Part shown: piece by piece, positions 1 to 64,000 of the stretch | Numbering within the stretch: the first letter of the stretch is position 1 | How the letters are laid out: each line of letters opens with the position of its first letter | Notes under the pieces: generated by a model | The model's input: only the letters and a program-made list of their open reading frames with translations | Told to the model about the DNA's origin: nothing | The model's database searches: none | Position numbers and translations under genes: made by a program | Assembly (NCBI GenBank): GCA_021383565.1 | Contig: CP079699.1 | Coordinates: 2,170,001 to 2,234,000 of the forward strand | DNA from: Levilactobacillus brevis | GTDB lineage: Bacteria > Bacillota > Bacilli > Lactobacillales > Lactobacillaceae | Reading direction: 5' to 3' | DNA length: 64,000 nt

Positions 1-287
1 TTGGTGCTCGTGAGATTTCCCGCCACCACTGTTCCGGCCGGGATGGTGAGATCGCGGCTGAGTGCGTGCCCCACTTTGTGCGTGGGGACGAAGTTGACTT
101 TGACTTTGATGGTGCGGGTGACTTCGAAGTATTGACTGAGGTTCAAGAAGTCGGTGCTGGCCGTGAAGTTACCGACCTTAACCAAAGCGCTGGGCTTTTC
201 GGTCTGTGCGTTGCTCGATCGTCCGCCGACCAGGAGCGCTGCTAAACAGGCCGCGATTCCGGCGCCAATTTTAAAGAATTTATGCAT
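1..287 (-). CDS. Secreted protein of unknown function (C-terminus beyond the window)
   Basis: The reading frame starts at ATG after an AGGAGG ribosome site and stays open to the window edge, giving about 95 residues. Residues 1-28 form a signal peptide: a basic start (MHKFFK), a hydrophobic Ala/Leu/Val core and a likely cut after SSNA. The mature part (KPSALVKVGNFTASTDFLNLSQYF...) is rich in Thr, Val and Lys and looks like beta-strand surface protein. I do not recognise a family. Its promoter carries a LexA-like box. Because only the start is present, length and role are open. Confidence 0.72.
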   Translation of the reverse strand, partial: MHKFFKIGAGIAACLAALLVGGRSSNAQTEKPSALVKVGNFTASTDFLNLSQYFEVTRTIKVKVNFVPTHKVGHALSRDLTIPAGTVVAGNLTST

Positions 288-325
288 GCTGCCATCCGGC
301 CTCCTACGAAATTTTGGATACGTTT

Positions 326-368
326 AGTATACCGGAAAGCCCGTTATAAACAAACGAACAAATGTTCT
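326..368 (-). promoter_or_regulatory. Promoter with LexA-like (SOS) box
   Basis: On the minus strand a -35 TTGTTT and a -10 TATACT are 16 bp apart, ahead of the secreted-protein gene. Directly upstream of the -35 lies CGAACAAATGTTCT, which matches the Gram-positive LexA consensus CGAACRNRYGTTYC at 13 of 14 positions. SOS control is inference from the motif alone. Confidence 0.45.
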
Positions 369-421
369 TTTGTGGAAAATTTTCGAAGTTAACCCGGGTT
401 ATATTTCCCTAAAATAATTAG

Positions 422-547
422 GGCCAACGGTCGGGGCGTTATCTCTTGTCTCGCGGCGTGGGCGGATTGGTCATTCTCGTGATGTTGCTGCTGGTACCTC
501 AGGATGCCGACACGATTGTTGGTTTTTGCGCGGGGTTACGTGGCTGA
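422..547 (+). pseudogene. Possible remnant of a membrane protein C-terminus
   Basis: A short open stretch of 41 codons with no start codon follows an in-frame TAG. It reads GQRSGRYLLSRGVGG, then a strongly hydrophobic segment (LVILVMLLLV), and ends LRG before a stop. A rho-independent terminator follows 20 bp later, which is what the tail of a lost gene would look like. I cannot name the family, and chance coding cannot be excluded. The rest of the 288-691 gap holds only regulatory signals. Confidence 0.3.
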
Positions 548-566
548 ATTAAGCATAACGTCGAAG

Positions 567-593
567 AACTGACAAGAAATTGTCAGTTTTTTT
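567..593 (+). terminator. Rho-independent terminator
   Basis: Stem AACTGACA / TGTCAGTT with a 6-nt loop, followed by seven T. There is no intact plus-strand gene just upstream, so it probably served the remnant before it. Confidence 0.7.
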
Positions 594-601
594 GATTTAC
601 C

Positions 602-632
602 TGTTGACTTAAAGTTAACAAGTCGTTATGAT
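602..632 (+). promoter_or_regulatory. Promoter and putative Rrf2 operator of the SnoaL/QorB operon
   Basis: TTGACT and TATGAT are spaced 17 bp. The -35 sits inside a 19-bp imperfect palindrome, TGTTGACTTAAAGTTAACA. A second 19-bp site with the same ends (TGTTG...TTAACA) lies before the next gene, so this is probably the operator of the Rrf2 regulator encoded third in the cluster. Confidence 0.6.
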
Positions 633-691
633 GATCCCTGCGCTTTAGAAAGTAACAACAAATTCAATTCATTTAAAGAGGCTGATAACAG

Positions 692-1069
692 ATGACCAAT
701 AAACAACGCGCATTGGATTATTTAAAGGCGGCATTTGTCGACAAAGACTTAGCGAAGGTGGAGACTTTTCTGGGCGACCACTGGATACAGCACAATCCCA
801 ACGTGCCCGATGGTCTAGAGGCATTGCGGGGAATTATCGCCGGTAATGAAATTAACTGGCAACCTAGTATTGCGTTGGAAGAGGGCGATATCGTGGCGGT
901 TCATGGGCGCTACACCAATTTCTTTGGCAAGACGATGATCGGTGTAGATTTTTTCCGCTTTGATGAAAACGGCAAGATGACGGAGCACTGGGATGTTCTA
1001 CAAGAAGAGGTTCCAGCCGACAAGACCGCCAGTGGCAATGCCATGTTCCCGATTGTTCCGCAAAAATAA
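692..1069 (+). CDS. SnoaL-like / NTF2-fold protein
   Basis: A 125-residue single-domain protein of the SnoaL-like (NTF2 fold) superfamily, similar to small cytosolic proteins annotated as SnoaL-like polyketide cyclases or aldol-condensation enzymes. Family features visible are the N-terminal helices (LDYLKAAFVDKDLAKVETFLG), the QHNPNVPDGLEAL segment and the C-terminal DFFRFDENGKMTEHWDVLQ, which carries the usual pocket residues. It lacks a signal peptide. It is the first gene after an operator-bearing promoter and is followed by a quinone-reductase-like gene and an Rrf2 regulator, so a role in detoxifying a reactive carbonyl or quinone is plausible but not shown. The substrate is unknown. Confidence 0.85.
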   Translation: MTNKQRALDYLKAAFVDKDLAKVETFLGDHWIQHNPNVPDGLEALRGIIAGNEINWQPSIALEEGDIVAVHGRYTNFFGKTMIGVDFFRFDENGKMTEHWDVLQEEVPADKTASGNAMFPIVPQK

Positions 1070-1091
1070 CCCGGGAAATTTTTATCCTAGC

Positions 1092-1110
1092 TGTTGCAAT
1101 CTAATTAACA
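1092..1110 (+). promoter_or_regulatory. Second putative Rrf2 operator
   Basis: TGTTGCAATCTAATTAACA is 19 bp long and shares both ends with the site at 602-620. It partly overlaps a TTAACA-N2-TGTTAA palindrome just before the NmrA-like gene. Shared spacing and ends suggest the same regulator binds both. Confidence 0.5.
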
Positions 1111-1134
1111 GATGTTAAAATAAGGAGATAATTA

Positions 1135-1995
1135 ATGATGAAGTATGCTATTTCTGCAGCGACTGGACATTTCGGTCAAATCGCCATTCAACACTTATTG
1201 AAGACCGTCCCAGCTAGCAATATTGTCGCGATTGTCCGTAACGCCAAGAAGGGCCATCTGGTACTACCAGATGGCATCACGATTCGCCAGGCCGATTATA
1301 CGGACGAAGCCGCGCTGGAGACGGCATTGGCGGGCGTCGATCGCTTGCTGTTTATTTCGTCCGTTCCCGGTGGTGAGATTTCACGGCAACAACAGCATGC
1401 CAACGTGGTGAGTGCGGCACAAGCGGCGGGCGTTGAGTACGTCGCCTACACCAGTTTTGCCAAGGCCGATACGGCGCAATCACCGCTATCCAGGGACCAT
1501 GTGACAACGGAGAAGTTGATCAAGTCGAGTGGATTGGCCTACAGTTTCTTGCGGAACGCTTGGTACTTGGAAAATGAAATCAGTTATTTGCAGGCTGGTG
1601 CCGCAAGAAAGTCTGGTGTTTACGCGGCCGGCGCGGGGCAGATTAGTTTCGCCCTGGAACGGGAATATGCCGAAGCCGCGGCAAAGGTCTTGCAACTGGC
1701 GAATCCACAACCAGTGTATGAGTTCGGTGGCCAGCCGCGGACCTATGCTGACTTAGCCAAGGCCGTCCAGCAGGCGACGGGCAAGCCCGCAGACTTCCAG
1801 TCGGTCTCCAGTGACGCGTACCGCCAAGCGTTGTTAGCCGGCGGTATGGCGGCGGAAATGGTCGATGTCTTTGCCAGCATGCAACAAATGATGAAAGATA
1901 ATGAACTTAAGGTGACGGCCGCTGATCTAGAATCCGTTCTGGGACGGTCATTGACACCACTCCCCGACGCAATTAACGAGATTTTACAGCGTTAG
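1135..1995 (+). CDS. NmrA-like NAD(P)H-binding oxidoreductase (QorB type)
   Basis: A 286-residue atypical short-chain dehydrogenase. The Rossmann motif AATGHFGQ is at residues 8-15, the TSFAKAD segment follows strand 5, and the C-terminal half (YEFGGQPRTYADLAKAVQQATGK) matches the NmrA/QorB group, whose best-known member is the NAD(P)H:quinone oxidoreductase YtfG/QorB. The expected role is cytosolic reduction of quinones or related electrophiles. AAGGAG lies 7 bp before the start. The gene lies 65 bp after the SnoaL-like gene and just before the Rrf2 regulator, suggesting joint control. NmrA-like proteins can also be redox sensors without activity, so the function is family-level only. Confidence 0.85.
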   Translation: MMKYAISAATGHFGQIAIQHLLKTVPASNIVAIVRNAKKGHLVLPDGITIRQADYTDEAALETALAGVDRLLFISSVPGGEISRQQQHANVVSAAQAAGVEYVAYTSFAKADTAQSPLSRDHVTTEKLIKSSGLAYSFLRNAWYLENEISYLQAGAARKSGVYAAGAGQISFALEREYAEAAAKVLQLANPQPVYEFGGQPRTYADLAKAVQQATGKPADFQSVSSDAYRQALLAGGMAAEMVDVFASMQQMMKDNELKVTAADLESVLGRSLTPLPDAINEILQR

Positions 1996-2034
1996 GCAGA
2001 GGATGGGGTGGTCACCAAATTGGAGGACCGATTC

Positions 2035-2466
2035 ATGAAATATTCTTACAAATTAAGTGATGCCATCCACATCCTAGTCTACATTCACATCGCGCCTAAG
2101 GGCCTGCTCGACAGCACAACCATCGCAACCAGTGTGGAATCCAATCCTAGCGTGGTTCGCCGGTTGATGGCGACCTTGAAAAAGGCCGGGTTGATTGACA
2201 GTCGAGCGGGGACGGCCGAGCCGAAATTAGCCCGACCAGCTACCGAAATTTCACTACTCGACGTGTTTCGAGCGGTGGAACCGAATTCGGCTTTACTGCA
2301 CGTTGATCCGCGGACCAATTCGGATTGTCCAGTGGGCGCGCACATTCAGCAAACGTTGGATGGTGCCTACAGTCGAATTCAACGGGCGGCTGAAAACGAG
2401 ATGCGTCAGCTGACGATTCAAGATATGGTTGAAGATATTCAGCTGCGGAATCACCAAGTTGGCTAA
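2035..2466 (+). CDS. Rrf2 family transcriptional regulator (YwnA-like)
   Basis: A 143-residue Rrf2-type winged-helix repressor. The start is the ATG 7 bp after TGGAGG, giving the canonical MKYSYKLSDAIHILVYI. The recognition region (SVESNPSVVRRLMATLKKAGL) spans about residues 33-53, and the single cysteine, C98, lies in SDCPVGAHIQ, the place of the conserved Cys-Pro-Val in YwnA-type members. It has no three-Cys Fe-S cluster motif, so it is not IscR-like. A one-cysteine sensor of electrophiles or quinones that represses the two upstream genes fits the context. Two matching 19-bp palindromes in front of those genes are the likely binding sites. Confidence 0.85.
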   Translation: MKYSYKLSDAIHILVYIHIAPKGLLDSTTIATSVESNPSVVRRLMATLKKAGLIDSRAGTAEPKLARPATEISLLDVFRAVEPNSALLHVDPRTNSDCPVGAHIQQTLDGAYSRIQRAAENEMRQLTIQDMVEDIQLRNHQVG

Positions 2467-2484
2467 TTTAACATGAATGAACGC

Positions 2485-2522
2485 AATCGCGGATTGACCA
2501 GTTGGCCGATCCGCGATTTTTT
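2485..2522. terminator. Bidirectional terminator between rrf2 and tetR
   Basis: Stem AATCGCGGAT / ATCCGCGATT followed by T residues on the plus strand. It touches the stop codon of the convergent tetR gene. Confidence 0.8.
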
Positions 2523-3051
2523 AGATACGTTCGATAATATTGGTGACGACAACCGTCAATTCTGCTTGCGAAATAGTTCCGTGACGCAGCCAATCTGTCA
2601 TGACGCCGATGATGCCATTGACGGAACAGACGACGTCATAGTAATCTTGTGGGTTTTCGCGGTCGAGGTGTTCGAAAAATAAAACTTTTTCAACTAATTT
2701 TGATTTAAGTTGATCGATAGTTTGATGATTGCTGGATTGCGTGATTAGTTCAAAGAGTTCGCGGTGCGCCATCACATAGTGAATACTGGTGGTCGCTAAT
2801 TCGCTAAAACTGGCTGTACTATCGGCCGGGTAAGTCTTAGCCAATTTCTGCAATAGTGTTGTAATTGTTTCACTGACAATCTGATTATAGCAATCATAGA
2901 TATCATCGTAGTGGAGATAGAAGGTGCTGCGTGAGATGTCGGCTTGCGCGATGATAGCCGCTACACTGATTTTAGCCAATGGTTGCGTTTTTAATTGTGA
3001 AATTAAAGCATGTTTAATCGCATTTTGGGTTTTGCGAATACGACGATCCAA
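2521..3051 (-). CDS. TetR/AcrR family regulator, promoter displaced by IS
   Basis: A 176-residue TetR-type regulator. The helix-turn-helix lies at about residues 25-50 (KISVAAIIAQADISRSTFYLHY), and the C-terminal ligand domain resembles the DhaS-like group. Translation starts at TTG after TAGGAGGGACTCC. The insertion of an 851-bp IS element begins only about 14 bp upstream of the start, so the ribosome site is intact but the native promoter now lies beyond the IS. Its expression therefore depends on readthrough from, or a promoter in, the element. The targets are not evident: no adjacent divergent gene has survived. Confidence 0.85.
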   Translation of the reverse strand: MDRRIRKTQNAIKHALISQLKTQPLAKISVAAIIAQADISRSTFYLHYDDIYDCYNQIVSETITTLLQKLAKTYPADSTASFSELATTSIHYVMAHRELFELITQSSNHQTIDQLKSKLVEKVLFFEHLDRENPQDYYDVVCSVNGIIGVMTDWLRHGTISQAELTVVVTNIIERI

Positions 3052-3065
3052 AGGAGTCCCTCCTA

Positions 3066-3916
3066 GGGTCTGTTCCTAAACATTGATTTCTGGTATACTC
3101 CATCAAAAACGGATTGGAGTACATCATGACTATACCAAAGCGCTATGAACTAACTGACGAACAGTGGAACCGCATTGAACCAATGTTTCCAGCCTATCGT
3201 ACCGGTCGACCAGCCACCATTGATAACCGAACGGCTTTCAATGGTATTCTCTGGCTGATGCGAAGCGGAGCGGCATGGCGTGACGTTCCCGAGCGCTACG
3301 GTCACTGGAAGGCAATTTACAGCCGATTTCAACGTTGGTCAAATTCCGGTCTGTTTCTAAAAATGTTTGAAGAACTTTCTCAAGATCCAGACATGGAGAA
3401 CATCAGCTTAGATTCAACCAGTATTCGGGTTCATCAAAAAGCTACCGGTGCTAAAAAAACGCAGTCAATGCAGAGTTCAACCAATTCATAGGACGAAGCC
3501 GAGGTGGCCTTACCACCAAGGTTCATGCGTTAGTAGATGGACTGGGCAACCCACTAAAATTCTTGCTTTCAGGTGGTCAGGTACACGATAGTATTGCGGC
3601 ACCTGAACTACTTGAAACTGTTGATTTGACTAACGTAAACGTGATTGCGGATAAAGCATATGGTGCCGAAAAGCTAAGAGACCAAATTACATCAGCCCAT
3701 GGGACCTATACCATTCCGCCAAAAGAGAATGCCAAAGATCCTTGGGACTGTGATTATTTCACCTACTGTGAACGTCACCTGATTGAAGACTTTTTTAATC
3801 AAATGAAGAACTTTAGACGCTTCGCAACACGCTACGATAAGCTAGCTACCAGCTTCTTGTCCACCATATACATCTGCGCCATCATGATTCTATTGAAATA
3901 GTTTGAGAACAGGCCC
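3066..3916 (+). mobile_element. IS5-family (IS427-like) insertion sequence, copy 1
   Basis: An 851-bp element. The terminal inverted repeats begin GGGTCTGTTCCTAAAC at the left and GGGCCTGTTCTCAAAC at the right end read inwards (13 of 16 matches). It is flanked by a TA duplication. It carries one transposase in two frames joined by an A7 slippery run. A second, apparently identical copy lies 92 bp downstream in the same orientation, so transposition was recent. Confidence 0.93.
3126..3901 (+). CDS. IS5-family DDE transposase made by -1 frameshift
   Basis: Two overlapping frames encode one protein of about 258 residues. The first frame, from ATG with GGAG 6 bp upstream, carries the DUF4096-like DNA-binding part (RYELTDEQWNRIEP, YRTGRPAT, WRDVPERYGHW) and the first catalytic Asp (SLDSTSIRVH). 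At 3453-3459 a run of seven A allows a -1 shift. The reading then continues FIGRSRGGLTTKVHA, with the second Asp in VIADKAYGAEKL and the Glu in RHLIEDFFNQMKNFRR. Without the shift the first frame ends at 3491. The layout is typical of the IS427 group, and all catalytic residues are present, so the element looks active. Confidence 0.9.
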
Positions 3917-3917
3917 T

Positions 3918-3963
3918 AGTATAGCACAGAAATAAAAAAGGCCAATAGGGTATACCCTAATGG
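3918..3963 (-). promoter_or_regulatory. Orphaned tetR promoter and palindromic operator between IS copies
   Basis: Read on the minus strand, TTGGCC and TATACT lie 16 bp apart and point at tetR, but IS copy 1 starts inside the -10/ribosome-site junction. Overlapping the -35 is TAGGGTATACCCTA, a perfect 14-bp palindrome that extends to 22 bp with one mismatched pair. This is most simply the autoregulatory TetR operator. Confidence 0.6.
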
Positions 3964-4008
3964 ACATTGAACTAACTTAGCGAAAAAGAAAAAATTCACC
4001 TTCCTTTA

Positions 4009-4859
4009 GGGTCTGTTCCTAAACATTGATTTCTGGTATACTCCATCAAAAACGGATTGGAGTACATCATGACTATACCAAAGCGCTATGAACTAACTGA
4101 CGAACAGTGGAACCGCATTGAACCAATGTTTCCAGCCTATCGTACCGGTCGACCAGCCACCATTGATAACCGAACGGCTTTCAATGGTATTCTCTGGCTG
4201 ATGCGAAGCGGAGCGGCATGGCGTGACGTTCCCGAGCGCTACGGTCACTGGAAGGCAATTTACAGCCGATTTCAACGTTGGTCAAATTCCGGTCTGTTTC
4301 TAAAAATGTTTGAAGAACTTTCTCAAGATCCAGACATGGAGAACATCAGCTTAGATTCAACCAGTATTCGGGTTCATCAAAAAGCTACCGGTGCTAAAAA
4401 AACGCAGTCAATGCAGAGTTCAACCAATTCATAGGACGAAGCCGAGGTGGCCTTACCACCAAGGTTCATGCGTTAGTAGATGGACTGGGCAACCCACTAA
4501 AATTCTTGCTTTCAGGTGGTCAGGTACACGATAGTATTGCGGCACCTGAACTACTTGAAACTGTTGATTTGACTAACGTAAACGTGATTGCGGATAAAGC
4601 ATATGGTGCCGAAAAGCTAAGAGACCAAATTACATCAGCCCATGGGACCTATACCATTCCGCCAAAAGAGAATGCCAAAGATCCTTGGGACTGTGATTAT
4701 TTCACCTACTGTGAACGTCACCTGATTGAAGACTTTTTTAATCAAATGAAGAACTTTAGACGCTTCGCAACACGCTACGATAAGCTAGCTACCAGCTTCT
4801 TGTCCACCATATACATCTGCGCCATCATGATTCTATTGAAATAGTTTGAGAACAGGCCC
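4009..4859 (+). mobile_element. IS5-family insertion sequence, copy 2
   Basis: The same 851 bp, terminal repeats and TA duplication as copy 1, in the same orientation. The 92 bp between them is unique chromosomal sequence, so the pair could move as a very short composite or recombine to delete one copy. Confidence 0.93.
4069..4844 (+). CDS. IS5-family DDE transposase, copy 2
   Basis: Identical in both reading frames to the transposase of copy 1, with the A7 slippery site at 4396-4402 and the same D, D and E catalytic residues. Both frames are intact. The two copies are so similar that either could be the donor. Read-out from this copy runs toward the acetyltransferase gene about 160 bp further on. 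Confidence 0.9.
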
Positions 4860-4876
4860 TAATTTTTTAAAAGATA

Positions 4877-4979
4877 TTTCTGGAAAATATGTCCAGAAAC
4901 GGACAACTAGTCCGAAATTGTTCTGGCATCTGAGTCCATGGTGAGTATAGTACACAATTGTACAGTATTATACAATTGT
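4877..4979. promoter_or_regulatory. Cluster of palindromes upstream of acetyltransferase
   Basis: Three symmetric features crowd the leader: TTTCTGGA-N7-TCCAGAAA, CGGAC-N5-GTCCG, and two ACAATTGT palindromes whose starts are 18 bp apart, close to a TATTAT/TATAGT-rich promoter area. The spaced ACAATTGT pair resembles a site for a dimeric MarR- or PadR-like repressor. The regulator is unknown. Confidence 0.4.
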
Positions 4980-5003
4980 TTTGAAAAAGGGGAGGAAGTT
5001 TAA

Positions 5004-5633
5004 ATGGAATTTAGACCGGCAATTCGCTCTGACTTATCTGGCTTAGTCCAGCTATTAACACGAGCCTTTTACGCCTATCCAACATTTACCATGGCTTTGC
5101 GTTCGGAATTTCGGGGCACCACGGGTTACGATAAGTTTTTGAACGATTACTTTGTCATGGATTTATTGCTTTATTGGCGTAAGGGGAAACTTGTGGTGGC
5201 GGAAGAGCAAGGCCAATTAATTGGTGTTGGGGTCATGGCAGCGCCTAATGTTAGGCTTACATGGTGGGACTATTTTCGTTCTGGAGGTTTACGGTTAGTA
5301 TGGCCATATTTGTGGCATCGCCGTGGTCGTTTGGCTGAGATTAGTCGTGCCGATGGGATGGCGCAACCATCCCAAGAGACATGGACTCTAGTGTACTTTG
5401 CGGTTGATCCTGATTTTCAAGGTCGTGGCGTGGGGACGCGGCTATTGAATCAACAGATCATTCCCACGGTACGTGCGGCGGGGGCTAAGAGTCTGACGCT
5501 AGTTACCAATACACAGCGTAATGTACGGTACTACTCTGATCAAAGTTTTCAGGTGGTGACACATCATCAGGTAAATAGCCAAGGTGTTCAGGTGTTTAAT
5601 TGGCAACTTACGCGTCAGGTGACGATGTCGTAG
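5004..5633 (+). CDS. GNAT family N-acetyltransferase
   Basis: A 209-residue GNAT protein. Acetyl-CoA binding motif A is at about residues 131-150 (LVYFAVDPDFQGRGVGTRLLNQQ), with the Q-x-x-G-x-G/A loop QGRGVG. Motif B follows (YSDQSFQVVTHHQV). The N-terminal half (FRPAIRSDLSGLVQLLTRAF) is the usual first strand and helix. It starts with ATG after GGGGAGGAAG. The substrate cannot be inferred. It stands alone between an IS copy and lacL, preceded by unusual palindromes that may control it. Confidence 0.87.
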   Translation: MEFRPAIRSDLSGLVQLLTRAFYAYPTFTMALRSEFRGTTGYDKFLNDYFVMDLLLYWRKGKLVVAEEQGQLIGVGVMAAPNVRLTWWDYFRSGGLRLVWPYLWHRRGRLAEISRADGMAQPSQETWTLVYFAVDPDFQGRGVGTRLLNQQIIPTVRAAGAKSLTLVTNTQRNVRYYSDQSFQVVTHHQVNSQGVQVFNWQLTRQVTMS

Positions 5634-5642
5634 TTTCTTTAT

Positions 5643-5677
5643 GTAGCTGGAAGGATCACTTATTCTGGCTACTTTTT
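5643..5677 (+). terminator. Probable weak terminator
   Basis: GTAGC / GCTAC stem with a long loop, then TTTTT, ten bases after the acetyltransferase stop. Confidence 0.4.
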
Positions 5678-5710
5678 GTTGGTCTGAAAAAAATTTGGCT
5701 GGTTCCAAAT

Positions 5711-5760
5711 TCACGTGACCAGCTGTGCGCTGTATAATGAACGTATTGTAACCGCTTCAG
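5711..5760 (+). promoter_or_regulatory. lacLM promoter with possible degenerate cre
   Basis: TTCACG and a consensus TATAAT are 16 bp apart. TGTAACCGCTTCAG just downstream of the -10 has a perfect left half of a CcpA cre site, but the right CA comes one base early. Catabolite repression of lacLM is expected from the family, but this site alone is weak evidence. Confidence 0.5.
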
Positions 5761-5778
5761 AAAGGAAGTCTCAAACAG

Positions 5779-7665
5779 ATGAAAGCAGATTTAACGTGGC
5801 TGGATGATCCCCAGACCTTCCGGATCAATCAAGTGCCAGCGCACAGTGATCACCGAGGCTATGCAAGCTTAACGGAAGCCACGGCGCACCGTAGCAGTCT
5901 GGTTCAGAGTCTGGATGGCGCGTGGGCCTTTCAGTTTGCCCGCGACCCCCAGCACCGGCCGGTCGGGTTTTACCAACCAGATTATGACCGCCGTTATTTT
6001 GACCGCTTACAGGTTCCCGGCCACATCGAACTCGCCGGATACGGGCAGATTCAGTACATCAATACGGCCTATCCTTGGGAAGGTAAGCATTATCGTCGTC
6101 CCGCCTATAGTCAGGGTGCCGATCAGCCCGAACGGGGAATGTTTAGCACCGATCCTGAGAATACCGTGGGCGCTTACGTGAAACACTTTACGCTCGACCC
6201 GGCATTGCAGGGAAAACGGGTCAGCATTGAGTTTGACGGCGTGGAACAAGCCATGTTTCTGTGGTTGAATGGGCAGTTTGTCGGTTATGCCGAGGATAGC
6301 TTTAGTCGCTCGGAGTTCGATCTGACACGTTATCTGCAGCCCGGTGAAAATCTGTTGGCCGTGGAAGTGTTTAAGCACAGTACGGCCGCTTTCCTAGAAG
6401 ACCAGGACATGTTCCGCTTCTCCGGAATCTTTCGTAGTGTCCGCTTGGTTGCCAAGCCCGACTTGCACCTAGAAGACTTGACGATCAGAGCCGGGGTCGA
6501 TGCGGCGTTAACGACCGGACAATTGGCCGTGACACTGCGGTTGTCGGCGGCCAAGCAACTCGCCGGGGCGGTTCAGGTTCGGCTACTGGATGCGACCGGC
6601 CAATCGCTGTGGCAAGCCGAACGCGACGTTGCCGACACGGTAGCGTTGACCGCGGACTTGCCCCACATCCACCTCTGGTCACATCATGATCCATACCTTT
6701 ACCAGCTACAGGTCACGTTGCACGACGCAACGGGGGCGATGGTCGAAGTGGTCCCTTACCCGGTTGGGTTCCGGCGGCTAGAAATGAAGGATCACGTCAT
6801 CACGTTGAACGGGCAACGCTTGATTTTAAACGGTGTCAACCGGCACGAATGGGATGCGCATCGCGGTCGAGCCGTAACCTTGGCGGACATGCAACGCGAC
6901 CTAGACATCTTCGACGCTAACCATATCAACGCCGTGCGGACCTGTCACTACCCGGATCAGCCGGTCTGGTATGGCCTGTGCGATCGTCGCGGCATCTACA
7001 TGATGGCCGAGAACAATCTCGAGACGCACGGGACCTGGCAGAAGATGGGTGCCGTAGAACCCTCGTACAACGTGCCCGGCGACCTGCCGCAATGGCAACT
7101 CGCCGTGCTTGATCGGGCCAAGAGTAACTATGAAATGTTTAAAAATCACCCGGCCATTTTGTTCTGGTCGCTGGGTAACGAATCCTATGCGGGTGAGGAC
7201 TTGGTCGCGATGGATGCCTACTACCATCACGTGGATCCGACGCGGCTGACCCATTACGAGGGGGTCTTCCAGAATCGCGCCTACGCCGACCGCATTTCTG
7301 ATGTGGAGAGTCGGATGTACAACCCGCCGCGTGAGATTGAGAAATATCTGCAAAATGCGCCAACCAAGCCATTTCTGGACTGTGAATATATGCATGACAT
7401 GGGCAATTCACTGGGTGGCATGGCCAGTTACAATGACTTGTTGGATCGCTATCCGATGTATCAGGGTGGCTTCATCTGGGACTTCATCGACCAGGCGCTC
7501 TGGGTCAAGGACGCCGTCACCGGTCGGCCAGTTCTGCGCTACGGCGGGGACTTTGATGACCGACACAGCGATTACGAATTTTCCGGAGACGGTCTGCTCT
7601 TTGCCGACCGTACGCCGAAGCCAGCATTACAGGAGGTGCGCTACTACTATGGCCAACATGACTAA
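5779..7665 (+). CDS. lacL: Beta-galactosidase large subunit
   Basis: Large subunit (628 residues) of the heterodimeric GH2 beta-galactosidase found in lactobacilli. It hydrolyses lactose to glucose and galactose in the cytosol. The order is the sugar-binding domain, the immunoglobulin-like domain and the TIM barrel. The acid/base Glu is in [10 protein letters not shown] (E468) and the nucleophile in [12 protein letters not shown] (E536), both in this subunit. The usual length is about 626. It overlaps lacM by 17 bp, so the subunits are translationally coupled. No lactose transporter or galactose gene lies next to it, so sugar entry must be encoded elsewhere. Confidence 0.96.
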
Positions 7666-8596
7666 ATTAAAATTAACGTTTGGCGACGTGACGCTGGGGG
7701 TGAGTGGCGACCATTTCCGCTACCTCTTTGCCTACGATCGCGGCGGTCTGGAATCGCTGGTTCGCGATGGTAAAGAATGGCTGTACCGCACGCCGGTCCC
7801 GGCCTTTTGGCGAGCCACCACGGATAACGACCGGGGTAATGGCTTTTCTCGGCGTTCGGCTATGTGGCTGGGCGCGGATATGTTTACCCACTGTACCCAC
7901 GTGGCGGTGGCGGTAAATGACCGTGCAATTCCATTACCGATTGCGCCCGAAAATAACCGGTATACCGACCACGAGACGGCGGAAAAGGTGGCAATCACCT
8001 TTACCTATACGACACCAACCGTGCCAACAACGACGGTTGACGTGACGTATCAGGTCAGCGCGGGTGGCCGCTTGACCGTGGCCGTCCACTACCACGGTGC
8101 GGCCGGTTTGCCAGAGTTGCCCGCATTGGGTCTACGGTGGGTATTGCCCACGGCTGCAAGTGGCTTTGACTATCAGGGCCTGTCGGGTGAGACCTATCCG
8201 GATCGCCTGGCGGGTGGTCAACCGGGAACGTATCACGTGGCCGGCTTGCCGGTGACGCCATATCTGGTGCCGCAGGAATGTGGCATGCACATGGCGACCG
8301 ATTGGGTGACGGTGACTCGTGAGCAGACGCTGAATAACGCCGATCCGGACCATCAGGCCTTTCAGTTGACGGTCCGCAAACACGACCAGCCCTTTGCCTT
8401 CAGCTGCCTGCCTTATACGCCAGAAGAGTTGGAAAACGCCACTCATCAAGAAGAGTTACCATTGCCGCGGCGAACGGTCCTGACGATTTACGGCGCCGTC
8501 CGTGGTGTCGGTGGTATCGATAGCTGGGGCGCCGACGTGGAACCGGCGTACCATATTTCCGGGGAGACGGACCACGCGTTTCAGTTTGAAATCTAA
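7649..8596 (+). CDS. lacM: Beta-galactosidase small subunit
   Basis: The 315-residue small subunit corresponds to the C-terminal beta-sandwich domain of LacZ (Bgal_small_N). Family features are [12 protein letters not shown] near residue 55 and [27 protein letters not shown], which shapes the sugar pocket near the C-terminus. The start is the ATG 12 bp after AGGAGG, still inside lacL; another in-frame ATG lies three codons on. It has no catalytic Glu of its own and is active only with LacL. A strong terminator ends the operon. Confidence 0.95.
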
Positions 8597-8601
8597 CATT
8601 C

Positions 8602-8635
8602 AAGGCCAACTGTGATGAGTGCAGTTGGCCTTTTT
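8602..8635 (+). terminator. lacLM terminator
   Basis: Perfect 11-bp stem AAGGCCAACTG / CAGTTGGCCTT followed by T residues. Confidence 0.92.
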
Positions 8636-8908
8636 GGCTGCCGTGATGACAAGGATAATTATGGCAAAAGTTAGACCAATCGGCCCATTGCGGAAGTTGC
8701 TATGACGCTAGGTGGGGCGGGCAGTTAGACCACTACGCCTTGGCTGAAATTGCGCAGATTTAGGGCTTGCTCGGCCGTTCAGGGGATGCTATAGTTTAGC
8801 TAACCTCAAAGATACGGGATAGTAGCTGAAATGACAAATGAAATGCTTTATTTTTATACTTATAAATTGGTAAAAAGATGGGTTAACGTGATATAAGGAG
8901 GAACTGAT
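8636..8908. other. Intergenic leader with one promoter
   Basis: No gene is seen. A promoter TTGCTC-17 bp-TATAGT at 8767-8795 points to the secreted protein, leaving a leader of roughly 105 bases. AAGGAGG precedes its ATG. Confidence 0.5.
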
Positions 8909-9466
8909 ATGCAGCGAAGCGGGCAACGACACCATGCGCGGGGGATTGCGATGTTAGTGGCAGTCTTGGCTTTATTAGTTGGTTTGGGCCTAGCCACCAC
9001 AACGGCCGGTGCAAAGTCGGCCAATGGACGGAAGACGCACACCGAGAAAGTTCGGCTGATGAAGAAGAATAATCGAGTCTTAAAGGCCGCCACATTAAAT
9101 GCGAAGGGCTTGTCGATCGCGTGGAAGGACGTGCTCCAGCACAAGGTTAAATTGTTAAAGCAACTGAAGAAGACGATTACCAAGGAAAAGGGCAGTGTGT
9201 ATTCGGTCCGCCAAGTCAGGGCCCTCACGCATAAGATTGATCGGCTCAATAAGAAGTATACCCACAAGCTTAAGAAGCTAAAAGCCCACAAGGATCCGGC
9301 CAGTATTCACTATTCTTGGTATAAGGAGAAGAACGGCTACACGGCGTTCATGAAGGACAAGATTAAATGGGTCGGGAACCGTGCGTACGTTGTCTGGGGA
9401 ATTCAAGAACATGATGGTAAATTTACCAATTATGGTGGCCACGGCAACGGCTTCACGACAGATTAA
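8909..9466 (+). CDS. Secreted, very basic protein of unknown function
   Basis: A 185-residue protein with a signal peptide (hydrophobic core about residues 14-31, likely cut after TTTAGA). The mature part is highly basic and helical, with Lys/Leu-rich segments (HKVKLLKQLKKTITKEKG, LNKKYTHKLKKLKAHK). It ends in an aromatic, Gly-rich tail (WGIQEHDGKFTNYGGHGNG). No family is recognised. The charge pattern suggests binding to teichoic acid or the cell wall after export, but that is inference. It is a single-gene unit with its own promoter and terminator. Confidence 0.75.
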   Translation: MQRSGQRHHARGIAMLVAVLALLVGLGLATTTAGAKSANGRKTHTEKVRLMKKNNRVLKAATLNAKGLSIAWKDVLQHKVKLLKQLKKTITKEKGSVYSVRQVRALTHKIDRLNKKYTHKLKKLKAHKDPASIHYSWYKEKNGYTAFMKDKIKWVGNRAYVVWGIQEHDGKFTNYGGHGNGFTTD

Positions 9467-9475
9467 TGGGGGATT

Positions 9476-9506
9476 AAAGGTCTGGAATTGCGTTTCCAGA
9501 TCTTTT
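9476..9506 (+). terminator. Rho-independent terminator
   Basis: Stem AAAGGTCTGGAA / TTCCAGATCTTT with one G-T pair, ending in TTTT. Confidence 0.85.
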
Positions 9507-9590
9507 GCGTTCTTATGCGGTTGCGGTTCCCTTGAAGTGGTTATTGAGAGAGTCGGGTCAAAATTAATTTAATTTTTGGCAACTTTCTAC

Positions 9591-9621
9591 TTGCCTTGAA
9601 GTCCACATGAAGGTTTAACCT
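9591..9621 (+). promoter_or_regulatory. MerR-type promoter P1 (19-bp spacer)
   Basis: TTGCCT and TAACCT are separated by 19 bp containing CCTTGAAGT...TGAAGG. The overlong spacer with a central palindrome is the hallmark of MerR-activated promoters. It drives the reductase gene and, 22 bp after it, merR itself, so regulation would be autogenous. Confidence 0.8.
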
Positions 9622-9656
9622 AGGGTCATTCAAGTGTTCAGAAAGGAAGTTTCACG

Positions 9657-10310
9657 ATGACCAAAAATGTTTTAATTCTAGCCGCAAACGGCCAAATTGC
9701 CCGGCTTGTTGAACAACGGATTCTAACGGAAGATGCTTTTGCCGAGGTCAAATTGACCCTCTTCTTACGTAACGCCAGTCGTTTACAGGATCTTCAAGAT
9801 AATCCGCGGGTGGCGCTGATTGAGGGCGACATCACGGATGCCGACGCGGTCAGCGCGGCAATCGTTGATCAAGACTTGGTCTTCGTCGCCGTGGTCGATC
9901 ACGACCGGCAAAACCGACTCACGAAAAACGTGATTGCTGGGATGCAGGATCACCAGGTGGCGCGGGTCGTCTTCACTAATGTATTGGGACTCTACAATGA
10001 AGTGGGCGGTGAATTTGGCCGCTGGAACCTCGAGATGATTGGTGCGGGCATGGCGCCAGCGCGGCAATCAGACCAGTTGTTAGCCGATTCTGGGCTAGAC
10101 TATACTACCTTGCGTTTACCTTGGCTCAATGATCGGGATATTAAATACACGGTAACGACGAAGGAACAGCCGTATGACGGTGTTTCTGGTTCTCGGCGAA
10201 GCGTGGCCGATGTGGTCTTGAACATTATTGCTGACCCGACCCAGTACAGTCGTGATAGTATTGGGATAGCAGATCCAGCGACAGAAGGTCAATATCGGCC
10301 CGTTTACTAG
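9657..10310 (+). CDS. NAD(P)-binding oxidoreductase (NmrA/SDR-like)
   Basis: A 217-residue atypical short-chain dehydrogenase with the Rossmann fold start NVLILAANGQIARLVEQRI (a variant of the G-x-x-G-x-x-G turn), DITDADAVSAA after strand 3, and the late motif LDYTTLRLPWLNDRDIKYTVT. It belongs to the small NAD(P)H-binding reductases common in lactobacilli. Two further relatives follow downstream, one truncated. Under a MerR-type promoter and co-transcribed with merR, it probably reduces a toxic carbonyl or senses redox state. The substrate is unknown. Confidence 0.85.
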   Translation: MTKNVLILAANGQIARLVEQRILTEDAFAEVKLTLFLRNASRLQDLQDNPRVALIEGDITDADAVSAAIVDQDLVFVAVVDHDRQNRLTKNVIAGMQDHQVARVVFTNVLGLYNEVGGEFGRWNLEMIGAGMAPARQSDQLLADSGLDYTTLRLPWLNDRDIKYTVTTKEQPYDGVSGSRRSVADVVLNIIADPTQYSRDSIGIADPATEGQYRPVY

Positions 10311-10332
10311 GGCACAAGGAGTGTAAGCTAGG

Positions 10333-10770
10333 ATGAATATTAAAGAAGCCAGTGAAAAGACGGGGGTCTCCTCCGCAGCCATCCGTTACTACGAAAAGGA
10401 ATCATTAATTCCGGCGATTGACCGCACCGAGGTCGGTAATCGCGATATCGATGACCGGATTATTCGACGTATTCGGTTCGTCACGCAGATGCGGGCAGCT
10501 GGGATGAGCATTGAAAATCTTCGACGGTACATCGAATTATTCGATGCGCAGGAAGATAATACGAAAGAACAAAAGGCATTGTTGCAAGAACAACTGGAAG
10601 TTATGGAAGAAAAGCGCGATGACCTTCAGGCCGCGATAGACCACCTCAACTATAAGCTCAACCACTTCTACGATCACATGGAAGCCACGGAAGAGGAACT
10701 CCGTCAATTGGAGAAGCAACATGCAGAGAAGCTTGAGTCGACAGAACCAGCCGACGATGAACTGAAGTGA
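10333..10770 (+). CDS. MerR family activator of the local regulon
   Basis: A 145-residue MerR regulator. The winged helix is at residues 1-70 (MNIKEASEKTGVSSAAIRYYEKESLIP, then RIRFVTQMRAAGMSIENLRRYIELF), followed by a long dimerising coiled coil to about residue 130. It belongs to the AdhR/NmlR-like, HTH_YyaN group, whose members activate aldehyde-detoxifying genes. It contains no cysteine, so a thiol-based sensing mechanism like that proposed for NmlR/AdhR is unlikely. The same 19-bp-spacer promoter occurs four times within 5 kb, which makes this the probable activator of all four units. Confidence 0.88.
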   Translation: MNIKEASEKTGVSSAAIRYYEKESLIPAIDRTEVGNRDIDDRIIRRIRFVTQMRAAGMSIENLRRYIELFDAQEDNTKEQKALLQEQLEVMEEKRDDLQAAIDHLNYKLNHFYDHMEATEEELRQLEKQHAEKLESTEPADDELK

Positions 10771-10777
10771 TGATGAG

Positions 10778-10808
10778 GAGCGACTAGACATAATAGTCGC
10801 TCTTTTTT
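10778..10808 (+). terminator. Terminator after merR
   Basis: Stem GAGCGACTA / TAGTCGCTC with a 7-nt loop, then TTTTTT. Confidence 0.9.
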
Positions 10809-10826
10809 CACCAATGAGCTGGCTTT

Positions 10827-11276
10827 TTGGCTGGCCAAGATCTCGTGTTAGCCGATTTAGGTGGGACGTTTGAACCGATGGCCCAAAACATGGTGCGTGC
10901 CATGAGCGAGACGGGGGTTCAACGCTTACTGTATATTACGGGGCTGGGTCTGTACCATGAACTACCCGCAAAGTTTGACGCCTGGTTGGAACGGTCGATT
11001 GGGCACGCTGTCATGGAGGATACGCGGCGAGCGGCCAAACTGATCGAGGATTCGTCGCTCAACTACACCATCATTCGTGCTGGGTACATGACCAACAAGG
11101 ATGAGATTGACTACGAGTTGACGGAAAAGGGCAAAACGTTCAAGGGAACCACCATCTCACGGAAGAGCATTGCTGATCTGATCGTGAAGATTGCCAAAAA
11201 TCCTACCCTGCACAGCCGCAGCAGTCTAGGCATTGCGAAGGCTGGCACGGATGGTGATACGCCAGTATATGCCTAG
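10827..11276 (+). pseudogene. 5'-truncated NAD(P)-binding reductase
   Basis: The frame corresponds to the last 150 or so residues of the small NmrA-like reductases next to it. GQDLVLADLGGTF matches GQDVVFAALSGNL at about residue 70 of the relative at 14758, and MSETGVQRLLYITGLGLYHELPA and NYTIIRAGYMTN follow. The whole Rossmann start with the nucleotide-binding glycine motif is missing. No ribosome site or ATG is present, and a terminator sits directly upstream. It is a remnant, probably left by deletion between paralogues. No internal stop is seen in what remains. Confidence 0.75.
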
Positions 11277-11522
11277 CTAAAATTGGCAAGAGATGTTGGT
11301 GAATCCGGCAGCCAAGTTTGTAGCCACAACTAAAGCGGCCAGCTAACAGGAATAAAAATTTGTTGAGTGGTCGTTTTTAATTTAAGCCTTCGGTGCTTTC
11401 GGGCACATGAACTCACGCTGGCAAAGCGCCGATTGCTTTTTAGGCAAATTTCCTGACTAGCGATTATCAACGCTAAACTGTCGATAGGTTGTCGTTGATA
11501 ACCTTGTTTTTCAAAAAAGCGC
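11277..11522. other. Intergenic, weak terminator only
   Basis: A hairpin AGCGGCCA / TGGTCGTT with two G-T pairs, ending in TTTTTAATTT (11334-11379), could terminate transcripts of the old reductase. I see nothing else until the MerR-type promoter. Confidence 0.4.
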
Positions 11523-11553
11523 TTGCCTTAAAGTCCACTTCAAGGTCTAAACT
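11523..11553 (+). promoter_or_regulatory. MerR-type promoter P2 (19-bp spacer)
   Basis: TTGCCT-19 bp-TAAACT. The spacer holds CCTTAAAGTCCACTTCAAGG, the most symmetric of the four sites. It drives flavodoxin and alcohol dehydrogenase. Confidence 0.82.
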
Positions 11554-11585
11554 AGAGTTATTGAATAGACAAAGGAGACCTGTAC

Positions 11586-12068
11586 ATGGCAACGAAGACG
11601 TTAATTATCGATTATTCATGGTCGGGCACCACCGCCAAGCTGGCGACTGCTCTTCAGCACGTGACGGGTGGCGATCGGGTAGACCTCACGGTGGCCACAG
11701 GAGTTTTTCCCAATGACATGTATGCCACGTCCGATGTGGCGAACCGGCAACTGGCAACGCATCAGTTACCAGCCTTAACCAATGAGCGCCCCGATATTAG
11801 CGCCTATGACGTGTTGCTCGTGGGCGGGCCCGTTTGGTCGGCGAAGGTATCCACACCGGTGCGGTCATTCTTGCAGCAACTTCCAAACTTTCGAGGCACT
11901 ATCGCCCCGTTTTACACGGACGCCGGAACGCCGGGCGGTTACGAGGATGACTTTGCCAGCTTGGTCACCACTGCTACTGTGGCACCGGGCATCGGTTTGA
12001 CGGCTGGTGAGCTCCCGGATGCCGACTCACAGCTTACCAGTTGGTGGCAGAATTTAAGGACTAAATAA
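11586..12068 (+). CDS. Flavodoxin-like protein
   Basis: A 160-residue flavodoxin-fold protein. The phosphate-binding loop lies near the start (IDYSWSGTTAKLATAL) in the place of the usual T/S-x-T-G-x-T. The strand DVLLVGGPVWSAKVSTPVRSFL carries the FMN-contacting Trp, and FYTDAGTPGGYEDDF is the third loop. It resembles the flavodoxin/NAD(P)H quinone-reductase proteins often annotated as flavodoxins in lactobacilli, some of which reduce quinones. It ends just before the alcohol dehydrogenase, whose ribosome site directly follows its stop. Expression is probably induced through P2. Confidence 0.85.
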   Translation: MATKTLIIDYSWSGTTAKLATALQHVTGGDRVDLTVATGVFPNDMYATSDVANRQLATHQLPALTNERPDISAYDVLLVGGPVWSAKVSTPVRSFLQQLPNFRGTIAPFYTDAGTPGGYEDDFASLVTTATVAPGIGLTAGELPDADSQLTSWWQNLRTK

Positions 12069-12083
12069 ATGGAGGCATTTCAA

Positions 12084-13127
12084 ATGAAAACAGCAGTATT
12101 CTTAGAACCAGGCAAGGTAGAAGCTCAAGAATTACCTAAACCGGAAGTCAAGAACCCCACGGACGCCGTCTTAAAGATTGTGCGGGCCTGTGTCTGTGGC
12201 TCCGACCTGTGGTGGTACCGGGGCATTAATGACCGGCAGAAGAACACGCCGGTGGGTCACGAAGCTATCGGAATCGTGGAAAGCGTGGGCGATGACGTCA
12301 CCAACGTTAAGCCCGGCGACTTTGTCATCGCCCCGTTTACGCACGGGTGCGGCCACTGTGCGGCTTGTTTAGCTGGCTTCGATGGGAACTGTGAAAACGC
12401 CCGGACCGATGATGAAATCGTCGGCTACCAAGGCGAATACTTACGGTTCAAGAACGCCGACTGGGCCTTGGTCAAGGTTCCCGGTCAACCCAGTGATTAC
12501 GCCGATGCCCAACTCAACGACCTGTTAACGCTGGCCGATGTGATGGCCACGGGCTACCACGCCGCCGCAATTGCCGAAGTTAAGGACGGGGATACGGTGG
12601 TCGTCATGGGTGACGGCGCCGTTGGTCTGTGTGGTGTGATTGCCGCCAAGCTACGCGGGGCTAAGCGAATTATTGCCATGAGCCGTCACGCCGATCGTCA
12701 GGCGCTGGCCAAGGAATTTGGCGCGACCGATATCGTGGCCGAACGGGGCGATGAAGCCGTTGAACGCGTCATGGCGTTGACGGACGGTGCAGGGGCCGAT
12801 GCCGTCTTAGAATGTGTCGGGACGGCGCAGTCCGTGGACACGGCCGTTAAAGTTGGCCGGGCCGGTGCCGTGGTTGGTCGTGTGGGCGTTCCCCAAAAGG
12901 CCGAAATGAATACCAATAACTTATTCTGGAAGAACATTGGTCTGCGCGGTGGGATTGCTTCCGTGACGACCTATGACCGAGAAGTCTTGTTGGATGCCGT
13001 TTTGAAGGGTGAGATTCACCCTGGCAAGGTCTTCACGAAGCGCTTTGATCTCGACCACGTGGCCGATGCCTACGCCGCCATGGACAAGCGGGAAGCCATC
13101 AAGTCTCTATTGGTTATTAGTGACTAG
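12084..13127 (+). CDS. Zinc-dependent alcohol dehydrogenase
   Basis: A 347-residue medium-chain dehydrogenase. Catalytic-zinc residues are in CVCGSDLWWYRG and GHEAIGIVE, the structural zinc site is GCGHCAACLAGFDGNC, and the cofactor motif is VVMGDGAVGLCG. The start is the ATG 8 bp after GGAGG. An earlier in-frame ATG exists but overlaps that ribosome site. It likely interconverts aldehydes and alcohols with NAD(P)H. Its place in a MerR operon parallels adhA under AdhR in Bacillus, so aldehyde detoxification is the favoured role. A terminator follows. Confidence 0.92.
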   Translation: MKTAVFLEPGKVEAQELPKPEVKNPTDAVLKIVRACVCGSDLWWYRGINDRQKNTPVGHEAIGIVESVGDDVTNVKPGDFVIAPFTHGCGHCAACLAGFDGNCENARTDDEIVGYQGEYLRFKNADWALVKVPGQPSDYADAQLNDLLTLADVMATGYHAAAIAEVKDGDTVVVMGDGAVGLCGVIAAKLRGAKRIIAMSRHADRQALAKEFGATDIVAERGDEAVERVMALTDGAGADAVLECVGTAQSVDTAVKVGRAGAVVGRVGVPQKAEMNTNNLFWKNIGLRGGIASVTTYDREVLLDAVLKGEIHPGKVFTKRFDLDHVADAYAAMDKREAIKSLLVISD

Positions 13128-13150
13128 CCCCCAATAGTTTAAAATACGGC

Positions 13151-13181
13151 AAGACTGGGACAATTCGTTCCGGTCTTTTTT
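13151..13181 (+). terminator. Terminator after alcohol dehydrogenase
   Basis: Stem AAGACTGG / CCGGTCTT with one wobble pair and an inner GAC/GTT extension, followed by TTTTTT. Confidence 0.88.
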
Positions 13182-13263
13182 AGTTGAATCGAATTATTAA
13201 TACTAATTATTAGGATCTGAAATCTAAATAGATGATTCTGCCAAAATAAATTTAAAATATGTC

Positions 13264-13294
13264 TTGCCTTGAAGTACAGATGAAGGTCTAAACT
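13264..13294 (+). promoter_or_regulatory. MerR-type promoter P3 (19-bp spacer)
   Basis: TTGCCT-19 bp-TAAACT with CCTTGAAGT...TGAAGG in the spacer, 37 bp before the exporter gene. Confidence 0.82.
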
Positions 13295-13331
13295 CCTAAT
13301 CATTCACTTAAACGAGAGAGGTAAAGTACAC

Positions 13332-14672
13332 ATGGCAAAGCAGAAACGATTCGATTGGATTTTACTCGTTATCTTAATGAGTTACTTCATGATTCTCTTG
13401 GATAACTCAATTATCTTTACGGGGACGGTTAAAATTGCCCACGACTTGAGCCTGAATCAGGCCACGCTATCGTGGGTCAGTAGCGCTTATTCCCTGACGT
13501 TTGGCGGTTTCCTATTGTTAGGTGGCCGGGCCGGTGATTTATTTGGTCGACGACGGGTCTTCCAATTAGGGCTGATTATCTTTGGATTAGGGTCGCTCTT
13601 GGTAGGCTTGGCGATGAATGCGCCGATGATCATTGCGGCTCGGGCCTTTCAGGGAATTGGGTCGGCTATTCTGGCGCCCACCACGTTAGCAATTTTGATG
13701 GACACTTACGAGGGAGCCAAACGCGTCAAAGCTATTGCTTATTACGGGGCCATGGCCGGGATCGGCGCTAGCGTCAGCCTGGTCATTGGTGGCATCTTCG
13801 CTAGTTTATTGACTTGGCGGGTTGGTTTCTTCATGAACGTCCCTATCAGTATCTGGATGTATGATTTGGCGGTTAAGAAGCTCAGCGCAGACCGCGGTCA
13901 ATCTGGCAAATTGGATTGGGTCGGGACCCTGAGCTCTTTGATTGGCATGAGCGCATTAGTCTACAGTATTATCGGGAATTGGGCCAAGTTGCCGGCCTTA
14001 CTCTTGGCCGTGGTATTCTTGGGCATCTTCATTTATCAGGAACACCAAACGGGGCAACCCATTATGCCATTACGACTATTTACCGATCGCGAACGGATTG
14101 GCGCCTACGTGGGGCGTTTTCTCTACTTGGGGGCCATGATGGGCTTCTGGTTCATCACGCCACAGTTGATGCAGAATCAATTGGGCTTCAGCGCGTTGAT
14201 GGCCGGAGTCGCGTTCTTCCCCTTAACCGTGGTGAACTTTATCATTGCCCTGCAGGTTGCACGACTGACGGCGAGATGGGGTAACGGTGGCCTATTGGTC
14301 ATTGGGATTGCGCTTACGGCGCTTGGCATGCTCTGGCTAAGTTGGTTTACGCCCACGACCGGCTACTGGTGGGGGATTGCCGCGCCAATGGTCGTCATCG
14401 GAATTGGTCAAGGCTTCTCCCTGAGTCCCTTTACGGCGGCCGGAGTTGCACACACGCAAGGAGCCGACGCTGGCGCTGCTTCAGGGGTCGTCAACGTGAT
14501 GCATCAGATTGGGGGCTCCGTGGGACTATCGATTCTGGTGACCACGCAAGATCTTTTTGGCGGCCAAGTACCAGGGTTCCAACACGCCATTCTGATGGGT
14601 GCCGGCTTGCTGCTATTGGCCTTATTAGCCGCCATCTTCCTGATTGTTCCCGGTGAGCGTCAAAGAAATTAA
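13332..14672 (+). CDS. MFS transporter, DHA2 (EmrB/QacA) type
   Basis: A 446-residue polytopic membrane protein of the DHA2 drug:H+ antiporter family. Visible are a first helix with LLDNSIIFTGTVKIA, the motif-A loop LGGRAGDLFGRRRVF after helix 2, and the family motif near GIGSAILAPTTLAIL. About 14 hydrophobic segments are present. It probably exports a hydrophobic or organic toxicant across the cell membrane. Being the third unit under the MerR-type promoter suggests its substrate is the inducer of the regulon or a product of the reductases. Confidence 0.9.
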   Translation: MAKQKRFDWILLVILMSYFMILLDNSIIFTGTVKIAHDLSLNQATLSWVSSAYSLTFGGFLLLGGRAGDLFGRRRVFQLGLIIFGLGSLLVGLAMNAPMIIAARAFQGIGSAILAPTTLAILMDTYEGAKRVKAIAYYGAMAGIGASVSLVIGGIFASLLTWRVGFFMNVPISIWMYDLAVKKLSADRGQSGKLDWVGTLSSLIGMSALVYSIIGNWAKLPALLLAVVFLGIFIYQEHQTGQPIMPLRLFTDRERIGAYVGRFLYLGAMMGFWFITPQLMQNQLGFSALMAGVAFFPLTVVNFIIALQVARLTARWGNGGLLVIGIALTALGMLWLSWFTPTTGYWWGIAAPMVVIGIGQGFSLSPFTAAGVAHTQGADAGAASGVVNVMHQIGGSVGLSILVTTQDLFGGQVPGFQHAILMGAGLLLLALLAAIFLIVPGERQRN

Positions 14673-14691
14673 AAATAAGTCGAAATTGGCC

Positions 14692-14722
14692 TTGCCTTGA
14701 AGTAACTGCAAGGGGCTACACT
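14692..14722 (+). promoter_or_regulatory. MerR-type promoter P4 (19-bp spacer)
   Basis: TTGCCT-19 bp-TACACT. The spacer half-sites CCTTGAAGT and GCAAGG are less symmetric than at the other three promoters. Confidence 0.75.
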
Positions 14723-14757
14723 GAATTTATCAATGAATGAATTGGAGGAAATTTATC

Positions 14758-15360
14758 ATGACAAACGTTTTAATTATTGGGGCCACGGGGTCCGTAGGTA
14801 GCGTTACGCGCCAATATTTCTTGGACCACACAGATGATCAACTGACCTTGATGGCGCGTAATACCCGGCGCTTAGGTCAACTGTCCGACCGCGAACGCGC
14901 AGTCACTGGCAGCGTCACGGATACGGCAACGTTGACGGCGGCTCTCAAAGGCCAGGACGTGGTCTTCGCCGCCTTGAGTGGTAACCTTGCTGGGATGGCG
15001 AAAAGCTTAGTTGCCGCCATGGATGAGACGGGCGTCAAGCGCCTCCTGTTCATCGCCTCAATGGGGATTTACAACGAAATCCCAGCGAGCGTGGGCGCCA
15101 GTGGCAACTTGGCCACCAACCCAATGCTCCAAGGGTACCGCAACGCCGCCGACGTGGTCGAAGCGTCTGACCTGAACTACACTGTTATCCGGCCTGGCTG
15201 GTTTGACAACGGTAACGATACTGATTATCAGGTCACCAAGAAGGGCGAACCCTTCGGCGGCCACGACGTTTCGCGTCAAAGCATTGCCGATTTGGTCATG
15301 CGCTTGGCCCACGATGAAACGTTGGGAGTACGCGATAGCTTGGGCATTAATCGCAAGTAG
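14758..15360 (+). CDS. NAD(P)H-binding oxidoreductase (NmrA-like)
   Basis: A 200-residue atypical SDR. The nucleotide loop is NVLIIGATGSVGSVTRQYF at residues 3-21, followed by GQDVVFAALSGNL, GVKRLLFIASMGIYNEIP and NYTVIRPGWFDN. It is the intact relative of the truncated copy upstream and of the reductase next to merR. The start is the ATG 8 bp after TTGGAGG; an earlier in-frame ATG overlaps poorly with any ribosome site. It is the fourth unit of the MerR regulon. The substrate is unknown. Confidence 0.87.
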   Translation: MTNVLIIGATGSVGSVTRQYFLDHTDDQLTLMARNTRRLGQLSDRERAVTGSVTDTATLTAALKGQDVVFAALSGNLAGMAKSLVAAMDETGVKRLLFIASMGIYNEIPASVGASGNLATNPMLQGYRNAADVVEASDLNYTVIRPGWFDNGNDTDYQVTKKGEPFGGHDVSRQSIADLVMRLAHDETLGVRDSLGINRK

Positions 15361-15394
15361 ACAACTGAGATTTAAAACTAAGGGCGTGTTGACC

Positions 15395-15757
15395 ATGAAT
15401 TCAGAAATTTTACAACTATATCGGAACTATAACCTCGCGATGGCCGCCGATGATGTCGCGGCTTTGGACAAGCTGTTGGCACCGAACTTCACATTGACCC
15501 ACATGACGGGTTACGTTCAGCCGCGAGCGGAGTGGCTGGGTGAAATGCAACGGGGCACCATGCATTACTACTCTTCGGTAGAGGACCACGTCACAATGGT
15601 TGAGTTGGCCGCTGGTTGGCAAATCACCGGACAGAACCGCGTCGTGGCCAGTATTCACGGCAGTCAACGGCACGAATGGCCACTCAACACCGTCCTGACG
15701 GTGCAACGACAAGCGGGTCAGTGGCAGATTATGCGAGCCGTGGTCACCACGTATTAG
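15395..15757 (+). CDS. NTF2-like (SnoaL/DUF4440-type) protein
   Basis: A 120-residue single-domain NTF2-fold protein. The N-terminal helix is ILQLYRNYNLAMAADDVAALDKLLAP, then come FTLTHMTGYVQPRAEWL and the C-terminal strand AGQWQIMRAVVTTY. These small proteins bind or isomerise small molecules, but no active site can be assigned here. It follows the reductase by 34 bp in the same unit. The pairing of an NmrA-like reductase with an NTF2-like protein repeats that of the first operon in the window, an interesting parallel. The ribosome site (AAGGGCG) is weak. Confidence 0.8.
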   Translation: MNSEILQLYRNYNLAMAADDVAALDKLLAPNFTLTHMTGYVQPRAEWLGEMQRGTMHYYSSVEDHVTMVELAAGWQITGQNRVVASIHGSQRHEWPLNTVLTVQRQAGQWQIMRAVVTTY

Positions 15758-15793
15758 GCTAAGTGGTTTTGAAAAGTGACAAGTTAGACTAAA

Positions 15794-15809
15794 TGTTTCA
15801 TGTGAAACA
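15794..15809. other. parS-like site (one mismatch)
   Basis: TGTTTCATGTGAAACA differs from the firmicute ParB consensus TGTTTCACGTGAAACA at one central base. Confidence 0.65.
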
Positions 15810-15831
15810 TACGAAAATTAGTGTAAAGAAA

Positions 15832-15875
15832 TAGCGCAGACTCACCAGATATTTCTATCTGATGGGTCTGCGCTA
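15832..15875. terminator. Bidirectional terminator
   Basis: Long stem TAGCGCAGAC... / ...GTCTGCGCTA with a 6-nt loop between convergent genes. T-rich sequence follows on both strands. Confidence 0.85.
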
Positions 15876-15890
15876 CCTTGTTTTAATAGA

Positions 15891-16862
15891 CTAAATAAAT
15901 TGAATCAACGACATCAATACCGGCACCACAATAATGAACAATACCGTACTGGTCGTGACCACGTTGGTGGCGTATTCCACGTCACCGTGGGCTTCATTTG
16001 CCAGGATAGGCAGGACCGCTAGCATTGGCGTGGCGGACTGGACAATCAACGTTTGCGAAGCCAGCGTTGGGAAAGTGGCACCGAAATGTCCGGCGGCCAG
16101 CAACACGCCGACCATCAGAATTGGCGATAACACGAACCGTCCCAGCAGCGCCACGATGGTATCGCGGTCAAAGTGAATACTCTTCAACCCGGCATCGGCC
16201 AGCACAATCCCGATGTAAATCAAGGATAGGGGCGTGACCAGATTGCCCACGTAGGTCAGCGTGGAATTGAGGAAGCTGACCTTCAAGACGGGGATGTTTA
16301 ACAGTAAGAAGATCAAAGCGACCAGGAACCCGACTAGTGGCATTGGAATGACTTTCTTCCAGTCGATGTGGTTGTGGTGCTTTTCCTTCGGCTTCGTCGG
16401 GTCGTCATTTGAAATCAAGAAGACCCCAAAGGCCCACGTGGAAACGGTGTTGACGATGTAGTAGACCAGAAAGTAAGTCATACTCTGGTCGCCGAACAGG
16501 GCGATGTTCAACGGTAACCCAATGAAGATGGTGTTGGCGTTGACCACCGCGTTGATGAAGATCCCCTTACGACCGGGCCGTACGTGCATCAGCCGCACCA
16601 GGCCAAAGGCGATGAGGTAGCCAATGATGACGGCGAGAAAGGCGTAAACCAGATAGCCGGAAAAGGAGACCAGCTGGCCCCGCGTCAACCGGCTCAACAC
16701 GGAGACGAAGATTGAGGCGGGCAGCGCGATGTTCTTGATAAATTTTGAGATAGTGCCGCCGAACTTGTCATCGAACCAGCCTTGTCGCCGCAAGACAAAG
16801 CCGAGAATCATGATTAGAACAACAACGAGGACACTTTGGATGGAATTCCATAAAACAGCCAA
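15891..16862 (-). CDS. mleP: Malate permease, auxin efflux carrier family
   Basis: A 323-residue membrane protein of the AEC family with about ten helices in two five-helix repeats. FIKNIALPASIFVSVLSR in the first half and QTLIVQSATPMLAVLPILANEA in the second are typical. Directly downstream of the malolactic enzyme on the same strand, it is the malate importer (or malate/lactate exchanger) of malolactic fermentation. Translation appears to start at TTG, since no ATG in frame gives a sensible N-terminus. The ribosome site GAAGG is weak, which may keep its level below that of the enzyme. Confidence 0.9.
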   Translation of the reverse strand: MAVLWNSIQSVLVVVLIMILGFVLRRQGWFDDKFGGTISKFIKNIALPASIFVSVLSRLTRGQLVSFSGYLVYAFLAVIIGYLIAFGLVRLMHVRPGRKGIFINAVVNANTIFIGLPLNIALFGDQSMTYFLVYYIVNTVSTWAFGVFLISNDDPTKPKEKHHNHIDWKKVIPMPLVGFLVALIFLLLNIPVLKVSFLNSTLTYVGNLVTPLSLIYIGIVLADAGLKSIHFDRDTIVALLGRFVLSPILMVGVLLAAGHFGATFPTLASQTLIVQSATPMLAVLPILANEAHGDVEYATNVVTTSTVLFIIVVPVLMSLIQFI

Positions 16863-16965
16863 GGGTAACGGCCTTCTTTCACATGAATTTGGTTAATTAG
16901 GTTGTTTGTTTCGATAAAATATTGTTTGGCACACGATTAAAACGGGTACAACTGGTCATGACGCA

Positions 16966-17009
16966 CTGTGCCAGCAGGAATGAATGATGACCAACTCCTG
17001 CTGGCACAG
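16966..17009. other. Perfect 14-bp hairpin between mleS and mleP
   Basis: CTGTGCCAGCAGGA pairs exactly with TCCTGCTGGCACAG across a 16-nt loop. There is no T-run on either strand, so it is not a standard terminator. It lies in the 212-bp mleS-mleP gap and could slow RNA decay or reduce readthrough into mleP. Confidence 0.7.
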
Positions 17010-17074
17010 ATGGGCTTGCAATTCAGTTGTCTGGAAACAGTTAAGACCGCTTCAAGCGTGTTTTTTAGATCGGA

Positions 17075-18712
17075 CTAGTCGATGGTCTTGTAGGCGGGCG
17101 TCCACTTCATGTCGGCCACGGCCTGCTTGGCATCGGCGATAGGTTCCTTGTTGAGCTTCTGATCGAGGACACTTTGCGCCACGATTTCGGCCAACTTTTG
17201 GGAGAATTCCGTCAGTTGTGAAACGGGAGGAAGCACAGCGGCACCGGGTTGGGTGGTGTCGACGATGCCGCCCAGCGCGTGGCAAGCTGCGGAGAGCGTT
17301 TCTCCATTTAGGACCTTGGCCTTGGCGGCGATTAAACCGAAGCCCAGGCCGGGGTACATCAGGGCGTTGTTGCCTTGGCCAATGTGGTAGGTCGTCCCCT
17401 GGTAGTCCACGTCGCCGGCCGGAATCCCGGTGGCGATCAGCGCCTTGCCATCCGTCCATTTGATCAGGTCGGCAGCAGTTGCTTCAGCCAACTTGGTTGG
17501 GTTGGACAGCGGGAAAATGATCGGCCGTTCCGTGTGGGCGGCCATGTCCTTGACGATGGCTTCCGTGAAGGTGCCCGGTTGTGTAGACGTTCCAATCAAG
17601 ACAGTTGGGTGAATAGTCTTGACCACGGCAGCCAGCGTCGTCAGCTCATCGGCGTTGTCGAATTCAGCGCGATCGCGGGTGAATGGTTTCTGAGCAGCGG
17701 TCAGGTCCGGCGTGTCGGCAAACAACAGGCCTTGTTTATCGACCGCGTAGAAATGCTTGCGAGCTTCGTCTTCGGAGAGGCCGGCCCGTTGCAGTTCATC
17801 CAGGATTTGGTTGGCAATCCCCATGCCGGCCGTTCCGGCACCGAACGTCACGAACTTTTGGTCCTTGATGTCTTCCTTGGAAATGTTCAAAGCGCCCAGA
17901 ATCCCGGCGAGAACGACCATCCCAGTTCCTTGGATATCATCGTTAAATGTAGCAATCTTATCCTTGTACTTATCGAGGATGACCTGAGCGTTGGAGCGCC
18001 CGAAGTCTTCCCAGTGCAGGAGTGATTCTGGAAATAGCTTCTGTTCTGCGGTTACGAAGCGGTCGATGACATCATAGTATTGGTCACCGTAGACCCGCTT
18101 GTGGTGGTTGCCCAAGTAGAGAGGATCGGCCAGAAGGGCTTCGTTGTTGGTGCCGGCGTCAATGCTAACGGGCAGCACTTGGGCAGGGTCAATCCCTGCA
18201 GCAGCGGTGTACACCATCAATTTACCCACGGCGATGTCGACCCCGTTGACGCCCCAGTCGCCCATGCCGAGGATTCCTTCGGCGTCGGTTACAACGACTA
18301 AACGGATATCGCGGCCGTCAGCGGCGTTCTTCAAGGATTCTTCGATGTGGTCGGGATCATCGACGGAGATGAAGGCGGCGTTCTGTGGATCGGTGAAGAG
18401 GTGGCTGTATTCTTCGATGGAATCGGCGACCGTTGGATCGTAGACGATTGGCATGAATTCAACCACGTGATCGTCCATCAAGCGGAAGAAGAGCGTCCGG
18501 TTTTCATTGAACAAGGTCATCAAGAAGATGCGCTTTTCAAGGTTGTTGGGCTTGCTTTGGAATTGGGCGTAAGCCTGGGTGGCTTGTTCGTCCAACGTTT
18601 GGACGTGACTTGGCAGCGTTCCGACTAAGCCGAGGGCTTGGCGTTCGGCTTGCGTGAAGGCAGTACCTTTGTTTAAAAATGGATTATTTAAGATTGAAGC
18701 TGTGGATTTCAT
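17075..18712 (-). CDS. mleS: Malolactic enzyme
   Basis: A 545-residue NAD- and Mn-dependent malolactic enzyme that decarboxylates L-malate to L-lactate in the cytosol, generating proton motive force and raising pH. Malic-enzyme landmarks are present: [25 protein letters not shown] with the metal Asp pair, the dinucleotide motif [11 protein letters not shown] and [11 protein letters not shown]. The usual length is about 541. The start is the ATG 6 bp after GGAGGG. The mleR/mleS/mleP arrangement distinguishes it from a plain malic enzyme. Confidence 0.95.
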
Positions 18713-18752
18713 CAATAGTTCCCTCCAGTTCATGATTAACTTTACAAGTCAT

Positions 18753-18813
18753 ACTATAGACGGTCGTTAAATGTATAGTCAAATCTGGCAGTTGTTATAA
18801 AAACAATTTATAA
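18753..18813. promoter_or_regulatory. mleS-mleR divergent control region
   Basis: Two inverted repeats lie between the divergent genes: ACTATA-N15-TATAGT and TTATAAA-N5-TTTATAA. AT-rich dyads of this size are usual LysR-type (MleR) binding sites. No cre is seen. Confidence 0.55.
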
Positions 18814-18848
18814 TAGGCCTACTAAGACTGTCAGAAGGGGATGCCAAA

Positions 18849-19733
18849 ATGAATACCAAAGACTTAGCCTATTTCGACCGCTTAATTAAATTGAAAAACT
18901 TTTCGCAGGTGGCCGCAGAATTTGGCGTGACCCAACCGACAATTACCACCGCCATCAAGCGGCTGGAGACGGAGTTCGCGGCGAAGCTCTTTCTCCGTGA
19001 TCGCGTCCACAATGATCTTACCGTGACGGCCAGTGGGCAGCAACTAGCGATTCACGCGGCGGCGATCCTGAAGAAGCTAGATCTGGCGCATCAGGAGATT
19101 ACCCACATCACTCAGCAACGGACCGTCCTGGGCTTACCACCGATTATCGAAAACCATTACTTTCCTCGCGTGGCCGCCCATCTCCAGGACCGCGGCATGC
19201 TGAAGAATATTGAAACGGTGGAGGGTGGCTCGATTCAACTGCGCAACGCCTTACGTGAGGGGCAAGTGGATTTAGCGTTACTGGGGTCCACCGAGCCCTT
19301 GTCGTACAAGACGCTGGTGGCTGAGGAATTTGACCGGCAACCGTTCAATATCTTTGTGTCGGCGGCACACCCTCTCGCGGCTCGCAAACGGATTTACTTT
19401 AGCGAGCTACGGCGGGAAAAGTTCGTACTCTTCAATAATAGTTTCATTACCAACGCGGCTTTCAATCAGTTGGCCCGCCGTAACCATTTTCGGCCGGAGG
19501 CGGTCTTCCGAGCCCGCGATACCCACATCATCATGAATCTCGTGGCCGAGAATGTTGGCGTAACCTACCTTCCCGGGCTAGTCGATCAACACCGCGTTGA
19601 CGTGGTGCGACTGGACTTATTGGACGACGCGCAACCCGAGTTCATTTCCAGCATCGCCTACCGGGCCTCCCACGTCTTGACGCCCACTCAGGAGCAGGTG
19701 CTGGCCGTGTTGCGCGGGACGTTAGAGGATTAG
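18849..19733 (+). CDS. mleR: LysR-type regulator of malolactic fermentation
   Basis: A 294-residue LysR-type regulator. The winged helix is at residues 1-60 (DLAYFDRLIKLKNFSQVAAEFGVTQPTITTAIKRLETEF), followed by a linker helix and a two-lobed periplasmic-binding-like effector domain. It is divergent from mleS with 136 bp between the genes, the standard arrangement in lactic acid bacteria, where MleR activates the operon with L-malate as effector. AGAAGGGG precedes the ATG. The effector is assumed from orthologues. Confidence 0.92.
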   Translation: MNTKDLAYFDRLIKLKNFSQVAAEFGVTQPTITTAIKRLETEFAAKLFLRDRVHNDLTVTASGQQLAIHAAAILKKLDLAHQEITHITQQRTVLGLPPIIENHYFPRVAAHLQDRGMLKNIETVEGGSIQLRNALREGQVDLALLGSTEPLSYKTLVAEEFDRQPFNIFVSAAHPLAARKRIYFSELRREKFVLFNNSFITNAAFNQLARRNHFRPEAVFRARDTHIIMNLVAENVGVTYLPGLVDQHRVDVVRLDLLDDAQPEFISSIAYRASHVLTPTQEQVLAVLRGTLED

Positions 19734-19757
19734 TTTATCGCCATAAAACTAGTCATC

Positions 19758-19800
19758 AACACCACCTGCGGCTGCCAGAGATTCCGGCACTGTGGGGACT
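19758..19800 (+). repeat. Terminal fragment of dispersed repeat
   Basis: CATCAACACCACCTGCGGCT and CCAGAGATTCCGGC...CTGTGGGGAC match, in inverted orientation, the right end of the full repeat at 56581-57010. Only the end is present, directly after mleR. Confidence 0.7.
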
Positions 19801-19807
19801 AAATAAA

Positions 19808-19836
19808 AAGAGCTTGAGATCAACGCTCAAACTCTT
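19808..19836 (-). terminator. Terminator of the acidic hypothetical gene
   Basis: On the minus strand, AAGAG-T-TTGAG / CTCAA-G-CTCTT followed by TTTTATTT. Confidence 0.8.
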
Positions 19837-19846
19837 GTGTACGTCA

Positions 19847-20527
19847 TTAGTGTTTTGGAAAGGGAATCACGTTGGACTGCCCACCATCGTGAAGGTCGCC
19901 ATACGCTTGTTCCATAAACTTCTCGAATTCTTCAGGTGTATCGGGGGCGTCCTCGTCATAAATATCGTCATCGTCCGAGAGCTCCGTGTAGCAGTCATGG
20001 GCCTGGGCGTACTGAATCAGTTGGCTGACGCCCTCCAGGCTAGACTTGTAGGCGTACAATACGTGGTCAATCCCCAATGCTTCGGGGATGTGGGTGGCCT
20101 CCTCTTTAGTCAAAGGTTTCTTAATCTGTTTGTACAAATCGTTGGCAATGAAGGAAAGTGTGAGCGTCTTGGTCGTAATAGTGATGACGTCTTCCGTATT
20201 GGTTAGGTCCTGCAGGTCGCCGACGGTAATCGTAAAGTCTTCCCGTTGATTAGTGAGCAGATTCTTCATGACTAATTTGACCGTATCCGTGGGCTTGAGT
20301 AGGTTTTCCTGTCGCCGTTCTTGGGATTCGGCAAGTACGTCATTGACTAAGAATTCGAAGTTGTCGTCCGACATGTTCAAGACGTCCTGCGTGGCCTGTA
20401 GCGTCAGCATGAGTAAATCCCGCATGGTCTGGTCGTCGGCATACTGGGGCGTGTCCGGGGTAAAGGATAATTGCGGATGTCCCTCGTCGGTAACGCTGGC
20501 TTGAAAAATGATGTGATCACGGCTCAT
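19847..20527 (-). CDS. Conserved-looking cytosolic protein, unknown function
   Basis: A 226-residue soluble protein without signal peptide or membrane segments. The N-terminal half is mixed alpha/beta (MSRDHIIFQASVTDEGHPQLSF). A middle segment reads DVITITTKTLTLSFIANDLYK, and the C-terminus is strongly acidic (LSDDDDIYDEDAPDTPEEFEKF) before a SNVIPFP tail. I do not recognise a family. It was compared mentally with MecA-type adaptors because of the acidic tail, but the N-terminal motif does not fit. It is monocistronic, with TAGGAGGA-type ribosome signals and its own terminator. Confidence 0.75.
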   Translation of the reverse strand: MSRDHIIFQASVTDEGHPQLSFTPDTPQYADDQTMRDLLMLTLQATQDVLNMSDDNFEFLVNDVLAESQERRQENLLKPTDTVKLVMKNLLTNQREDFTITVGDLQDLTNTEDVITITTKTLTLSFIANDLYKQIKKPLTKEEATHIPEALGIDHVLYAYKSSLEGVSQLIQYAQAHDCYTELSDDDDIYDEDAPDTPEEFEKFMEQAYGDLHDGGQSNVIPFPKH

Positions 20528-20634
20528 AGTAATCCTCCTGTAAGTCTAGTTTGGCTCTTATTATACGCGCTGAAGGGGACGGTTGATACTGATTTTCAGA
20601 ACTTGTATGATTAAAATTAAAAGGAGTGTGGCTA

Positions 20635-21231
20635 ATGAACTTACAGGAGAAATTCGCCTACATGGCGACAAGTAAACCGTACGACGACTTAGATCCGCTA
20701 TTGATTGCGGCGCGGGACCGCGCAACGGCTAAGACCAACGCGCTCAACGCGACCGACGATCCGGCCGAACGGACGCGCCTCTTCACGGCGTTGGTGGGGA
20801 GTACCGGGGCCGATCCGGTGGTCAATCCCAACTTTCGCTGTGAGTTCGGCGCCAACATTCACGTGGGCCGCAACTTTTACGCCAACTATGACGTGGTGAT
20901 GCTCGATGGCGGTAAGATTACAATTGGGGATGACGTGCTCTTTGGTCCGCGCGTCGGCCTATACACCAGCAATCACCTGTTTGATCCGGTTGAACGGCAG
21001 ACGGGGGGCTGTATCGCCAAGCCCATCACGATTGGCAATCGTTGCTGGCTGGCCGCTAACGTATCCGTCATGCCCGGCGTAACCATTGGCGACGGGACCA
21101 TCATCGGCGCCAACAGCGTCGTCACCCACAGCATTCCCGCCAACGTGATTGCGGCGGGCAATCCCTGTCAGGTCATTCGGCCCATCACGGCGGCGGATAA
21201 GACTGGCTTTGTGGGCCACGACTTCATCTAA
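20635..21231 (+). CDS. Sugar O-acetyltransferase (hexapeptide repeat)
   Basis: A 198-residue left-handed beta-helix acetyltransferase of the maltose/galactoside O-acetyltransferase group (Maa/LacA). The N-terminal Mac domain is AYMATSKPYDDLDPLLIAARDRA. Hexapeptide repeats run from about residue 70, with the catalytic His in TSNHLFDPVERQTG, and ANSVVTHSIPANVIAAGNPCQVIRP is the typical C-terminal closure. It transfers acetyl from acetyl-CoA to a sugar hydroxyl in the cytosol. AAGGAG lies 9 bp before the ATG. It is not linked to lacLM here, so the substrate is open. Confidence 0.92.
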   Translation: MNLQEKFAYMATSKPYDDLDPLLIAARDRATAKTNALNATDDPAERTRLFTALVGSTGADPVVNPNFRCEFGANIHVGRNFYANYDVVMLDGGKITIGDDVLFGPRVGLYTSNHLFDPVERQTGGCIAKPITIGNRCWLAANVSVMPGVTIGDGTIIGANSVVTHSIPANVIAAGNPCQVIRPITAADKTGFVGHDFI

Positions 21232-21258
21232 GGAAGAGAATTAAGATTTACGGGACGT

Positions 21259-21286
21259 AGCAGCTCATCTCGGGGCTGCTTTTTTC
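21259..21286 (+). terminator. Terminator
   Basis: AGCAGC / GCTGCT stem with a loop of about 10 nt, then TTTTT. Confidence 0.85.
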
Positions 21287-21340
21287 ATTCAGATGGTGTA
21301 TTATTGGTAAATTAGTATAAAAAGAGAGGATTGGGTGGTT

Positions 21341-21955
21341 ATGTCGATGTTTTTCCGCGGGCTACTGTTGAGTATCGCGCTGGTCTCGTCAATCGGGATG
21401 CAAAATTTATTTGTTTTTAACAACGCGATTAATCAGCGGTTGTCGCGGGCCGGAATCGTTGCGGTGATGGTCTGGTTTGCGGATACGGCGCTGACGTTGG
21501 CGGCTTTCTTCGGGATGGGGGCGTTGATTGGCGCCCACGAGACCGTGAAATTGATCATTATGTTGTTGGGGGGCATCTTGGTCCTATGGATTGGGTTTGG
21601 TATCTTGCGGTCAGCCAGTAGCTTCCGGCTGGCGAGCTCCAGTCAGGTCATGCCGATGGGCAAGTCGCTGGTCAACGCGTGGGTTGTAACCTGGGCTAAT
21701 CCTCAGGCAATCATCGATACCAGCCTGATGTTTGGGGCTCTGCGGAGCACGCTGGCCGATGGCGAAGTCTTTCCTTTTATTACCGGGGTGATTACCGCCA
21801 CCGCCATCTGGTTCGCCGGGATCACGCTGATCCTGGGCCTCTTAAAGGAACGTCTGCCACAGAAGTTAATGCTGTGGGTCAACATTCTTTCCGGAATTGT
21901 CGTCATGGTCTACGGGGGCTACCTCCTCTGGCAGGCCGGCCAGTTGTTCTGGTAA
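21341..21955 (+). CDS. LysE/ArgO family amino acid exporter
   Basis: A 204-residue membrane protein of the LysE/YggA (ArgO) family, with six hydrophobic segments. The first-helix signature SSIGMQNLFVFNNAI corresponds to the family G-x-Q-N-x-F motif, and VTWANPQAIIDTSLMFG to the N-P-x-A-x-x-D motif. It likely exports basic amino acids such as arginine or lysine. The start is the ATG after GAGAGG; another in-frame ATG two codons later is possible. It is a single gene with a strong terminator that runs into a parS site. Confidence 0.88.
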   Translation: MSMFFRGLLLSIALVSSIGMQNLFVFNNAINQRLSRAGIVAVMVWFADTALTLAAFFGMGALIGAHETVKLIIMLLGGILVLWIGFGILRSASSFRLASSSQVMPMGKSLVNAWVVTWANPQAIIDTSLMFGALRSTLADGEVFPFITGVITATAIWFAGITLILGLLKERLPQKLMLWVNILSGIVVMVYGGYLLWQAGQLFW

Positions 21956-21967
21956 ACTGAAAAGAAT

Positions 21968-22004
21968 AACGGTTCGTCACAATATTGTCGTGGCGAACCG
22001 TTTT
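21968..22004 (+). terminator. Terminator adjoining parS
   Basis: AACGGTTCG...CAC / GTG...CGAACCGTT stem followed by TTTG. Its last base is the first base of the parS site. Confidence 0.85.
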
Positions 22005-22019
22005 GTTTCACGTGAAACA
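22004..22019. other. parS chromosome partition site (exact consensus)
   Basis: TGTTTCACGTGAAACA is the perfect 16-bp ParB-binding palindrome of firmicutes. It lies between convergent genes. Confidence 0.9.
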
Positions 22020-22021
22020 GG

Positions 22022-22594
22022 TTAAAAGAGAATCAGCAGGCCGACCGCGATGAAGAGCATTGGCGACAGCCAGGCGCCAAACCGCGCAAAGAAGGCGGTG
22101 GCGGTGGTCGAACGGGCTAACCGATGGCTAATCAGGAGCCATAGGCCAATCATCAGGAGAAAGACGATCAGGACGCCTCCGAACTCTACCACGGTCAATC
22201 GCGTGAAGAAGGGGATGTAGATGCTGAGGTTGTCCCCGCCGTTGCCGATGGTCAGCGACCACACGACCGGTAGGCTGACTGTGCGGGCGAGGGGGGGTAG
22301 CGCCGGCTGGCGGTGCCGAGTTGACCACCAGGAGACCAGGCCGCTAATCCCCAGCAAGAAGGGTACCAGGCCCAGCCAGTGGGTCCAGTGGGCGATATTA
22401 AAGTGGAGGACGCCGCGGCTGACGAACCAGGATGCGGCAATCAACGTCACGATACCGAGGTATTGACCAATGATGATCGCGTGACCTTGCCGGCGATTGC
22501 GTGCGGCCAGCCACAGGAGAAGCAGCACCACGAGATCATCGGTATCCGTGACGAAGAAGATGCCGATGCTGGTGAGGAGCAGGGAAAGTGACAT
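22022..22594 (-). CDS. CadD-like cadmium resistance/transport protein
   Basis: A 190-residue membrane protein of the CadD family. The first helix contains IGIFFVTDTDDLVVLLLLW, and the second half repeats GNGGDNLSIYIPFF, the paired acidic motifs typical of these putative Cd/cation transporters. Six hydrophobic segments are visible. The family was first linked to cadmium resistance on staphylococcal plasmids; chromosomal members may handle other cations. The ATG is preferred over an upstream TTG, but the ribosome site is weak for both. No metal regulator such as CadC/ArsR is adjacent. Confidence 0.85.
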   Translation of the reverse strand: MSLSLLLTSIGIFFVTDTDDLVVLLLLWLAARNRRQGHAIIIGQYLGIVTLIAASWFVSRGVLHFNIAHWTHWLGLVPFLLGISGLVSWWSTRHRQPALPPLARTVSLPVVWSLTIGNGGDNLSIYIPFFTRLTVVEFGGVLIVFLLMIGLWLLISHRLARSTTATAFFARFGAWLSPMLFIAVGLLILF

Positions 22595-22620
22595 AGAACG
22601 TTCCAACTTTCATTCGAAAT

Positions 22621-22654
22621 AAAAAAGCGGCCGTCTCCAGCGAGATGACCGCTT
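22621..22654 (-). terminator. Terminator of the GtrA-like gene
   Basis: On the minus strand AAGCGG...CATCTC / GAGACG...CCGCTT, followed by TTTTTTATTT. Confidence 0.88.
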
Positions 22655-22662
22655 AAATTAAC

Positions 22663-23193
22663 TTACTTGTTCGTTTCTTCTTTAGCTGGCTTGTGTTTGA
22701 AAACGACCTTCATGGATAGGAAGTAATTAACGGTAACGGCGACCGCGTGACCAATAATCTTGGTAATCGTGCCGTTGGCGCCAATGACGGAAATCCCTAG
22801 CCACAACATGACGAATTCAATCAGATAGGTTGCGATCCGTGTGCTGTAGAAGGTACCCATTTCACGAAATGGGGTATTGGACTTGTGTTTGAACACGAAC
22901 GTCCGGTCCAGCCAGAAGGACCCTTGAACGACCAGAATCCAGTCAATGAAGTTGGCCAGTTGGTATTCAATGCCCAGTGTGTGGGATAAGAAATAGAACA
23001 GTGCGATGTTAACGACGACGGTTAACGCCCCGAATAACAGGTAACGTTGGACTTGGCCGTGCACCTTGTCTTCGACTTCTTCTAGTTGCTCCTCGAACTC
23101 GGCTTCCGTTTCGGTAAGTTCTGCCTCGTACTCTGCCGCGGTGGCGGGGTAATGGTCATGCCGTAATGGTGTTTTGTCTGATTGACTCTCCAT
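22663..23193 (-). CDS. GtrA-like membrane protein
   Basis: A 176-residue protein with an acidic, coiled-coil-prone N-terminal region (residues 15-50, ELTETEAEFEEQLEEVEDKV), then four membrane helices of the GtrA family. The signature LANFIDWILVVQGSFWLDRTFVFKHK contains the family's loop with conserved F-x-x-x-R-x-F-V-F. GtrA-like proteins are thought to flip or present polyprenyl-linked sugars for cell-wall polysaccharide decoration. The coiled-coil extension is longer than in minimal members. No glycosyltransferase lies beside it, so the partner is unknown. Confidence 0.88.
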   Translation of the reverse strand: MESQSDKTPLRHDHYPATAAEYEAELTETEAEFEEQLEEVEDKVHGQVQRYLLFGALTVVVNIALFYFLSHTLGIEYQLANFIDWILVVQGSFWLDRTFVFKHKSNTPFREMGTFYSTRIATYLIEFVMLWLGISVIGANGTITKIIGHAVAVTVNYFLSMKVVFKHKPAKEETNK

Positions 23194-23365
23194 AACTTCT
23201 GAGACCTTTCTATGACGTTCAAACCCTAAGGCAGTACCGAGGTTAAAGCTTTCAGCGGCCGACCCGAGTTATGAAAACGCGTAATTAAGTTGCTAATTTA
23301 ATTATACCGTTTTTGACCGCCACTGCAACGGGGCACCCTTGTGAATTTTAGACGAGGAATTACTG

Positions 23366-23403
23366 GCAGCCTTACCGTTCGCCCAATATGAGCTGGAGCG
23401 CAG
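23366..23403 (+). repeat. Possible terminal fragment of dispersed repeat
   Basis: CAGCCTTACCGTTCGCCCAA then GAGCTGGAGCGCAGTCC resembles the left end of the repeat at 56581 (CCTTACCGTTCGCCAAA...CTGGATCGC). It lies just after the oppA stop and is diverged. Confidence 0.5.
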
Positions 23404-23412
23404 TCCATACCA

Positions 23413-25053
23413 TCAGTTCGCCACGTAAGCACTCCGGTAGTCGGCGTCACCGTTGAACTTGTTGTAGACGATACCCTTGACCTTCGGATTAACCAGACTG
23501 CTGGTCCGACTTTCGTAGAGCGGCGTGACGGCTTGATCCTTGAGTGCCGTTTGGGCGGCCTTGACCAGGTCTTGGTAGCGCGCCGTTTTGTTCAGAGCAT
23601 CGGTGCCTTCAGCGGCGTTGAGGGCGGCGTCGTAGGTCTTGCTGTCGTAGTGCCCCATGTTGGAGTTGTTCGTCGATTGAAGAATCTGGAGCGATTGAAT
23701 CGGGTCGGCGAAGTCCATGCCCCAGCTGGTCAGGTTCAGCTGGAAGTTGCCCTTGGAGACGTTGCTAAGCATGGATGGAAATGGCATGGCTCGGACCTCT
23801 ACCTTGGCGCCCAGCTTGCTGGTGATGGCGCTTTGGACGAACTCGGCGATGTTTTGGCTGGCGTCATCGTTGCCGCAGGTGATGGTCAGCGTGACGGCCT
23901 TTTTGCCCAGTTGTTTCAAGGCCTTTTGGTACAGTTGCTTAGCCTGCGTTGGGGCGTAGTCTACGGTGCCCTTGGTGTAGGCGTCGGCGGTGAAATCAGC
24001 ACCGGTCTTCGGGTTCTTCATCATGTTGTGGACGCCAAATGTCTTGGCAGGCAGTGAGCCGTTCTTCAAGACTTTGGATGCCAATTGTTGGCGGTTAATG
24101 GCCAGTGAAATGGCAGTGCGTAGGTCTTGATTGGCGGCCACTTTGTTCTGCTCGTTGTATTGAATAAAGCCGATGCGTCCGGCGGCTAATGACTTGAGAT
24201 CGGGGTTGTTCTTATTTTGCGTCGTCTGTTCACCGCTCAACGTGACCTGATCGAGCTTCTTAGACTGGTAAAGGTTGTATGCCGTGGTGCTGTCCTTGAT
24301 GACCTTGTAGTTGATGGTCTGCAGCTTAACGGTCTTTTTTTCGGCGTAGTGGGGGTTCTTCTTTAACGTCCAGTTATCGCTCGTCCCGCTCCAGTTGGTC
24401 AGGGTAAACGGCCCATTGTAGACGGTTGTTTTGGCGGAGGACCCGTATTTACTGCCATACTTGTTGACAGCCTTTTCGTTCAGTGGGTAGTAGGTCGTGC
24501 TGGCCAGCATCTTCTTGAAGTAGGAGGCCGGTTGACTCAGCGTAATCTTCAGTTGATACTTGCCGACCGCCTTGACACCGAGAGTCGATGGCGACTTCTT
24601 TCCGGCGGCGATGGCGTTAGCATTCTTGATGTTGGCGAATTGGTAGGTGAACTCCGACTTGGACTTGGGGTTCAGCGTCCGTTCCCAGGAGTAAACGAAA
24701 TCTTGCGCCGTCACCGGATCGCCGTTACTCCATTTGCCATCGTGCCGGAGATTGATGGTGTATTGGTGACCGTGATCGGTGATGGTCGTCTTAGTGGCGA
24801 GGGCGTTCTCGGCTTCACTATTGGCGTTGAGCCGGTAGAGACCTTCGCCGACCTGACTGAGGGCGTTGCTGGAAATATTATCGGTAATCTTAGAGACGTC
24901 TAGGCTGGAAATCGTGGCGGTCTGGTAAAGATTTAAGCGTTGCGCTGTGGCTGTCTTAGTGGTCTTCGAGTGCGCAGTGACGGCGAAGATGCCGCCGATT
25001 AAGACGATTCCGGTGCAGAGTAATAAGGCTTTCTTGTGCTCGAATAAACTCAT
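23413..25053 (-). CDS. Oligopeptide ABC transporter substrate-binding protein (OppA-like)
   Basis: A 546-residue peptide-binding protein of SBP family 5. The signature region is WSNGDPVTAQDFVYSWERTLNPK, and NGPFTLTNWSG and the terminal lobe LTSWGMDFADPIQSLQILQS are typical. It binds extracellular peptides for the Opp importer. The start is the ATG after TTTGGAGGAATT. The N-terminus (ALLLCTGIVLIGGIFAVTAHS) has a Cys, but no small residue precedes it, so it does not fit a lipobox; it may be membrane-anchored by an uncleaved helix. A T-box leader upstream ties it to amino acid starvation. No permease or ATPase genes are adjacent. Confidence 0.92.
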   Translation of the reverse strand: MSLFEHKKALLLCTGIVLIGGIFAVTAHSKTTKTATAQRLNLYQTATISSLDVSKITDNISSNALSQVGEGLYRLNANSEAENALATKTTITDHGHQYTINLRHDGKWSNGDPVTAQDFVYSWERTLNPKSKSEFTYQFANIKNANAIAAGKKSPSTLGVKAVGKYQLKITLSQPASYFKKMLASTTYYPLNEKAVNKYGSKYGSSAKTTVYNGPFTLTNWSGTSDNWTLKKNPHYAEKKTVKLQTINYKVIKDSTTAYNLYQSKKLDQVTLSGEQTTQNKNNPDLKSLAAGRIGFIQYNEQNKVAANQDLRTAISLAINRQQLASKVLKNGSLPAKTFGVHNMMKNPKTGADFTADAYTKGTVDYAPTQAKQLYQKALKQLGKKAVTLTITCGNDDASQNIAEFVQSAITSKLGAKVEVRAMPFPSMLSNVSKGNFQLNLTSWGMDFADPIQSLQILQSTNNSNMGHYDSKTYDAALNAAEGTDALNKTARYQDLVKAAQTALKDQAVTPLYESRTSSLVNPKVKGIVYNKFNGDADYRSAYVAN

Positions 25054-25154
25054 GATGAATTCCTCCAAATTTAGTTAGGGTCTGGGTTAGTGTCATCAGT
25101 GAGTTTTGCCATCGTTTGATCATGTGGGGTTCCTCCTCGGTTCTAAAAATATGC

Positions 25155-25445
25155 AAAAAACCGTCCTCAACAGCCAATGTGTTAAGGACGGTTTTAACCG
25201 CGGTGCCACCTTAATTAGATGGGTCGTCGTCAAATAGACGGACCCCATCCCTCTCCACAGGAAACCAACATTTCCCTGACAACTGACGTATGTCGCACGT
25301 CTTCCCGTACTCTAAAAATTTCGAGGAAGCCCTCGGTGGTCCATTTAACTATCTGCGTTCGGCCGTACTCTCAGCAACGACGGCTCTCTTGACGTGCACG
25401 ATAATCTTGATCTCCACCTCAATGGTTTGTTTCGGACGATTTATT
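25155..25445 (-). promoter_or_regulatory. T-box riboswitch upstream of oppA-like gene
   Basis: The T-box sequence AAGGTGGCACCGCGG is at 25199-25213 on the minus strand, followed by an intrinsic terminator (AAAACCGTCCT / AGGACGGTTTTTT). Upstream there is an AGAGAG-GCCGT...ACGGC distal hairpin of stem I and further stems (CGAGG/CCTCG, GATGGGGTC/GACCCATC). Uncharged tRNA should stabilise the antiterminator. The specifier codon could not be assigned. Confidence 0.93.
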
Positions 25446-25456
25446 GAATTGAGGCT

Positions 25457-25485
25457 AGTGTACCCCCGCTAACCGAGGGTGTCAA
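25457..25485 (-). promoter_or_regulatory. Promoter of the T-box/oppA transcript
   Basis: TTGACA-17 bp-TACACT on the minus strand, ahead of the T-box leader. Confidence 0.8.
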
Positions 25486-25537
25486 CTAGAAAGTTGAATT
25501 TATTTTTGTCTTCAAGTTAGTAATTAATAACTAATTA

Positions 25538-25891
25538 TTAATTAACCAGATTGTAGCTATCATCGATCAACTGCTTGAGTGTCTGCGGATCGGTCTGGTC
25601 GTTGAGCACCACCGTTAGCCAGTGTTCCTTATTCATGTGGTAGGCCGGTAGGTAGCCGGGCTTTTGCCGCAAGATACTGGCGAGTTCTGGATCGACTTTG
25701 ACATCAATCACGTCGGTCTCAGTGGTTCCAGAAAGTCCTAATTTATTCTGTGGGACATTCATCACTAGCGCAAACCACTTGCCACTGGGGGTCTTAAAGG
25801 TGGCGTAGTGTGGGAATTTCTTAAACGTATAGACGGGTGACGCAGCGTAGTTATTAGCGATATAACCAAAGATTTCTTGACGCGTTGCCAT
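25538..25891 (-). CDS. MmcQ/YjbR family protein
   Basis: A 117-residue protein of the MmcQ/YjbR family (double-wing, CyaY-like fold; often described as DNA-binding-like). Family features are the N-terminal helix MATRQEIFGYIANNY, the strand pair YATFKTPSGKWFALVMNV, VDVKVDPELASILRQKPGYLPAYHMNKEHWLTVVL and a final helix. No enzymatic activity is established for the family. It has its own ribosome site (TTGAGGAGGC). It sits alone downstream of the T-box region, transcribed away from the dispersed repeat. Confidence 0.9.
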   Translation of the reverse strand: MATRQEIFGYIANNYAASPVYTFKKFPHYATFKTPSGKWFALVMNVPQNKLGLSGTTETDVIDVKVDPELASILRQKPGYLPAYHMNKEHWLTVVLNDQTDPQTLKQLIDDSYNLVN

Positions 25892-26122
25892 GGCGAAGCC
25901 TCCTCAATGAGTTCTAATTTCAGTTTAGAGGGTTATCGTGAAGGGGTCAATTCATTAATTAGAGATAAAATTTCGCATGGTAGTGACTGCACCACACAAC
26001 GACTAAGCGGGCAAAACGATTGTTCTGGCTATTGCCGTTCGCTTCAGGCATAATGGGTAGACCATAGTCATGGTGTGACTCATGACGTTAGTTTTAGTCG
26101 GTTACAATCTCGTAGTGAGAAG
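25892..26122. other. Intergenic, nothing recognised
   Basis: No gene, clear promoter or decayed coding sequence was recognised between the MmcQ-like gene and the repeat. Confidence 0.4.
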
Positions 26123-26510
26123 TGGTCCTCTGGCTCGGTTTAAAGAGATTAGCAAAATTCGCCAGTCTCCAAACTCGTCCCGCGCTGTAAGCTGATGCTC
26201 AGCTAACACCGCTGTCACGGCTACCTCCATCTCTGGCTACCTCCGGTTACGCTGGTTGAAAACCACTGATCGTGCGGTGACATCGCTGGTGTGGCAGCTT
26301 AATTGGATGCTCCTCATGTAGCCGTGAGTGAACCAAATTTGGTCTCAGCCGTGGGAGTTTCCAAGTGTTCTGCTTGGAAACTGGCGTCTTTGAGACGCGG
26401 GCTGACGGCTCAAAGCGAGGGAAAAGACCGCCCCTTGGCTTTTTCCGTCCTGCCCACCGCGATCCAGACCAAATTTGGCGAACGGTAAGGCGGCCAGTAT
26501 GCGACTATTA
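26123..26510 (+). repeat. Dispersed structured repeat, copy A
   Basis: About 390 bp of non-coding sequence that is the reverse complement of most of copy C (56581-57010) and shares its layout with copy B. Reading on plus: GCCAGTCTCCAA, GGCTACCTCC, GTAGCCGTGAGTGA, a hairpin AGTTTCCAAG/CTTGGAAACT (26356-26382), a hairpin GCGTCT/AGACGC (26384-26398), a hairpin GGGAAAAG/CTTTTTCC with loop ACCGCCCCTTGG (26419-26446), then the end GGCGAACGGTAAGGCGG. The outer CTGCCAG end seen in B and C is missing. Short frames inside it are not conserved and are not genes. Confidence 0.85.
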
Positions 26511-26568
26511 TAATGGATATTATTCTTGTCACATTACGGATTCTGGCTTTCAACCTTCAGTTGACCAC

Positions 26569-26602
26569 AAAAAAGTGGGTAACCTCACAGGATTACCCAC
26601 TT
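26569..26602 (-). terminator. Terminator of the alcohol dehydrogenase gene
   Basis: AAGTGGGTAA / TTACCCACTT stem followed by TTTTTTG on the minus strand. Confidence 0.9.
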
Positions 26603-26626
26603 CTCGAAGAATTTAAGCGTCAGTGT

Positions 26627-27751
26627 TTATTTGCCAGGAACGTAGTCTTCATCAATGATTAAGACTGGCTTGATCGTCTTCCCGGAAACAGAGTCAGCGT
26701 TGGCTTCGTTGATTTGACTGAACTTGTAGAACTTTTCAGTCTTTTGGTAATCAAACATGCCCAACTTGCTGAATTCAATCAACCGTGGAATATCAACTTG
26801 AGGAATGGAGTCCCCCATGTTAACCCCGATGACACTCTTGTCGTTGACACAGAGGTCGTTCCAGGTATCCAAGTCGATGTGATGGTTGGTAACGGCGATA
26901 GCTGCGGAAGTCCCACCTTGTGCCAAGGCACTGATGGAGTTAGAAATGACACTAGCCACACCAGTCGTATCCACGGCGTAGTTAACCCCGAAGCCACCAG
27001 TTAAGTCTTGAACGGCTTTGACGACATCGTCAACGTCATTGCTGTTGATGGTATCGGTAGCGCCGAGTTCCTTGGCCAATTTCAGCCGTGAGTCCACGAT
27101 ATCAATAGCGATAACCTTGGTGCAACCGGAAATCCGGCCGGCCATCATGGCAGCCAACCCAACGGCACCGGTCCCGAAGACGGCGATGGTGTCACCAGGC
27201 TTTGGCTTCAACGTGTTAAGAACGGTCCCAGAACCGGTAACGTAGCCACAACCCAGAGGCCCTAAGCCCCGTAAGTCGAGGTCCTTATCGACTTTAACGG
27301 CATTCCGTTCCCGAACAACCGTGGTTGAAGTGAAGGAACTTTGGTCGAACATGTCGGCCACGTCATGCCCATTTTCAGTGAAGTGCGCGGTCCCATCAGG
27401 ACGAACACCGGACAGGTTGTTGGCGGCGTAGTTTTCACATTGGGTTGGAATCCCCTTCAAACAGCTCTTGCAGTTCCCACAGCCGTAGAAACTCAGAACT
27501 ACGTGATCGCCAGGCTTGAATTGGGTAACTTCTGGGCCGACTTTTTCGACAATCCCAGAGCCTTCATGCCCTAAAAAAATTGGGTAGTCAATGACGGCAA
27601 CCCCGGTACGGAGCGCTTCATCGGAGTGGCAAATCCCACTGGCAACCATGTGGACTTGGATATCATCCGGGCCCATCTTAGCCAGTTCAACATCATCACG
27701 AATTTCAAAATCAGCATTTTGCTTATCAACAACTGCAGCTTTAATCTTCAT
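26627..27751 (-). CDS. Zinc-dependent alcohol dehydrogenase (aryl-alcohol type)
   Basis: A 374-residue class III-like/aryl-alcohol medium-chain dehydrogenase. The catalytic zinc residues are in GICHSDEALRTG, GHEGSGIVEKVG and GCGYVTGSG. The structural zinc loop is GCGNCKSCLKGIPTQC, and the cofactor loop is IAVFGTGAVGLAAMMAG followed by an Asp (VIAIDIV) that favours NAD. The start is the ATG after GAGGTG, four codons inside the longest frame. It is preceded by a perfect cre, and an aldehyde dehydrogenase gene lies immediately upstream, suggesting stepwise oxidation or reduction of an alcohol/aldehyde pair when glucose is exhausted. Confidence 0.93.
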   Translation of the reverse strand: MKIKAAVVDKQNADFEIRDDVELAKMGPDDIQVHMVASGICHSDEALRTGVAVIDYPIFLGHEGSGIVEKVGPEVTQFKPGDHVVLSFYGCGNCKSCLKGIPTQCENYAANNLSGVRPDGTAHFTENGHDVADMFDQSSFTSTTVVRERNAVKVDKDLDLRGLGPLGCGYVTGSGTVLNTLKPKPGDTIAVFGTGAVGLAAMMAGRISGCTKVIAIDIVDSRLKLAKELGATDTINSNDVDDVVKAVQDLTGGFGVNYAVDTTGVASVISNSISALAQGGTSAAIAVTNHHIDLDTWNDLCVNDKSVIGVNMGDSIPQVDIPRLIEFSKLGMFDYQKTEKFYKFSQINEANADSVSGKTIKPVLIIDEDYVPGK

Positions 27752-27820
27752 AATTATTGGCACCTCGGTTTAAAATTTTATGTCCTAATACATGTTAATT
27801 ATCACACACAATTCGGCTAA

Positions 27821-27834
27821 TGTAAACGCTTACA
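27821..27834. promoter_or_regulatory. cre site (CcpA) upstream of alcohol dehydrogenase
   Basis: TGTAAACGCTTACA fits the catabolite-responsive-element consensus TGNAANCGNWNNCA at every position. It lies 70 bp before the alcohol dehydrogenase start. Confidence 0.88.
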
Positions 27835-27947
27835 GAAAGATTACATTCCGTTGGTGTGACCAGAACCCTCACTGCGGCCAGCTTTACGGCCAGTTGCGGT
27901 CTTTTTATTCGCAGTGGGGATTCTGTAGTTGATTTCACAGTCACAGG

Positions 27948-27981
27948 AAAAAAGATAATTCTCCAGCGAATTATCTTTTTT
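27948..27981. terminator. Bidirectional terminator
   Basis: AAAAAAGATAATTC / GAATTATCTTTTTT perfect stem with a 6-nt loop; it ends the aldehyde dehydrogenase transcript. Confidence 0.93.
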
Positions 27982-27992
27982 CAACAGTATGA

Positions 27993-29468
27993 TTAGCCGT
28001 TGGCCTTTTCAGGATGGCCTTGCAGGTAGATAACGTGAGTGTTCAGGAATTCTTCAATCCCGTGCTTCCCGTCGTCACCGCCGATACCGGATTCCTTCCA
28101 GCCGGAGTGAGACCCGTTCATGGCTTCGAAGTTGAACCGGTTGATATACGTTTCACCATCTTCGAGTTCCTTGGATGCGCGCATTGCGTTGTCCAAGTTC
28201 TCGGTAAAGATGGAAGAGGTCAAACCGAAGTCGCTGTCGTTAGCCATTTCAATGGCATCATCCAACGTCTTGAAGGTCAAGACTGGCAGTACAGGACCAA
28301 AGATTTCGTCCTGAACGATTTCGGAGTCTTGCTTGACGTTGCTGATGACCGTTGGTTCGAAGAAGAAGCCCTTGGCAATCTTGACAACGTGCCCACCAGT
28401 TTCAAGCTTGCCACCGGCTTTAACGGCCCGGTCAACCATGCCAGATACCTTATCCAAGGCGGCTTGGTTAATCAGAGGACCCATACCGATATCTTCGTGC
28501 TTCATTGGATCGCCGACGGTAACTTCACCCATCTTGGTAGCCAATTTCTTCGTAAATTCATCGGCAATATCTTCTTGGACGTAAACCCGTTCACAGTTGT
28601 TGCAAAGTTGCCCGTTGTTGTCGACCCGTGAGTCAATGATGGATTGAACGGCCAAGTCAATGTCGGCATCCTTGCAGACAATAGCAGGGGCCTTACCACC
28701 GAGTTCCAGTGAAACCTTGGCCATGTGCGTAGCTGCCGCAGCCATGACCCGCTTCCCAGAGTTAACGGACCCGGTCAAACTGATAATCCCAATCTTCTTG
28801 TTTTTGGAAAGTTCATCACCGATAACGGCACCTGGTCCAGTGACAATGTTGACAACACCCTTAGGAATGCCGACCTTTTCACAGATCTTCCCGAATTCTA
28901 GACCTAAGTTAGGTGTATCGGTACTTGGCTTCATGACGATGGTGTTCCCAGTGACCAAAGCTGGCCCCATCTTCCGCGCGATCAGGAAGAATGGGAAGTT
29001 CCAAGGCAAGATGCCGGCAGCGACACCGATTGGTTGCTTATCAATCATGATGCTTTCGTTAGCGTTGTCGGATTGTAAGATTTCACCTTCGTAAGTCCGT
29101 GAAGCACTAGCCATGTAGTCGAAGTAGTCAGCGGAGAAGAGAATTTCGGTGGTGGCTAATGACTTAATCTTACCTTGTTCCTCTTGAAGCATTTCAATTA
29201 GGTGAGCGGAATCCTTCCGAATTTCGGTCGCGACATCATGTAAGTATTGGCCCCGGGTTGCGGCGGGAACCTTCTTCCAGGATTTTTGTGCTTCATAGGC
29301 GGCGTCAATGGCTTCCCGCGTCTCGTCTAGCGTTGCACTTGGAACGGTAGAGATGGGGGCACCAGTAGCTGGATTGATGACGGTGATCAGATTGCCGGAT
29401 GAAGAATCCTTGAATTCACCGTTAATGTACATTTGATAATGTTTTAATGCGACAGAGTTCTGTGTCAT
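27993..29468 (-). CDS. NAD-dependent aldehyde dehydrogenase, AldA-like
   Basis: A 491-residue aldehyde dehydrogenase. LPWNFPFFLIARKMGPALVTG is the substrate/cofactor entry, LTGSVNSGKRV the nucleotide-binding turn, VSLELGGKAP carries the general-base Glu, and GQLCNNCERVYV carries the catalytic Cys. The double-Cys arrangement is close to AldA-type lactaldehyde/glycolaldehyde dehydrogenases. The start is the ATG eight codons into the longest frame, after AAAGGAAG. A cre lies about 180 bp upstream. It would oxidise small aldehydes to acids with NAD, probably with the adjacent alcohol dehydrogenase. Confidence 0.92.
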   Translation of the reverse strand: MTQNSVALKHYQMYINGEFKDSSSGNLITVINPATGAPISTVPSATLDETREAIDAAYEAQKSWKKVPAATRGQYLHDVATEIRKDSAHLIEMLQEEQGKIKSLATTEILFSADYFDYMASASRTYEGEILQSDNANESIMIDKQPIGVAAGILPWNFPFFLIARKMGPALVTGNTIVMKPSTDTPNLGLEFGKICEKVGIPKGVVNIVTGPGAVIGDELSKNKKIGIISLTGSVNSGKRVMAAAATHMAKVSLELGGKAPAIVCKDADIDLAVQSIIDSRVDNNGQLCNNCERVYVQEDIADEFTKKLATKMGEVTVGDPMKHEDIGMGPLINQAALDKVSGMVDRAVKAGGKLETGGHVVKIAKGFFFEPTVISNVKQDSEIVQDEIFGPVLPVLTFKTLDDAIEMANDSDFGLTSSIFTENLDNAMRASKELEDGETYINRFNFEAMNGSHSGWKESGIGGDDGKHGIEEFLNTHVIYLQGHPEKANG

Positions 29469-29645
29469 AATGCGAAATACTTCCTTTCCCAATTATCATT
29501 GGTCAATGTTTAAACATCAGAATAAATCTGGGTAGTAAACGAAAAAATATCACAGATTGTTACAATATGAGCAAAACATAATCAAAACTAAACACGCGTA
29601 TTTATTTGATTACTCAACATTGTTATAATTCATTTTTATCGAGAT

Positions 29646-29659
29646 TGCAAACGCATTCA
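29646..29659. promoter_or_regulatory. cre site upstream of aldehyde dehydrogenase
   Basis: TGCAAACGCATTCA matches the cre consensus fully. Confidence 0.75.
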
Positions 29660-29664
29660 CAATA

Positions 29665-29731
29665 AAACGCCCGGTAATCGCCCGATAAAAATCACGAAAG
29701 GTCAAGGGCGACTAATGCCGAGCGATTTTTT
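29665..29731 (-). terminator. Terminator of the SDR gene
   Basis: Two stacked stems, CGCCCGG/CCGAGCG outside and TCGCCC/GGGCGA inside. TTTTATT follows on the minus strand, and a T-run also follows on plus. Confidence 0.75.
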
Positions 29732-29766
29732 AAAGATTTGCAACAAACTTTCTAAACTAAATTGAA

Positions 29767-30564
29767 TTAGACGGGATCGTGATCCGCTAAAAATTCCGGA
29801 TGATTCTGAATAAAGGTTGCTGCGCGCGGGTGTGCCGCTAAGAAAGCCTGAAATTTTTGGGGGTCGGCCGTTAATTGGCGAAGTTGATCAAATTCTGAGG
29901 GGGAGTTAGCGGTGGTACCGGGATAGAAAATCTCCGCGGTACTGCGCGTATTAACGGCTTTTACGTAGACTTGAGCGACGTTAGCGGGGCGCATGGCTTC
30001 ATTCATGTCGGCGATGCCTTGAAGGGTAATCAATCCCACGTACGTGTTGGTTCCCTGAAGGTCATCGGCGAGGGACAGGGCGTAACTTCGCAGGGCGGCC
30101 TTGGTCAATGACAGGGTCGTCGTGGTCTTGTCGGGATGGAGCGCCGCACCGCCACCGGTAAAAAGAATGTTCCGGGGGATATCGGTGGGTGCGAGCTCGA
30201 GAAATTGGCGGCTAGCAGTGATGGCGCCGAGGACGTTGGCGTCGAAACGTTGGCTGATCGTTTCCGTTGGTGTGGTTAAGGGCCCATCCAACGTGGTATC
30301 GGCAACGTTATAAACGAGGGTCTGGGGATGGTCGAACTGCCGGGTGACCTGCTGAAACATATGCGCTGTTTCTTGCGGCTTAGTCGCGTCCGCGGCAATC
30401 CAATCGGCGGCCAGTCCCGCGGTGTGGAGCTGTTCCGTCATCGTTTGGAGCTTCTGTGCATTCCGAGCGACCAATATAGGATGGTGGCCGGCTTGACTGA
30501 AGGCCCGTGCAATCGCGAGTCCGAAGCCAGAGCCGGCACCGAGGACAATTACGGTTTTTGTCAT
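29767..30564 (-). CDS. SDR-fold protein lacking the catalytic Tyr
   Basis: A 265-residue short-chain-dehydrogenase-fold protein. The cofactor turn VIVLGAGSGFGLAIARAF and VARNAQ are normal, but the segment that should hold Y-x-x-x-K reads LSLTKAALRSYA, with Leu at the Tyr position, and the catalytic-Ser strand reads ILFTGGGAALHP without Ser. NNAG is replaced by VYNVADT. It therefore may bind NAD(P) without classical SDR chemistry, or belong to a divergent subgroup. The start is the ATG after TTGGAGGT. It is a single-gene unit between two catabolic genes and a repeat copy. Confidence 0.82.
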   Translation of the reverse strand: MTKTVIVLGAGSGFGLAIARAFSQAGHHPILVARNAQKLQTMTEQLHTAGLAADWIAADATKPQETAHMFQQVTRQFDHPQTLVYNVADTTLDGPLTTPTETISQRFDANVLGAITASRQFLELAPTDIPRNILFTGGGAALHPDKTTTTLSLTKAALRSYALSLADDLQGTNTYVGLITLQGIADMNEAMRPANVAQVYVKAVNTRSTAEIFYPGTTANSPSEFDQLRQLTADPQKFQAFLAAHPRAATFIQNHPEFLADHDPV

Positions 30565-30791
30565 AACTTGTGGTACCTCCAATAGGTGAGTAATCAGGGG
30601 GAAAACTTGTGTGAAACCTATTCACCTGAGCCTACCATACCAGCTTGCCGGTGGCATCACAAAGAAAGGGCTTACTAAATCGCGAATTCGTTGCATCACC
30701 GAATTAAATACACACCAAATAAGACCTGCCCGCAGTTAGCGACAGGTCTTATTATTGATGGTCCTTTAGAAGTTAGCAGTGTGGCCGTGGT

Positions 30792-31267
30792 CGCCTTACC
30801 GTTGGTGGGTTCGCCTGCGGCTGCCAGGGACTCCGCCTGCTGTGGGACCGGTAAAAGCCATAGGGCGGTCTTTTACCTCGACTTGAAGTCTTGCCCAAAC
30901 CGCAAGTCTCCAAGATCGTCCAGTGAAGTAAGCTGCCTGAGAAACAGCAACTAACTTCACGTGCACGGCTGGCTCCATCCCTGGCCTCCTCCGGCTAAGC
31001 GCAACGGAGCTAACGAGAGTAATGCACACAACTTAATGGTGACAATTGCCTAGTACCACGCAAATTGTCAATACCAGTCGACCGTAGCCGTGAGTGAGCC
31101 ACATCTGGACTCAGCCGGAGCATCTATAACTGGTGGGGTTACCAGTCATAGATGGGTGTCTTGGAAACGCCGGTTCTTGGTGGTTCCAAGCGAGGAGTGA
31201 GACCGTTTCTTAGGCTCGCTCCGATCCTTCCCCAGCGTTCCAGCCCAGACTTTGGCGAACAGTCGGG
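30792..31267 (+). repeat. Dispersed structured repeat, copy B (diverged)
   Basis: About 475 bp with the same landmarks as copies A and C, in the order CGCCTTACCGTT, GCGGCTGCCAG, AAGTCTCCAA, GGCTGGCTCC, GTAGCCGTGAGTGAGCCA, then hairpins and TTTGGCGAACAGTCGG. The sequence differs greatly, but hairpins occupy equivalent places: CATCTATAACTGGT/ACCAGTCATAGATG (31121-31154), GGTGT/ACGCC (31155-31171) and GAGTGAG/CTCGCTC with loop ACCGTTTCTTAGG (31195-31221). A mirror-image hairpin GGTAAAAG/CTTTTACC with loop ACCGCCCTATGG lies at the left end on the minus strand (30850-30877), so the ends are inverted repeats. Confidence 0.8.
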
Positions 31268-31279
31268 TATAGTTAAAGC

Positions 31280-31978
31280 TTACTTGATATGCTCGTTGGT
31301 GATGGCTTCGATGTCAGCCTTGGCAATCTTAGCCATGTGCTTCTTGAGGTGCTTGACGTCATTTCTGTTGGTGATGAAGCCGGATTCGACCAGACTGTAG
31401 TCGATTCCGCGCCGACGTAAGACGTTGCAATTCCGCAGGTTGGTCCGGTAGCTGTAGCCGTTGTAGGCCCTGTTCAGGCCGACATACTTCTTGATTACTT
31501 TAGCCAGACGCTTGTCCCGTTTCGTCGGGTGCTTCTTGTGAATGATGACGTGACCACCGTGACCGGCTGGGGCGTCCAGGTGGAACATGATGACCGTGGT
31601 CTTCTTGTTAATCTTGTATGACCCCTTGTGGTGGTAGAGGGTATCGCTGACCAGGTTCTTCTTGGGATTGTAGAACGTGATGGTGCTACCCTTAACCTTC
31701 TTGGCGTATTTCCGTAATTGCGGGAGCATGTGCTTTCGTAAGAACGTGGCCTCCGTCGTCCCATTGCCCCGGGCACCGGGATCTCCGGCACCGTGACCCA
31801 TGACGATGAGGTAGTGTTTCTTGGCCTTGGGTTTAGCCTTAGCTTTGGCTTTCTTCGCCGTTTTAGACGTGGTCGTCTTGCTAGCGGCGTTGGCGGTAGT
31901 GACCGTCGTGGTGGCCAGTGCTAAAGGCAAAAGTAGCATGAGGCCGGCCACAAAACCAAATTTCCAATGATGTTTCAT
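31280..31978 (-). CDS. Secreted N-acetylmuramoyl-L-alanine amidase (Amidase_3)
   Basis: A 232-residue cell-wall hydrolase. A signal peptide (residues 1-32, cut near TANAA) is followed by a Lys/Ala-rich linker and an Amidase_3 zinc domain. Zinc ligands and catalytic residues are visible: His in LIVMGHGAGDPG, Glu in GTTEATFLRK, His in VIMFHLDAP and Glu in SLVESGFITN. It would cut the amide between N-acetylmuramic acid and the stem peptide. There is no separate wall-binding repeat; the basic linker may serve. AAGGAG lies 9 bp before the ATG. Its 3' end abuts repeat copy B. Confidence 0.88.
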   Translation of the reverse strand: MKHHWKFGFVAGLMLLLPLALATTTVTTANAASKTTTSKTAKKAKAKAKPKAKKHYLIVMGHGAGDPGARGNGTTEATFLRKHMLPQLRKYAKKVKGSTITFYNPKKNLVSDTLYHHKGSYKINKKTTVIMFHLDAPAGHGGHVIIHKKHPTKRDKRLAKVIKKYVGLNRAYNGYSYRTNLRNCNVLRRRGIDYSLVESGFITNRNDVKHLKKHMAKIAKADIEAITNEHIK

Positions 31979-32283
31979 CCGAATCGACTCCTTATGTAGG
32001 CTAGTTAACGCCTTTAATCTTACGCCAAACGCGTGAAATAAGGTAGTCTGTCTTGCAATAAAAAGGAATTATACAAGAGATGGTGTGTCTGCAGTCGGTG
32101 ATTGGGTGCGTAAAATTCAGGGCTTCCAGGGGTTGAACTAAAAGAAAGTTGCAGAGAGAAAAGCATAATACAAGATATCCCTCATTAATAGTTGAAAGCG
32201 GTTCACATTTTTACTCGCCTTACACGTTTGCTACGCTATTAATGATGTAAAGCAATAGCAATGAGGAGGAACTTGGCACGTCA
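31979..32283. other. Intergenic leader of the Mor-like gene
   Basis: No gene is recognised. TTGAAAGCGGTTCACA near 32191 looks like a cre but has the final CA shifted. ATGAGGAGG precedes the next start. Confidence 0.35.
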
Positions 32284-32526
32284 ATGGATTTATTACAGGA
32301 GTCGTACGCTCAGCCGTATGGATTGCTGGGGGAATATTTAACGGAAAAGGTGTATGAATTGTATCGGGGACGGCAGATCTCATTTCCCATGCGCCTCTAT
32401 AACCGCGATAAGGTGGCGGAGTACGATGGCCACAACCTGGCGGAACTCACACGCAAATACGATTATTCCCAGCGCTGGGTGCGGCAGATGATTCAGGCGG
32501 ATCGCGAGGCACGGAAACGTAAGTGA
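32284..32526 (+). CDS. Mor transcription activator family protein
   Basis: An 80-residue protein resembling the C-terminal DNA-binding half of the phage Mu middle-operon activator Mor/C family. The region GLLGEYLTEKVYELYRGRQISFPMRLYN is the dimerisation part, and NLAELTRKYDYSQRWVRQMIQADR is the helix-turn-helix. The start is ATG after GAGGAGGAAC with spacing on the long side. No prophage genes are near, so it is either a domesticated phage activator or a host family common in lactobacilli. Targets are unknown. Confidence 0.82.
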   Translation: MDLLQESYAQPYGLLGEYLTEKVYELYRGRQISFPMRLYNRDKVAEYDGHNLAELTRKYDYSQRWVRQMIQADREARKRK

Positions 32527-32569
32527 GGTGTGTCGCGGGAAATGTAACGTTGGTTTAGTCGGAGCAAAA

Positions 32570-32610
32570 ATAAGCGCCCGTCCCGAGGCAACTCGAGGCA
32601 GGCGTTTATT
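32570..32610 (+). terminator. Terminator after the Mor-like gene
   Basis: ATAAGCGCC / GGCGTTTAT outer stem with an inner CCGAG/CTCGAGG, ending in TTATTT. Confidence 0.75.
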
Positions 32611-32640
32611 TGGGTTCCACAGGCGTGGGGCTATGGAAAG

Positions 32641-32674
32641 AAAAAACGCCGCAGCTACTGAGTGGTAGCGGCGA
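32641..32674 (-). terminator. Terminator of the DUF2798 gene
   Basis: GCCGCTAC / GTAGC-T-GCGGC stem, followed by TTTTTT on the minus strand. Confidence 0.85.
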
Positions 32675-32686
32675 CGTTTAGTTAGG

Positions 32687-33193
32687 TTAATCTTCGACTG
32701 GTTCTGATTCTAGGTTTTCGGTAGCCGGGGTCGTCTTCTTTTGGACGAAGCCCAGGACGGCCCGGGCAACGGGACCTACCACAATTAATTGGAGAGGTAA
32801 GGCCATGAATAGATTGAAGATCCAGGTGTGCAGGTACGTTAGGAGGAAGTTCCCACCGAAGTTCTGGGTCACAATCATACCGAAGAGGGACATCAGTGTG
32901 ACCATGCCGACGACCATCATGCAAGAGATGGTCAGGGCGATCCGAATTTGTTTTTTCTTCATGTAGTCATTCAGGATAAATTTGAAAAAGATGGCCTTGA
33001 CGCTAGGGCCGATGATGCCCAGGTCGCAGATTGCGGCGACCAGCAGGGCCAACGGGTAACCCATGAGGACTTCACGAATGAAGTGATGGGAAAAGCCGTC
33101 GGTTAGGGCGATGTTGTAGCCAGCCATGACCAGGACCATAAGTCCAGCCATAACGGCGGTGAATAAAAGTTCTTCTTTAAAATTTCTAGGCAT
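32687..33193 (-). CDS. DUF2798 membrane protein (two repeats)
   Basis: A 168-residue protein with four membrane helices arranged as two DUF2798 repeats, residues 8-75 and 84-152. Each has a helix starting LMVLVMAGYNIAL or MVVGMVTLMSLFGMIV and a second half with WIFNLFMALPLQLIVVGPVAR. The function of the family is unknown. The tail is charged (FVQKKTTPATENLESEPVED). The gene has a GAGGAG ribosome site and its own terminator. No partner is apparent. Confidence 0.88.
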   Translation of the reverse strand: MPRNFKEELLFTAVMAGLMVLVMAGYNIALTDGFSHHFIREVLMGYPLALLVAAICDLGIIGPSVKAIFFKFILNDYMKKKQIRIALTISCMMVVGMVTLMSLFGMIVTQNFGGNFLLTYLHTWIFNLFMALPLQLIVVGPVARAVLGFVQKKTTPATENLESEPVED

Positions 33194-33317
33194 TGTGTTG
33201 CTCCTCGTTTGTATTTCCCACGAGTTGTTAGCATACCATGTTTATTTTCATTTTGTAAGGCTTATTTTGAAAATAAATGAAAAGAACGCTTACTTGGTCA
33301 CGAAACCTAGTAGATGA

Positions 33318-33470
33318 GGGGAAAACGGCCACGTGGCGATTTACTTAGGCAACAAGCTCTTCTTACACGACTCCCCGAGTGCCGATACGGGTGGAGTCGG
33401 GATTTTCAGTCTGAATGATCCCCACTGGAAGCCCCGGTTTAACCACAATGTTCGGCGGATTGTGGGCTAA
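33318..33470 (+). pseudogene. Decayed C-terminus of an NlpC/P60 cell-wall peptidase
   Basis: A 50-codon open stretch after an in-frame TGA has no start codon. It reads GENGHVAIYLGNKLFLHDSP, then TGGVGIFSLNDPHWKPRF and a stop. This matches the end of NlpC/P60 endopeptidases: GHVAIYLG carries the catalytic His and DPHWKPRF the conserved C-terminal Trp/Phe block. The N-terminal part with the catalytic Cys is gone. It is a remnant too short to be active. The following 187 bp to the next gene holds only that gene's leader. Confidence 0.7.
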
Positions 33471-33657
33471 CTGAATAGCCTGATGAGGCGGTGAGTAATC
33501 ACGGCCTTTTTGTCGAGAAAGTCAGTTCTATATGCGAAATTAATAAAACGGTCGTTGCGATTTACGCAATGAAAACGGTTCACGGAATTTCTAAAATACG
33601 ATGGCGTGTTCCTTTTTTCATGAAAATGGCCTAAACTACTGGGAGGAGGTTTTTTAA

Positions 33658-34848
33658 GTGAAGACACAAGACGCAACACTGTCCAAGCGGACAATTCTAC
33701 TCATGGCAGTGGTCACCGGAGTTATCGTGGCCAATTTAAACTTTATTCAACCCATTGAGAATCTGATTGCCGCGGACTTTGATATTTCTAAGGCGACGGT
33801 AGGGACGTTGGCCATGGTCACGCAGTTGGGATACGCGTTTGGCCTACTCCTGATCGTGCCGTTGGGGGACATCTTCGATCGCTATCATTTAATTCAATTT
33901 ATGATGATCCTCTCTATTTTTTCGTTATTATTAGCCTTTTGGGCGCCCAACGCCGGCGTCTTTGCGGTTGCCACGGCCTTGGTGGGGATTACCTCGGTCG
34001 CCCCGCAGATTATTATTCCCTACGCTGGCTACCTGGCGCCGGCCCTCCAGCGTGGTCGGGTGCTCGGGATTGTGCTCAGCGGCCTGTTGACGGGGATTTT
34101 ATTGTCGCGGTCGTTTAGTGGTCTGCTTGGAAGCATTATGCCTTGGCAGGACATCTATCTGATTGCCGCGGGCATTGACCTCATCTTTCTGGCTATTGTG
34201 CACTATCAATTGCCGCAAGACGCGCGGGGCCATCAGAATCTGCGTTACTGGTCGGTGATTGGCATGTTGCCTAAATTGTTCACGAGTCAGCGGGCCTTGC
34301 GTGGGTCCGCCATCAATGGCTTCTGTCTGTTCGGAATGTCCAATGTGCTATGGTCGACGCTGGCCTTTTATCTGGCCGCGACCTACCATCTTGGCAGTAA
34401 TGTCGCCGGCTTACTGGGATTGCTGGGAATTGCGGGGGTGCTGGCGGCGCCGATGATTGGCAACCTGGTCGATCAACGTTCACCGCGGCTCACGATTACT
34501 TTGTCGATGGCCCTTTCCGGGATCGCTTTCGTCATTTTCTGGTTCGTGGGTCACTGGATGATTGGTCTGATCTTGGGCATTATTTTACTGGATCTGGGAA
34601 CCCAGTTCAGTCAGGTCTCCAATCAGGCGATTGTGCAGTCGCTGAACCGTAAGCTCAGTAGCCGGAATAACTCGGTCTTCATGTTCAGTTATTTTCTGGG
34701 TGGCGCCATTGGAACCTTGGCTGCGACTTGGTCGTGGACCCACGCCGGTTGGCTGGGTGTCTGTGGCGTGGCCGCGGCTTTTCTGGTCGTCGCGTTACTC
34801 GGTCACTGGGTGATTGGGGAGCCGAAGAAGCTCGCCGTCGAAGATTAG
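33658..34848 (+). CDS. MFS transporter
   Basis: A 396-residue 12-helix major facilitator with the DHA1-like layout. Helix 1 (VVTGVIVANLNFIQPIENLIA) is followed by motif-A-like LIVPLGDIFDRYHLIQ, and the central loop lies around residue 190-210. It resembles the YnfM/arabinose-exporter-like group of multidrug or sugar exporters. The start is GTG, 7 bp after GGGAGGAGG. The substrate cannot be inferred: no regulator or enzyme gene shares its unit. A strong terminator separates it from hrtRBA. Confidence 0.88.
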   Translation: MKTQDATLSKRTILLMAVVTGVIVANLNFIQPIENLIAADFDISKATVGTLAMVTQLGYAFGLLLIVPLGDIFDRYHLIQFMMILSIFSLLLAFWAPNAGVFAVATALVGITSVAPQIIIPYAGYLAPALQRGRVLGIVLSGLLTGILLSRSFSGLLGSIMPWQDIYLIAAGIDLIFLAIVHYQLPQDARGHQNLRYWSVIGMLPKLFTSQRALRGSAINGFCLFGMSNVLWSTLAFYLAATYHLGSNVAGLLGLLGIAGVLAAPMIGNLVDQRSPRLTITLSMALSGIAFVIFWFVGHWMIGLILGIILLDLGTQFSQVSNQAIVQSLNRKLSSRNNSVFMFSYFLGGAIGTLAATWSWTHAGWLGVCGVAAAFLVVALLGHWVIGEPKKLAVED

Positions 34849-34866
34849 TCGAAATGTTAAGCCAGT

Positions 34867-34907
34867 AAAGATGCAGCTTACCTTGATACGGGTAAGCTGC
34901 ATCTTTT
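34867..34907 (+). terminator. Strong terminator
   Basis: 16-bp stem AAAGATGCAGCTTACC / GGTAAGCTGCATCTTT followed by TTA. Confidence 0.92.
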
Positions 34908-34929
34908 AGTGAACACTTGAATTCAAAAG

Positions 34930-34980
34930 TTGACACCGTGTCACCTACGTGGTAAGCTCCTTGTCAGTGACATGGTGTCA
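34930..34980 (+). promoter_or_regulatory. hrtRBA promoter with two HrtR operators
   Basis: TTGACA-17 bp-TAAGCT. The -35 overlaps TGACACCGTGTCA, and a second site TGACATGGTGTCA lies downstream of the -10. Both agree with the core of the palindrome described for lactococcal HrtR (TGACAC-N-GTGTCA). Confidence 0.85.
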
Positions 34981-35006
34981 CTTTACTCAAGAGAGGAGTT
35001 TTTTCA

Positions 35007-35525
35007 TTGCCTTCAACGACGTTTGACCATTTATCAGCTGAAAAAAAGGACCGCGTCACGGCAGCCCTTTTAACCGAATTTTCTGCGCACAGCCTGGCTG
35101 AAGCTCAGGTCGCGCGAATCGTGACAACCGCCGGAATTGCTCGCGGCGCTTTTTACAAGTACTTTGCCGATCTGACCGATGCCTACCAGTATCTCTATCA
35201 GGTGGCGTTACGTGAGATTCACCGTGATGCCGGCGGAGACGCGCGGCAGACGTTTGACGCTGACCGAATTTACCAAGGCGTCGTGGATTTTGTCGACCAG
35301 ATCAATGACAGCCAATACTATGCCTTCATTCGCCGCCATTACGCGGAGAATGAAAGTCTCTTGCCGGCGCCCCCGGTAGCGCCGCAGCTGCCCGCGCTGG
35401 CCTGGGCGGCAATGGTGCTGAGCCATGCGGCTATTAAGGAAATTCTCTTACAGCCCGCTGACGAGGCCGCCGTTTGTGCGCGCCTGCAGACCACGCTGAA
35501 GTCGCTCCAACCTGAGGAGGCCTGA
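35007..35525 (+). CDS. hrtR: Haem-responsive TetR-type repressor
   Basis: A 172-residue TetR-type regulator. The helix-turn-helix is at residues 30-54 (LAEAQVARIVTTAGIARGAFYKYFADL). In Lactococcus HrtR, haem is bound by two histidines, His72 and His149; here H72 (ALREIHRDAG) is conserved and H140 (VLSHAAIKE) is a good match for the second. Haem binding releases DNA and switches on the exporter. Translation starts at TTG after GAGAGGAG. It ends 2 bp before hrtB, and two HrtR-like operators lie in the promoter, so control is autogenous. Confidence 0.88.
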   Translation: MPSTTFDHLSAEKKDRVTAALLTEFSAHSLAEAQVARIVTTAGIARGAFYKYFADLTDAYQYLYQVALREIHRDAGGDARQTFDADRIYQGVVDFVDQINDSQYYAFIRRHYAENESLLPAPPVAPQLPALAWAAMVLSHAAIKEILLQPADEAAVCARLQTTLKSLQPEEA

Positions 35526-35527
35526 CC

Positions 35528-36589
35528 ATGTTTCTAGCCTTAAGAGAGATTCGCCACGAGAAGTTACGTTACGGTCTGATTATCGGGATGATCGTGTTGG
35601 TCACCTACCTGGTCTTTGTGCTCAGTGGCCTAGCGTACGGCCTCGCCCAACAAAACACCCAGGCCATTTCGTCCTGGCGGGCAAGCAAGATTGTTCTAAA
35701 CGCGGACGCCAACGATAGCCTGTCGCAATCGTTAATCACCAAGGACGCGGCGACTAAGGCGAAAATGACCAGTCACGAGGCCGCTATTGGCCAAGCCGGT
35801 GTCGTAGCGAAGGCCAAGGGACAACCCAAATTATCCGCCCAATTTCTGGGGATCAACGCCAACCAGTTTATTTATCGCCGGGTGACGGTTACGCGTGGTC
35901 ATAAGCCGCTGAATGCACGCCAAGTCATGGTCGACGATAGCTTTAAAACCAACGGCTATCGGCTGGGTGACCGCATCACGCTGAATTCGACTGCGACGAC
36001 CTATCGAATCGTCGGGTTCACCCACAATGCCAAGCTGAGTGTGGCCCCGGTGATTTATGGGTCACTCGGCACTTGGCGGACGTTGAGCCACGTTACCACT
36101 GACTTTCAGGCCAGTGGGATTGTATCGGACCGCGCCAGTTTTAAGCCACAGGTCAGTGGACTGAACGCACTGACCATGCGTCAATTTGTAAACAAGTTAC
36201 CCGGTTATTCGGCGCAGAACACGACCTTTACCTTCATGATTGGTTTTCTGATGATGATTGCAATGGTGGTGATTGCCGTATTCCTGTACATTTTAACCAT
36301 GCAAAAGTTACCGAATTACGCGGTATTGCGGGCACAGGGGATTCCCGTCAAGGTGCTGGTCACCACGACCATCAGTCAGGCGTTAATTCTGGTCGTAGGC
36401 GGCCTTGCGCTTGGGGCGGCGTTAACGTTCGCCACGGTCTTGGCCTTGCCGGCGGGTGTGCCGATGAGCTTTAATTTACCCCTATTGGCCGGTGTGACCG
36501 GCGGCATCCTACTGACCGGGGTCGTAGGGGCCTTGATTCCAGTGAAGGTGATTTTAAACGTTGACCCGGTCAGCGTGATGGGAGGTTAG
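35528..36589 (+). CDS. hrtB: Haem-exporter ABC permease
   Basis: A 353-residue FtsX-like ABC permease. One N-terminal membrane helix (LIIGMIVLVTYLVFVLSGLA) is followed by a large extracytoplasmic domain (residues about 40-225) and three C-terminal helices (FMIGFLMMIAMVVIAVFLYIL and two more). The N-terminus MFLALREIRHEKLRYGLI is like HrtB proteins. With HrtA it should remove toxic haem from the membrane. It sits between the regulator and the ATPase in one operon, with 2-3 bp gaps. Confidence 0.9.
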   Translation: MFLALREIRHEKLRYGLIIGMIVLVTYLVFVLSGLAYGLAQQNTQAISSWRASKIVLNADANDSLSQSLITKDAATKAKMTSHEAAIGQAGVVAKAKGQPKLSAQFLGINANQFIYRRVTVTRGHKPLNARQVMVDDSFKTNGYRLGDRITLNSTATTYRIVGFTHNAKLSVAPVIYGSLGTWRTLSHVTTDFQASGIVSDRASFKPQVSGLNALTMRQFVNKLPGYSAQNTTFTFMIGFLMMIAMVVIAVFLYILTMQKLPNYAVLRAQGIPVKVLVTTTISQALILVVGGLALGAALTFATVLALPAGVPMSFNLPLLAGVTGGILLTGVVGALIPVKVILNVDPVSVMGG

Positions 36590-36592
36590 ACA

Positions 36593-37264
36593 ATGGCAGT
36601 TTTGGAAGTCAAACACGTGACCAAAACCTTTGGCCACGCCAATAATGAAGTCACAGTCCTGACCGATGTTAACTTCACCGCGGCGGCGGGCGAGGTAAGT
36701 CTAGTAATTGGGCCATCGGGGTCCGGCAAGAGTACCTTTCTGACGATTGCTGGTGGGATTCAGACGCCGACCGCTGGGGATGTCGTGGTCCAGGGGAGCG
36801 TGCTCAACCAGCTGCCCGGTAAGGCACGTGACGCCCTGAGGCTCAACCGAATTGGCTTTATCTTACAGGCCTACAACTTAGTGCCGTATCTGACGGTAAA
36901 GGACCAGTTTGCCCTAGTCGATCGCGTCAAACCGCGAGGTAATCTGAACGCCGATGCGTTGCGGAACCTTCTCGACCAGCTGGGGATTAGCCAACTAGTC
37001 AACCAGTATCCGGCCGAACTTTCCGGTGGGCAGACGCAACGAGTGGCTATTGCCCGAGCACTCTATCAGAATCCGGACATTATCTTGGCCGATGAACCCA
37101 CGGCGGCTCTGGACAGCGAGCGCGTCAAGGTCGTGGGGCAATTGCTACATGATCTGGCTAAGGCCCACAACAAGGCGATTGTCGTGGTAACTCACGACCT
37201 GCGGCTGCGGGCGTATGCGGACCGGACCTATGCCATTATGGATGGGAAGATGACGGTGGCTTAA
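36593..37264 (+). CDS. hrtA: Haem-exporter ABC ATPase
   Basis: A 223-residue MacB/LolD-type ATPase. Walker A is GPSGSGKST (about residues 41-49), the Q-loop is ILQAYNLVPYLTV, the signature is LSGGQTQRVAIARAL, Walker B is DIILADEPTAALDSE, and the switch His is in VVVTHDLRLRAYAD. It powers HrtB. A 3-bp gap to hrtB and a terminator 45 bp after the stop define the operon hrtRBA. Confidence 0.92.
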   Translation: MAVLEVKHVTKTFGHANNEVTVLTDVNFTAAAGEVSLVIGPSGSGKSTFLTIAGGIQTPTAGDVVVQGSVLNQLPGKARDALRLNRIGFILQAYNLVPYLTVKDQFALVDRVKPRGNLNADALRNLLDQLGISQLVNQYPAELSGGQTQRVAIARALYQNPDIILADEPTAALDSERVKVVGQLLHDLAKAHNKAIVVVTHDLRLRAYADRTYAIMDGKMTVA

Positions 37265-37309
37265 TGGCATAAAAGTCATGAATTTCCGTTTAAGTTAGAG
37301 CAACGTATA

Positions 37310-37350
37310 AAGCCGTGATACCCGCGCAACCAGCCGGTATCACGGCTTTT
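37310..37350 (+). terminator. hrtRBA terminator
   Basis: 13-bp stem AAGCCGTGATACC / GGTATCACGGCTT followed by TT. Confidence 0.92.
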
Positions 37351-37495
37351 CATTTTCCACATCAATTAAATAGTTCTTTCCATATGATTTTCATAGGCTA
37401 TGCGATTGCGTCTCGGCAGGGGGACGCGTACACTGGTTGAAGAAATCGGTTACATGGCTGGCTTTTCGCAATAATCATTGGAGGGTGGTTGCAAG

Positions 37496-38884
37496 ATGAA
37501 TCGACATTTAAGTACCTTTTTTATCTTTACGTTTGGGGCGCTTGGGGGATTATTATTTGGATTTGATACTGGTATTATTTCGGGTGCGTCACCCCTGATT
37601 GAAAGTAACTTTAGCCTTAACATTGCGCAGACGGGCTTTATCACGTCATCCGTCCTCATCGGGTCTTCCGTGGGGGCCTTGGGCGTGGGGCCGTTAGCCG
37701 ATCGGTATGGTCGAAAACGCCTGCTGATTCTGGCGGCGATCCTATTCTTGAGTGGCTCGTCCCTATCCATGGTGGCCATTGGCTTCTGGTCCATGGTGGT
37801 TGCGCGAATTATTTTAGGCCTGGCCGTAGGGTCAGCGTCCGCCCTAACGCCCGCTTATTTAGCCGAATTGGCACCTGCGGAACGACGGGGATCACTAGGA
37901 ACCTTATTTCAGCTGATGATTACGTTGGGAATTCTGTTGGCTTACGTGTCCAACCTGGGCTTCTTGAATCACAACCTGCTGGGTGTTCGCGACTGGCGGT
38001 GGATGCTGGGGTCTGCCCTGATTCCAGCAGCCTTACTGCTGATTGGCGGTCTCTTACTCCCCGAATCACCGCGGTTCTTAGCCGAAAAGGGCCAGAATGA
38101 CCAGGCCCTAAGCGTGCTGAAGATGTTGCGGCAGAATACGGCCGACGATCCCGAGAAAGAGTTGGCCGAAATCAAGGTCGTTGCCAACCAGCCCAAGGGT
38201 GGGGTGAAGGAACTCTTTACGGTGGCCCGTCCTGCCGTGGTTGTAGCGGTTGGGATCATGTTGCTCCAGCAATTGGTCGGGATTAACTCCGTCATCTACT
38301 TCCTGCCACAGGTCTTCATCAAGGGCTTTGGTTTTGCTGAGGGCAGTGCCATCTGGATTTCCGTGGGGATTGGGATTGTGAACTTCGTCGTCACCGTCCT
38401 GGCCACCTTCATCATGGATAAATTCAACCGGAAGACGTTCTTGATGTTTGGGTCGATTGTGATGGCCGTTTCGCTGGGGATCCTGGCCGTGATGAACTTC
38501 ACCATGGACATTCACACGACCGCCGTCCCGACCATGATTCTAATTGCCGTCTACATCTTCGGGTTCGCCATTTCCTGGGGCCCGATTGCCTGGGTCACGA
38601 TTGGAGAAATCTTTCCTCTCAGTGTCCGCGGGATTGGGTCGTCCATTGGGTCCGCGGCCAACTGGATTGGGAATTTTCTGGTATCCCAATTTTTCCTGGT
38701 GATGCTGGCCTACTTCCACAACAACGTCGGCGGACCGTTCGCCGTCTTCGCGGTCTTTGCCGTGCTGTCCATGTTCTTCGTCCACTACTTGGTTCCGGAA
38801 ACGCGGGGCAAGTCGCTGGAAGAAATCGAAATGGCATTGCGTCACCAGTCAACCGATGACGCACGACCTAAGCGTGAAAATTAA
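37496..38884 (+). CDS. Sugar:proton symporter, MFS sugar-porter family
   Basis: A 462-residue 12-helix sugar porter. Landmarks are FGFDTGIISGA in helix 1, ADRYGRKRLL (motif A), PESPRFLAEKG before the central loop, QQLVGINSVIYFLP in helix 7 and PETRGKSLEEIE at the C-terminus. It resembles D-xylose/arabinose/myo-inositol symporters of lactobacilli. The start is the ATG after GGAGGGTGG. The next gene is a KduD-like reductase for sugar acids, so the substrate may be a pentose or a uronic-acid derivative; I cannot decide. Confidence 0.92.
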   Translation: MNRHLSTFFIFTFGALGGLLFGFDTGIISGASPLIESNFSLNIAQTGFITSSVLIGSSVGALGVGPLADRYGRKRLLILAAILFLSGSSLSMVAIGFWSMVVARIILGLAVGSASALTPAYLAELAPAERRGSLGTLFQLMITLGILLAYVSNLGFLNHNLLGVRDWRWMLGSALIPAALLLIGGLLLPESPRFLAEKGQNDQALSVLKMLRQNTADDPEKELAEIKVVANQPKGGVKELFTVARPAVVVAVGIMLLQQLVGINSVIYFLPQVFIKGFGFAEGSAIWISVGIGIVNFVVTVLATFIMDKFNRKTFLMFGSIVMAVSLGILAVMNFTMDIHTTAVPTMILIAVYIFGFAISWGPIAWVTIGEIFPLSVRGIGSSIGSAANWIGNFLVSQFFLVMLAYFHNNVGGPFAVFAVFAVLSMFFVHYLVPETRGKSLEEIEMALRHQSTDDARPKREN

Positions 38885-38896
38885 GAAAATCTGTCT

Positions 38897-38937
38897 CCCG
38901 CTTTAGGATGCCATCACTGTCCCGAAGCGGGATTTTT
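38897..38937 (+). terminator. Terminator after the sugar porter
   Basis: CCCGCTT / AAGCGGG stem with a long loop, then ATTTTT. Confidence 0.75.
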
Positions 38938-38989
38938 ATGGCTTGATCGATCCTTTCTACTTTGCGGACAATGGTGATAGAATTAAAAA

Positions 38990-39003
38990 TGAAAGCGCAT
39001 TAT
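38990..39003. promoter_or_regulatory. Possible cre
   Basis: TGAAAGCGCATTAT fits the cre consensus except for the last CA. It lies just before the KduD-like gene's ribosome site. Confidence 0.4.
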
Positions 39004-39018
39004 TAAGGAGTGACAGCA

Positions 39019-39792
39019 ATGGCAGATTTTAATCGTGAAAGTTTTTCGTTGAAGGGTCAAGTAGCCATCGTGACCGGGGGTGCCCGGGGCCTCGGTAAGT
39101 TTTACACGACCGCCTTATCCCTCTACGGCGCCGACGTGATGGTCGTCAGTCGGACGCAAAATGGTTGGGATGAGATTCGACAGGTCGTCGAAAAAAATGG
39201 CCAACACGTGGGCTTTTTCCAGCAAGATGTCACGGCACCAGGCGCGGCCGACAAGATTATCGCGGCCACGCTGAAGGAATTTGACCACTTTGATATTCTG
39301 GTCAACAATGCCGGCGTGATTATCCGTAATGACGTCCTCGACTACAAGGACGAGGATTGGCAGAAGGTCATCGACATCAACCTGAATGCCACCTACTACC
39401 TCGCGCACGCGGCCGCCAAGGTCTTGGTGAAGCAGAAGCACGGTAAGATTATCAACATCGGCTCGATGCTGTCCTACCGGGCCGGGAAATACATCTTCCC
39501 ATACACCGCCAGCAAGCACGCCGTCTTAGGCTTGACGCGGGCCTACGCCGACGCCTTGGCCAAGGATAATATTCAAGTCAATGGTTTAGCCCCTGGCTAT
39601 ATTAGTACCGACATGACCAAGTCCCTGCAGGAAGATCCCGTGCGTGGTCCCGAAATTGCGGCCCACATTCCCAGCGGTGATTGGGGTGTGCCGGCCGATT
39701 TGATGGGACCGATGATTTTTCTCGCCAGCCACGCCTCAGACTACGTGACCGGGGTCATGATTCCCGTCGATGGCGGCTACTTATTGCGGTAA
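39019..39792 (+). CDS. KduD-like 2-dehydro-3-deoxy-D-gluconate 5-dehydrogenase
   Basis: A 257-residue classical SDR. TGGARGLG is at residues 16-23, NNAGVIIR at about 91, the catalytic Ser in INIGSMLSYRAG, and the Y-x-x-x-K in FPYTASKHAVLG. The stretch FNRESFSLKGQVAIVTG and DVLDYKDEDWQKVIDINLN are typical of KduD/gluconate 5-dehydrogenase proteins. It would reduce or oxidise a keto-deoxy sugar acid with NAD(H). The ATG 8 bp after AAGGAG is chosen over an upstream GTG. No other pectin or uronate genes are adjacent, so the pathway is incomplete here. Confidence 0.88.
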   Translation: MADFNRESFSLKGQVAIVTGGARGLGKFYTTALSLYGADVMVVSRTQNGWDEIRQVVEKNGQHVGFFQQDVTAPGAADKIIAATLKEFDHFDILVNNAGVIIRNDVLDYKDEDWQKVIDINLNATYYLAHAAAKVLVKQKHGKIINIGSMLSYRAGKYIFPYTASKHAVLGLTRAYADALAKDNIQVNGLAPGYISTDMTKSLQEDPVRGPEIAAHIPSGDWGVPADLMGPMIFLASHASDYVTGVMIPVDGGYLLR

Positions 39793-40008
39793 GTTCGCGA
39801 GTAGCTGTTGGGCAGTTTGTCTTAAATAGTGAATTAAAGGCGCCGGCGCTTGGGTAATCTGAGCACCGGCGCCTAAGTATAGCGTCCACCGGCCAAAGTC
39901 GGTGGACTGCTGGCAATCGGTCGAATCGAGAAAACAGTCGAGCACGGCCGTTTTTTGGAAGGCGTTTCTAAATTGTAGGAACGCTGTGGGATGGAGATAC
40001 TGGTGCCA
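39781..40008 (-). pseudogene. Decayed C-terminus of a WYL/YafY-type regulator
   Basis: A 75-codon open stretch without start codon, converging on the KduD-like gene and overlapping its last 12 bp. It reads WHQYLHPTAFLQFRN, FQKTAVLDCFLD, then FGRWTLYLGAGAQITQAPA and LIHYLRQTAQQLLANL before a stop. The W-x-L-x-x-G-A-G-A...P..L...(R/K) pattern is that of the C-terminal extension of WYL-domain regulators. An in-frame TAA cuts it off from any N-terminal part, and no helix-turn-helix is found upstream. Confidence 0.5.
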
Positions 40009-40082
40009 TTAGTTGAGAAGTCATAATTAGCCGTTAAGTGAAGAATCGGGACTTCCGTTCTGTTAGTTACAACGAAAGAGGT

Positions 40083-40098
40083 TGTTTCACGTGAAACA
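40083..40098. other. parS chromosome partition site (exact consensus)
   Basis: TGTTTCACGTGAAACA, the second perfect ParB palindrome in the window, in a gene-free stretch. Confidence 0.9.
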
Positions 40099-40282
40099 TG
40101 AATGCCCGCCGCACGGCACCGGTATAAGAGACTACCCTGACTGGCTGATAACTGACAAATAAAACAGATAGAAACGAGGCCCGGTTTTCCCAGGCCTTTT
40201 CTGTCCGATAGTTGGCCTGCTAGGCGTCATCGAGCGGTCGTGACACAGAACATCTATTTAGAGAAAGGTGACTGAAAATAAG

Positions 40283-40370
40283 AAAAAAGCCACCCCGCAA
40301 GGTGACTTTCTTAAATCGTTAACTGAATCATTTTTAAGCAGGCTAGCGTTGAAGTGGCGGCTTCAACGCT
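40283..40370 (-). terminator. Two hairpins ending the iron alcohol dehydrogenase transcript
   Basis: AGCGTTGAAG / CTTCAACGCT with a 6-nt loop (40345-40370) comes first, then AGTCACC / GGTGGCT followed by TTTTTT (40283-40312). The second is the true terminator. Apart from parS, nothing else is seen between 40009 and 40384. Confidence 0.8.
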
Positions 40371-40384
40371 AACTGTGAATCAAC

Positions 40385-41557
40385 TTATTTAGCGTCGTAG
40401 GCAGCTTGGAAGATCTTGATGATGTCTTCCTTAGTTCCCTTACGTGGGTTAGAGAAGGCGTTTCCGTCCTTCAAGGCGTTTTCGGCCATCAGTTCGAAGT
40501 CTTCTGGCTTAGCACCGATTTCCTTGATGGATGCTGGGATGCCAACGTCTTGTGACATTTGCTTCATAGCCTTGATGGACAGTTCGGCGGCGTCACGCGT
40601 GGACAAGCCGGTCGTGTCCTCACCCATGATTTCAGCCAATTGGGCGAAACGTTCTGGGCAGGCAATGATGTTGTATTGTTCGACGTAAGGCAGCAGCAGT
40701 GCACAGCAAACACCATGAGGGGCGTCGTATTGACCACCGAGTTGGTGAGCCATGGCGTGAACGTAGCCTAAGTTGGCGTTGTTGAAGGCCATCCCGGCTA
40801 ACATTTCGGCTTCGACCATCTTGGTCCGGGCGTCCAGGTTGTGGCCGTTAGCGACGGCTTCACGTAAGGAGCCTTCGATTAACTTGATGGCTTCGACACA
40901 TTGTGAGTCGGTGATGGGGTTGTGGTCAACGGACACGTATGGTTCGATGGCTTGGACGAAAGCGTCCATCCCCGTTGCGGCCGTCAGGTTCTTGGGAATG
41001 TCGAGCATTAAAGTTGGGTCGTTGAAAGAAACCAACGGAATGTTCCGCCATGAAACGACGACGAACTTCAAGTGGGTCTTTTCGTTCGTGATAACGGCGT
41101 GACGGGTCAATTCAGAACCAGTCCCGGCCGTCGTGTTGACGGCAATCAGTGGTGGTAAGGCGTGGTCAAGCGTTTCGATCCCGGCTAACTTGGTGATGTC
41201 GTCGCCGTTGGTCAAGATATCGCCGGCACCTTTACCAGTATCGTGAGCGGAGCCCCCACCAATCGTGATGATGGAGTCGGCTTCGGCTTCTTGGTAGAGT
41301 TTCTTAACTTCCTTGATATTGCGAATCTTAGGGTTGGGTTCAACGTTATCGTAAACAACGTAGTCAACGCCAGCGGCTTCAAGAGAAGCAATGGTTTGTT
41401 GAACGGCACCGTTCTCCATACTTTCGAGAATCTTACCAGTTACGATGACGGGCTTCTTCATCCCTAACATCTTTGCACGTTCACCAATCTTGCTAATTAC
41501 GCCAGGGCCAAAAAAGTTGACACTGGGCATCAAAAAGTCATAACTACGTTCAGCCAT
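40385..41557 (-). CDS. Iron-containing alcohol dehydrogenase (1,3-propanediol dehydrogenase type)
   Basis: A 390-residue group III Fe-dependent alcohol dehydrogenase. NAD-binding GGGSAHDTGKG is at about residues 100-110, TTAGTGSELTRHAV is the family motif, and the metal ligands are Asp in TGMDAFVQAIE and His residues in VHAMAHQLGGQYDAPHG. It resembles DhaT/PduQ-like enzymes that reduce 3-hydroxypropionaldehyde or small aldehydes with NADH, regenerating NAD in heterofermenters. A cre-like site lies about 85 bp upstream. No glycerol or diol dehydratase genes are in the window. Confidence 0.92.
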   Translation of the reverse strand: MAERSYDFLMPSVNFFGPGVISKIGERAKMLGMKKPVIVTGKILESMENGAVQQTIASLEAAGVDYVVYDNVEPNPKIRNIKEVKKLYQEAEADSIITIGGGSAHDTGKGAGDILTNGDDITKLAGIETLDHALPPLIAVNTTAGTGSELTRHAVITNEKTHLKFVVVSWRNIPLVSFNDPTLMLDIPKNLTAATGMDAFVQAIEPYVSVDHNPITDSQCVEAIKLIEGSLREAVANGHNLDARTKMVEAEMLAGMAFNNANLGYVHAMAHQLGGQYDAPHGVCCALLLPYVEQYNIIACPERFAQLAEIMGEDTTGLSTRDAAELSIKAMKQMSQDVGIPASIKEIGAKPEDFELMAENALKDGNAFSNPRKGTKEDIIKIFQAAYDAK

Positions 41558-41640
41558 AATTCAATTTTCCCTCTTTCAGAAGTTTTGAAAATCCTTGGTA
41601 CCAATTTCACAAAGTAATTATAACTTAGTTGATTACAGTT

Positions 41641-41654
41641 TGCAACCGGTTCCG
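41641..41654. promoter_or_regulatory. Probable cre upstream of iron alcohol dehydrogenase
   Basis: TGCAACCGGTTCCG agrees with the cre consensus at 13 of 14 defined or allowed positions. Confidence 0.5.
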
Positions 41655-41771
41655 CAAGTTTTTGGGGTCAAACGGGATATGAACCCCATTAAAAGGTGAT
41701 ACTGCCGCGGTTTCAAGAAATCAAATAAAAATGGAAGACGACCAATTAACGGGATGATTTCATTAATGAAA

Positions 41772-41809
41772 AGCCTAACAAGTTGACTAGTCAACACGTC
41801 GGTTAGGCT
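41772..41809. other. Nested hairpin of unknown role
   Basis: AGCCTAAC / GTTAGGCT encloses the perfect palindrome TTGACTAGTCAA. On the minus strand it is followed by TTTT, but no minus-strand gene lies upstream of it. It may be a leader attenuator of the iron alcohol dehydrogenase or an operator for the CDF gene. Confidence 0.5.
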
Positions 41810-41909
41810 CGTCGTTGGACTGGCTGGCAGTCGCGAAGACAGATTCCGTCAGGTTCTTTCCTAAAAATGGTTATAATGAAAGTATCTTGTAACGTGAGGG
41901 GGAATGGGT

Positions 41910-42893
41910 ATGAAGGATATGAACGCGCACCGCCGTGACGAGCAGGCGCAGTGGCGGGCCCGTCAGCAGGTCGAGTTGGCCAAGTTAAAAGGGGCCCAGC
42001 GCCATTTGAGCTTAAACGTGGGCGCCTATCTGGCTATTTCGGTGATTGAATTTTACCTGGCCATCATTGGCCATTCGCAGACGTTGCGTGCGGATGCGTT
42101 TAACAATCTATCGGGGATTATCTCGTCGGTGTTACTGATGGTGGGTATCTACATTGCCCGCGACATTCACGACGATGATCTGATGGGCCAACCACTCCCG
42201 GAGGACCTGGAGAACAGTGGCCAGCGGCTCCAATTGACCCGGTTTCACTACGAGACCGTCTTCACGCTGATTACGGGAATTGTGATGATTGCGATTGCTG
42301 CTAGCGTCATTTACTCGGGGATTAAGAGCCTGATGCACACGGATACGCAGGAGGTTCCACAGCCGATTACGCTGGTGGGGGCCGCAATTGCCACGGTGAT
42401 TATGCTGGGGGTCTGGTGGCTGAATCGACGCGCTGGCCGGAAGCTCCAGAACGCCGCGTTGACGGCCGCCGCCCAGGATAGCCTGAGTGATGCCGTCACC
42501 AGTCTAGGCACCATGGTCGCGATCGGTGGGGCGCTACTCTTCAAGCTGAGTTGGTTGGACGGTGTGGCCAGTATTTTAGTCGGGATCTTCATCTTGACCG
42601 CGGGGATTAAGATCTTTCGCGAGAGCAGTCTCAACCTCGCCGATTACTTCGATCCCCAGGTCGAGGATGAATTCCGGCAGGCCGCCGAAGCCTTTCCAGC
42701 CGTTGAGCGGGTCCTGGAGTTAAAGGCCCACTACAACGGCAACGTGGTCACCCTTGAGCTGGTGATCGCTGTCGACCCCCACATGGAAGTCCAGGATAGC
42801 TACCGTCTGGGCGAAGAGATTGAGGCGACGATGCGGTTGAAATTTGGAATTGTGGACACCGATGTGGTGGCGGTGCCGGCAGTCAAATATTAG
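41910..42893 (+). CDS. Cation diffusion facilitator family transporter
   Basis: A 327-residue CDF protein with six membrane helices and a cytosolic C-terminal domain (about residues 245-327). Metal-site positions are visible as HSQTLRADAFNNLSG in helix 2 (a D-x-x-x-N pattern) and AAQDSLSDAVTSLG in helix 5 (a D-x-x-x-D pattern). The N-S pattern in helix 2 is more like Mn/Fe-type than classical Zn-type HD motifs. It exports a divalent cation in exchange for protons. ATG 41910 after GAGGGGG is preferred to the earlier ATG, which overlaps the ribosome site. Confidence 0.88.
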   Translation: MKDMNAHRRDEQAQWRARQQVELAKLKGAQRHLSLNVGAYLAISVIEFYLAIIGHSQTLRADAFNNLSGIISSVLLMVGIYIARDIHDDDLMGQPLPEDLENSGQRLQLTRFHYETVFTLITGIVMIAIAASVIYSGIKSLMHTDTQEVPQPITLVGAAIATVIMLGVWWLNRRAGRKLQNAALTAAAQDSLSDAVTSLGTMVAIGGALLFKLSWLDGVASILVGIFILTAGIKIFRESSLNLADYFDPQVEDEFRQAAEAFPAVERVLELKAHYNGNVVTLELVIAVDPHMEVQDSYRLGEEIEATMRLKFGIVDTDVVAVPAVKY

Positions 42894-42899
42894 GGATAA

Positions 42900-42934
42900 A
42901 AAAGCCATGTCGGCGGTTGTCGGCATGGCTTTTC
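42900..42934. terminator. Bidirectional terminator
   Basis: AAAGCCATG-T-CG / CG-G-CATGGCTTT stem with A-run before and T-run after, between convergent genes. Confidence 0.9.
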
Positions 42935-42947
42935 GTGTGGTTTGACA

Positions 42948-44039
42948 TTAGGCTGGCGTAATTGCCCCAGCAAAGAAGGGTTCCGTAACGGTCAGCGTCC
43001 GCGCACTGAGGTCCAATTCGGCGTTTAAGCCGTAAGGGAGCGCCGTGCGAGGGTAGGCGTGGCCAAAGTTAAGGTTGGCCATCAGCGGCGTGCCCCGGTC
43101 CGCAGTCACCGCCAGTAATGCCTGACAGTATTCGGTGTAGTAGCGTTCGTTCTGCGGTTTGCCCGTGATGATGGCGCGGACGTTGTCGAGGATCCCCGCG
43201 TGTTTGAGATTCTCGAGCATGATGCGGTAGGCGGTTGGGGTCGGTTGCTCCTCGCTGGTCTCGAGGAAGAGAATCTTATCGCGCCAGGTCGCCGATGCCG
43301 GCAAGAGGCCGTAGTCGCGGGCAATCACCGGTTCGTCGAGATACTGTGGATCGGTCAATAAGCTGTTGAGGCTGTCAAGACAGCCGCCAAGGAGCTTCCC
43401 GGTTATGCGACCGTTACCCCGCAAGACCTCGTAGCCTCGGGTTTCGGGATGGCTGACGCGCGGCGTATCCAAGGCGGCCGGCGAAAAGTCCGTCCGTTCC
43501 TCGTACCAGATGGGACTGCTGGTGATTGGTGTGCTAGCTGGATTTTGGAAGTAGTGGGTCAGCGTTTGGCGTGTGTAAGGAAGCAGGTCCGGTCCCAGTT
43601 CGGCCAAATCGTTTAACAGGTTGGGGCCATAATAGGTGGTGAGTCCCAATCGATAGAGCATCAGGTGGTTGACGGTGGTGTCGGAAAAGCCGGTGAAGAG
43701 TTTGGGATGGGCGTGAACGGCCGCGGTAAATGCCGGGTCGTCCAGTAAATAGGGCGTCAAGCGGTAGGTGTCGATGCCACCGATGGCACAGATGATGCCG
43801 TGGATGGTGGGGTCAGTGAAGGCCGTCTTCAGATCGGCGGCGCGCGCCTCGGGGTGAGCGTCTAAGTCGTCCAATCCCTTGAGTGCGTTGGGCATAGGAA
43901 CGGGCACTAGACCAAGGCTGCGGAGCCGTTGCTCGCCACGGGACAGTTCGTGAGCGGCAAAGGATTCGCCGAGGACGCCGCTGGACAGACTAACGAGCGC
44001 CACGTGATCGCCGGGTTTTAAAGCGGAAGGTTTCAGCAT
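42948..44039 (-). CDS. S66 family peptidase (LD-carboxypeptidase/MccF-like)
   Basis: A 363-residue S66 serine peptidase. The N-terminal motif is ALKPGDHVALVSLSSG, the nucleophile Ser is in LFTGFSDTTVNHLML, the Glu in KILFLETSEEQPTP and the His in LNFGHAYPRTALPYG. GGIDTYRL and GGCLDSLNSL are family blocks. The FLETSEE loop makes it closer to the MccF branch (microcin C self-immunity amidases) than to peptidoglycan-recycling LdcA. It is cytosolic, without signal peptide. ATG 44039 follows GAGGAGA. Whether it acts on peptidoglycan fragments or acyl-adenylate toxins cannot be told. Confidence 0.9.
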   Translation of the reverse strand: MLKPSALKPGDHVALVSLSSGVLGESFAAHELSRGEQRLRSLGLVPVPMPNALKGLDDLDAHPEARAADLKTAFTDPTIHGIICAIGGIDTYRLTPYLLDDPAFTAAVHAHPKLFTGFSDTTVNHLMLYRLGLTTYYGPNLLNDLAELGPDLLPYTRQTLTHYFQNPASTPITSSPIWYEERTDFSPAALDTPRVSHPETRGYEVLRGNGRITGKLLGGCLDSLNSLLTDPQYLDEPVIARDYGLLPASATWRDKILFLETSEEQPTPTAYRIMLENLKHAGILDNVRAIITGKPQNERYYTEYCQALLAVTADRGTPLMANLNFGHAYPRTALPYGLNAELDLSARTLTVTEPFFAGAITPA

Positions 44040-44177
44040 AGCCAAGTCTCCTCATCAGTTAGAATTATCGTTAGTCTACGCCTTTTGGACAGGTATGGCC
44101 ATGGTTACCCAAAGGTGCCTACTCCCCAAAACGACCAGAGTGCGGTAGACTGGGGAAAACGCAAGGGGGTCGGTCAC

Positions 44178-44564
44178 GTGAAGAAATCATATAACAATGG
44201 CGTGGAAGCCACGTTAGGAGTCATTAGTGGTAAATGGAAGCCGCAGATTCTTTGCCACCTGGGCAATCACCCTCAACGGACCTGCGATCTCCGGCAGGCG
44301 TTACCGGCTATCTCACAAAAGGTCTTAACGCAGCAGCTGCGAGAGCTGACGGCCGACGCCATCATCACGCGTCGGGTTTACGGCGACCGGGCCCCGTTCA
44401 AAGTGGTCTATGAACTCACGGAGCTGGACCGTTCCTTGGGGCAGATTCTGGTTCAGATGTCGTTGTGGGGTGAGCAGCGCGCCAGCCAACTGCCGGACAT
44501 GGAGATTCAACACGACCATGCGGGGTTTACCCATATTTTAGAACGCCAAGGGAGGGTACTTTAA
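44178..44564 (+). CDS. HxlR family transcriptional regulator
   Basis: A 128-residue HxlR-type winged helix. GVEATLGVISGKWKPQILCHLGN is the N-terminal signature, with the conserved Cys in the HxlR position (QILCHL); LPAISQKVLTQQLRELTADAIITRRVYGD is the recognition helix and wing. The start is GTG after AAGGGGG. Such regulators respond to aldehydes, quinones or disulfide stress; B. subtilis HxlR, YodB and CatR are the models. The Old Yellow Enzyme gene 360 bp downstream is the probable target. Confidence 0.87.
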   Translation: MKKSYNNGVEATLGVISGKWKPQILCHLGNHPQRTCDLRQALPAISQKVLTQQLRELTADAIITRRVYGDRAPFKVVYELTELDRSLGQILVQMSLWGEQRASQLPDMEIQHDHAGFTHILERQGRVL

Positions 44565-44580
44565 AGTGCCTTCTTTTTTT
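44550..44580 (+). terminator. Terminator overlapping the hxlR-like stop codon
   Basis: AGGGTACTTT / AAAGTGCCTT pairs completely (with G-T pairs), followed by TTTTTTT. The stem starts inside the last codons of the regulator. Confidence 0.7.
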
Positions 44581-44625
44581 ATTCAGCGGATGCCAGTATG
44601 CTAAGAGCTATTGAGGAGGTGGCCT

Positions 44626-44934
44626 ATGACGCCCACAATCCGAGGATTACACGCCACGCAGGCGGTGGTGACCCAGCCGATTCAGTGGGAGCTCCTGTTA
44701 CTACTGGCACAACAGCCCCAGACGTCACGACACTTGGTACGCCAGTTCACCCTAAGCCGGTACGGTCGGTGTTGGTGGGGACTCTGGCAGCTGCACCGCC
44801 ATCAACTTGTGATGTTTCATGTGAAACAAGGCCGTTGGACGTTAACCGCCGCGGGGGAGACACTTCGGCCAATCTTAATGGCCATTCAAACCTGTTCAAC
44901 TCATCAGAAAGGTGGAAATACAAATGACTTATAA
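44626..44934 (+). CDS. Small winged-helix protein of unknown function
   Basis: A 102-residue basic protein predicted to be a compact winged helix: QWELLLLLAQQPQTSRHLVRQFTLSRYG resembles HTH helices and GRWTLTAAGETLRPILM the end of PadR/HxlR-like domains. A good ribosome site (GAGGAGGTGG) precedes the ATG, and the stop overlaps the start of the oxidoreductase by 11 bp, so the two are probably translationally coupled. A parS-like sequence is embedded in the codons for MFHVKQ. The family is not recognised. Confidence 0.65.
   Translation: MTPTIRGLHATQAVVTQPIQWELLLLLAQQPQTSRHLVRQFTLSRYGRCWWGLWQLHRHQLVMFHVKQGRWTLTAAGETLRPILMAIQTCSTHQKGGNTNDL
44813..44828. other. parS-like site inside a gene (one mismatch)
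   Basis: TGTTTCATGTGAAACA, the same variant as at 15794, embedded in coding sequence. Confidence 0.6.
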
Positions 44935-46111
44935 TTTTATGGCACCATATACGTTTGCAAACGGCCTGACCCTGAAAAATCGGGTGGTCATGTCACCGAC
45001 AACTACGATGTCTAGCTTTTACGACGGTCACGTGACCAACGATGAGATCGCCTTTTACGGCGCCCGTTCCGGAGGCCTGGGCCTGATTATTGGTGAGGTC
45101 GCCAACGTGATTGCCAGTGGTAAGGGCTTCGAAGGAGAACTTTCAATCGCAAACGACAGCGATATCGCCGGCCTTAGTGAGTTGGCGCATGCCATGAAGC
45201 GCAACGGGACCAAGGCTATTCTGCAAATTTTTCATGCCGGTCGAAAGTCTAACGATCACATTTTGCGGGGGATGCAACCAGTCAGTGCCAGTGCAGTTAA
45301 GGCCGCTTATCCGGCTGACTCGCAAACGCCACGGGCGTTAACGCCCGCCGAAATCGACGAAATCATCACGGCCTTTGGCGCGGCCACACGTCGGGCGATT
45401 GTGGCCGGCTTCGATGGGGTTGAACTCCACGGGGCCAATACCTACCTGTTGCAGCAGTTCTTCTCTCCCAATTCGAATCGCCGGCAGGACCAGTGGGGTG
45501 GCGACCGTGACGCGCGGATGGCCTTTGCGCGCGCGGTGATTGCCAGTGCGCATGCGGCCATCGACCGCTATGCCACGCGCCCATTTCTGCTGGGATACCG
45601 CACTTCACCGGAAGAGATCGAGACACCGGGGATTCGACTCGCGGATACCCTGGCCTTCGTGGATATGTTGGGGGATTCCGTGGTGGATTACGTGCATACG
45701 TCGATGGGGTCAGCGCAGCGAACCTCGTTAAACGATAAGCAAGACCACGAGCCTATCATGAATAAGCTGGTTGCCCAGCTGGCCGGACGTAAGCCGCTGA
45801 TCGGAGTGGGGTCGGTGGAGACCCCGGCCGACGCGGACGCCGTGCTGGCGATGGGCGCCGACCTGGTCGCCATGGGTCGTGAAATGATTCGCGAACCTCA
45901 GTGGCTGGAGAAGGTGGCCGACGGGGATGAGGCCAGCATTCGCTACCAACTTTCACCGTCTGAAATGGACGAATTGAAGATCCCTCGTGCCATGCAGGAC
46001 TACTTACGCGGCGCTTTCTACTCGGTCATGCATTTCACCACCGATCCTGCGGTAGCGGCCGATTATCAGAACCAAGCGGCACCGATGGAAGGATTCGAGA
46101 AGAAGATGTAG
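44924..46111 (+). CDS. Old Yellow Enzyme family NADH:flavin oxidoreductase
   Basis: A 395-residue FMN-dependent TIM-barrel ene-reductase. FMN and substrate residues are recognisable: LKNRVVMSPTTTM, LQIFHAGRKS, VELHGANTYLLQQFFSPNSNRRQDQWGG (H-x-x-N substrate pair and the R-x-D-x-W-G-G block) and VAMGREMIREP. It reduces activated C=C bonds of enals, enones or quinones. ATG 44924 follows AAAGGTGG. It is coupled to the small winged-helix gene and lies downstream of an HxlR regulator, fitting an electrophile-response module. Confidence 0.92.
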   Translation: MTYNFMAPYTFANGLTLKNRVVMSPTTTMSSFYDGHVTNDEIAFYGARSGGLGLIIGEVANVIASGKGFEGELSIANDSDIAGLSELAHAMKRNGTKAILQIFHAGRKSNDHILRGMQPVSASAVKAAYPADSQTPRALTPAEIDEIITAFGAATRRAIVAGFDGVELHGANTYLLQQFFSPNSNRRQDQWGGDRDARMAFARAVIASAHAAIDRYATRPFLLGYRTSPEEIETPGIRLADTLAFVDMLGDSVVDYVHTSMGSAQRTSLNDKQDHEPIMNKLVAQLAGRKPLIGVGSVETPADADAVLAMGADLVAMGREMIREPQWLEKVADGDEASIRYQLSPSEMDELKIPRAMQDYLRGAFYSVMHFTTDPAVAADYQNQAAPMEGFEKKM

Positions 46112-46195
46112 GGGGGCTTCTTTCGATGAATTTGCGGAAACGAGAGTGGGCCCAGGTCGGTGAGCTGGCGCCGTTTTGGCTAACTGAATTTAAAA

Positions 46196-46235
46196 CAAAG
46201 GCGTTTGGACAAGACTGTCCAAACGCCTTTTGTGC
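46196..46235 (+). terminator. Strong terminator
   Basis: 16-bp stem CAAAGGCGTTTGGACA / TGTCCAAACGCCTTTTG with a 4-nt loop. Confidence 0.92.
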
Positions 46236-46249
46236 ACCAACCTGAAGGT

Positions 46250-46365
46250 TAAAAGTTCGCAAACATACGCCAGTCTCCGACTGACAATGCCTAATCGCCA
46301 TTAAACGAGTTAGTGCCCACCACCTGTGGCTGCCAGAGATTCCGGCGCTGTGGTGACCTGGACTT
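46250..46365 (+). repeat. Partial dispersed repeat overlapping a gene end
   Basis: ACGCCAGTCTCCGACTG and CCACCTGTGGCTGCCAG, AGATTCCGGCGCTGTGGTGA match the outer end of the full repeat, with the interior deleted. It runs into the 3' end of the next gene and encodes its last dozen residues. Confidence 0.7.
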
Positions 46366-47020
46366 GCCCCGATCCACTGCGAATCGTCAAGGGCGCGTCA
46401 CCGGGTTGCGTGTAGCTTTGGTGACTGCTGGCCCGTTTGGCGCCGTTGAGCTGGAGTTGCCCAGTCTTAACGCTGACCTTGAGGCCGTCGCTGGTCAATC
46501 GGCGAAAGTCAGTGCGGCCATTCTTCTTGGTCAATTGTCCGCCGTGCAGGAGGGTTAGATCAGTTGCGGTCGTGGTGCCGTTGCTGTGATTGACGTCGAG
46601 AGTGCCCACCGTCAGTCGATTGAGCACCAGGGTGCCATTTAATTGGGTGATGGCGAGCTGCTGCAGATTTTTGGGGACAGTCAGGGTGATGACGGGGGTT
46701 TTACCGATTTCAAATTGGTGGTGGTTGGCGTGGGCTTCGGTGAGACTGAAATGACGATTGCTGTTATTAATTTTAAATTGGTTATTAATAATATTATCCA
46801 TTGATAACTGATAACGACTTCCGGGCTGAATCACTAAGCGGGCAGTCCTTAACGTCAAGCGGACGGTGTGTGGGGCGGTCGGCACGGTCACGGTCTGGTG
46901 AGTAAGGCGGTTGAGTTGTCCTGTGTTGACGTTTAGGCGGCGCTGACTGGTGATGATCCACAGTGTCAGCAGGCCAAGCAGAATGAGCAAGATGATAAGG
47001 GACCAGACGATTTTTTTCAT
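46310..47020 (-). CDS. DUF4097-like membrane-anchored beta-helix protein
   Basis: A 236-residue protein with one N-terminal membrane helix (residues 4-24, IVWSLIILLILLGLLTLWII), then a beta-strand-rich domain typical of DUF4097 putative adhesins (LRLVIQPGS-like strands, LQQLAITQLNGTLVLNRLTVGTLDVNHSNGT). The domain is extracytoplasmic by the positive-inside rule. The last residues (APESLAATGGGH) are encoded by a repeat fragment, so the native C-terminus may have been replaced. It has an operator matching that of the TetR gene upstream, which probably represses it. Confidence 0.85.
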   Translation of the reverse strand: MKKIVWSLIILLILLGLLTLWIITSQRRLNVNTGQLNRLTHQTVTVPTAPHTVRLTLRTARLVIQPGSRYQLSMDNIINNQFKINNSNRHFSLTEAHANHHQFEIGKTPVITLTVPKNLQQLAITQLNGTLVLNRLTVGTLDVNHSNGTTTATDLTLLHGGQLTKKNGRTDFRRLTSDGLKVSVKTGQLQLNGAKRASSHQSYTQPGDAPLTIRSGSGQVQVTTAPESLAATGGGH

Positions 47021-47042
47021 GGGAAAGACTCCTTTTTTGTTT

Positions 47043-47069
47043 TGAATGAATATAGTTTATATTCATTCA
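47043..47069. promoter_or_regulatory. TetR operator upstream of the DUF4097 gene
   Basis: A 27-bp near-perfect palindrome with arms TGAATGAATATA / TATATTCATTCA, 23 bp before the gene start. The same outer arms and length occur before the tetR gene. Confidence 0.8.
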
Positions 47070-47097
47070 TTTTGTGGCAAAAAAATAACCCAAACGG

Positions 47098-47664
47098 CTA
47101 TTTTAAAATAACGTATAAGATACCGGTGATGAGGTCGTTGAGTAATTGGTAGTAGCTGGCAGTTTGGATTTCACTTTGATGGAAATCAACGACAGTTAAG
47201 GCATTGAAGAGGCTGATGATCCGGTCCTTCTCCATGCCATCCTTGAGTAGGCCGCGCTGGTGCCACCGGTCGATTAGCTTCATCAGGGTCGCGTAGACCA
47301 GGCTATCTTCCACGGCAGTCTGATTGGTGGCTGCAATCTGGGCGTTGAGCTTAGGATTGTTGAACCATTCCTGAAGAATTTGATTGTCGGCGGAACGGGT
47401 GAAGATCTCGTGAATAACGGTCTTGACCAGCTCAATCGGCGCCATGTCGAGGTCGATGGCGGCGAGAATCTCGCCCTTGGTGCGTTCGTTTTCTGCGTTA
47501 TAGACCTGGATGAAGATGGCTGTCTTGGACGGGTAAAAGTTGTAAAAAGTTCCCACGGCGACATCCGCGCGCGCCGCAATCTCAGCGATACTGGTATGCT
47601 TGAAGCCTTGTGTCAAGAACAGGTCGTGTGCGGCCGTGAAGAGTCGGGTTTGTTTTTCTTCCAA
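47098..47664 (-). CDS. TetR/AcrR family regulator
   Basis: A 188-residue TetR-type repressor. The helix-turn-helix is at about residues 22-46 (HTSIAEIAARADVAVGTFYNFYPSKTAIF), followed by an all-helical ligand domain. It starts at TTG 7 bp after AAAGGAGC. Twin 27-bp palindromes lie before this gene and before the downstream DUF4097 gene, so it should repress both. The inducer is unknown. The MFS exporter upstream on the same strand may also be read into it. Confidence 0.88.
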   Translation of the reverse strand: MEEKQTRLFTAAHDLFLTQGFKHTSIAEIAARADVAVGTFYNFYPSKTAIFIQVYNAENERTKGEILAAIDLDMAPIELVKTVIHEIFTRSADNQILQEWFNNPKLNAQIAATNQTAVEDSLVYATLMKLIDRWHQRGLLKDGMEKDRIISLFNALTVVDFHQSEIQTASYYQLLNDLITGILYVILK

Positions 47665-47689
47665 GGGAAGCGCTCCTTTCGAGAATTCA

Positions 47690-47716
47690 TGAATGAATAT
47701 TATATTAGTTCATTCA
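47690..47716. promoter_or_regulatory. TetR autoregulatory operator
   Basis: 27 bp with arms TGAATGAA / TTCATTCA, the same length and outer sequence as the site at 47043. Confidence 0.78.
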
Positions 47717-47770
47717 TTTTGTCAACCCCAAAAACTGACCAATCCTGAAATAGGACGTGGTCAGTTCAAG

Positions 47771-49054
47771 TTAGGCGTCGCGTTCAGCTATTTTTTCGGT
47801 GGGGTCTGGTGCCGAGACATTTTGCTGTAGCGTGAGGTCATAGCGCCGGGCGCTTGGCAGGAGCCACATGACCAGGCCACAGACGAGACTACCGATCCCG
47901 CCGATGACAAAGAGCTTTTCCACGCCGATAGCATCAGCCAGTGGGCCGGCAAAGATGAGGCCCACGGGTCCGGTAATGCTCATCATCGAATTGAGCACAC
48001 CAAGAATCCGGCCCAGCTGTTCGGGCGGAAAACTCTGCTGAATCATGGCCATTAGCAGCGTGCTATAGAATGGCGTAGCAATGCCAGCCAAGGTGTTGAG
48101 GGCCACGAACCAGATGAAGCCGGTCTGGTTGCCGGGAAGAAAGCCGCTGGCCCCAAACGTAACGCCCATCGCTAACATCGCCCAGAGAATCGGGGACATA
48201 CGGTCTTTCCAATTACCGAAGACGCCGATAATGGTTCCGCCCAGGAGCATCCCCACCGAGTAGACCACTTCGATTAGACCAGCTTGGCCCACGCTACCGT
48301 GGAAGTAGCCCATGGTCATCAGTGGATACAAGCTTGCGGCGGGCATGAACAGTAGGGTAAAGGCCGCGCCGGTCAGCGTAATGGCCCATAAGCCCCGCGT
48401 ATGGCGGAGTTTTGTGAGGCCAAATTTGGCATCGCTGAAAACGTGAACGGGTTCGTCGATGACGGGGTGCTCGGGAATCCGGACTAGGAGTAAGAGGCTA
48501 ACGCCAATAATGGCGCCTAGAACATCCAACAGAATCAGAAAGTTCAGGGGAATCAGAGCGAAGAGAAAGGCTCCTAACGCGGGTGCGATAATCATGTTGG
48601 CGGATTGCACCATTCCCAGCTGGCCGTTGATCTTAGTCAACTGCTCGGTTGGCACCATGGTAGGAATGATCGACTGGATGGTAGGCATCTGGAAGGTTTG
48701 CGCAATGGAACGGACTAATAGCGAAATGAAGATCAGCCAGAGCGGAAACGTGTTCTGCAGGGTTCCCGCGATGGAGAGGATAATTGCGACGGCCGCCGCT
48801 ACAACGTCGGGGACGATGAGCAGTAGCTTCTTATTGAGACGATCGACAAATGGACCGACGAAAGGACTCAGCAGAACCATCGGCAACATGCCCAGTAACG
48901 TTGCCAGGCTTAGAACGGTCGCCGATCCAGTCTGTTTAGTCAGGTACCAGATAATCGCGTATTGGACGACCATACTGGTAATTCCCGACAGAAATTGACT
49001 GGTTAAAAATAAATAAATGTTACGCCGCCAGTGCGGCAGTTGGGTCGTTTCCAC
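47771..49054 (-). CDS. MFS transporter, MefA/macrolide-efflux-like
   Basis: A 427-residue 12-helix major facilitator of the MFS_3 (enterobactin exporter/MefA-like) group. Features include LFLTSQFLSGITSMVVQYAIIWYLTKQTG in helix 1, LLSPFVGPFVDRLNKKLLL (motif A), SIIPTMVPTEQLTKINGQLGMVQ before helix 6 and GIATPFYSTLLMAMIQQSFPPEQLGRILGV later. It probably exports a drug-like compound. GTG after AAGGGGGT is the likely start; the longest frame begins earlier without a ribosome site. A TetR gene lies 107 bp downstream. Confidence 0.9.
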   Translation of the reverse strand: METTQLPHWRRNIYLFLTSQFLSGITSMVVQYAIIWYLTKQTGSATVLSLATLLGMLPMVLLSPFVGPFVDRLNKKLLLIVPDVVAAAVAIILSIAGTLQNTFPLWLIFISLLVRSIAQTFQMPTIQSIIPTMVPTEQLTKINGQLGMVQSANMIIAPALGAFLFALIPLNFLILLDVLGAIIGVSLLLLVRIPEHPVIDEPVHVFSDAKFGLTKLRHTRGLWAITLTGAAFTLLFMPAASLYPLMTMGYFHGSVGQAGLIEVVYSVGMLLGGTIIGVFGNWKDRMSPILWAMLAMGVTFGASGFLPGNQTGFIWFVALNTLAGIATPFYSTLLMAMIQQSFPPEQLGRILGVLNSMMSITGPVGLIFAGPLADAIGVEKLFVIGGIGSLVCGLVMWLLPSARRYDLTLQQNVSAPDPTEKIAERDA

Positions 49055-49248
49055 AACCAGACCCCCTTTAAAAGTAGAATCGGCAAGGCTGAGTGGCGAT
49101 TTAGTTCGTAGCCAAAAGGCCCCCACGGGTTATCCATGGGTGCTCAACCTTTAGCGGTATAATAATTGCACAGGGGTTTTAGATTAGCATATTACTTAAG
49201 TCGTGGCAAGTGAGATGACCCGCCACGTTCAAGGACTTTGTGGCAAAT

Positions 49249-49279
49249 AAAAAGAATTGCGACAGTGGTCGCAATTCTG
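49249..49279 (-). terminator. Terminator of the second merR gene
   Basis: AGAATTGCGAC / GTCGCAATTCT with a 4-nt loop, then TTTTTATTT on the minus strand. Confidence 0.9.
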
Positions 49280-49307
49280 GGAGAATTTAACGTCGTTAGC
49301 GCCACGC

Positions 49308-49727
49308 TCAGTGGTTGACAGCCGGTTTGCGTTGCAGATCCGACGGAATAAAACTGTCGGGTTCGTGGTTTTCCATCAATTCGGCGTAGTGCGCGACCTT
49401 GAAATTGATGGTGGCCAGATGTTGTTGGAGATCTTTAATCTCTTGTAAGGTTTGGGCCTGCTGGGCTTTCATCATTTCGTAGCGCTCCGGCACCGTTTCA
49501 TCGCCGTCTTGGGCCAGCGCCAAGTAGTGCTTGATTCGTTCGATCGACATGCCGGTGGCGCGTAAGCACACGATAATGTTCAACCACTCAAGGTCGCTAT
49601 CCTCAAAGACCCGGTTATTATTCTCATCGCGCTGGACAAACGGTAACATCCCGTGTTCGTGGTAATAACGGATGCTGTAGGTGGAAATCCCCATTTTCTC
49701 AGCGACTTCATGAATGGTATATGACAT
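49308..49727 (-). CDS. MerR family regulator (AdhR/NmlR-like)
   Basis: A 139-residue MerR regulator. MSYTIHEVAEKMGISTYSIRYYHEHGMLP is the helix-turn-helix, LNIIVCLRATGMSIERIKHYLALAQDG the wing and first coiled-coil part. The single cysteine (IIVCLRATGMS) is at about residue 54, the position of the conserved Cys in NmlR/AdhR, so this one, unlike the regulator at 10333, could sense thiol-reactive aldehydes. Its own promoter carries a CTTCGA-N5-TCGAAG palindrome. No adjacent target enzyme is apparent. Confidence 0.88.
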   Translation of the reverse strand: MSYTIHEVAEKMGISTYSIRYYHEHGMLPFVQRDENNNRVFEDSDLEWLNIIVCLRATGMSIERIKHYLALAQDGDETVPERYEMMKAQQAQTLQEIKDLQQHLATINFKVAHYAELMENHEPDSFIPSDLQRKPAVNH

Positions 49728-49754
49728 TGAAATTTTCCTCCTCGCGGAACTGAC

Positions 49755-49812
49755 CTTCGACTAACTCGAAGTGATTGCTCATTATCATACGGGAAAGCGA
49801 CGGAAACCGCAA
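49755..49812 (-). promoter_or_regulatory. Promoter and palindrome of the second merR gene
   Basis: TTGCGG-17 bp-TATGAT on the minus strand, followed by CTTCGA-N5-TCGAAG near the transcription start. The spacer is normal and the palindrome is downstream, which suggests repression rather than MerR-style activation. Confidence 0.6.
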
Positions 49813-49892
49813 GCATTTAGGCTTCGGGCGTGGTGGTGTGGTAGTTGCGGCCAACAATCAATCAAGCAACGAGTTGTCAGCTATTTAAACCA

Positions 49893-49905
49893 TATCCGAA
49901 TTTAA
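49893..49905. promoter_or_regulatory. Possible PurBox
   Basis: ATATCCGAATTTA fits AWWWCCGAACWWT except one base, upstream of the purine permease. An inverted TTCG 26 bp on is too far for the usual paired spacing. Confidence 0.3.
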
Positions 49906-50023
49906 TGACAATTTTTATATCAAATATTCGCTTATTTGGAAATAAAACTAGACTTCATAACAACCATCCCGTATGATTAGGAGGAAATGCGAATAAACCG
50001 TTTCTAATGGGGAGGAAATGATT

Positions 50024-51100
50024 ATGCACTGGATCGCCGATTTGTTAGCGGCCATCGGAGTCGTCTTAAACGGCATTCCACAGGGAATCATGGCAATGTC
50101 GCTCGGTTTTGCAATTTTTCCAACGATGTTTTCTTTTATTTTTGCGTCGGCGGTCAATGGGGCCTTTGGCGCCGTAGCACCGTTGTCGTTTCAGGCCGAG
50201 TCGCTGGCACTGACGGGGAAGCTGGGGCGTAACTTACGTGAGCGAACCTCGATTATTTTAGGCGGGTCCATTGTGATGCTTCTGATCGGGGTCACCGGGA
50301 CGCTGACAAAGATTGTTGCTGTCCTGGGTAACGGCATCATGGCGGGGATGATGGCTGGTGTAGGCATCATGCTAGCTAAGATTGCACTGGGGATGGCCAA
50401 GGAGGAACAGCTCACGGGATGGTTGTCGGTGGCGCTGGCTGCCGTTACCTACCTGATTACCAAGGACTTGGTGTGGACCATCGTGATTTCGGTGGTGGGC
50501 TCGAGTCTGGCGGCCGTCCTGGGTCAGCACTACAGAGCGGAGCTGCCAGCCCACGTGACCGCTCGCCGGTTTGTCTTCACCAAGCCAATGATTAGCGTTC
50601 GCGTGGTACGTGGGGCACTCAGTCTGGCGTGCTTAAACATTGGCGCCAACATTTCTTACGGGTTGATTACCGGCCAGATGACCGGTCAGAAGCCCAATCC
50701 GGTCAACCTGAACCTGTTAACGATTACTCAGTCCATTGCCGATATGGGGACTAGTTTACTGGGTGGGGCACCGGTCGAAGCGATCATCTCGGCGACGGCC
50801 AGTGCGCCTGAACCCGTGGTGGCCGGTATCATGATGATGCTAATTATGGCGGCCATTCTAGCGATTGGTTGGTTGCCTAAGCTGGGGAAATACGTGCCTA
50901 GCGCCTCAATTGCGGGATTCCTGTTCATTCTGGGAGCGGTCGTCATTTTTCCGGTCAATGCCGGGCTGGCGCTTCAGGGCTCCACGGCCACGATTGCGGC
51001 GATTACACTGGTGATTACGGCGGTTGCCGATCCATTCGCGGGGTTACTCGCCGGCGCCGTGTTGAAATTCTGTTTGCCACTCTTAGGGCTGGGGGTCTAA
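50024..51100 (+). CDS. NCS2-type nucleobase permease
   Basis: A 358-residue membrane protein with about 10-12 helices resembling the NCS2/AzgA-like nucleobase transporters. Recognisable are FPTMFSFIFASAVNGAFGAVAPLSFQAESL early, MAGVGIMLAKIALGMA centrally and ADMGTSLLGGAPVEAIISATASAPEPV, the motif region around the substrate-binding residues of helices 8-10. It is shorter than typical members (about 430). Directly followed by a phosphoribosyltransferase, it likely imports adenine or another purine. ATG 50024 lies 8 bp after GGGGAGG. Confidence 0.85.
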   Translation: MHWIADLLAAIGVVLNGIPQGIMAMSLGFAIFPTMFSFIFASAVNGAFGAVAPLSFQAESLALTGKLGRNLRERTSIILGGSIVMLLIGVTGTLTKIVAVLGNGIMAGMMAGVGIMLAKIALGMAKEEQLTGWLSVALAAVTYLITKDLVWTIVISVVGSSLAAVLGQHYRAELPAHVTARRFVFTKPMISVRVVRGALSLACLNIGANISYGLITGQMTGQKPNPVNLNLLTITQSIADMGTSLLGGAPVEAIISATASAPEPVVAGIMMMLIMAAILAIGWLPKLGKYVPSASIAGFLFILGAVVIFPVNAGLALQGSTATIAAITLVITAVADPFAGLLAGAVLKFCLPLLGLGV

Positions 51101-51103
51101 CCA

Positions 51104-51646
51104 ATGAAAACTTTTGAACTTCAAGTGGGACCGTTGACACGGCGATTGCCGATTTTGCCGATTAACGAGACCACGGCGATTGCGTCGTTCGTCTTGTTAG
51201 GGGATGCGGAGCTGACGGATTATGCGGCGCAAGCGTTGGCACAACGCGTACCGGCGAACTTTGACTATTTCGTCACGCTAGAGAGTAAGGGGATTCCGTT
51301 GGCGCAGGAGCTCAGTCGGGTGACGGATCATCCGCAATTCGTAGTGCTCCGGAAGAACGTGAAAGATTACATGGTGGCGCCCTTAACGGTACCGGTCAAG
51401 GCAATCACCACGAGTGCGCCGCAGCAATTGGTACTCGATGGCACTGATGCGGATCGGTTGGTAGCTAAGCGAGTCGTGATCGTGGACGATGTCATTAGTA
51501 GTGGGGGCTCACTGACGGCGGCCAAGACGCTGTTGGAAAAAGCCGGTGCCACGGTCGTGGGTCAGATGGCGATCTTAGCGGAGGGCGAGGCCGTTAGTCG
51601 GCAGGATATTGACTTTTTGGCGGAATTGCCGTTGTTTTCGCGGTAG
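51104..51646 (+). CDS. Adenine phosphoribosyltransferase-like protein
   Basis: A 180-residue type I phosphoribosyltransferase. The PRPP-binding motif is RVVIVDDVISSGGSLTAAKTLL at about residues 125-146, preceded by FDYFVTLESKGIPLAQELSRV (flexible-loop and substrate side) and VVLRKNVKDYM, close to adenine phosphoribosyltransferases. It would convert an imported base plus PRPP into a nucleotide. The 3-bp gap to the permease indicates a two-gene uptake and salvage operon. Confidence 0.88.
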   Translation: MKTFELQVGPLTRRLPILPINETTAIASFVLLGDAELTDYAAQALAQRVPANFDYFVTLESKGIPLAQELSRVTDHPQFVVLRKNVKDYMVAPLTVPVKAITTSAPQQLVLDGTDADRLVAKRVVIVDDVISSGGSLTAAKTLLEKAGATVVGQMAILAEGEAVSRQDIDFLAELPLFSR

Positions 51647-51694
51647 GCATAGATGCCTAGCCATTGCGACTCATAAAGGAAGTAAGCACAAAAT

Positions 51695-51740
51695 AGGCCC
51701 CAACCGCGCGCACTTCAAGCGCTGGTTGAGGCCTGTTTCT
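51695..51740 (+). terminator. Terminator of the purine salvage operon
   Basis: AGGCC-C-CAACC / GGTTG-A-GGCCT stem followed by GTTTCTT. Confidence 0.8.
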
Positions 51741-51787
51741 TCTATATATAACGGATTTTATAAATCAATCGTTTAGCTAGTCACTAA

Positions 51788-53431
51788 TTACTTAGCGATG
51801 TAAGTCGTCTTGAAATCGTAAGGCACGCCGGCACCGTTATAAACAATGCTTTTGACGTTGCTACGTAACAACTGCGACTTGGCTGCTTGATACAGCGGGA
51901 TCGTGCCTTGATCGTTGATTAAGACCTTTTCAGCCTTGACGAGCTTGGCCCAACGAGTGGTTGGCTGGTTCCCGTCTTGATTTTCGGCTTCGTCGAGGAG
52001 CTTGTCGAATTCACTGCTCTTCCAGCCGGTCGTGTTATAGCTGGAGTCGGATTCGAAGACATCGAGGAAATTAATTGGGTCGGCGAAGACGGATTGCCAG
52101 CCGGCGAGGGTCAATTCGTAATTCCCATTGTTTTGTTGGGTGATCAGCTGAACGTAAGGCACCGTCTTGATGGTAATCTTGACGTTTGGCAACTTCTCCA
52201 ATGAGCTTTGTAGAAATTCGGCGGTCTGCTTGTTAGTGTCAGTATCGGAAACGGACAGGGTGACGTTGAGTTGCTTATCACCGGTCTGCTTCAGCCCCTT
52301 GGCCAGTAAGCTCTTGGCTTGCTTGAGGTTGTACGAAACACCGGATTTGACGTAAGCCTCTTGGTTGAAGGCTTCACCGGTCTTGGGATTGTTGCCCATG
52401 CCGGCGGGAACGAAGCCCTTGGAAGCAACAGAACCATCCTGTAAGACGTCATTGACCAGTTGGTTGCGGTCGATGGCTAAGGAGAGGGCCTTGCGGACGT
52501 TGACGTTCTTGAAGGCTGGGACCTTCTTTTGGTTTAAATCCAACCGTTGAGAACCGGTGGGAAGACGCTTAACGAAGTCCTTGCTGTTCTTGTTGTTCTT
52601 AATCTGTTGGCCGCTGAGGAGCGTTTCATCGGTCTTCTTGGCATTGTAGAGATTGTAGCTGGTCGTTGTGGACTCGGTGACCTGTTCGTTAATCTTAGTC
52701 AGATGAACGGCTTTCTTATCCCAGTAGGTCTGGTTCTTGGCTAGCGTCCAGCTCTTGCCAGTACCGTTCCACTTAGTCAGCCGGAATGGGCCGTTGTAAA
52801 CGGTCGTGGCTGAGCTGGTCCCATACTTCTTGCCGTACTGATCCACAGCCTTTTGGTTCAGCGGGTAGAAGAGTGGCCAAGCCAGCAGTTTCTTGAAGTA
52901 GGAGACGGGCTTCGTCAGTTGAACGGTCAGTTTGTATTTGCCATCGGCCTTGATGCCTAGGGCGTTGAGCGGTTGCTTGCCCTTGTTGACGGCCTCGGCG
53001 TTCTTGACCTGATAGAGGTAGAAGGCATCCTGTGAAGCCGTCTTTGGGTTCAGCGTACGTTGCCAGGAGTAAACAAAGTCCTTGGCCGTCACCGGTTGAC
53101 CGTTGGACCATTTGGCATTCTGCCGTAGCTTGAAGGTGTAGGTTTTGCCGCCGTTGGTGACTTTGGTGCTGGTGGCCAGGGCGTTAGCCGGCGTGCCCTT
53201 AGCGTTGAGGCGGTAGAGGCCCTCTTGCGTGTTCTGTAAAACGGTAAAGCTCAACGTGTCGGTGGCCTGTGCGAGATCGGAAGAGGCTAGTTCGGAAGAC
53301 TCAGTCCAGTTCAACTCCTGTTTGGCGGCGTACTTGCCACTACTGTTACTCGTGCTGGCTTGGCTGCCGCAACCCGCTAACGTTAAGAGGCTGAGTGCAG
53401 TAAGTGTTAAAATCGTTCCTTTTTTCTTCAT
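51788..53431 (-). CDS. Oligopeptide ABC transporter substrate-binding lipoprotein (OppA-like)
   Basis: A 547-residue SBP family 5 lipoprotein. The lipobox LTLAGCGSQ at about residues 16-24 marks lipid anchoring at the Cys. WSNGQPVTAKDFVYSWQRTLNPKT, YNGPFRLTKWNGTG and LTLAGWQSVFADPINFLDVF match the peptide-binding fold and align throughout with the other OppA-like protein at 23413. It captures peptides outside the cell for import. A T-box leader controls it. No permease or ATPase genes adjoin, so it must share a transporter encoded elsewhere. Confidence 0.94.
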   Translation of the reverse strand: MKKKGTILTLTALSLLTLAGCGSQASTSNSSGKYAAKQELNWTESSELASSDLAQATDTLSFTVLQNTQEGLYRLNAKGTPANALATSTKVTNGGKTYTFKLRQNAKWSNGQPVTAKDFVYSWQRTLNPKTASQDAFYLYQVKNAEAVNKGKQPLNALGIKADGKYKLTVQLTKPVSYFKKLLAWPLFYPLNQKAVDQYGKKYGTSSATTVYNGPFRLTKWNGTGKSWTLAKNQTYWDKKAVHLTKINEQVTESTTTSYNLYNAKKTDETLLSGQQIKNNKNSKDFVKRLPTGSQRLDLNQKKVPAFKNVNVRKALSLAIDRNQLVNDVLQDGSVASKGFVPAGMGNNPKTGEAFNQEAYVKSGVSYNLKQAKSLLAKGLKQTGDKQLNVTLSVSDTDTNKQTAEFLQSSLEKLPNVKITIKTVPYVQLITQQNNGNYELTLAGWQSVFADPINFLDVFESDSSYNTTGWKSSEFDKLLDEAENQDGNQPTTRWAKLVKAEKVLINDQGTIPLYQAAKSQLLRSNVKSIVYNGAGVPYDFKTTYIAK

Positions 53432-53451
53432 CCCAAAACATCTCCTCAAAT

Positions 53452-53735
53452 AAAAATCGTCCTTATGTACTTGCTACATAAGGACGATTTCACTCGCGGT
53501 GCCACCTTGTTTTATGCTGGACTCACGCCCACCATCTCCGTAACTTCTGTTGCCAAAAGTCGGAAGCGGTAACGGGCTTCAAATCGAACAACCAGCTTGC
53601 ACCAATTGTCAGCTACCAGGCTCATCTTCGCGGTTCCGTTGTAAGCCACCTTTTCAGCTACCGGTGGTCTCTGAACTTAGCGGGAACGGCTACTCTTCCT
53701 GGCGATGCGTTCATGGGTTTTTAACTTGGTTCTCA
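53452..53735 (-). promoter_or_regulatory. T-box riboswitch upstream of oppA-like lipoprotein gene
   Basis: On the minus strand, CAAGGTGGCACCGCG is followed by terminator AAATCGTCCTTATGTA / TACATAAGGACGATTT with T-run. Stem I shows AGAGTAG (S-turn side), an AGAGA bulge and a CCACC/GGTGG distal hairpin, then GGAACCGCGAAGATG on the 3' side. In my reading CGC (Arg) falls in the specifier slot, but this is uncertain. Confidence 0.93.
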
Positions 53736-53763
53736 TACTAAGCGTTGGCGGCGGGGATGTCAA
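53735..53763 (-). promoter_or_regulatory. Promoter of the second T-box/oppA transcript
   Basis: TTGACA-17 bp-TAGTAT on the minus strand at the start of the leader. Confidence 0.75.
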
Positions 53764-53896
53764 TAGAAAAATAACAAGAGAGTTCCTAGTTGATATAACG
53801 CAGATTGTGGCCGTATATAGAAGAAATCATGACTGGAATCGTCTAAATATTAATATATTTATCATCACATTCACATTATTTTTGCGAATTTATCGG

Positions 53897-53945
53897 CCGA
53901 AAAAAGCCGCAAAACAAGTCCCTCATAGAGAGCATGTTTTGCGGC
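53897..53945 (-). terminator. Terminator of the EAL gene
   Basis: GCCGCAAAACA / TGTTTTGCGGC stem followed by TTTTTTC on the minus strand. Confidence 0.9.
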
Positions 53946-53978
53946 CAAATTAAGTCCTCGTATTCAATTTAAAACGGT

Positions 53979-54638
53979 TTAAACTGCCGCGTACGGCACC
54001 GGCTTGCTGTAATAGTAGCCTTGGGTCATCCCAACGTTATATTGCTGAGCCAACGCAACATCACCCTTATCTTCGATGCCTTCGAGGGTGAAGCCAAGTT
54101 GGTAGTTGTCGGCGATCTTACGCCAGAAGTTGAGGCTCTTCATCATCTCGTTTTGCCGGTGTTGGAACCGGAAATTTTGCATGGCGAACTTGATGCTGTC
54201 CATGAAGGGGAGGACGTCTTGAACGGCCTGCGACCAAGGATTGTCCGTACCCACGTCATCCAGACTCAACTTGATATCGAACGCCCGGTAGAGGGCCACG
54301 TAACGGTGGAGTTCCTCTAGCGACGGTGCCTCCGTCAATTCAACGATGAGGTTTAAATTCTTCACTGATTTTTTCAAATGAATGAGATGGCCGATGGTCC
54401 GGCTGTCGACGAACTGTTCACGGTTTAAGTTCAACGAAATCTCGGGGTTATCGCGATGGTCTTTTAAAATGCTCGTGATCTCCTGATAGGATAATAAAAC
54501 CTGCTGGTCCATTGGTAGCGCAGTAAAATCAGTAGGCGTTACCCAATAGTCATGGCAAGATGACCGTAATAATAATTCATAGCCAGCTAACTTTTGCGTT
54601 GCCGCATTGATCTGCGGTTGGACGAAGAATCGATACAT
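53979..54638 (-). CDS. EAL-domain protein (c-di-GMP phosphodiesterase candidate)
   Basis: A 219-residue stand-alone EAL domain. Expected metal and catalytic positions appear in order: Glu in GYELLLRS (the EAL/ELL motif), Asn in SLNLNREQF, Glu in LIVELTEAP, the Asp pair in LSLDDVGTDNP, Lys in DSIKFAMQ, Glu in TLEGIED and Gln in TQGYYYSKP. It could therefore hydrolyse cyclic di-GMP, though the shortened length (usually about 240) and the ELL variant leave doubt. No sensor, membrane segment or GGDEF partner is in the window. Confidence 0.85.
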   Translation of the reverse strand: MYRFFVQPQINAATQKLAGYELLLRSSCHDYWVTPTDFTALPMDQQVLLSYQEITSILKDHRDNPEISLNLNREQFVDSRTIGHLIHLKKSVKNLNLIVELTEAPSLEELHRYVALYRAFDIKLSLDDVGTDNPWSQAVQDVLPFMDSIKFAMQNFRFQHRQNEMMKSLNFWRKIADNYQLGFTLEGIEDKGDVALAQQYNVGMTQGYYYSKPVPYAAV

Positions 54639-54796
54639 TTTAAAAGAAAATCCCCTTTCTTATCTGCGAGCGCATTTGATAATATCGTTTATTATACCCC
54701 ATCACTCAACTAATTTATAGCCCTAATGGTGTAGGAGAGTGGCAATTTAACACTCCAAATTTCCAATATCGTCCGCTAAATGATTATGTTAACGCT

Positions 54797-55324
54797 TTAA
54801 TCAGCTAAATTCAATTCATACGCTCGCCGGGCATTATCGCCGGGCTCCGCAACGTGGACGATTCCCCGGAATTGATAGCCGAGACTGAGGGCAATGGCCT
54901 GCATGCGTTGATTCATTTGGTGGGTGTCGATCCGGAAGTTACGGATCCCCGCTTGATAAGCCGTGCTAATCAGATTGGAGAAGAAGTAGTGGCTGAGGTG
55001 TTGGCCGGCGAAGTCCTTGCTTAACGCGATCCGATGAATGGTGGCGTAGGGCTCCTGATTGTTTTGCCAGCCGGCGCCCGTAATCTCGTGATAGTTGGCG
55101 TCGTCGCCCACAACTTGGGCCGCGGTACCCGCTATCCGGTTATCGACCATCAATACCCAACTTTGCTGGGCCATGATATCGCGGCGAATAGCGGCCTCAT
55201 CGGGATAACCATCTTGCCACTGCGGGCTGCCATCCGCCTTCAATAAAGCCTTAGCATCCGCAATAATCGCCATGATGGCTGGTACATCAACTTTGGTAGC
55301 GTGTCGTAAATAAACTAAACTCAT
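54797..55324 (-). CDS. GNAT family N-acetyltransferase (paralogue 1)
   Basis: A 175-residue GNAT enzyme. MSLVYLRHATKVDVPAIMAIIADAKALLKADG is the N-terminal strand-helix, SPQWQDGYPDEAAI a family-specific block, and HRIALSKDFAGQHLSHYFFSNL the acetyl-CoA motif with the Q/G-x-H variant loop. The start is the ATG 7 bp after GGAGG, 32 codons inside the longest frame. The gene at 57146 is a close relative of the same length. The substrate is unknown. Confidence 0.9.
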   Translation of the reverse strand: MSLVYLRHATKVDVPAIMAIIADAKALLKADGSPQWQDGYPDEAAIRRDIMAQQSWVLMVDNRIAGTAAQVVGDDANYHEITGAGWQNNQEPYATIHRIALSKDFAGQHLSHYFFSNLISTAYQAGIRNFRIDTHQMNQRMQAIALSLGYQFRGIVHVAEPGDNARRAYELNLAD

Positions 55325-55537
55325 CAGTCGTCCTCCAATGTATTTAAATTTAACTTCTAGAATACCACTTTCTGCCGGTAGATTGGCGAATCTTTTAGCA
55401 GCCGTCTGTGCACAGTTCATTTGGATTGAGAACCACCAACCGCGGGACTTTTTACCAGAATTTTGGTAAATTTGAGGGAACGAGACTTCTCAGGCGCGCG
55501 TCGGCTGAAGAGGTCACCAGAAAAGGAGTAGACTGAC

Positions 55538-56545
55538 ATGGTAAAAATTACGGCATACGGCGTCCGTGAACTGGAGGAGCCGTACTTCAATCGCCTAAAT
55601 ACCGCGGGTTTTACGTTGAAATTTGTTCGCGACTTATTGACCCATGAGAACGTGACGGCGGCCGCCGGGACCGACGCCGTCCTGGTGCGGGGAAACTGCG
55701 TTGTCGACCGGCAAAATCTACAACAGTTTGCGGATTGGGGCATTAAGGCGGTTTTTACGCGATCGGTAGGGGTCAACCATTTGGACTTGCAGGCGGCCAG
55801 CGAGTTGGGCATCACGGTGGCGCGAGTTCCCGGATACTCACCGTTTGCCGTGGCCGAATTGGCCTTTACCCTGGGGATGACGCTGTTTCGGCACGTTAAT
55901 CTTGCCGTTGATCAGACCCGCCAGGCCGACTTTACGATTGGCAATGCCCTTTTCAGCAAGGAAATCCACACGGCAACGGTGGGCATCGTGGGGGTCGGGC
56001 GAATTGGCTTGGCGGAAGCACAACTCTATCAGGGTTTAGGTGCACACGTGGTGGGCTACGATCGCCGGCCATCCGCGACGGCAAACGAACGCGTTGAGTT
56101 AGTCACATTGCCGGATTTACTGGCGCAGAGCGATATTGTCTCACTACATGTGCCCTACTTACCGGGTCAAAACGATGATCTAATCAACTCGGCCTTTATC
56201 GCCCAAATGAAAGCGGGTGCCGTACTGGTGAACACGGCGCGCGGGGAGCTAGCCAATGTAGACGCCATTTTAGCCGGCTTGACGAGTGGCCAACTCAGCG
56301 GCTATGGCACCGATGTCTTTCGCGGTGAAACAACGATGTTGGGCCAATCGTACGGCAGTCTGGCCGAAGTTCCCAATCCGGAAGTTCGGCAGTTATTGGC
56401 GGCGTATCCGCGCGTACTGGTCACGCCACACGTGGGGTCCTACACGGAACCGGCGTTGGAAGACATGATTCGCATGAGCTTCGACAATTTCCGCGACTTC
56501 TTCGCCACCGGTCACACAGCTAATGAGGTCCGGGTGGAATCATAA
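55538..56545 (+). CDS. D-2-hydroxyacid dehydrogenase (D-lactate dehydrogenase family)
   Basis: A 335-residue D-isomer-specific 2-hydroxyacid dehydrogenase. The NAD motif is VGIVGVGRIG at about residues 147-156, followed by an Asp (VVGYDRRP). The catalytic Arg is in VNTARGELANVD, the Glu in DVFRGETT and the His in VTPHVGSYTEP. It resembles D-lactate/D-2-hydroxyisocaproate dehydrogenases, reducing 2-keto acids with NADH. Start ATG with AAAAGGAG upstream. Whether it makes D-lactate or branched 2-hydroxy acids cannot be settled by sequence alone. Confidence 0.92.
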   Translation: MVKITAYGVRELEEPYFNRLNTAGFTLKFVRDLLTHENVTAAAGTDAVLVRGNCVVDRQNLQQFADWGIKAVFTRSVGVNHLDLQAASELGITVARVPGYSPFAVAELAFTLGMTLFRHVNLAVDQTRQADFTIGNALFSKEIHTATVGIVGVGRIGLAEAQLYQGLGAHVVGYDRRPSATANERVELVTLPDLLAQSDIVSLHVPYLPGQNDDLINSAFIAQMKAGAVLVNTARGELANVDAILAGLTSGQLSGYGTDVFRGETTMLGQSYGSLAEVPNPEVRQLLAAYPRVLVTPHVGSYTEPALEDMIRMSFDNFRDFFATGHTANEVRVES

Positions 56546-56580
56546 ACGCGTTGATCCGGCTGTCGATAGTGGCCGCCTTA

Positions 56581-57010
56581 CCGCCTTACCGTTCGCCAAA
56601 TTTGGTCTGGATCGCGGTGGGCAGGACGGGCCAAGCCAAAGGGCGGTCTTGTCCCTCGCTTCGAGCCGAAAGCCCGCGTCTCAAAGACGCCATTTTCCAA
56701 GTAGAACACTTGGAAAATCCCACGGCTGAGACCAAATTTGACTCACTCACGGCTACACTACTGAAGATAATCAACTAGGGTAGTGATCTCAGCAAAATTT
56801 GCGTCAGTTTGGCTGTTAACCACTCACCGTAACCGGAGGTAGCCAGAGATGGAGGGCGGTGTTAGCTAACGTCCTGAGTCGGCTTACAGCGCGGGACGTG
56901 TTTGGAGACTGGCGAATTTTGCTAGGCTTCAAACCGAGCCAGAGGACCGTTTCTCAGGCCGCAGGCGGTCCCCACAGCGCCGGAATCTCTGGCAGCCGTA
57001 GGTGGTATTG
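56581..57010 (-). repeat. Dispersed structured repeat, copy C (most complete)
   Basis: About 430 bp of non-coding sequence, reverse complement of copy A over more than 300 bp. One end reads CCTTACCGTTCGCCAAATTT, the other GCGCCGGAATCTCT-GGCAGCC. On the minus strand, in the same order as A and B: ATTTTCCAAG/CTTGGAAAAT (56692-56718), GCGTCT/AGACGC (56676-56690) and GGGACAAG/CTTGGCCC with loop ACCGCCCTTTGG (56628-56655). The other end carries a mirror-image imperfect hairpin around ACCGTTTCTCAGG. It lies between a dehydrogenase and an acetyltransferase gene. Confidence 0.87.
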
Positions 57011-57082
57011 ATGGTTTATTTAATAGCTATGAACCGTACCGGCTGGGAAACTTAGTAAGACGGTCAGAACAAATACAAAACG

Positions 57083-57123
57083 ACGGTCCATCCAGTTTTA
57101 GTCGAGGATGAACCGCCGTTTTT
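57083..57123 (-). terminator. Terminator of acetyltransferase paralogue 2
   Basis: ACGGCGGTTCATCC / GGATGGACCGTCGT stem followed by TTTG on the minus strand. Confidence 0.85.
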
Positions 57124-57145
57124 ATATTTGCTAACTGTATGTGAC

Positions 57146-57673
57146 CTAGTCCAGATTCAACTCGAACGCCAGCCGGGAAGCATCGCGTGTCTGCTCGTCC
57201 ACGTAGATGGTGCCGCGGTGCTTGTAGCCGAAGCTCCGGGCGATCGCCTGCATCTGCTGGTTCTTAACGTGCGTGTCCATGCGGAAGTTCCGCACACCCT
57301 CGTGGTAGGCCTGACTGATGAGATTGGAGAAGAAGTAGTGACTCAGGTGTTGGCCAGCAAACCCGGCACCGATTGCGATGCGGTGAATGGTGGCGTAAGG
57401 GTCCTGATTGTTTTGCCACTGGCCGTCTTCGATGTTCAGGTAGTTGGGGTCGTCACCGATGACCATGGTGGCCGTTCCGGCGACTTGCCCGTCGACGACT
57501 AGCAACCAACATTGCTGGCCGTCGACGTCTCGTTTCAGTGCCGCGGCATCCGGATAGCCATCCTGCCATTGCGGACTTCCCGCGGCCTTTAGCTGGGCCT
57601 TGGCGTGATTAATGATTGCCATGATAGTGGGTAAGTCGCGCAGCGTGGCCCGTTTGATGAAGATTAAACTCAT
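57146..57673 (-). CDS. GNAT family N-acetyltransferase (paralogue 2)
   Basis: A 175-residue GNAT protein aligned over its whole length with the one at 54797. Shared blocks are SPQWQDGYPD, GTA..V.GDD.NY, W.NNQ.PYATIHRIA, FAGQHLSHYFFSNLIS.AY..G.RNFR.DTH. The conserved blocks suggest similar substrates. TGAGGAGGC precedes the ATG. The two genes have the same orientation, with a convergent-strand dehydrogenase and repeat copy C between them, so the pair likely arose by duplication followed by insertion. Confidence 0.9.
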   Translation of the reverse strand: MSLIFIKRATLRDLPTIMAIINHAKAQLKAAGSPQWQDGYPDAAALKRDVDGQQCWLLVVDGQVAGTATMVIGDDPNYLNIEDGQWQNNQDPYATIHRIAIGAGFAGQHLSHYFFSNLISQAYHEGVRNFRMDTHVKNQQMQAIARSFGYKHRGTIYVDEQTRDASRLAFELNLD

Positions 57674-57729
57674 CGTGATGCCTCCTCAGAAGAGATTCTA
57701 GAATCTATAATACCACTTGCACGGGCTGA

Positions 57730-58617
57730 CTAGAAGGAATTCATGAAGCTCGAGTAGTTACTCTGAATAAAGTTCATGACGGAGCCGCCAACGATACTGC
57801 CAGCAATATAGCTGAAGATGATAAAGGCAATGATCAAAGCCGCTTCGGCCAGCAGGAGTGTGTAGAATTTGTCCAAGCGGGGGTGGTCAACGCCATTGAT
57901 AATGACGAAGATGTAGCCCAGATTCAGAATGATACTGGTTGGAATCATGAAGAGAATCATCAGGCTATAGCTGGAGAAGTTCGCGCCGGTCGTGATGAGA
58001 CTGAGCAGAAAGGTGATCAGATTGAAAATCAAAATCAAGTTGGTCGTTCCGGCGAAACGGTTGGTGAATTCCCAGAAGTTCAGGGGAGCTTGGTCGTCAA
58101 TCAACCGGCGGAAGCCGTAACTTAGGCTGACGTACACGGCGGCACCCAGGAGAATGAGGAAGAAGAAAATCAACCCGGCCTTAAACAGAATGCCGTTTAC
58201 GTTAATCATGTTAGCGACGGCCTGGCTGACGTCGCTACTGTAGAGTGCCATCACGCGTTTGCCCAGAGACACCAGCATCAGAACTGTCAGGAGATCTTCC
58301 AAGGCCAGCGCAATCACCCCAAACGACCGGTTGGCGTTGGGAACGACTTGGCTGGGGTGCCGGATAGTGGTCAGCCACCAACTGAAGAAGTTACCAGAGA
58401 AACGCTTGACGTCGGCAAAGGAATCGCTTGACGTGGCGGTATCGTTAGGCCGATCTTGGGTGGCTTGTTCCCGCGTCATTTGGGGTTGCGTCGGTTCTGC
58501 TGGCTGTGCGTCAGGAGTTACCGTACTCTCGAGGGCGTACCCACATTTGGGACAGAACTTCGCGTCATTTTTGATTGCCGTCCCACAGTGGGGGCAAAAT
58601 TTTGTTTGATTATCCAT
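57730..58617 (-). CDS. Zinc-ribbon membrane protein (last gene of zinc-ribbon operon)
   Basis: A 295-residue protein. The N-terminal zinc ribbon is CPHCGTAIKNDAKFCPKCG (two CxxC knuckles), followed by a Pro/Thr/Gln-rich linker to about residue 75 and a membrane domain with five helices (about residues 95-285), one containing FWEFTNRFAGTTNLILIFNLITFLLSLI. It resembles YIP1- or DUF6574-like proteins of lactobacilli. The function is unknown. ATG 6 bp after AAGGAGA, 11 bp downstream of the previous gene. Confidence 0.82.
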   Translation of the reverse strand: MDNQTKFCPHCGTAIKNDAKFCPKCGYALESTVTPDAQPAEPTQPQMTREQATQDRPNDTATSSDSFADVKRFSGNFFSWWLTTIRHPSQVVPNANRSFGVIALALEDLLTVLMLVSLGKRVMALYSSDVSQAVANMINVNGILFKAGLIFFFLILLGAAVYVSLSYGFRRLIDDQAPLNFWEFTNRFAGTTNLILIFNLITFLLSLITTGANFSSYSLMILFMIPTSIILNLGYIFVIINGVDHPRLDKFYTLLLAEAALIIAFIIFSYIAGSIVGGSVMNFIQSNYSSFMNSF

Positions 58618-58628
58618 CAATAGTCTCC

Positions 58629-60113
58629 TTAGTCGTCTGAATCTTCGTGGTAGTCGTTAACTTTTTGACTACCCGAGATCTTGTTGATTTCATAGCTTTG
58701 TGAGGAATCGTCGTTGTTAGCTGGCTTCAGGGTTGCGGTGTACTGGAACGTTTGGATGTGGTCGTAGTCGTCCAGTTCGAAGTCGTATTTGACCGTGTAG
58801 GTTACCAGACTGGTCTCGTTAGGGCCGGGCTTGACGCTCTTAATGTCCGTATCCATGTTGATGTAGTTCAGGTTGTCATCCTTGTAGTACCCCTCGGCCA
58901 TCTGCTTTAACTGCGCGTATTCGGCGTTGCTACTGCCGTTGGCGAAGAAGTCCGCCATGGCATCATCGTCGTCATCGGTCGCGTCGTCGATGTCGCCCTG
59001 ATCGGAGAGATTTTCAACGGCCGTGAAGAGGTTGTCAAAGAAGTCGTCGGCGTCGCTCTCATCGATCATGTTGTTGTAATCCAGGTCGACATCGGATTGG
59101 TCGTCACTCTTGCGGATGTGAACGGATGGCGTCGTGGCTTTACCAGCGCTAGATGAGTACTGGGCGTAAGCGGACATGTCCGATGACCACGGTTCGTCAT
59201 TTAAGTTATACATCCCGCTGTCGTCGGCATTCCCGATCTTCTTACCATTCAAGTAGATGGCGGATGCCGGTACCGTGTTAAACGTGACGGAAACGGTGGT
59301 TAATTCCAAGTCATAGGTCTTGTTGCCTGTGATGTGGTAGTCGCCACTGTTGGTCAACTGGTGACTCCCAACCTTCCCACTAGACTGCAGGTGATATTCG
59401 CCGGGAACCAGGGCACCGAGCTTCTTGGTGTAATCGTCACTCGTTGCCGTTGCAATCTTGTGGTTGTCCAGCTTGACCACATTCCCCGTATGATTCGTGG
59501 TGATGGTGGGGTAAACGGGACTCACGCTAATCTGGTACTTCGGGAAGACCAGCAGGTGATGGCCAGTCTGCTTATAGGTGAAGTTACCGTCGTTACTGGA
59601 TCCACTGGCTTGTAGCTCGCTCTTAAGCGTGGCAAGGGCCTTGGCGTGGTCGGTGTAGTAGCGGTTGACCGGCAAGAGCTTGGTCTTACTCAACTTCAGG
59701 TCGGAACTCCCGCTGGTAAAGGTCGTCGTGAGGTGCTTGCCGGACTTGATGCTGGCAATCTCGCGGTCTAACGTCGCGTTACGTGAATAGTGCTGGTTGC
59801 CCCAAACAAAGAACAAGATAAGCACCACGATGACGCCACCAATGCTCCACCACTGAATCTTTTTGGCCTTGGTCATGGGTTTACGGGGTTGTCGTGTGGG
59901 ACGAGTCGGCGTTGGTGCCTGCCGGGTCGGCTGTTGGTTCTGCGGATTAGCATCGTTATTGTCAGTCGTAGCGTTTGCTTCTTGCAGATTGTAGCCGCAA
60001 TTTTGACAGAAGATATCGTCCGGTGAGATGGGATTTCCACAGTTGGGACAGAAGTGATTTTGACCGCCACCGGGTTGATTATCGGCTGGGGCGGCAAATG
60101 ATGTGACATGCAT
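58629..60113 (-). CDS. Zinc-ribbon, single-pass protein with TcaA-like extracytoplasmic region
   Basis: A 494-residue protein. A zinc ribbon (CPNCGNPISPDDIFCQNCG, residues about 18-36) is followed by an Asn/Pro/Thr-rich linker, one membrane helix (WWSIGGVIVVLILFFVWG, about 88-105) and a long outside part with beta-rich domains (FNTVPASAIYLNGKKIG is typical of TcaA-like second domains) and a very acidic stretch (DDATDDDDDAMADFF). TcaA homologues influence glycopeptide response and wall assembly in staphylococci. The start is the ATG 7 bp after TTGGAGGT. Third gene of the operon. Confidence 0.82.
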   Translation of the reverse strand: MHVTSFAAPADNQPGGGQNHFCPNCGNPISPDDIFCQNCGYNLQEANATTDNNDANPQNQQPTRQAPTPTRPTRQPRKPMTKAKKIQWWSIGGVIVVLILFFVWGNQHYSRNATLDREIASIKSGKHLTTTFTSGSSDLKLSKTKLLPVNRYYTDHAKALATLKSELQASGSSNDGNFTYKQTGHHLLVFPKYQISVSPVYPTITTNHTGNVVKLDNHKIATATSDDYTKKLGALVPGEYHLQSSGKVGSHQLTNSGDYHITGNKTYDLELTTVSVTFNTVPASAIYLNGKKIGNADDSGMYNLNDEPWSSDMSAYAQYSSSAGKATTPSVHIRKSDDQSDVDLDYNNMIDESDADDFFDNLFTAVENLSDQGDIDDATDDDDDAMADFFANGSSNAEYAQLKQMAEGYYKDDNLNYINMDTDIKSVKPGPNETSLVTYTVKYDFELDDYDHIQTFQYTATLKPANNDDSSQSYEINKISGSQKVNDYHEDSDD

Positions 60114-60140
60114 GAATTTTACCTCCAAAGATTAGATTAT

Positions 60141-60572
60141 TTAGGCTGGAATAAGGGCTTCACCGTAGAGGCAAAGTTGACTGGGATTCGTTGGCTGGGG
60201 TTGAATCGTGATGCGGGCTGCTCCGGCGTAATGCTTGGCCAGTAGGAGGGCGTAGAGGTGCTTCATCACATCCTCCCAAGCGGCCTTGGCGCCGGCTTGG
60301 GGGGCGACGGCACTCTCGGCGAAGATGAGCCCGGCACTGCGGTAGCCAGCCGGTAATTCGGTGGCCGCGGTGATAATGAAGTTCTTGGTCTGGGCGACCT
60401 CGTCGGGGGTCAACTCCAGGTCGAACAGGGGAAATGATTGATCAGCGGCGTGGGGAATCAAGGCGTACTCATCCGCGGCGGAAAGGGTGGTGCCGCACTT
60501 TAGACAAAAGTTGGCGTCCGCCGCATTTTGATTGCCGCAATTGGAACAGATGCGATAGTAAGTTTGTTTCAT
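60141..60572 (-). CDS. Small cytosolic zinc-ribbon protein
   Basis: A 143-residue soluble protein: a zinc ribbon at residues 9-27 (CSNCGNQNAADANFCLKCG), then an alpha/beta domain (VAQTKNFIITAATELPAGYRSAGLIFAE, AWEDVMKHLYALLLAKHYAGAARITIQPQ) that I do not recognise. It lacks the membrane helix of its operon neighbours and so may be a cytosolic partner. Spacing is 22 bp to the gene before it and 27 bp to the gene after it. Confidence 0.78.
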   Translation of the reverse strand: MKQTYYRICSNCGNQNAADANFCLKCGTTLSAADEYALIPHAADQSFPLFDLELTPDEVAQTKNFIITAATELPAGYRSAGLIFAESAVAPQAGAKAAWEDVMKHLYALLLAKHYAGAARITIQPQPTNPSQLCLYGEALIPA

Positions 60573-60594
60573 GGAATTAGGACCGTCCTTTCGG

Positions 60595-61656
60595 TTAATC
60601 GTCGGTTTCGAATTTATCGGTATCGGGGTTGTATTGACTCACGATGTCATGGATCTGGTCGTAACGGAAGGTGCCCTCGTGTTGGCCGGAAGCCTTGTCG
60701 TAAGCTTTAATCTCGAGCATGTCGTCCGCGGGAACGGTGACGGTGTAGGTGTTATCATCCACATCGAAATTGTAGGTGTCACTGGCGGCGTCGATGGCTT
60801 CCTGATCGCTATCCGACAAGTCGCTGGCATCCTTGCCCGTGCGGTCTGGAGCATCATTAGCATTGGGCTGTTCATCGCTACTGGTATCGTCGTTATCGGT
60901 TGTGGTGTCATGCCCCGTAGCCGTCCCAGTCGTCAAGAGGCTGACCTGCTTATGAACGTCATTGTTCTTCATCAGGTCGACACTCGAGGTGGCCTTCGAC
61001 CGGCTACCGGAGAGCTTGAAGGTGTAGTGGCCGGGGAATAGTGGTCCAGCGGTGTACGTGAAATGGTTATTTTTCGCCGTCACGAGCGGTGAGCCGTTGG
61101 CCTCTAAGGTGGCGTTGGCGACGTTGGTGCTCAGCACGGGATGCATGGTCCGCACGCGTAATTTATAAATGGGGAAAATCAACATGGTGTGGCCATCTGT
61201 TTCCAACTTGAAGGTCTGGTCGCGGGTCTCCCCGTTGTTTAGCAGTTCCTGTTGGAAATCTTTGGCGTAACGCTTGTGTTGCCGGGCGTAGGTCAATAGC
61301 GGTTGAACGGTATCTCCCGTAATCTTGAGGTTGGGATTATCGCTGACCATCACTTTGGCGAGGTCGTTGCTCTGATTGTTCGTAATCATGTCGGCCATAT
61401 TGGCCACTTGTTGTTCCTTACCGGCCTGCTTGTTATAAAAGGAATAACCTAGGGCCGCAACGGCGACGACCGCCACGGCTAGAACCGTCCAGACCGTGCG
61501 ACTCAGCCATTTCGTATGCTTAGCGGGCTTAGTAGATTGACTTTCCCGATGTCGTCGGTGGGGCTTGGCGGGCGTCTGCCGCAGGTCAAAGCCACAATTT
61601 TCACAAAAGGTACTTCCGGGCGTGACGGGTTGGTGACAATTGGGACACGTCTTCAT
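60595..61656 (-). CDS. Zinc-ribbon, single-pass TcaA-like protein (first gene of operon)
   Basis: A 353-residue protein. A zinc ribbon MKTCPNCHQPVTPGSTFCENCG is followed by a basic linker (KPHRRHRESQSTKPAKHTKW), one membrane helix (VWTVLAVAVVAVAALGYSFY, about residues 53-72) and an outside region. That region has a TcaA-like part (FPIYKLRVRTMHPVLSTNVANATLEANG), an acidic disordered stretch and a small C-terminal domain. It shares domain order with the protein at 58629. ATG 61656 is six codons inside the longest frame. It leads a four-gene operon in which every member begins with a zinc ribbon. Confidence 0.82.
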   Translation of the reverse strand: MKTCPNCHQPVTPGSTFCENCGFDLRQTPAKPHRRHRESQSTKPAKHTKWLSRTVWTVLAVAVVAVAALGYSFYNKQAGKEQQVANMADMITNNQSNDLAKVMVSDNPNLKITGDTVQPLLTYARQHKRYAKDFQQELLNNGETRDQTFKLETDGHTMLIFPIYKLRVRTMHPVLSTNVANATLEANGSPLVTAKNNHFTYTAGPLFPGHYTFKLSGSRSKATSSVDLMKNNDVHKQVSLLTTGTATGHDTTTDNDDTSSDEQPNANDAPDRTGKDASDLSDSDQEAIDAASDTYNFDVDDNTYTVTVPADDMLEIKAYDKASGQHEGTFRYDQIHDIVSQYNPDTDKFETDD

Positions 61657-62047
61657 GGCGTTTTCACTCCTCACGGGGTAGTCTGTATGCGCACGTTAAA
61701 AGACTTCAACCACGGGTCAGCGCGGCCCAAATGAGCTGAAGTCGATCGAAGCATTTCGGGTGAACTATGTATGTGCTGGTGGTCACGATGCGTTGTTAGT
61801 TGTGCCCATACACACTACCTTGATATTAATTTTTTGTTATGTTTTTATTATACGCTAATATTAAGTTCGCCGAAATAAAATTTAACGGATTAATTGACAA
61901 GACTAGCAGAAGGTTATCGCGATGAATAATACCTTATCCGCGGGATTGATGCGATAGTGTCGCTGACCGAACGAAGCTAACTATGTTGTCGGTCAAGGCG
62001 GGACAGATGTGGTAGCGTATAGCCACCCTGAGAGGGAGGTGGTGACC
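61657..62047. other. Divergent intergenic region
   Basis: An AT-rich tract holds a minus-strand TATAAT at about 61848-61853 with a poor -35, probably the promoter of the zinc-ribbon operon, leaving a leader near 190 bases. On plus, GAGGGAGGTGG is the ribosome site of the small membrane gene. Nothing else is recognised. Confidence 0.45.
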
Positions 62048-62221
62048 GTGCATTTTAAGTTTAATCCCCAATTCTATCGGACACCGTCGTTTGGCTTGGG
62101 CCTGATCTGTGGCTTGGTGGAGCTAAGCCTCTGGCGAATGGACAACACGCTCTTTCGGACGATCGGGCTAGGAACAGCGGTCTTCCTGATGGTGGTGAGT
62201 CTGGGATGGGATGCAAAATGA
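62048..62221 (+). CDS. Small hydrophobic protein
   Basis: A 57-residue frame from GTG, preceded by GAGGGAGG. Two hydrophobic segments (FGLGLICGLVELSLW and LFRTIGLGTAVFLMVVSLGW) separated by RMDNT suggest a membrane hairpin. Another in-frame GTG lies two codons earlier. No family is recognised, but the good ribosome site and the terminator directly after it make a real gene likely. Confidence 0.55.
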   Translation: MHFKFNPQFYRTPSFGLGLICGLVELSLWRMDNTLFRTIGLGTAVFLMVVSLGWDAK

Positions 62222-62229
62222 CCCGAGAA

Positions 62230-62280
62230 AAAGACAGGTTGCCGAGAACTTTTAAGTCCTCGACAGCCTGCCTTTATTTT
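62230..62280. terminator. Bidirectional terminator
   Basis: ACAGG-T-TG-C-CGAG / CTCG-A-CA-G-CCTG stem with A- and T-rich flanks, between the small membrane gene and padR. Confidence 0.75.
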
Positions 62281-62283
62281 TGT

Positions 62284-62844
62284 CTAGGGTTTCAGGTACT
62301 GCGTGAGCCACTCGACGTAGTGGGTTTCGCGTTCGATAGCGTGGTCCAAGATTAGGTAGTGGCCGTACGCGCGGTCAATCGTGGCCTGGTCGGTGAAGAC
62401 GGTCGCACGGCGTTGTTGTAAATGCTGAAGCTGCGTTTGGTGAAGCTGGTACTGTTCACGGAGCATCGGCTGGATCCGCGGATCATTGACCGATTTGATA
62501 AAGTACAGTTTTAAAATAAATTCGTCCTTATTCGGGGTTAACTCCGGCGAGGGCTGGCTCACCCAAGCCACGAGCTTTTCGCGGCCGGTGGGAGTCAAGG
62601 TGTAACGTTTCTTGGCTAGTTTCTCGCCGGTCACGGTATCCTCATGGGTGATCTCACCCGCCGCTTCGAGACGCTTGAGCATGGGGTAGATCTGGCTGTG
62701 TTGGGCTTGCCAGAATTCACCAATCTCGTTTTCAAAGGCTTTGGCTAAATCATAACCGGTCTGCGGCTGTTGATTCAGTAAACCTAAAATAATATATTGC
62801 AGTCGATTTCGCTGTCCGATGGTGATCTTCCCCTTTAGTCTCAT
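62284..62844 (-). CDS. padR: PadR family repressor of phenolic acid decarboxylase
   Basis: A 186-residue PadR regulator. The winged helix is at residues 10-80 (LQYIILGLLNQQPQTGYDLAKAFENEIGEFWQAQHSQIYPMLKRLEAAGEITHE, then KRYTLTPTGREKL), and the C-terminal helical dimerisation domain (AVIDRAYGHYLILDHAIERETHYVEWL-like) belongs to the Vir_act_alpha_C type. It is divergent from the decarboxylase gene and is its repressor, released by p-coumaric or ferulic acid, as known for PadR of lactobacilli and Bacillus. ATG 62844 has a weak ribosome site. Confidence 0.92.
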   Translation of the reverse strand: MRLKGKITIGQRNRLQYIILGLLNQQPQTGYDLAKAFENEIGEFWQAQHSQIYPMLKRLEAAGEITHEDTVTGEKLAKKRYTLTPTGREKLVAWVSQPSPELTPNKDEFILKLYFIKSVNDPRIQPMLREQYQLHQTQLQHLQQRRATVFTDQATIDRAYGHYLILDHAIERETHYVEWLTQYLKP

Positions 62845-62897
62845 GGTTTCACTACTTTCATTGAACCAGTTTCTCCTGTAAAGTTCAAGAAAAATTG

Positions 62898-62960
62898 TTG
62901 ACAAAGCCGAGGGTTCTGATTACACTAATCAAGTAAATTAAAACATGTAATTAATTACAT
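62898..62960 (+). promoter_or_regulatory. Decarboxylase promoter with PadR operator
   Basis: TTGACA-17 bp-TACACT, followed by the perfect palindrome ATGTAATTAATTACAT (62945-62960), which fits the PadR consensus ATGT-N8-ACAT. A repressor bound there would block transcription just after the start. Confidence 0.9.
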
Positions 62961-62992
62961 TATTGAATGCAGAATAGAAGGAGTGCACGACC

Positions 62993-63529
62993 ATGACGAA
63001 AGAATTTAAAACGCTTGATGACTTTTTAGGAACCCACTTTATTTACACTTACGATAATGGGTGGGAATACGAGTGGTACGCGAAGAATGACCACACCGTT
63101 GACTACCGAATCCACGGTGGCATGGTCGCTGGTCGGTGGGTCACGGATCAAGAGGCCAACATCGTCATGCTGGTTCCCGGAATCTACAAGGTAGCCTGGA
63201 CGGAACCCACGGGGACCGATGTCGCCCTCGACTTTGTCCCTAATGAAGGCAAGCTCAACGGGACTATTTTCTTCCCTAAGTGGGTGCAGGACCATCCCGA
63301 AATCACGGTGACTTATCAAAACGACCACATCGACGTGATGGAAGCCGCCCGCGAAAAGTACGCCACTTATCCGAAGCTTGTTGTGCCCGAATTCGCCAAG
63401 ATTACCTACATGGGTGACGCCGGTCAAAATAACGAAGATGTCATCAGCGAAGCTCCTTATGCTGGCTTACCCGATGACATCCGTGCCGGTAAGTATTTCG
63501 ATGCCAACTACCAACGGCTGAAGAAATAA
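62993..63529 (+). CDS. padA: Phenolic acid decarboxylase
   Basis: A 178-residue cofactor-free beta-barrel enzyme that decarboxylates p-coumaric, caffeic and ferulic acids to 4-vinyl derivatives in the cytosol, detoxifying plant phenolics. The sequence is highly characteristic: [17 protein letters not shown] holds the Tyr pair of the active site, [14 protein letters not shown] follows, then [12 protein letters not shown] with the catalytic Glu, and FFPKWV. GAAGGAGTG precedes the ATG. The divergent padR and its operator complete the system. Confidence 0.96.
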
Positions 63530-63582
63530 GATTCACTACTGAAGGTTAAAAGCTAGGATCTGTAATGTGACGAGGATAATGC

Positions 63583-63642
63583 GATAGTCGCGTACTGACC
63601 GCCTTACCGTTCGCCAAATTTGGTCTGGATCGCTGGGGACTG
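63583..63642 (+). repeat. Terminal fragment of dispersed repeat
   Basis: GATAGTCGCGTACTGACCGC and CTTACCGTTCGCCAAATTTG then TCTGGATCGC match the outer end shared by copies A and C. The interior is absent. Confidence 0.78.
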
Positions 63643-63666
63643 GAACATATTCGCGAGCTTTCAACT

Positions 63667-63717
63667 AAAAATCGACGTCTCCCGCCTGCTAACGAAGCAG
63701 AGGAGACGTCGATTTTT
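63667..63717. terminator. Strong bidirectional terminator
   Basis: AAAAATCGACGTCTCC / GGAGACGTCGATTTTT with an inner CTGC/GCAG, after the decarboxylase and repeat fragment. Confidence 0.9.
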
Positions 63718-63804
63718 AAGAGCTAGTTGTGAGAAAGTCAGTCCCATGAGGTCACGTTTTGTGGCATACTAGAACGTAATCTAGCAGAAAGTAGGTCATG
63801 TGCA

Positions 63805-64000
63805 ATGGCAAATTACATTCAAGAGATTCGGCGCTTAGTGGGTCACCGGCCAATTATTCTCAACGCGGCGGGGGCCATTCTGGTCAACGACCAACAGGAA
63901 GTTCTGCTCAACCTACGGACGGATACCCACAACTGGAGCTTACCCGGAGGCTATCTCGAATACGGCGAAACCTTCGATCAGGCCTGTGTCCGAGAATACA
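63805..64000 (+). CDS. NUDIX hydrolase (C-terminus beyond the window)
   Basis: The first 65 residues of a NUDIX protein: MANYIQEIRRLVGHRPIILNA is the usual N-terminus of lactobacillary NUDIX hydrolases, and WSLPGGYLEYGETFDQACVREY is the start of the NUDIX box (G-x5-E-x7-REx2EExG), cut by the window edge before its EExG part. It hydrolyses a nucleoside diphosphate linked to another moiety; the substrate cannot be read. Confidence 0.85.
   Translation, partial: MANYIQEIRRLVGHRPIILNAAGAILVNDQQEVLLNLRTDTHNWSLPGGYLEYGETFDQACVREY

What the first reader, a model, noticed from the sequence alone, without database searches (positions are those of the whole stretch)
26123..57010. Dispersed non-coding repeat with hairpins kept by compensatory changes
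Seen: three copies (26123-26510, 30792-31267, 56581-57010) plus end fragments at 19758, 23366, 46250 and 63583. Copy B has diverged strongly from A and C, yet three hairpins keep the same order and place. The third stem reads GGGAAAAG/CTTTTTCC in A, GGGACAAG/CTTGGCCC in C and GAGTGAG/CTCGCTC in B, all around a loop of type ACCGYYY..TTGG. The first stem is AGTTTCC/GGAAACT in A and ATTTTCC/GGAAAAT in C, a G-C to T-A swap, and an unrelated 14-bp stem in B. Copy B also carries the loop hairpin inverted at its other end. Inference: either a MITE-like element mobilised in trans and selected for folded ends, or a structured RNA family.
Basis: partly seen in the sequence, partly recalled or inferred. 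Interest (0 to 1): 0.78.

Follow-up and report, generated by a model that had tools for sequence, protein, structure and literature searches.

The report
Paired folded repeats in lactobacilli
The window holds copies of a small non-coding mobile element, present in many copies in this lactic acid bacterium and in related genera, whose core is two back-to-back copies of one intricately folded domain; the fold has been kept while the sequence changed, and no RNA family that was searched matched it.

Summary
Copies A, B and C each carry two homologous domains (about 165-185 nt; closing stem plus three hairpins), back to back. A covariance model finds 126 matches in this genome (36 adjacent pairs divergent, 1 tandem, 0 convergent) and matches in 34 of 161 sampled genomes of the family (8 of 40 genera). 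Compensatory changes are massive: 37 of 50 pairs in 45 Levilactobacillus sequences; covariation score 0.402 versus 0.170 shuffled and at most 0.084 slid. Rfam 15 gave no match in the window or in 20 other loci. In Levilactobacillus the pair lies inside an element of about 570-645 nt with terminal repeats CTRAAGGTTGAAAG and 7-8-nt target duplications, often just beyond intrinsic terminators; two of eight sites tested lack it in relatives. In this genome rare one-sided stem changes look neutral (G-U:A-C 59:49), common ones keep pairing (49:4); this suggests, without proving it, selection during propagation rather than on each inserted copy. No transposase with these ends was found. Whether RNA or single-stranded DNA folds, and why, is unsettled.

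The parts
26097..26249 (-). Copy A, module 2 (truncated)
   Evidence: CM R1 26097-26238, 62.7 bits; nhmmer 26116-26249
26314..26496 (+).
   Evidence: CM R1 26335-26475, 44.8 bits; nhmmer 26314-26496
26547..26560 (-). Copy A terminal inverted repeat CTTTCAACCTTCAG
   Evidence: script search; consensus matches 26548-26116
30789..30998 (-). Copy B, module 2 type
   Evidence: CM R1 30823-30986, 139.1 bits; nhmmer 30789-30998
31083..31265 (+). Copy B, module 1 type, diverged
   Evidence: CM R1 31103-31249, 47.3 bits; nhmmer 31083-31265
56580..56757 (-). Copy C, module 1
   Evidence: CM R1 56599-56739, 44.3 bits; nhmmer
56830..57004 (+). Copy C, module 2
   Evidence: CM R1 56831-56993, 128.9 bits; nhmmer
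56758..56829 (.). Copy C, linker between the two divergent modules; over the family no promoter excess upstream of modules
19735..19799 (-). Fragment: outer end of a module 2 (consensus 488-552)
   Evidence: blastn 97%
23361..23404 (+). Fragment: outer end of a module 1 (consensus 78-121)
   Evidence: blastn 84%
46242..46358 (-). Fragment: module 2 outer end with terminal repeat 46242-46255 (consensus 487-601)
63539..63665 (+). Deletion derivative: terminal repeat 63539-63552, consensus 21-129 joined to 562-595

Best explanation
A family of non-autonomous, MITE-like mobile elements. Its core is two homologous, divergently oriented domains of about 165-185 nt, each a closing stem (P1, then P2 around AGCYGUG/CACMGC) enclosing three hairpins, joined by a linker of tens to hundreds of nt. 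In Levilactobacillus the pair is the interior of an element of about 600 nt with terminal repeats CTRAAGGTTGAAAG that makes 7-8-nt target duplications, often right behind intrinsic terminators (shown). It is probably moved in trans by a DDE-type transposase (inferred from TIR plus TSD; no enzyme found). The fold is kept by compensatory changes (shown), with a lean towards one strand. The selection probably acts while source copies propagate, i.e. folding helps an element to be copied, inserted or tolerated, rather than on each inserted copy for the host (inferred from near-neutral rare stem changes, lack of promoter excess and of orientation bias).
For: Covariation: 37 of 50 pairs doubly changed in 45 Levilactobacillus sequences, 96.1% of cells paired; 44 of 50 pairs and score 0.610 vs 0.180 shuffled in 70 matches mostly from other genera. 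Divergence of adjacent modules: 36 divergent, 1 tandem, 0 convergent in this genome; 58, 8, 0 in other loci. TSDs: 8 of 21 perfect (7 or 8 nt) vs about 0.4 expected, 12 of 20 in G003. Two of eight insertion sites found without the element in relatives. Terminator-like hairpin and T-run within 21 nt in 14 of 21, vs 14.2% of matched positions within 25 nt; 10 of 20 within 25 nt in G003. 0 of 129 clusters inside an ORF over 900 nt, 47 of 115 between convergent genes. Rare one-sided stem changes G-U:A-C 59:49, common 49:4; singletons 40:28 vs common 63:14 over 7 groups.
Against: No transposase flanked by these repeats: among the 100 of 120 listed end sites of G000 only two pairs lie 0.7-4 kb apart; one is an IS3-type insertion into the repeat (L040), the other encloses housekeeping genes. 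For G003 (100 of 138 sites listed) and G022 (50 of 85) I saw none by eye; G030 and G031 sites were not listed. The terminal repeats were not seen in the other genera examined, so the core may move otherwise there. In G003 even singleton changes are rarer in paired sites (0.006-0.009) than in the linker (0.026), which could mean selection after insertion; in group G133 common changes run against the rule (G-U 7, A-C 10). Several intergenic regions hold a copy in more than one species. Terminators are near-symmetric: 12 of 21 also score when read away from the element. TIR-bounded copies were found by searching for the TIR, so its constancy is no evidence.
Confidence: 0.58

Rival explanations
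1. A host-functional structured RNA family: each copy is a regulatory or RNA-processing element in transcripts that read past a gene's terminator, spread by transposition and then retained because it works.
For: RNA-like covariation; excess of G-U over A-C on one strand (153:46 in A2, a set aligned to a sense-strand model; 29:11 and 19:7 in non-own rows on pairs predicted in both senses); insertion behind terminators; paired sites slower even among singletons in G003.
Against: Promoter-like sites upstream no more frequent than in shuffled sequence, and T-runs 3' of modules rarer than A-runs, 24 vs 43 of 195 (no shuffled control for the runs); solo modules between codirectional genes 13 sense, 17 antisense; rare stem changes near neutral in G000; an orthologous copy lost much of a module (L179 vs L187); many truncated copies and fragments.
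Confidence: 0.2
2. A REPIN-like element: two inverted structured ends recognised as folded single-stranded DNA by a HUH-type (RAYT/IS200-like) enzyme; the terminal repeats are a later acquisition in Levilactobacillus.
For: Divergent pairs with variable linkers and solo units; strand preference of the fold; core present in other genera without the Levilactobacillus terminal repeats.
Against: 7-8-nt target duplications and terminal repeats fit a DDE enzyme; among 667 module-adjacent ORFs of 280 loci, clusters printed with at least 3 loci were mostly ordinary genes, with one ISL3-type transposase group in 3 loci; no strand bias of solos in the own genome, 28 + and 25 -. Presence of RAYT-type genes was not tested.
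Confidence: 0.15
3. Double-stranded DNA function (cruciform or protein-binding site, e.g. chromosome organisation), with no single-strand preference.
For: In G003 both senses fold about equally well for module 1 (-143.9 vs -141.9); in the own-genome module-1 set the senses differ little (-46.3 vs -42.9) and pairs common to both senses have G-U 14, A-C 11.
Against: In the other sets one sense folds much better, e.g. -50.6 vs -36.0 and -46.4 vs -24.2 for all rows; wobble asymmetry; conserved loop and junction sequences beyond the stems.
Confidence: 0.05

Closest known systems
BOX, RUP and SPRITE repeats of Streptococcus pneumoniae (PMC3049150, 12 passages seen, part of the abstract among them)
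   Same: Small interspersed structured repeats of a Lactobacillales genome; BOX modular, 67-637 bp; BOX and RUP with TIR and TSD; enriched between convergent genes; proposed to be non-autonomous parasites.
   Different: Here the unit is one homologous cloverleaf-like domain in divergent pairs, with covariation across 8 genera; the paper reports its repeats at reduced frequency in S. [quoted passage not shown] Sequence comparison with BOX was not run.
Bacterial MITEs in general, e.g. QMITE2 of Coxiella (PMC10969869, three passages seen)
   Same: TIR, 7-9-nt direct repeats, no coding capacity, structured transcripts, intergenic.
   Different: Terminal repeat only about 14 nt, interior with two copies of a deeply conserved fold; no IS with the same ends found.
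EFAR repeats of Enterococcus faecalis (recalled; no text found)
   Same: Structured miniature insertion sequences, recalled as inserting at stem-loop sequences.
   Different: Recalled as an assembly of many sequence types without such a conserved domain; no sequence was compared.
REPIN/BIME elements moved by RAYT (recalled)
   Same: Inverted pairs of structured units with variable spacer, plus solo units.
   Different: REPs are recalled as about 20-40 nt; here 165-185-nt domains, with TIR and TSD in one genus.

Membership tests
MITE | terminal inverted repeats | tested here: met
   CTRAAGGTTGAAAG-type ends (up to 2 mismatches) on 21 elements in G000 and 20 in G003, all found by searching for them; by alignment the homology of copies ends there
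MITE | target site duplication | tested here: met
   8 of 21 perfect 7-8 nt vs about 0.4 by shuffling; 12 of 20 in G003
MITE | no coding capacity | tested here: met
   no frame open in more than 22 of 45 module-2 sequences; lengths 13, 16 and 16 in the three classes modulo 3
MITE | related autonomous element with the same ends | tested here: inconclusive
   none among the listed end sites of G000, G003 and G022; lists were cut. A parent may be lost or elsewhere
Rfam RNA families (release 15) | match at gathering score | tested here: not met
   window: only a T-box leader outside the repeat; 20 other loci: 0; L010 at E<=5: only SNORA84 over a module, 19.2 bits against a gathering score of 45
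structured RNA | covariation beyond shuffled and slid controls | tested here: met
   the shuffles do not keep relatedness, the slid controls do
structured RNA | transcribed | not testable with these tools
   no expression data; no promoter excess
REPIN | two inverted structured units | tested here: met
REPIN | RAYT-type HUH transposase as partner | not tested
   only module-adjacent ORFs were clustered
BOX | boxA/boxB/boxC modules | not tested
   BOX sequences were not compared

The most novel reading that the evidence does not exclude
A family-wide class of bacterial selfish element in which a cloverleaf-like folded strand, set in back-to-back pairs, is itself the signal needed for propagation: an RNA- or ssDNA-fold-dependent mobile element that has swapped its outer vehicle between genera while keeping the fold.
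Probability: 0.22. Interest if true: 0.86.

Novelty: new variant of a known kind. Interest (0 to 1): 0.66.

Why it matters
Bacterial interspersed repeats are often set aside as hairpin-rich junk. Here is one whose fold is supported by hundreds of compensatory changes, in many copies per genome and in several genera of lactic acid bacteria, with a sharp architectural rule (adjacent modules diverge and were never seen to converge) and a sharp site preference (behind terminators). It gives a tractable system to ask why a mobile element needs a large folded domain; Rfam 15, the RNA library searched here, does not hold it.

Tried and rejected
Known RNA family: Rfam at gathering score on the window and 20 loci, and E<=5 on one locus, gave nothing for the modules but a sub-threshold SNORA84 hit. 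Coding gene: rejected. Own promoter: no excess over shuffled sequence. Cis function in the mRNA of the upstream gene: no orientation bias of solos. Autonomous IS with the same ends: two end pairs 0.7-4 kb apart among the listed sites of G000 were an IS3-type insertion into the repeat (L040, PF00665 and PF01527) and housekeeping genes with TilS, phosphoribosyltransferase and FtsH domains. An ISL3-type transposase (PF01610) lies beside a fragment at L067, and ORFs of its blast cluster are near modules in L007 and L235; at L067 only one end repeat is in the locus, so it is not bracketed there, and it was not followed further. Plasmid or phage copies: none with the G000 query in both collections, none in plasmids with queries from G030 and G003. 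Shared intergenic sites as proof of in-situ selection: inconclusive; 41 locus pairs share two neighbours, but in L138 and L158 the flanks hardly align, and a limited number of safe intergenic regions makes repeat use likely. Single-sequence comparison of module 1 with module 2 of this genome is not significant; their homology rests on profiles and the model. Papers: searches listed no paper that by title and start of abstract treats this repeat in lactobacilli; passages were looked up in PMC3049150, PMC10969869 and PMC2267715, the last of no use here. This is no proof of absence, since subscription papers are missing.
Full report
CHECK OF THE OBSERVATION. A DNA search of the window's own genome (G000, 2.68 Mb) with copy C returned 47 places at E<=0.001 with 40 of 159 candidates scored. 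Aligned and oriented, the better copies run from CTRAAGGTTGAAAG to its complement, 572-639 nt in the ten longest of 12 TIR-to-TIR copies; other copies keep module 1 and the ends but lack much of module 2 (e.g. L025, L042, L047, L054, L058, L059). The TIR-to-TIR consensus is 601 nt.

ANATOMY. The conserved core has two parts: module 1 (consensus about 83-262, folding best when read on the minus strand) and module 2 (about 339-525, plus strand), separated by a linker that is poorly conserved between species. Consensus-like sequences of both fold far better than shuffled sequence (z -6.75; z -4.59). Iterated profiles cross-match the two modules in the same inverted arrangement. Pairwise, the two modules of this genome are not significantly similar, but a covariance model (R1) built from 45 module-2 sequences finds the three module-1 copies of the window with 44-47 bits.

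COVARIATION. RNAalifold on alignment A1 (45 sequences, all Levilactobacillus genomes) predicts 50 pairs; 37 have at least one double compensatory change. Named-structure counts: 96.1% of 2201 cells paired versus 83.2% shuffled; score 0.402 versus 0.170; slid versions at most 0.084. On A2 (70 model matches, 57 from other genera, aligned by the model and including five weak matches on the wrong strand) 44 of 50 pairs change on both sides and the score is 0.610 versus 0.180 shuffled and at most 0.102 slid. Over all rows folding of the chosen sense is better than of the opposite sense (-50.6 vs -36.0 for module 1, -46.4 vs -24.2 for module 2), but little better for module 1 of the own genome (-46.3 vs -42.9). 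On pairs predicted in both senses the non-own rows have G-U 19 vs A-C 7 (module 1) and 29 vs 11 (module 2); the own rows 14 vs 11 and 17 vs 6. On A2 the counts are 153 vs 46 (biased towards the modelled sense). In G003 the preference is weak.

COPY NUMBER, ARRANGEMENT, RANGE. R1 finds 126 matches at E<=0.001 in G000 (150 of 709 candidates scored; some matches are partial). Among neighbours with starts less than 660 nt apart 36 are divergent, 1 tandem, 0 convergent; 53 modules have no such neighbour. In 61 of the 120 named 8-kb loci (80 of them listed) and in 43 loci of other genomes adjacent modules within 600 nt are 58 divergent, 8 tandem, 0 convergent; some of these are the same or orthologous places (e.g. 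L179 and L294). By DNA, 28 of 35 genomes of the genus match at E<=0.001, some very weakly. By model, 34 of 161 genomes drawn from the family match at E<=1e-4, in 8 of 40 genera; in 15 of the 34 all 17 scored candidates match. Of 295 drawn from the order, 13 match; 12 belong to the same family and one is marginal (9e-5). No match in plasmids (three queries) or phages (one query).

MOBILITY. In 21 TIR-bounded copies of G000 the flanks repeat 7 or 8 nt perfectly in 8 (shuffled expectation about 0.4), and six more miss one position. In G003, twenty elements were picked as opposed end repeats from the listed sites; the 13 long ones are 615-644 nt with mean pairwise identity 0.864, and 12 of 20 have perfect 7- or 8-nt duplications. 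Joined flanks of eight insertions were sought in 12 genomes. For the L008 site G022 and G003 give one match across the junction; for the L047 site G022, G028, G004 and G023 do; the other six sites gave one-sided or split matches. At the L008 site the G022 alignment shows the same terminator followed directly by the next gene; for the L047 site the intergenic part aligns poorly except in G022. Insertions lie next to terminator-like structures: 14 of 21 within 21 nt, against 10.9% of random intergenic and 14.2% of TTA-type intergenic positions within 25 nt (binomial p 6e-8). Read away from the element 12 of 21 also score, as expected of near-symmetric terminators. In G003 it is 10 of 20 within 25 nt (the control was made on G000). 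This may be target choice or survival. By eye, decayed end repeats are visible at two L. cerevisiae copies (L130, L165). In a comparison of the outer flanks of divergent pairs the G000-type repeat appeared only at L127; one pair of another genus, L299, has a different 15-nt inverted match.

CONTEXT AND FUNCTION. Of 129 module clusters none lies inside an ORF over 900 nt; of 115 with both neighbours close, 47 are between convergent genes, 59 between codirectional and 9 between divergent ones (84, 271 and 68 of 423 adjacent gene pairs in the same loci, a rough background that includes operon pairs and a crude gene caller). Solo modules between codirectional genes are 13 sense, 17 antisense. Promoter-like sites upstream are about as frequent as in shuffled sequence (23 vs 19.8 of 195) or rarer (5 vs 11.6 of 144). 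So a standard stand-alone sRNA gene or an orientation-bound 3'-UTR element is unlikely.

WHERE SELECTION ACTS. In G000, one-sided changes in stems carried by at most three copies are G-U 59 and A-C 49, close to the 1:1 that I take as the neutral expectation, whereas changes carried by more copies are 49 and 4. Over seven groups with at least eight copies (10 smaller groups dropped; non-own hits under 85 bits left out) singletons are 40:28, changes in 2-3 copies 56:22, commoner ones 63:14; group G133 alone goes the other way among common ones, 7:10. I read this as neutral decay after insertion and selection on the lineages that propagate. Against this, in G003 singleton changes are 0.006-0.009 per site in stems but 0.021-0.026 in linker and outer parts, which fits either prior selection in unsampled sister copies or selection after insertion. 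The cells are not independent, so the ratios are indications.

MECHANISM. Shown: mobile behaviour in the past, ends, site association, conserved fold, divergent pairing. Inferred: trans mobilisation by a DDE enzyme, and that folding aids propagation. Open: RNA or ssDNA. The divergent arrangement means that a transcript crossing from either side leaves the element through a sense-oriented module; this would make the element symmetric towards read-through transcription from both neighbours and would suit its place between convergent genes, but the lack of orientation bias of solos speaks against a strong cis effect.

COMPARISON WITH THE KNOWN. It works like BOX/RUP (PMC3049150, passages seen): parasitic, structured, intergenic, enriched between convergent genes. 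The divergent pairs recall REPINs and the site choice recalls EFAR (both recalled). No membership beyond 'MITE-like' is claimed, because no autonomous partner was found and BOX, EFAR and RAYT tests were not run. Rfam 15 gave no match. Paper searches listed nothing on it.

Noticed in passing
window 25181-25431 (-) and 53479-53508: A T-box leader (Rfam RF00230, 93.2 bits) lies upstream of the 551-aa ORF 23413-25068 (-); the partly repeated 553-aa ORF 51788-53449 (-) has the same GGTGCCACC-type 30-nt repeat upstream, suggesting a second, weaker T-box.
   Followed up: no
window 3114-4844: Likely tandem duplication of about 943 nt: ORFs of 125 and 112 aa appear twice in the same order (3114-3491, 3563-3901 and 4057-4434, 4506-4844); judged from ORF positions only.
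   Followed up: no
L040 1652-3342: An IS3-type insertion sequence (ORFs of 225 and 297 aa, PF01527 and PF00665) sits inside a copy of the repeat; consensus 125-129 is duplicated.
   Followed up: partly
L067 1543-2802 (-): An ISL3-type transposase gene (PF01610) next to a truncated copy of the repeat; ISL3 elements are recalled as making 8-nt duplications, so a link to the mobiliser could be tested.
   Followed up: partly
L147 2031-3329 (L. cerevisiae): Five modules in 1.3 kb, two of them equal-scoring tandem copies 35 nt apart: local amplification of modules.
   Followed up: no
L179 2843-3550 and L187 5580-6170: Orthologous pair in L. lindianensis and L. paucivorans: one has lost much of one module, and hairpin 2 of the other module differs by a whole compensated swap, perhaps gene conversion.
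   Followed up: partly
outer part upstream of module 1, G000 copies (consensus about 58-65): ATTATAAT recurs in many copies without a matching -35 element; meaning unknown.
   Followed up: partly
G168:C1:87125-87501 and 196076-197324 (genus g20): Modules in same-direction series, an arrangement that is rare elsewhere (8 of 66 adjacent pairs).
   Followed up: no
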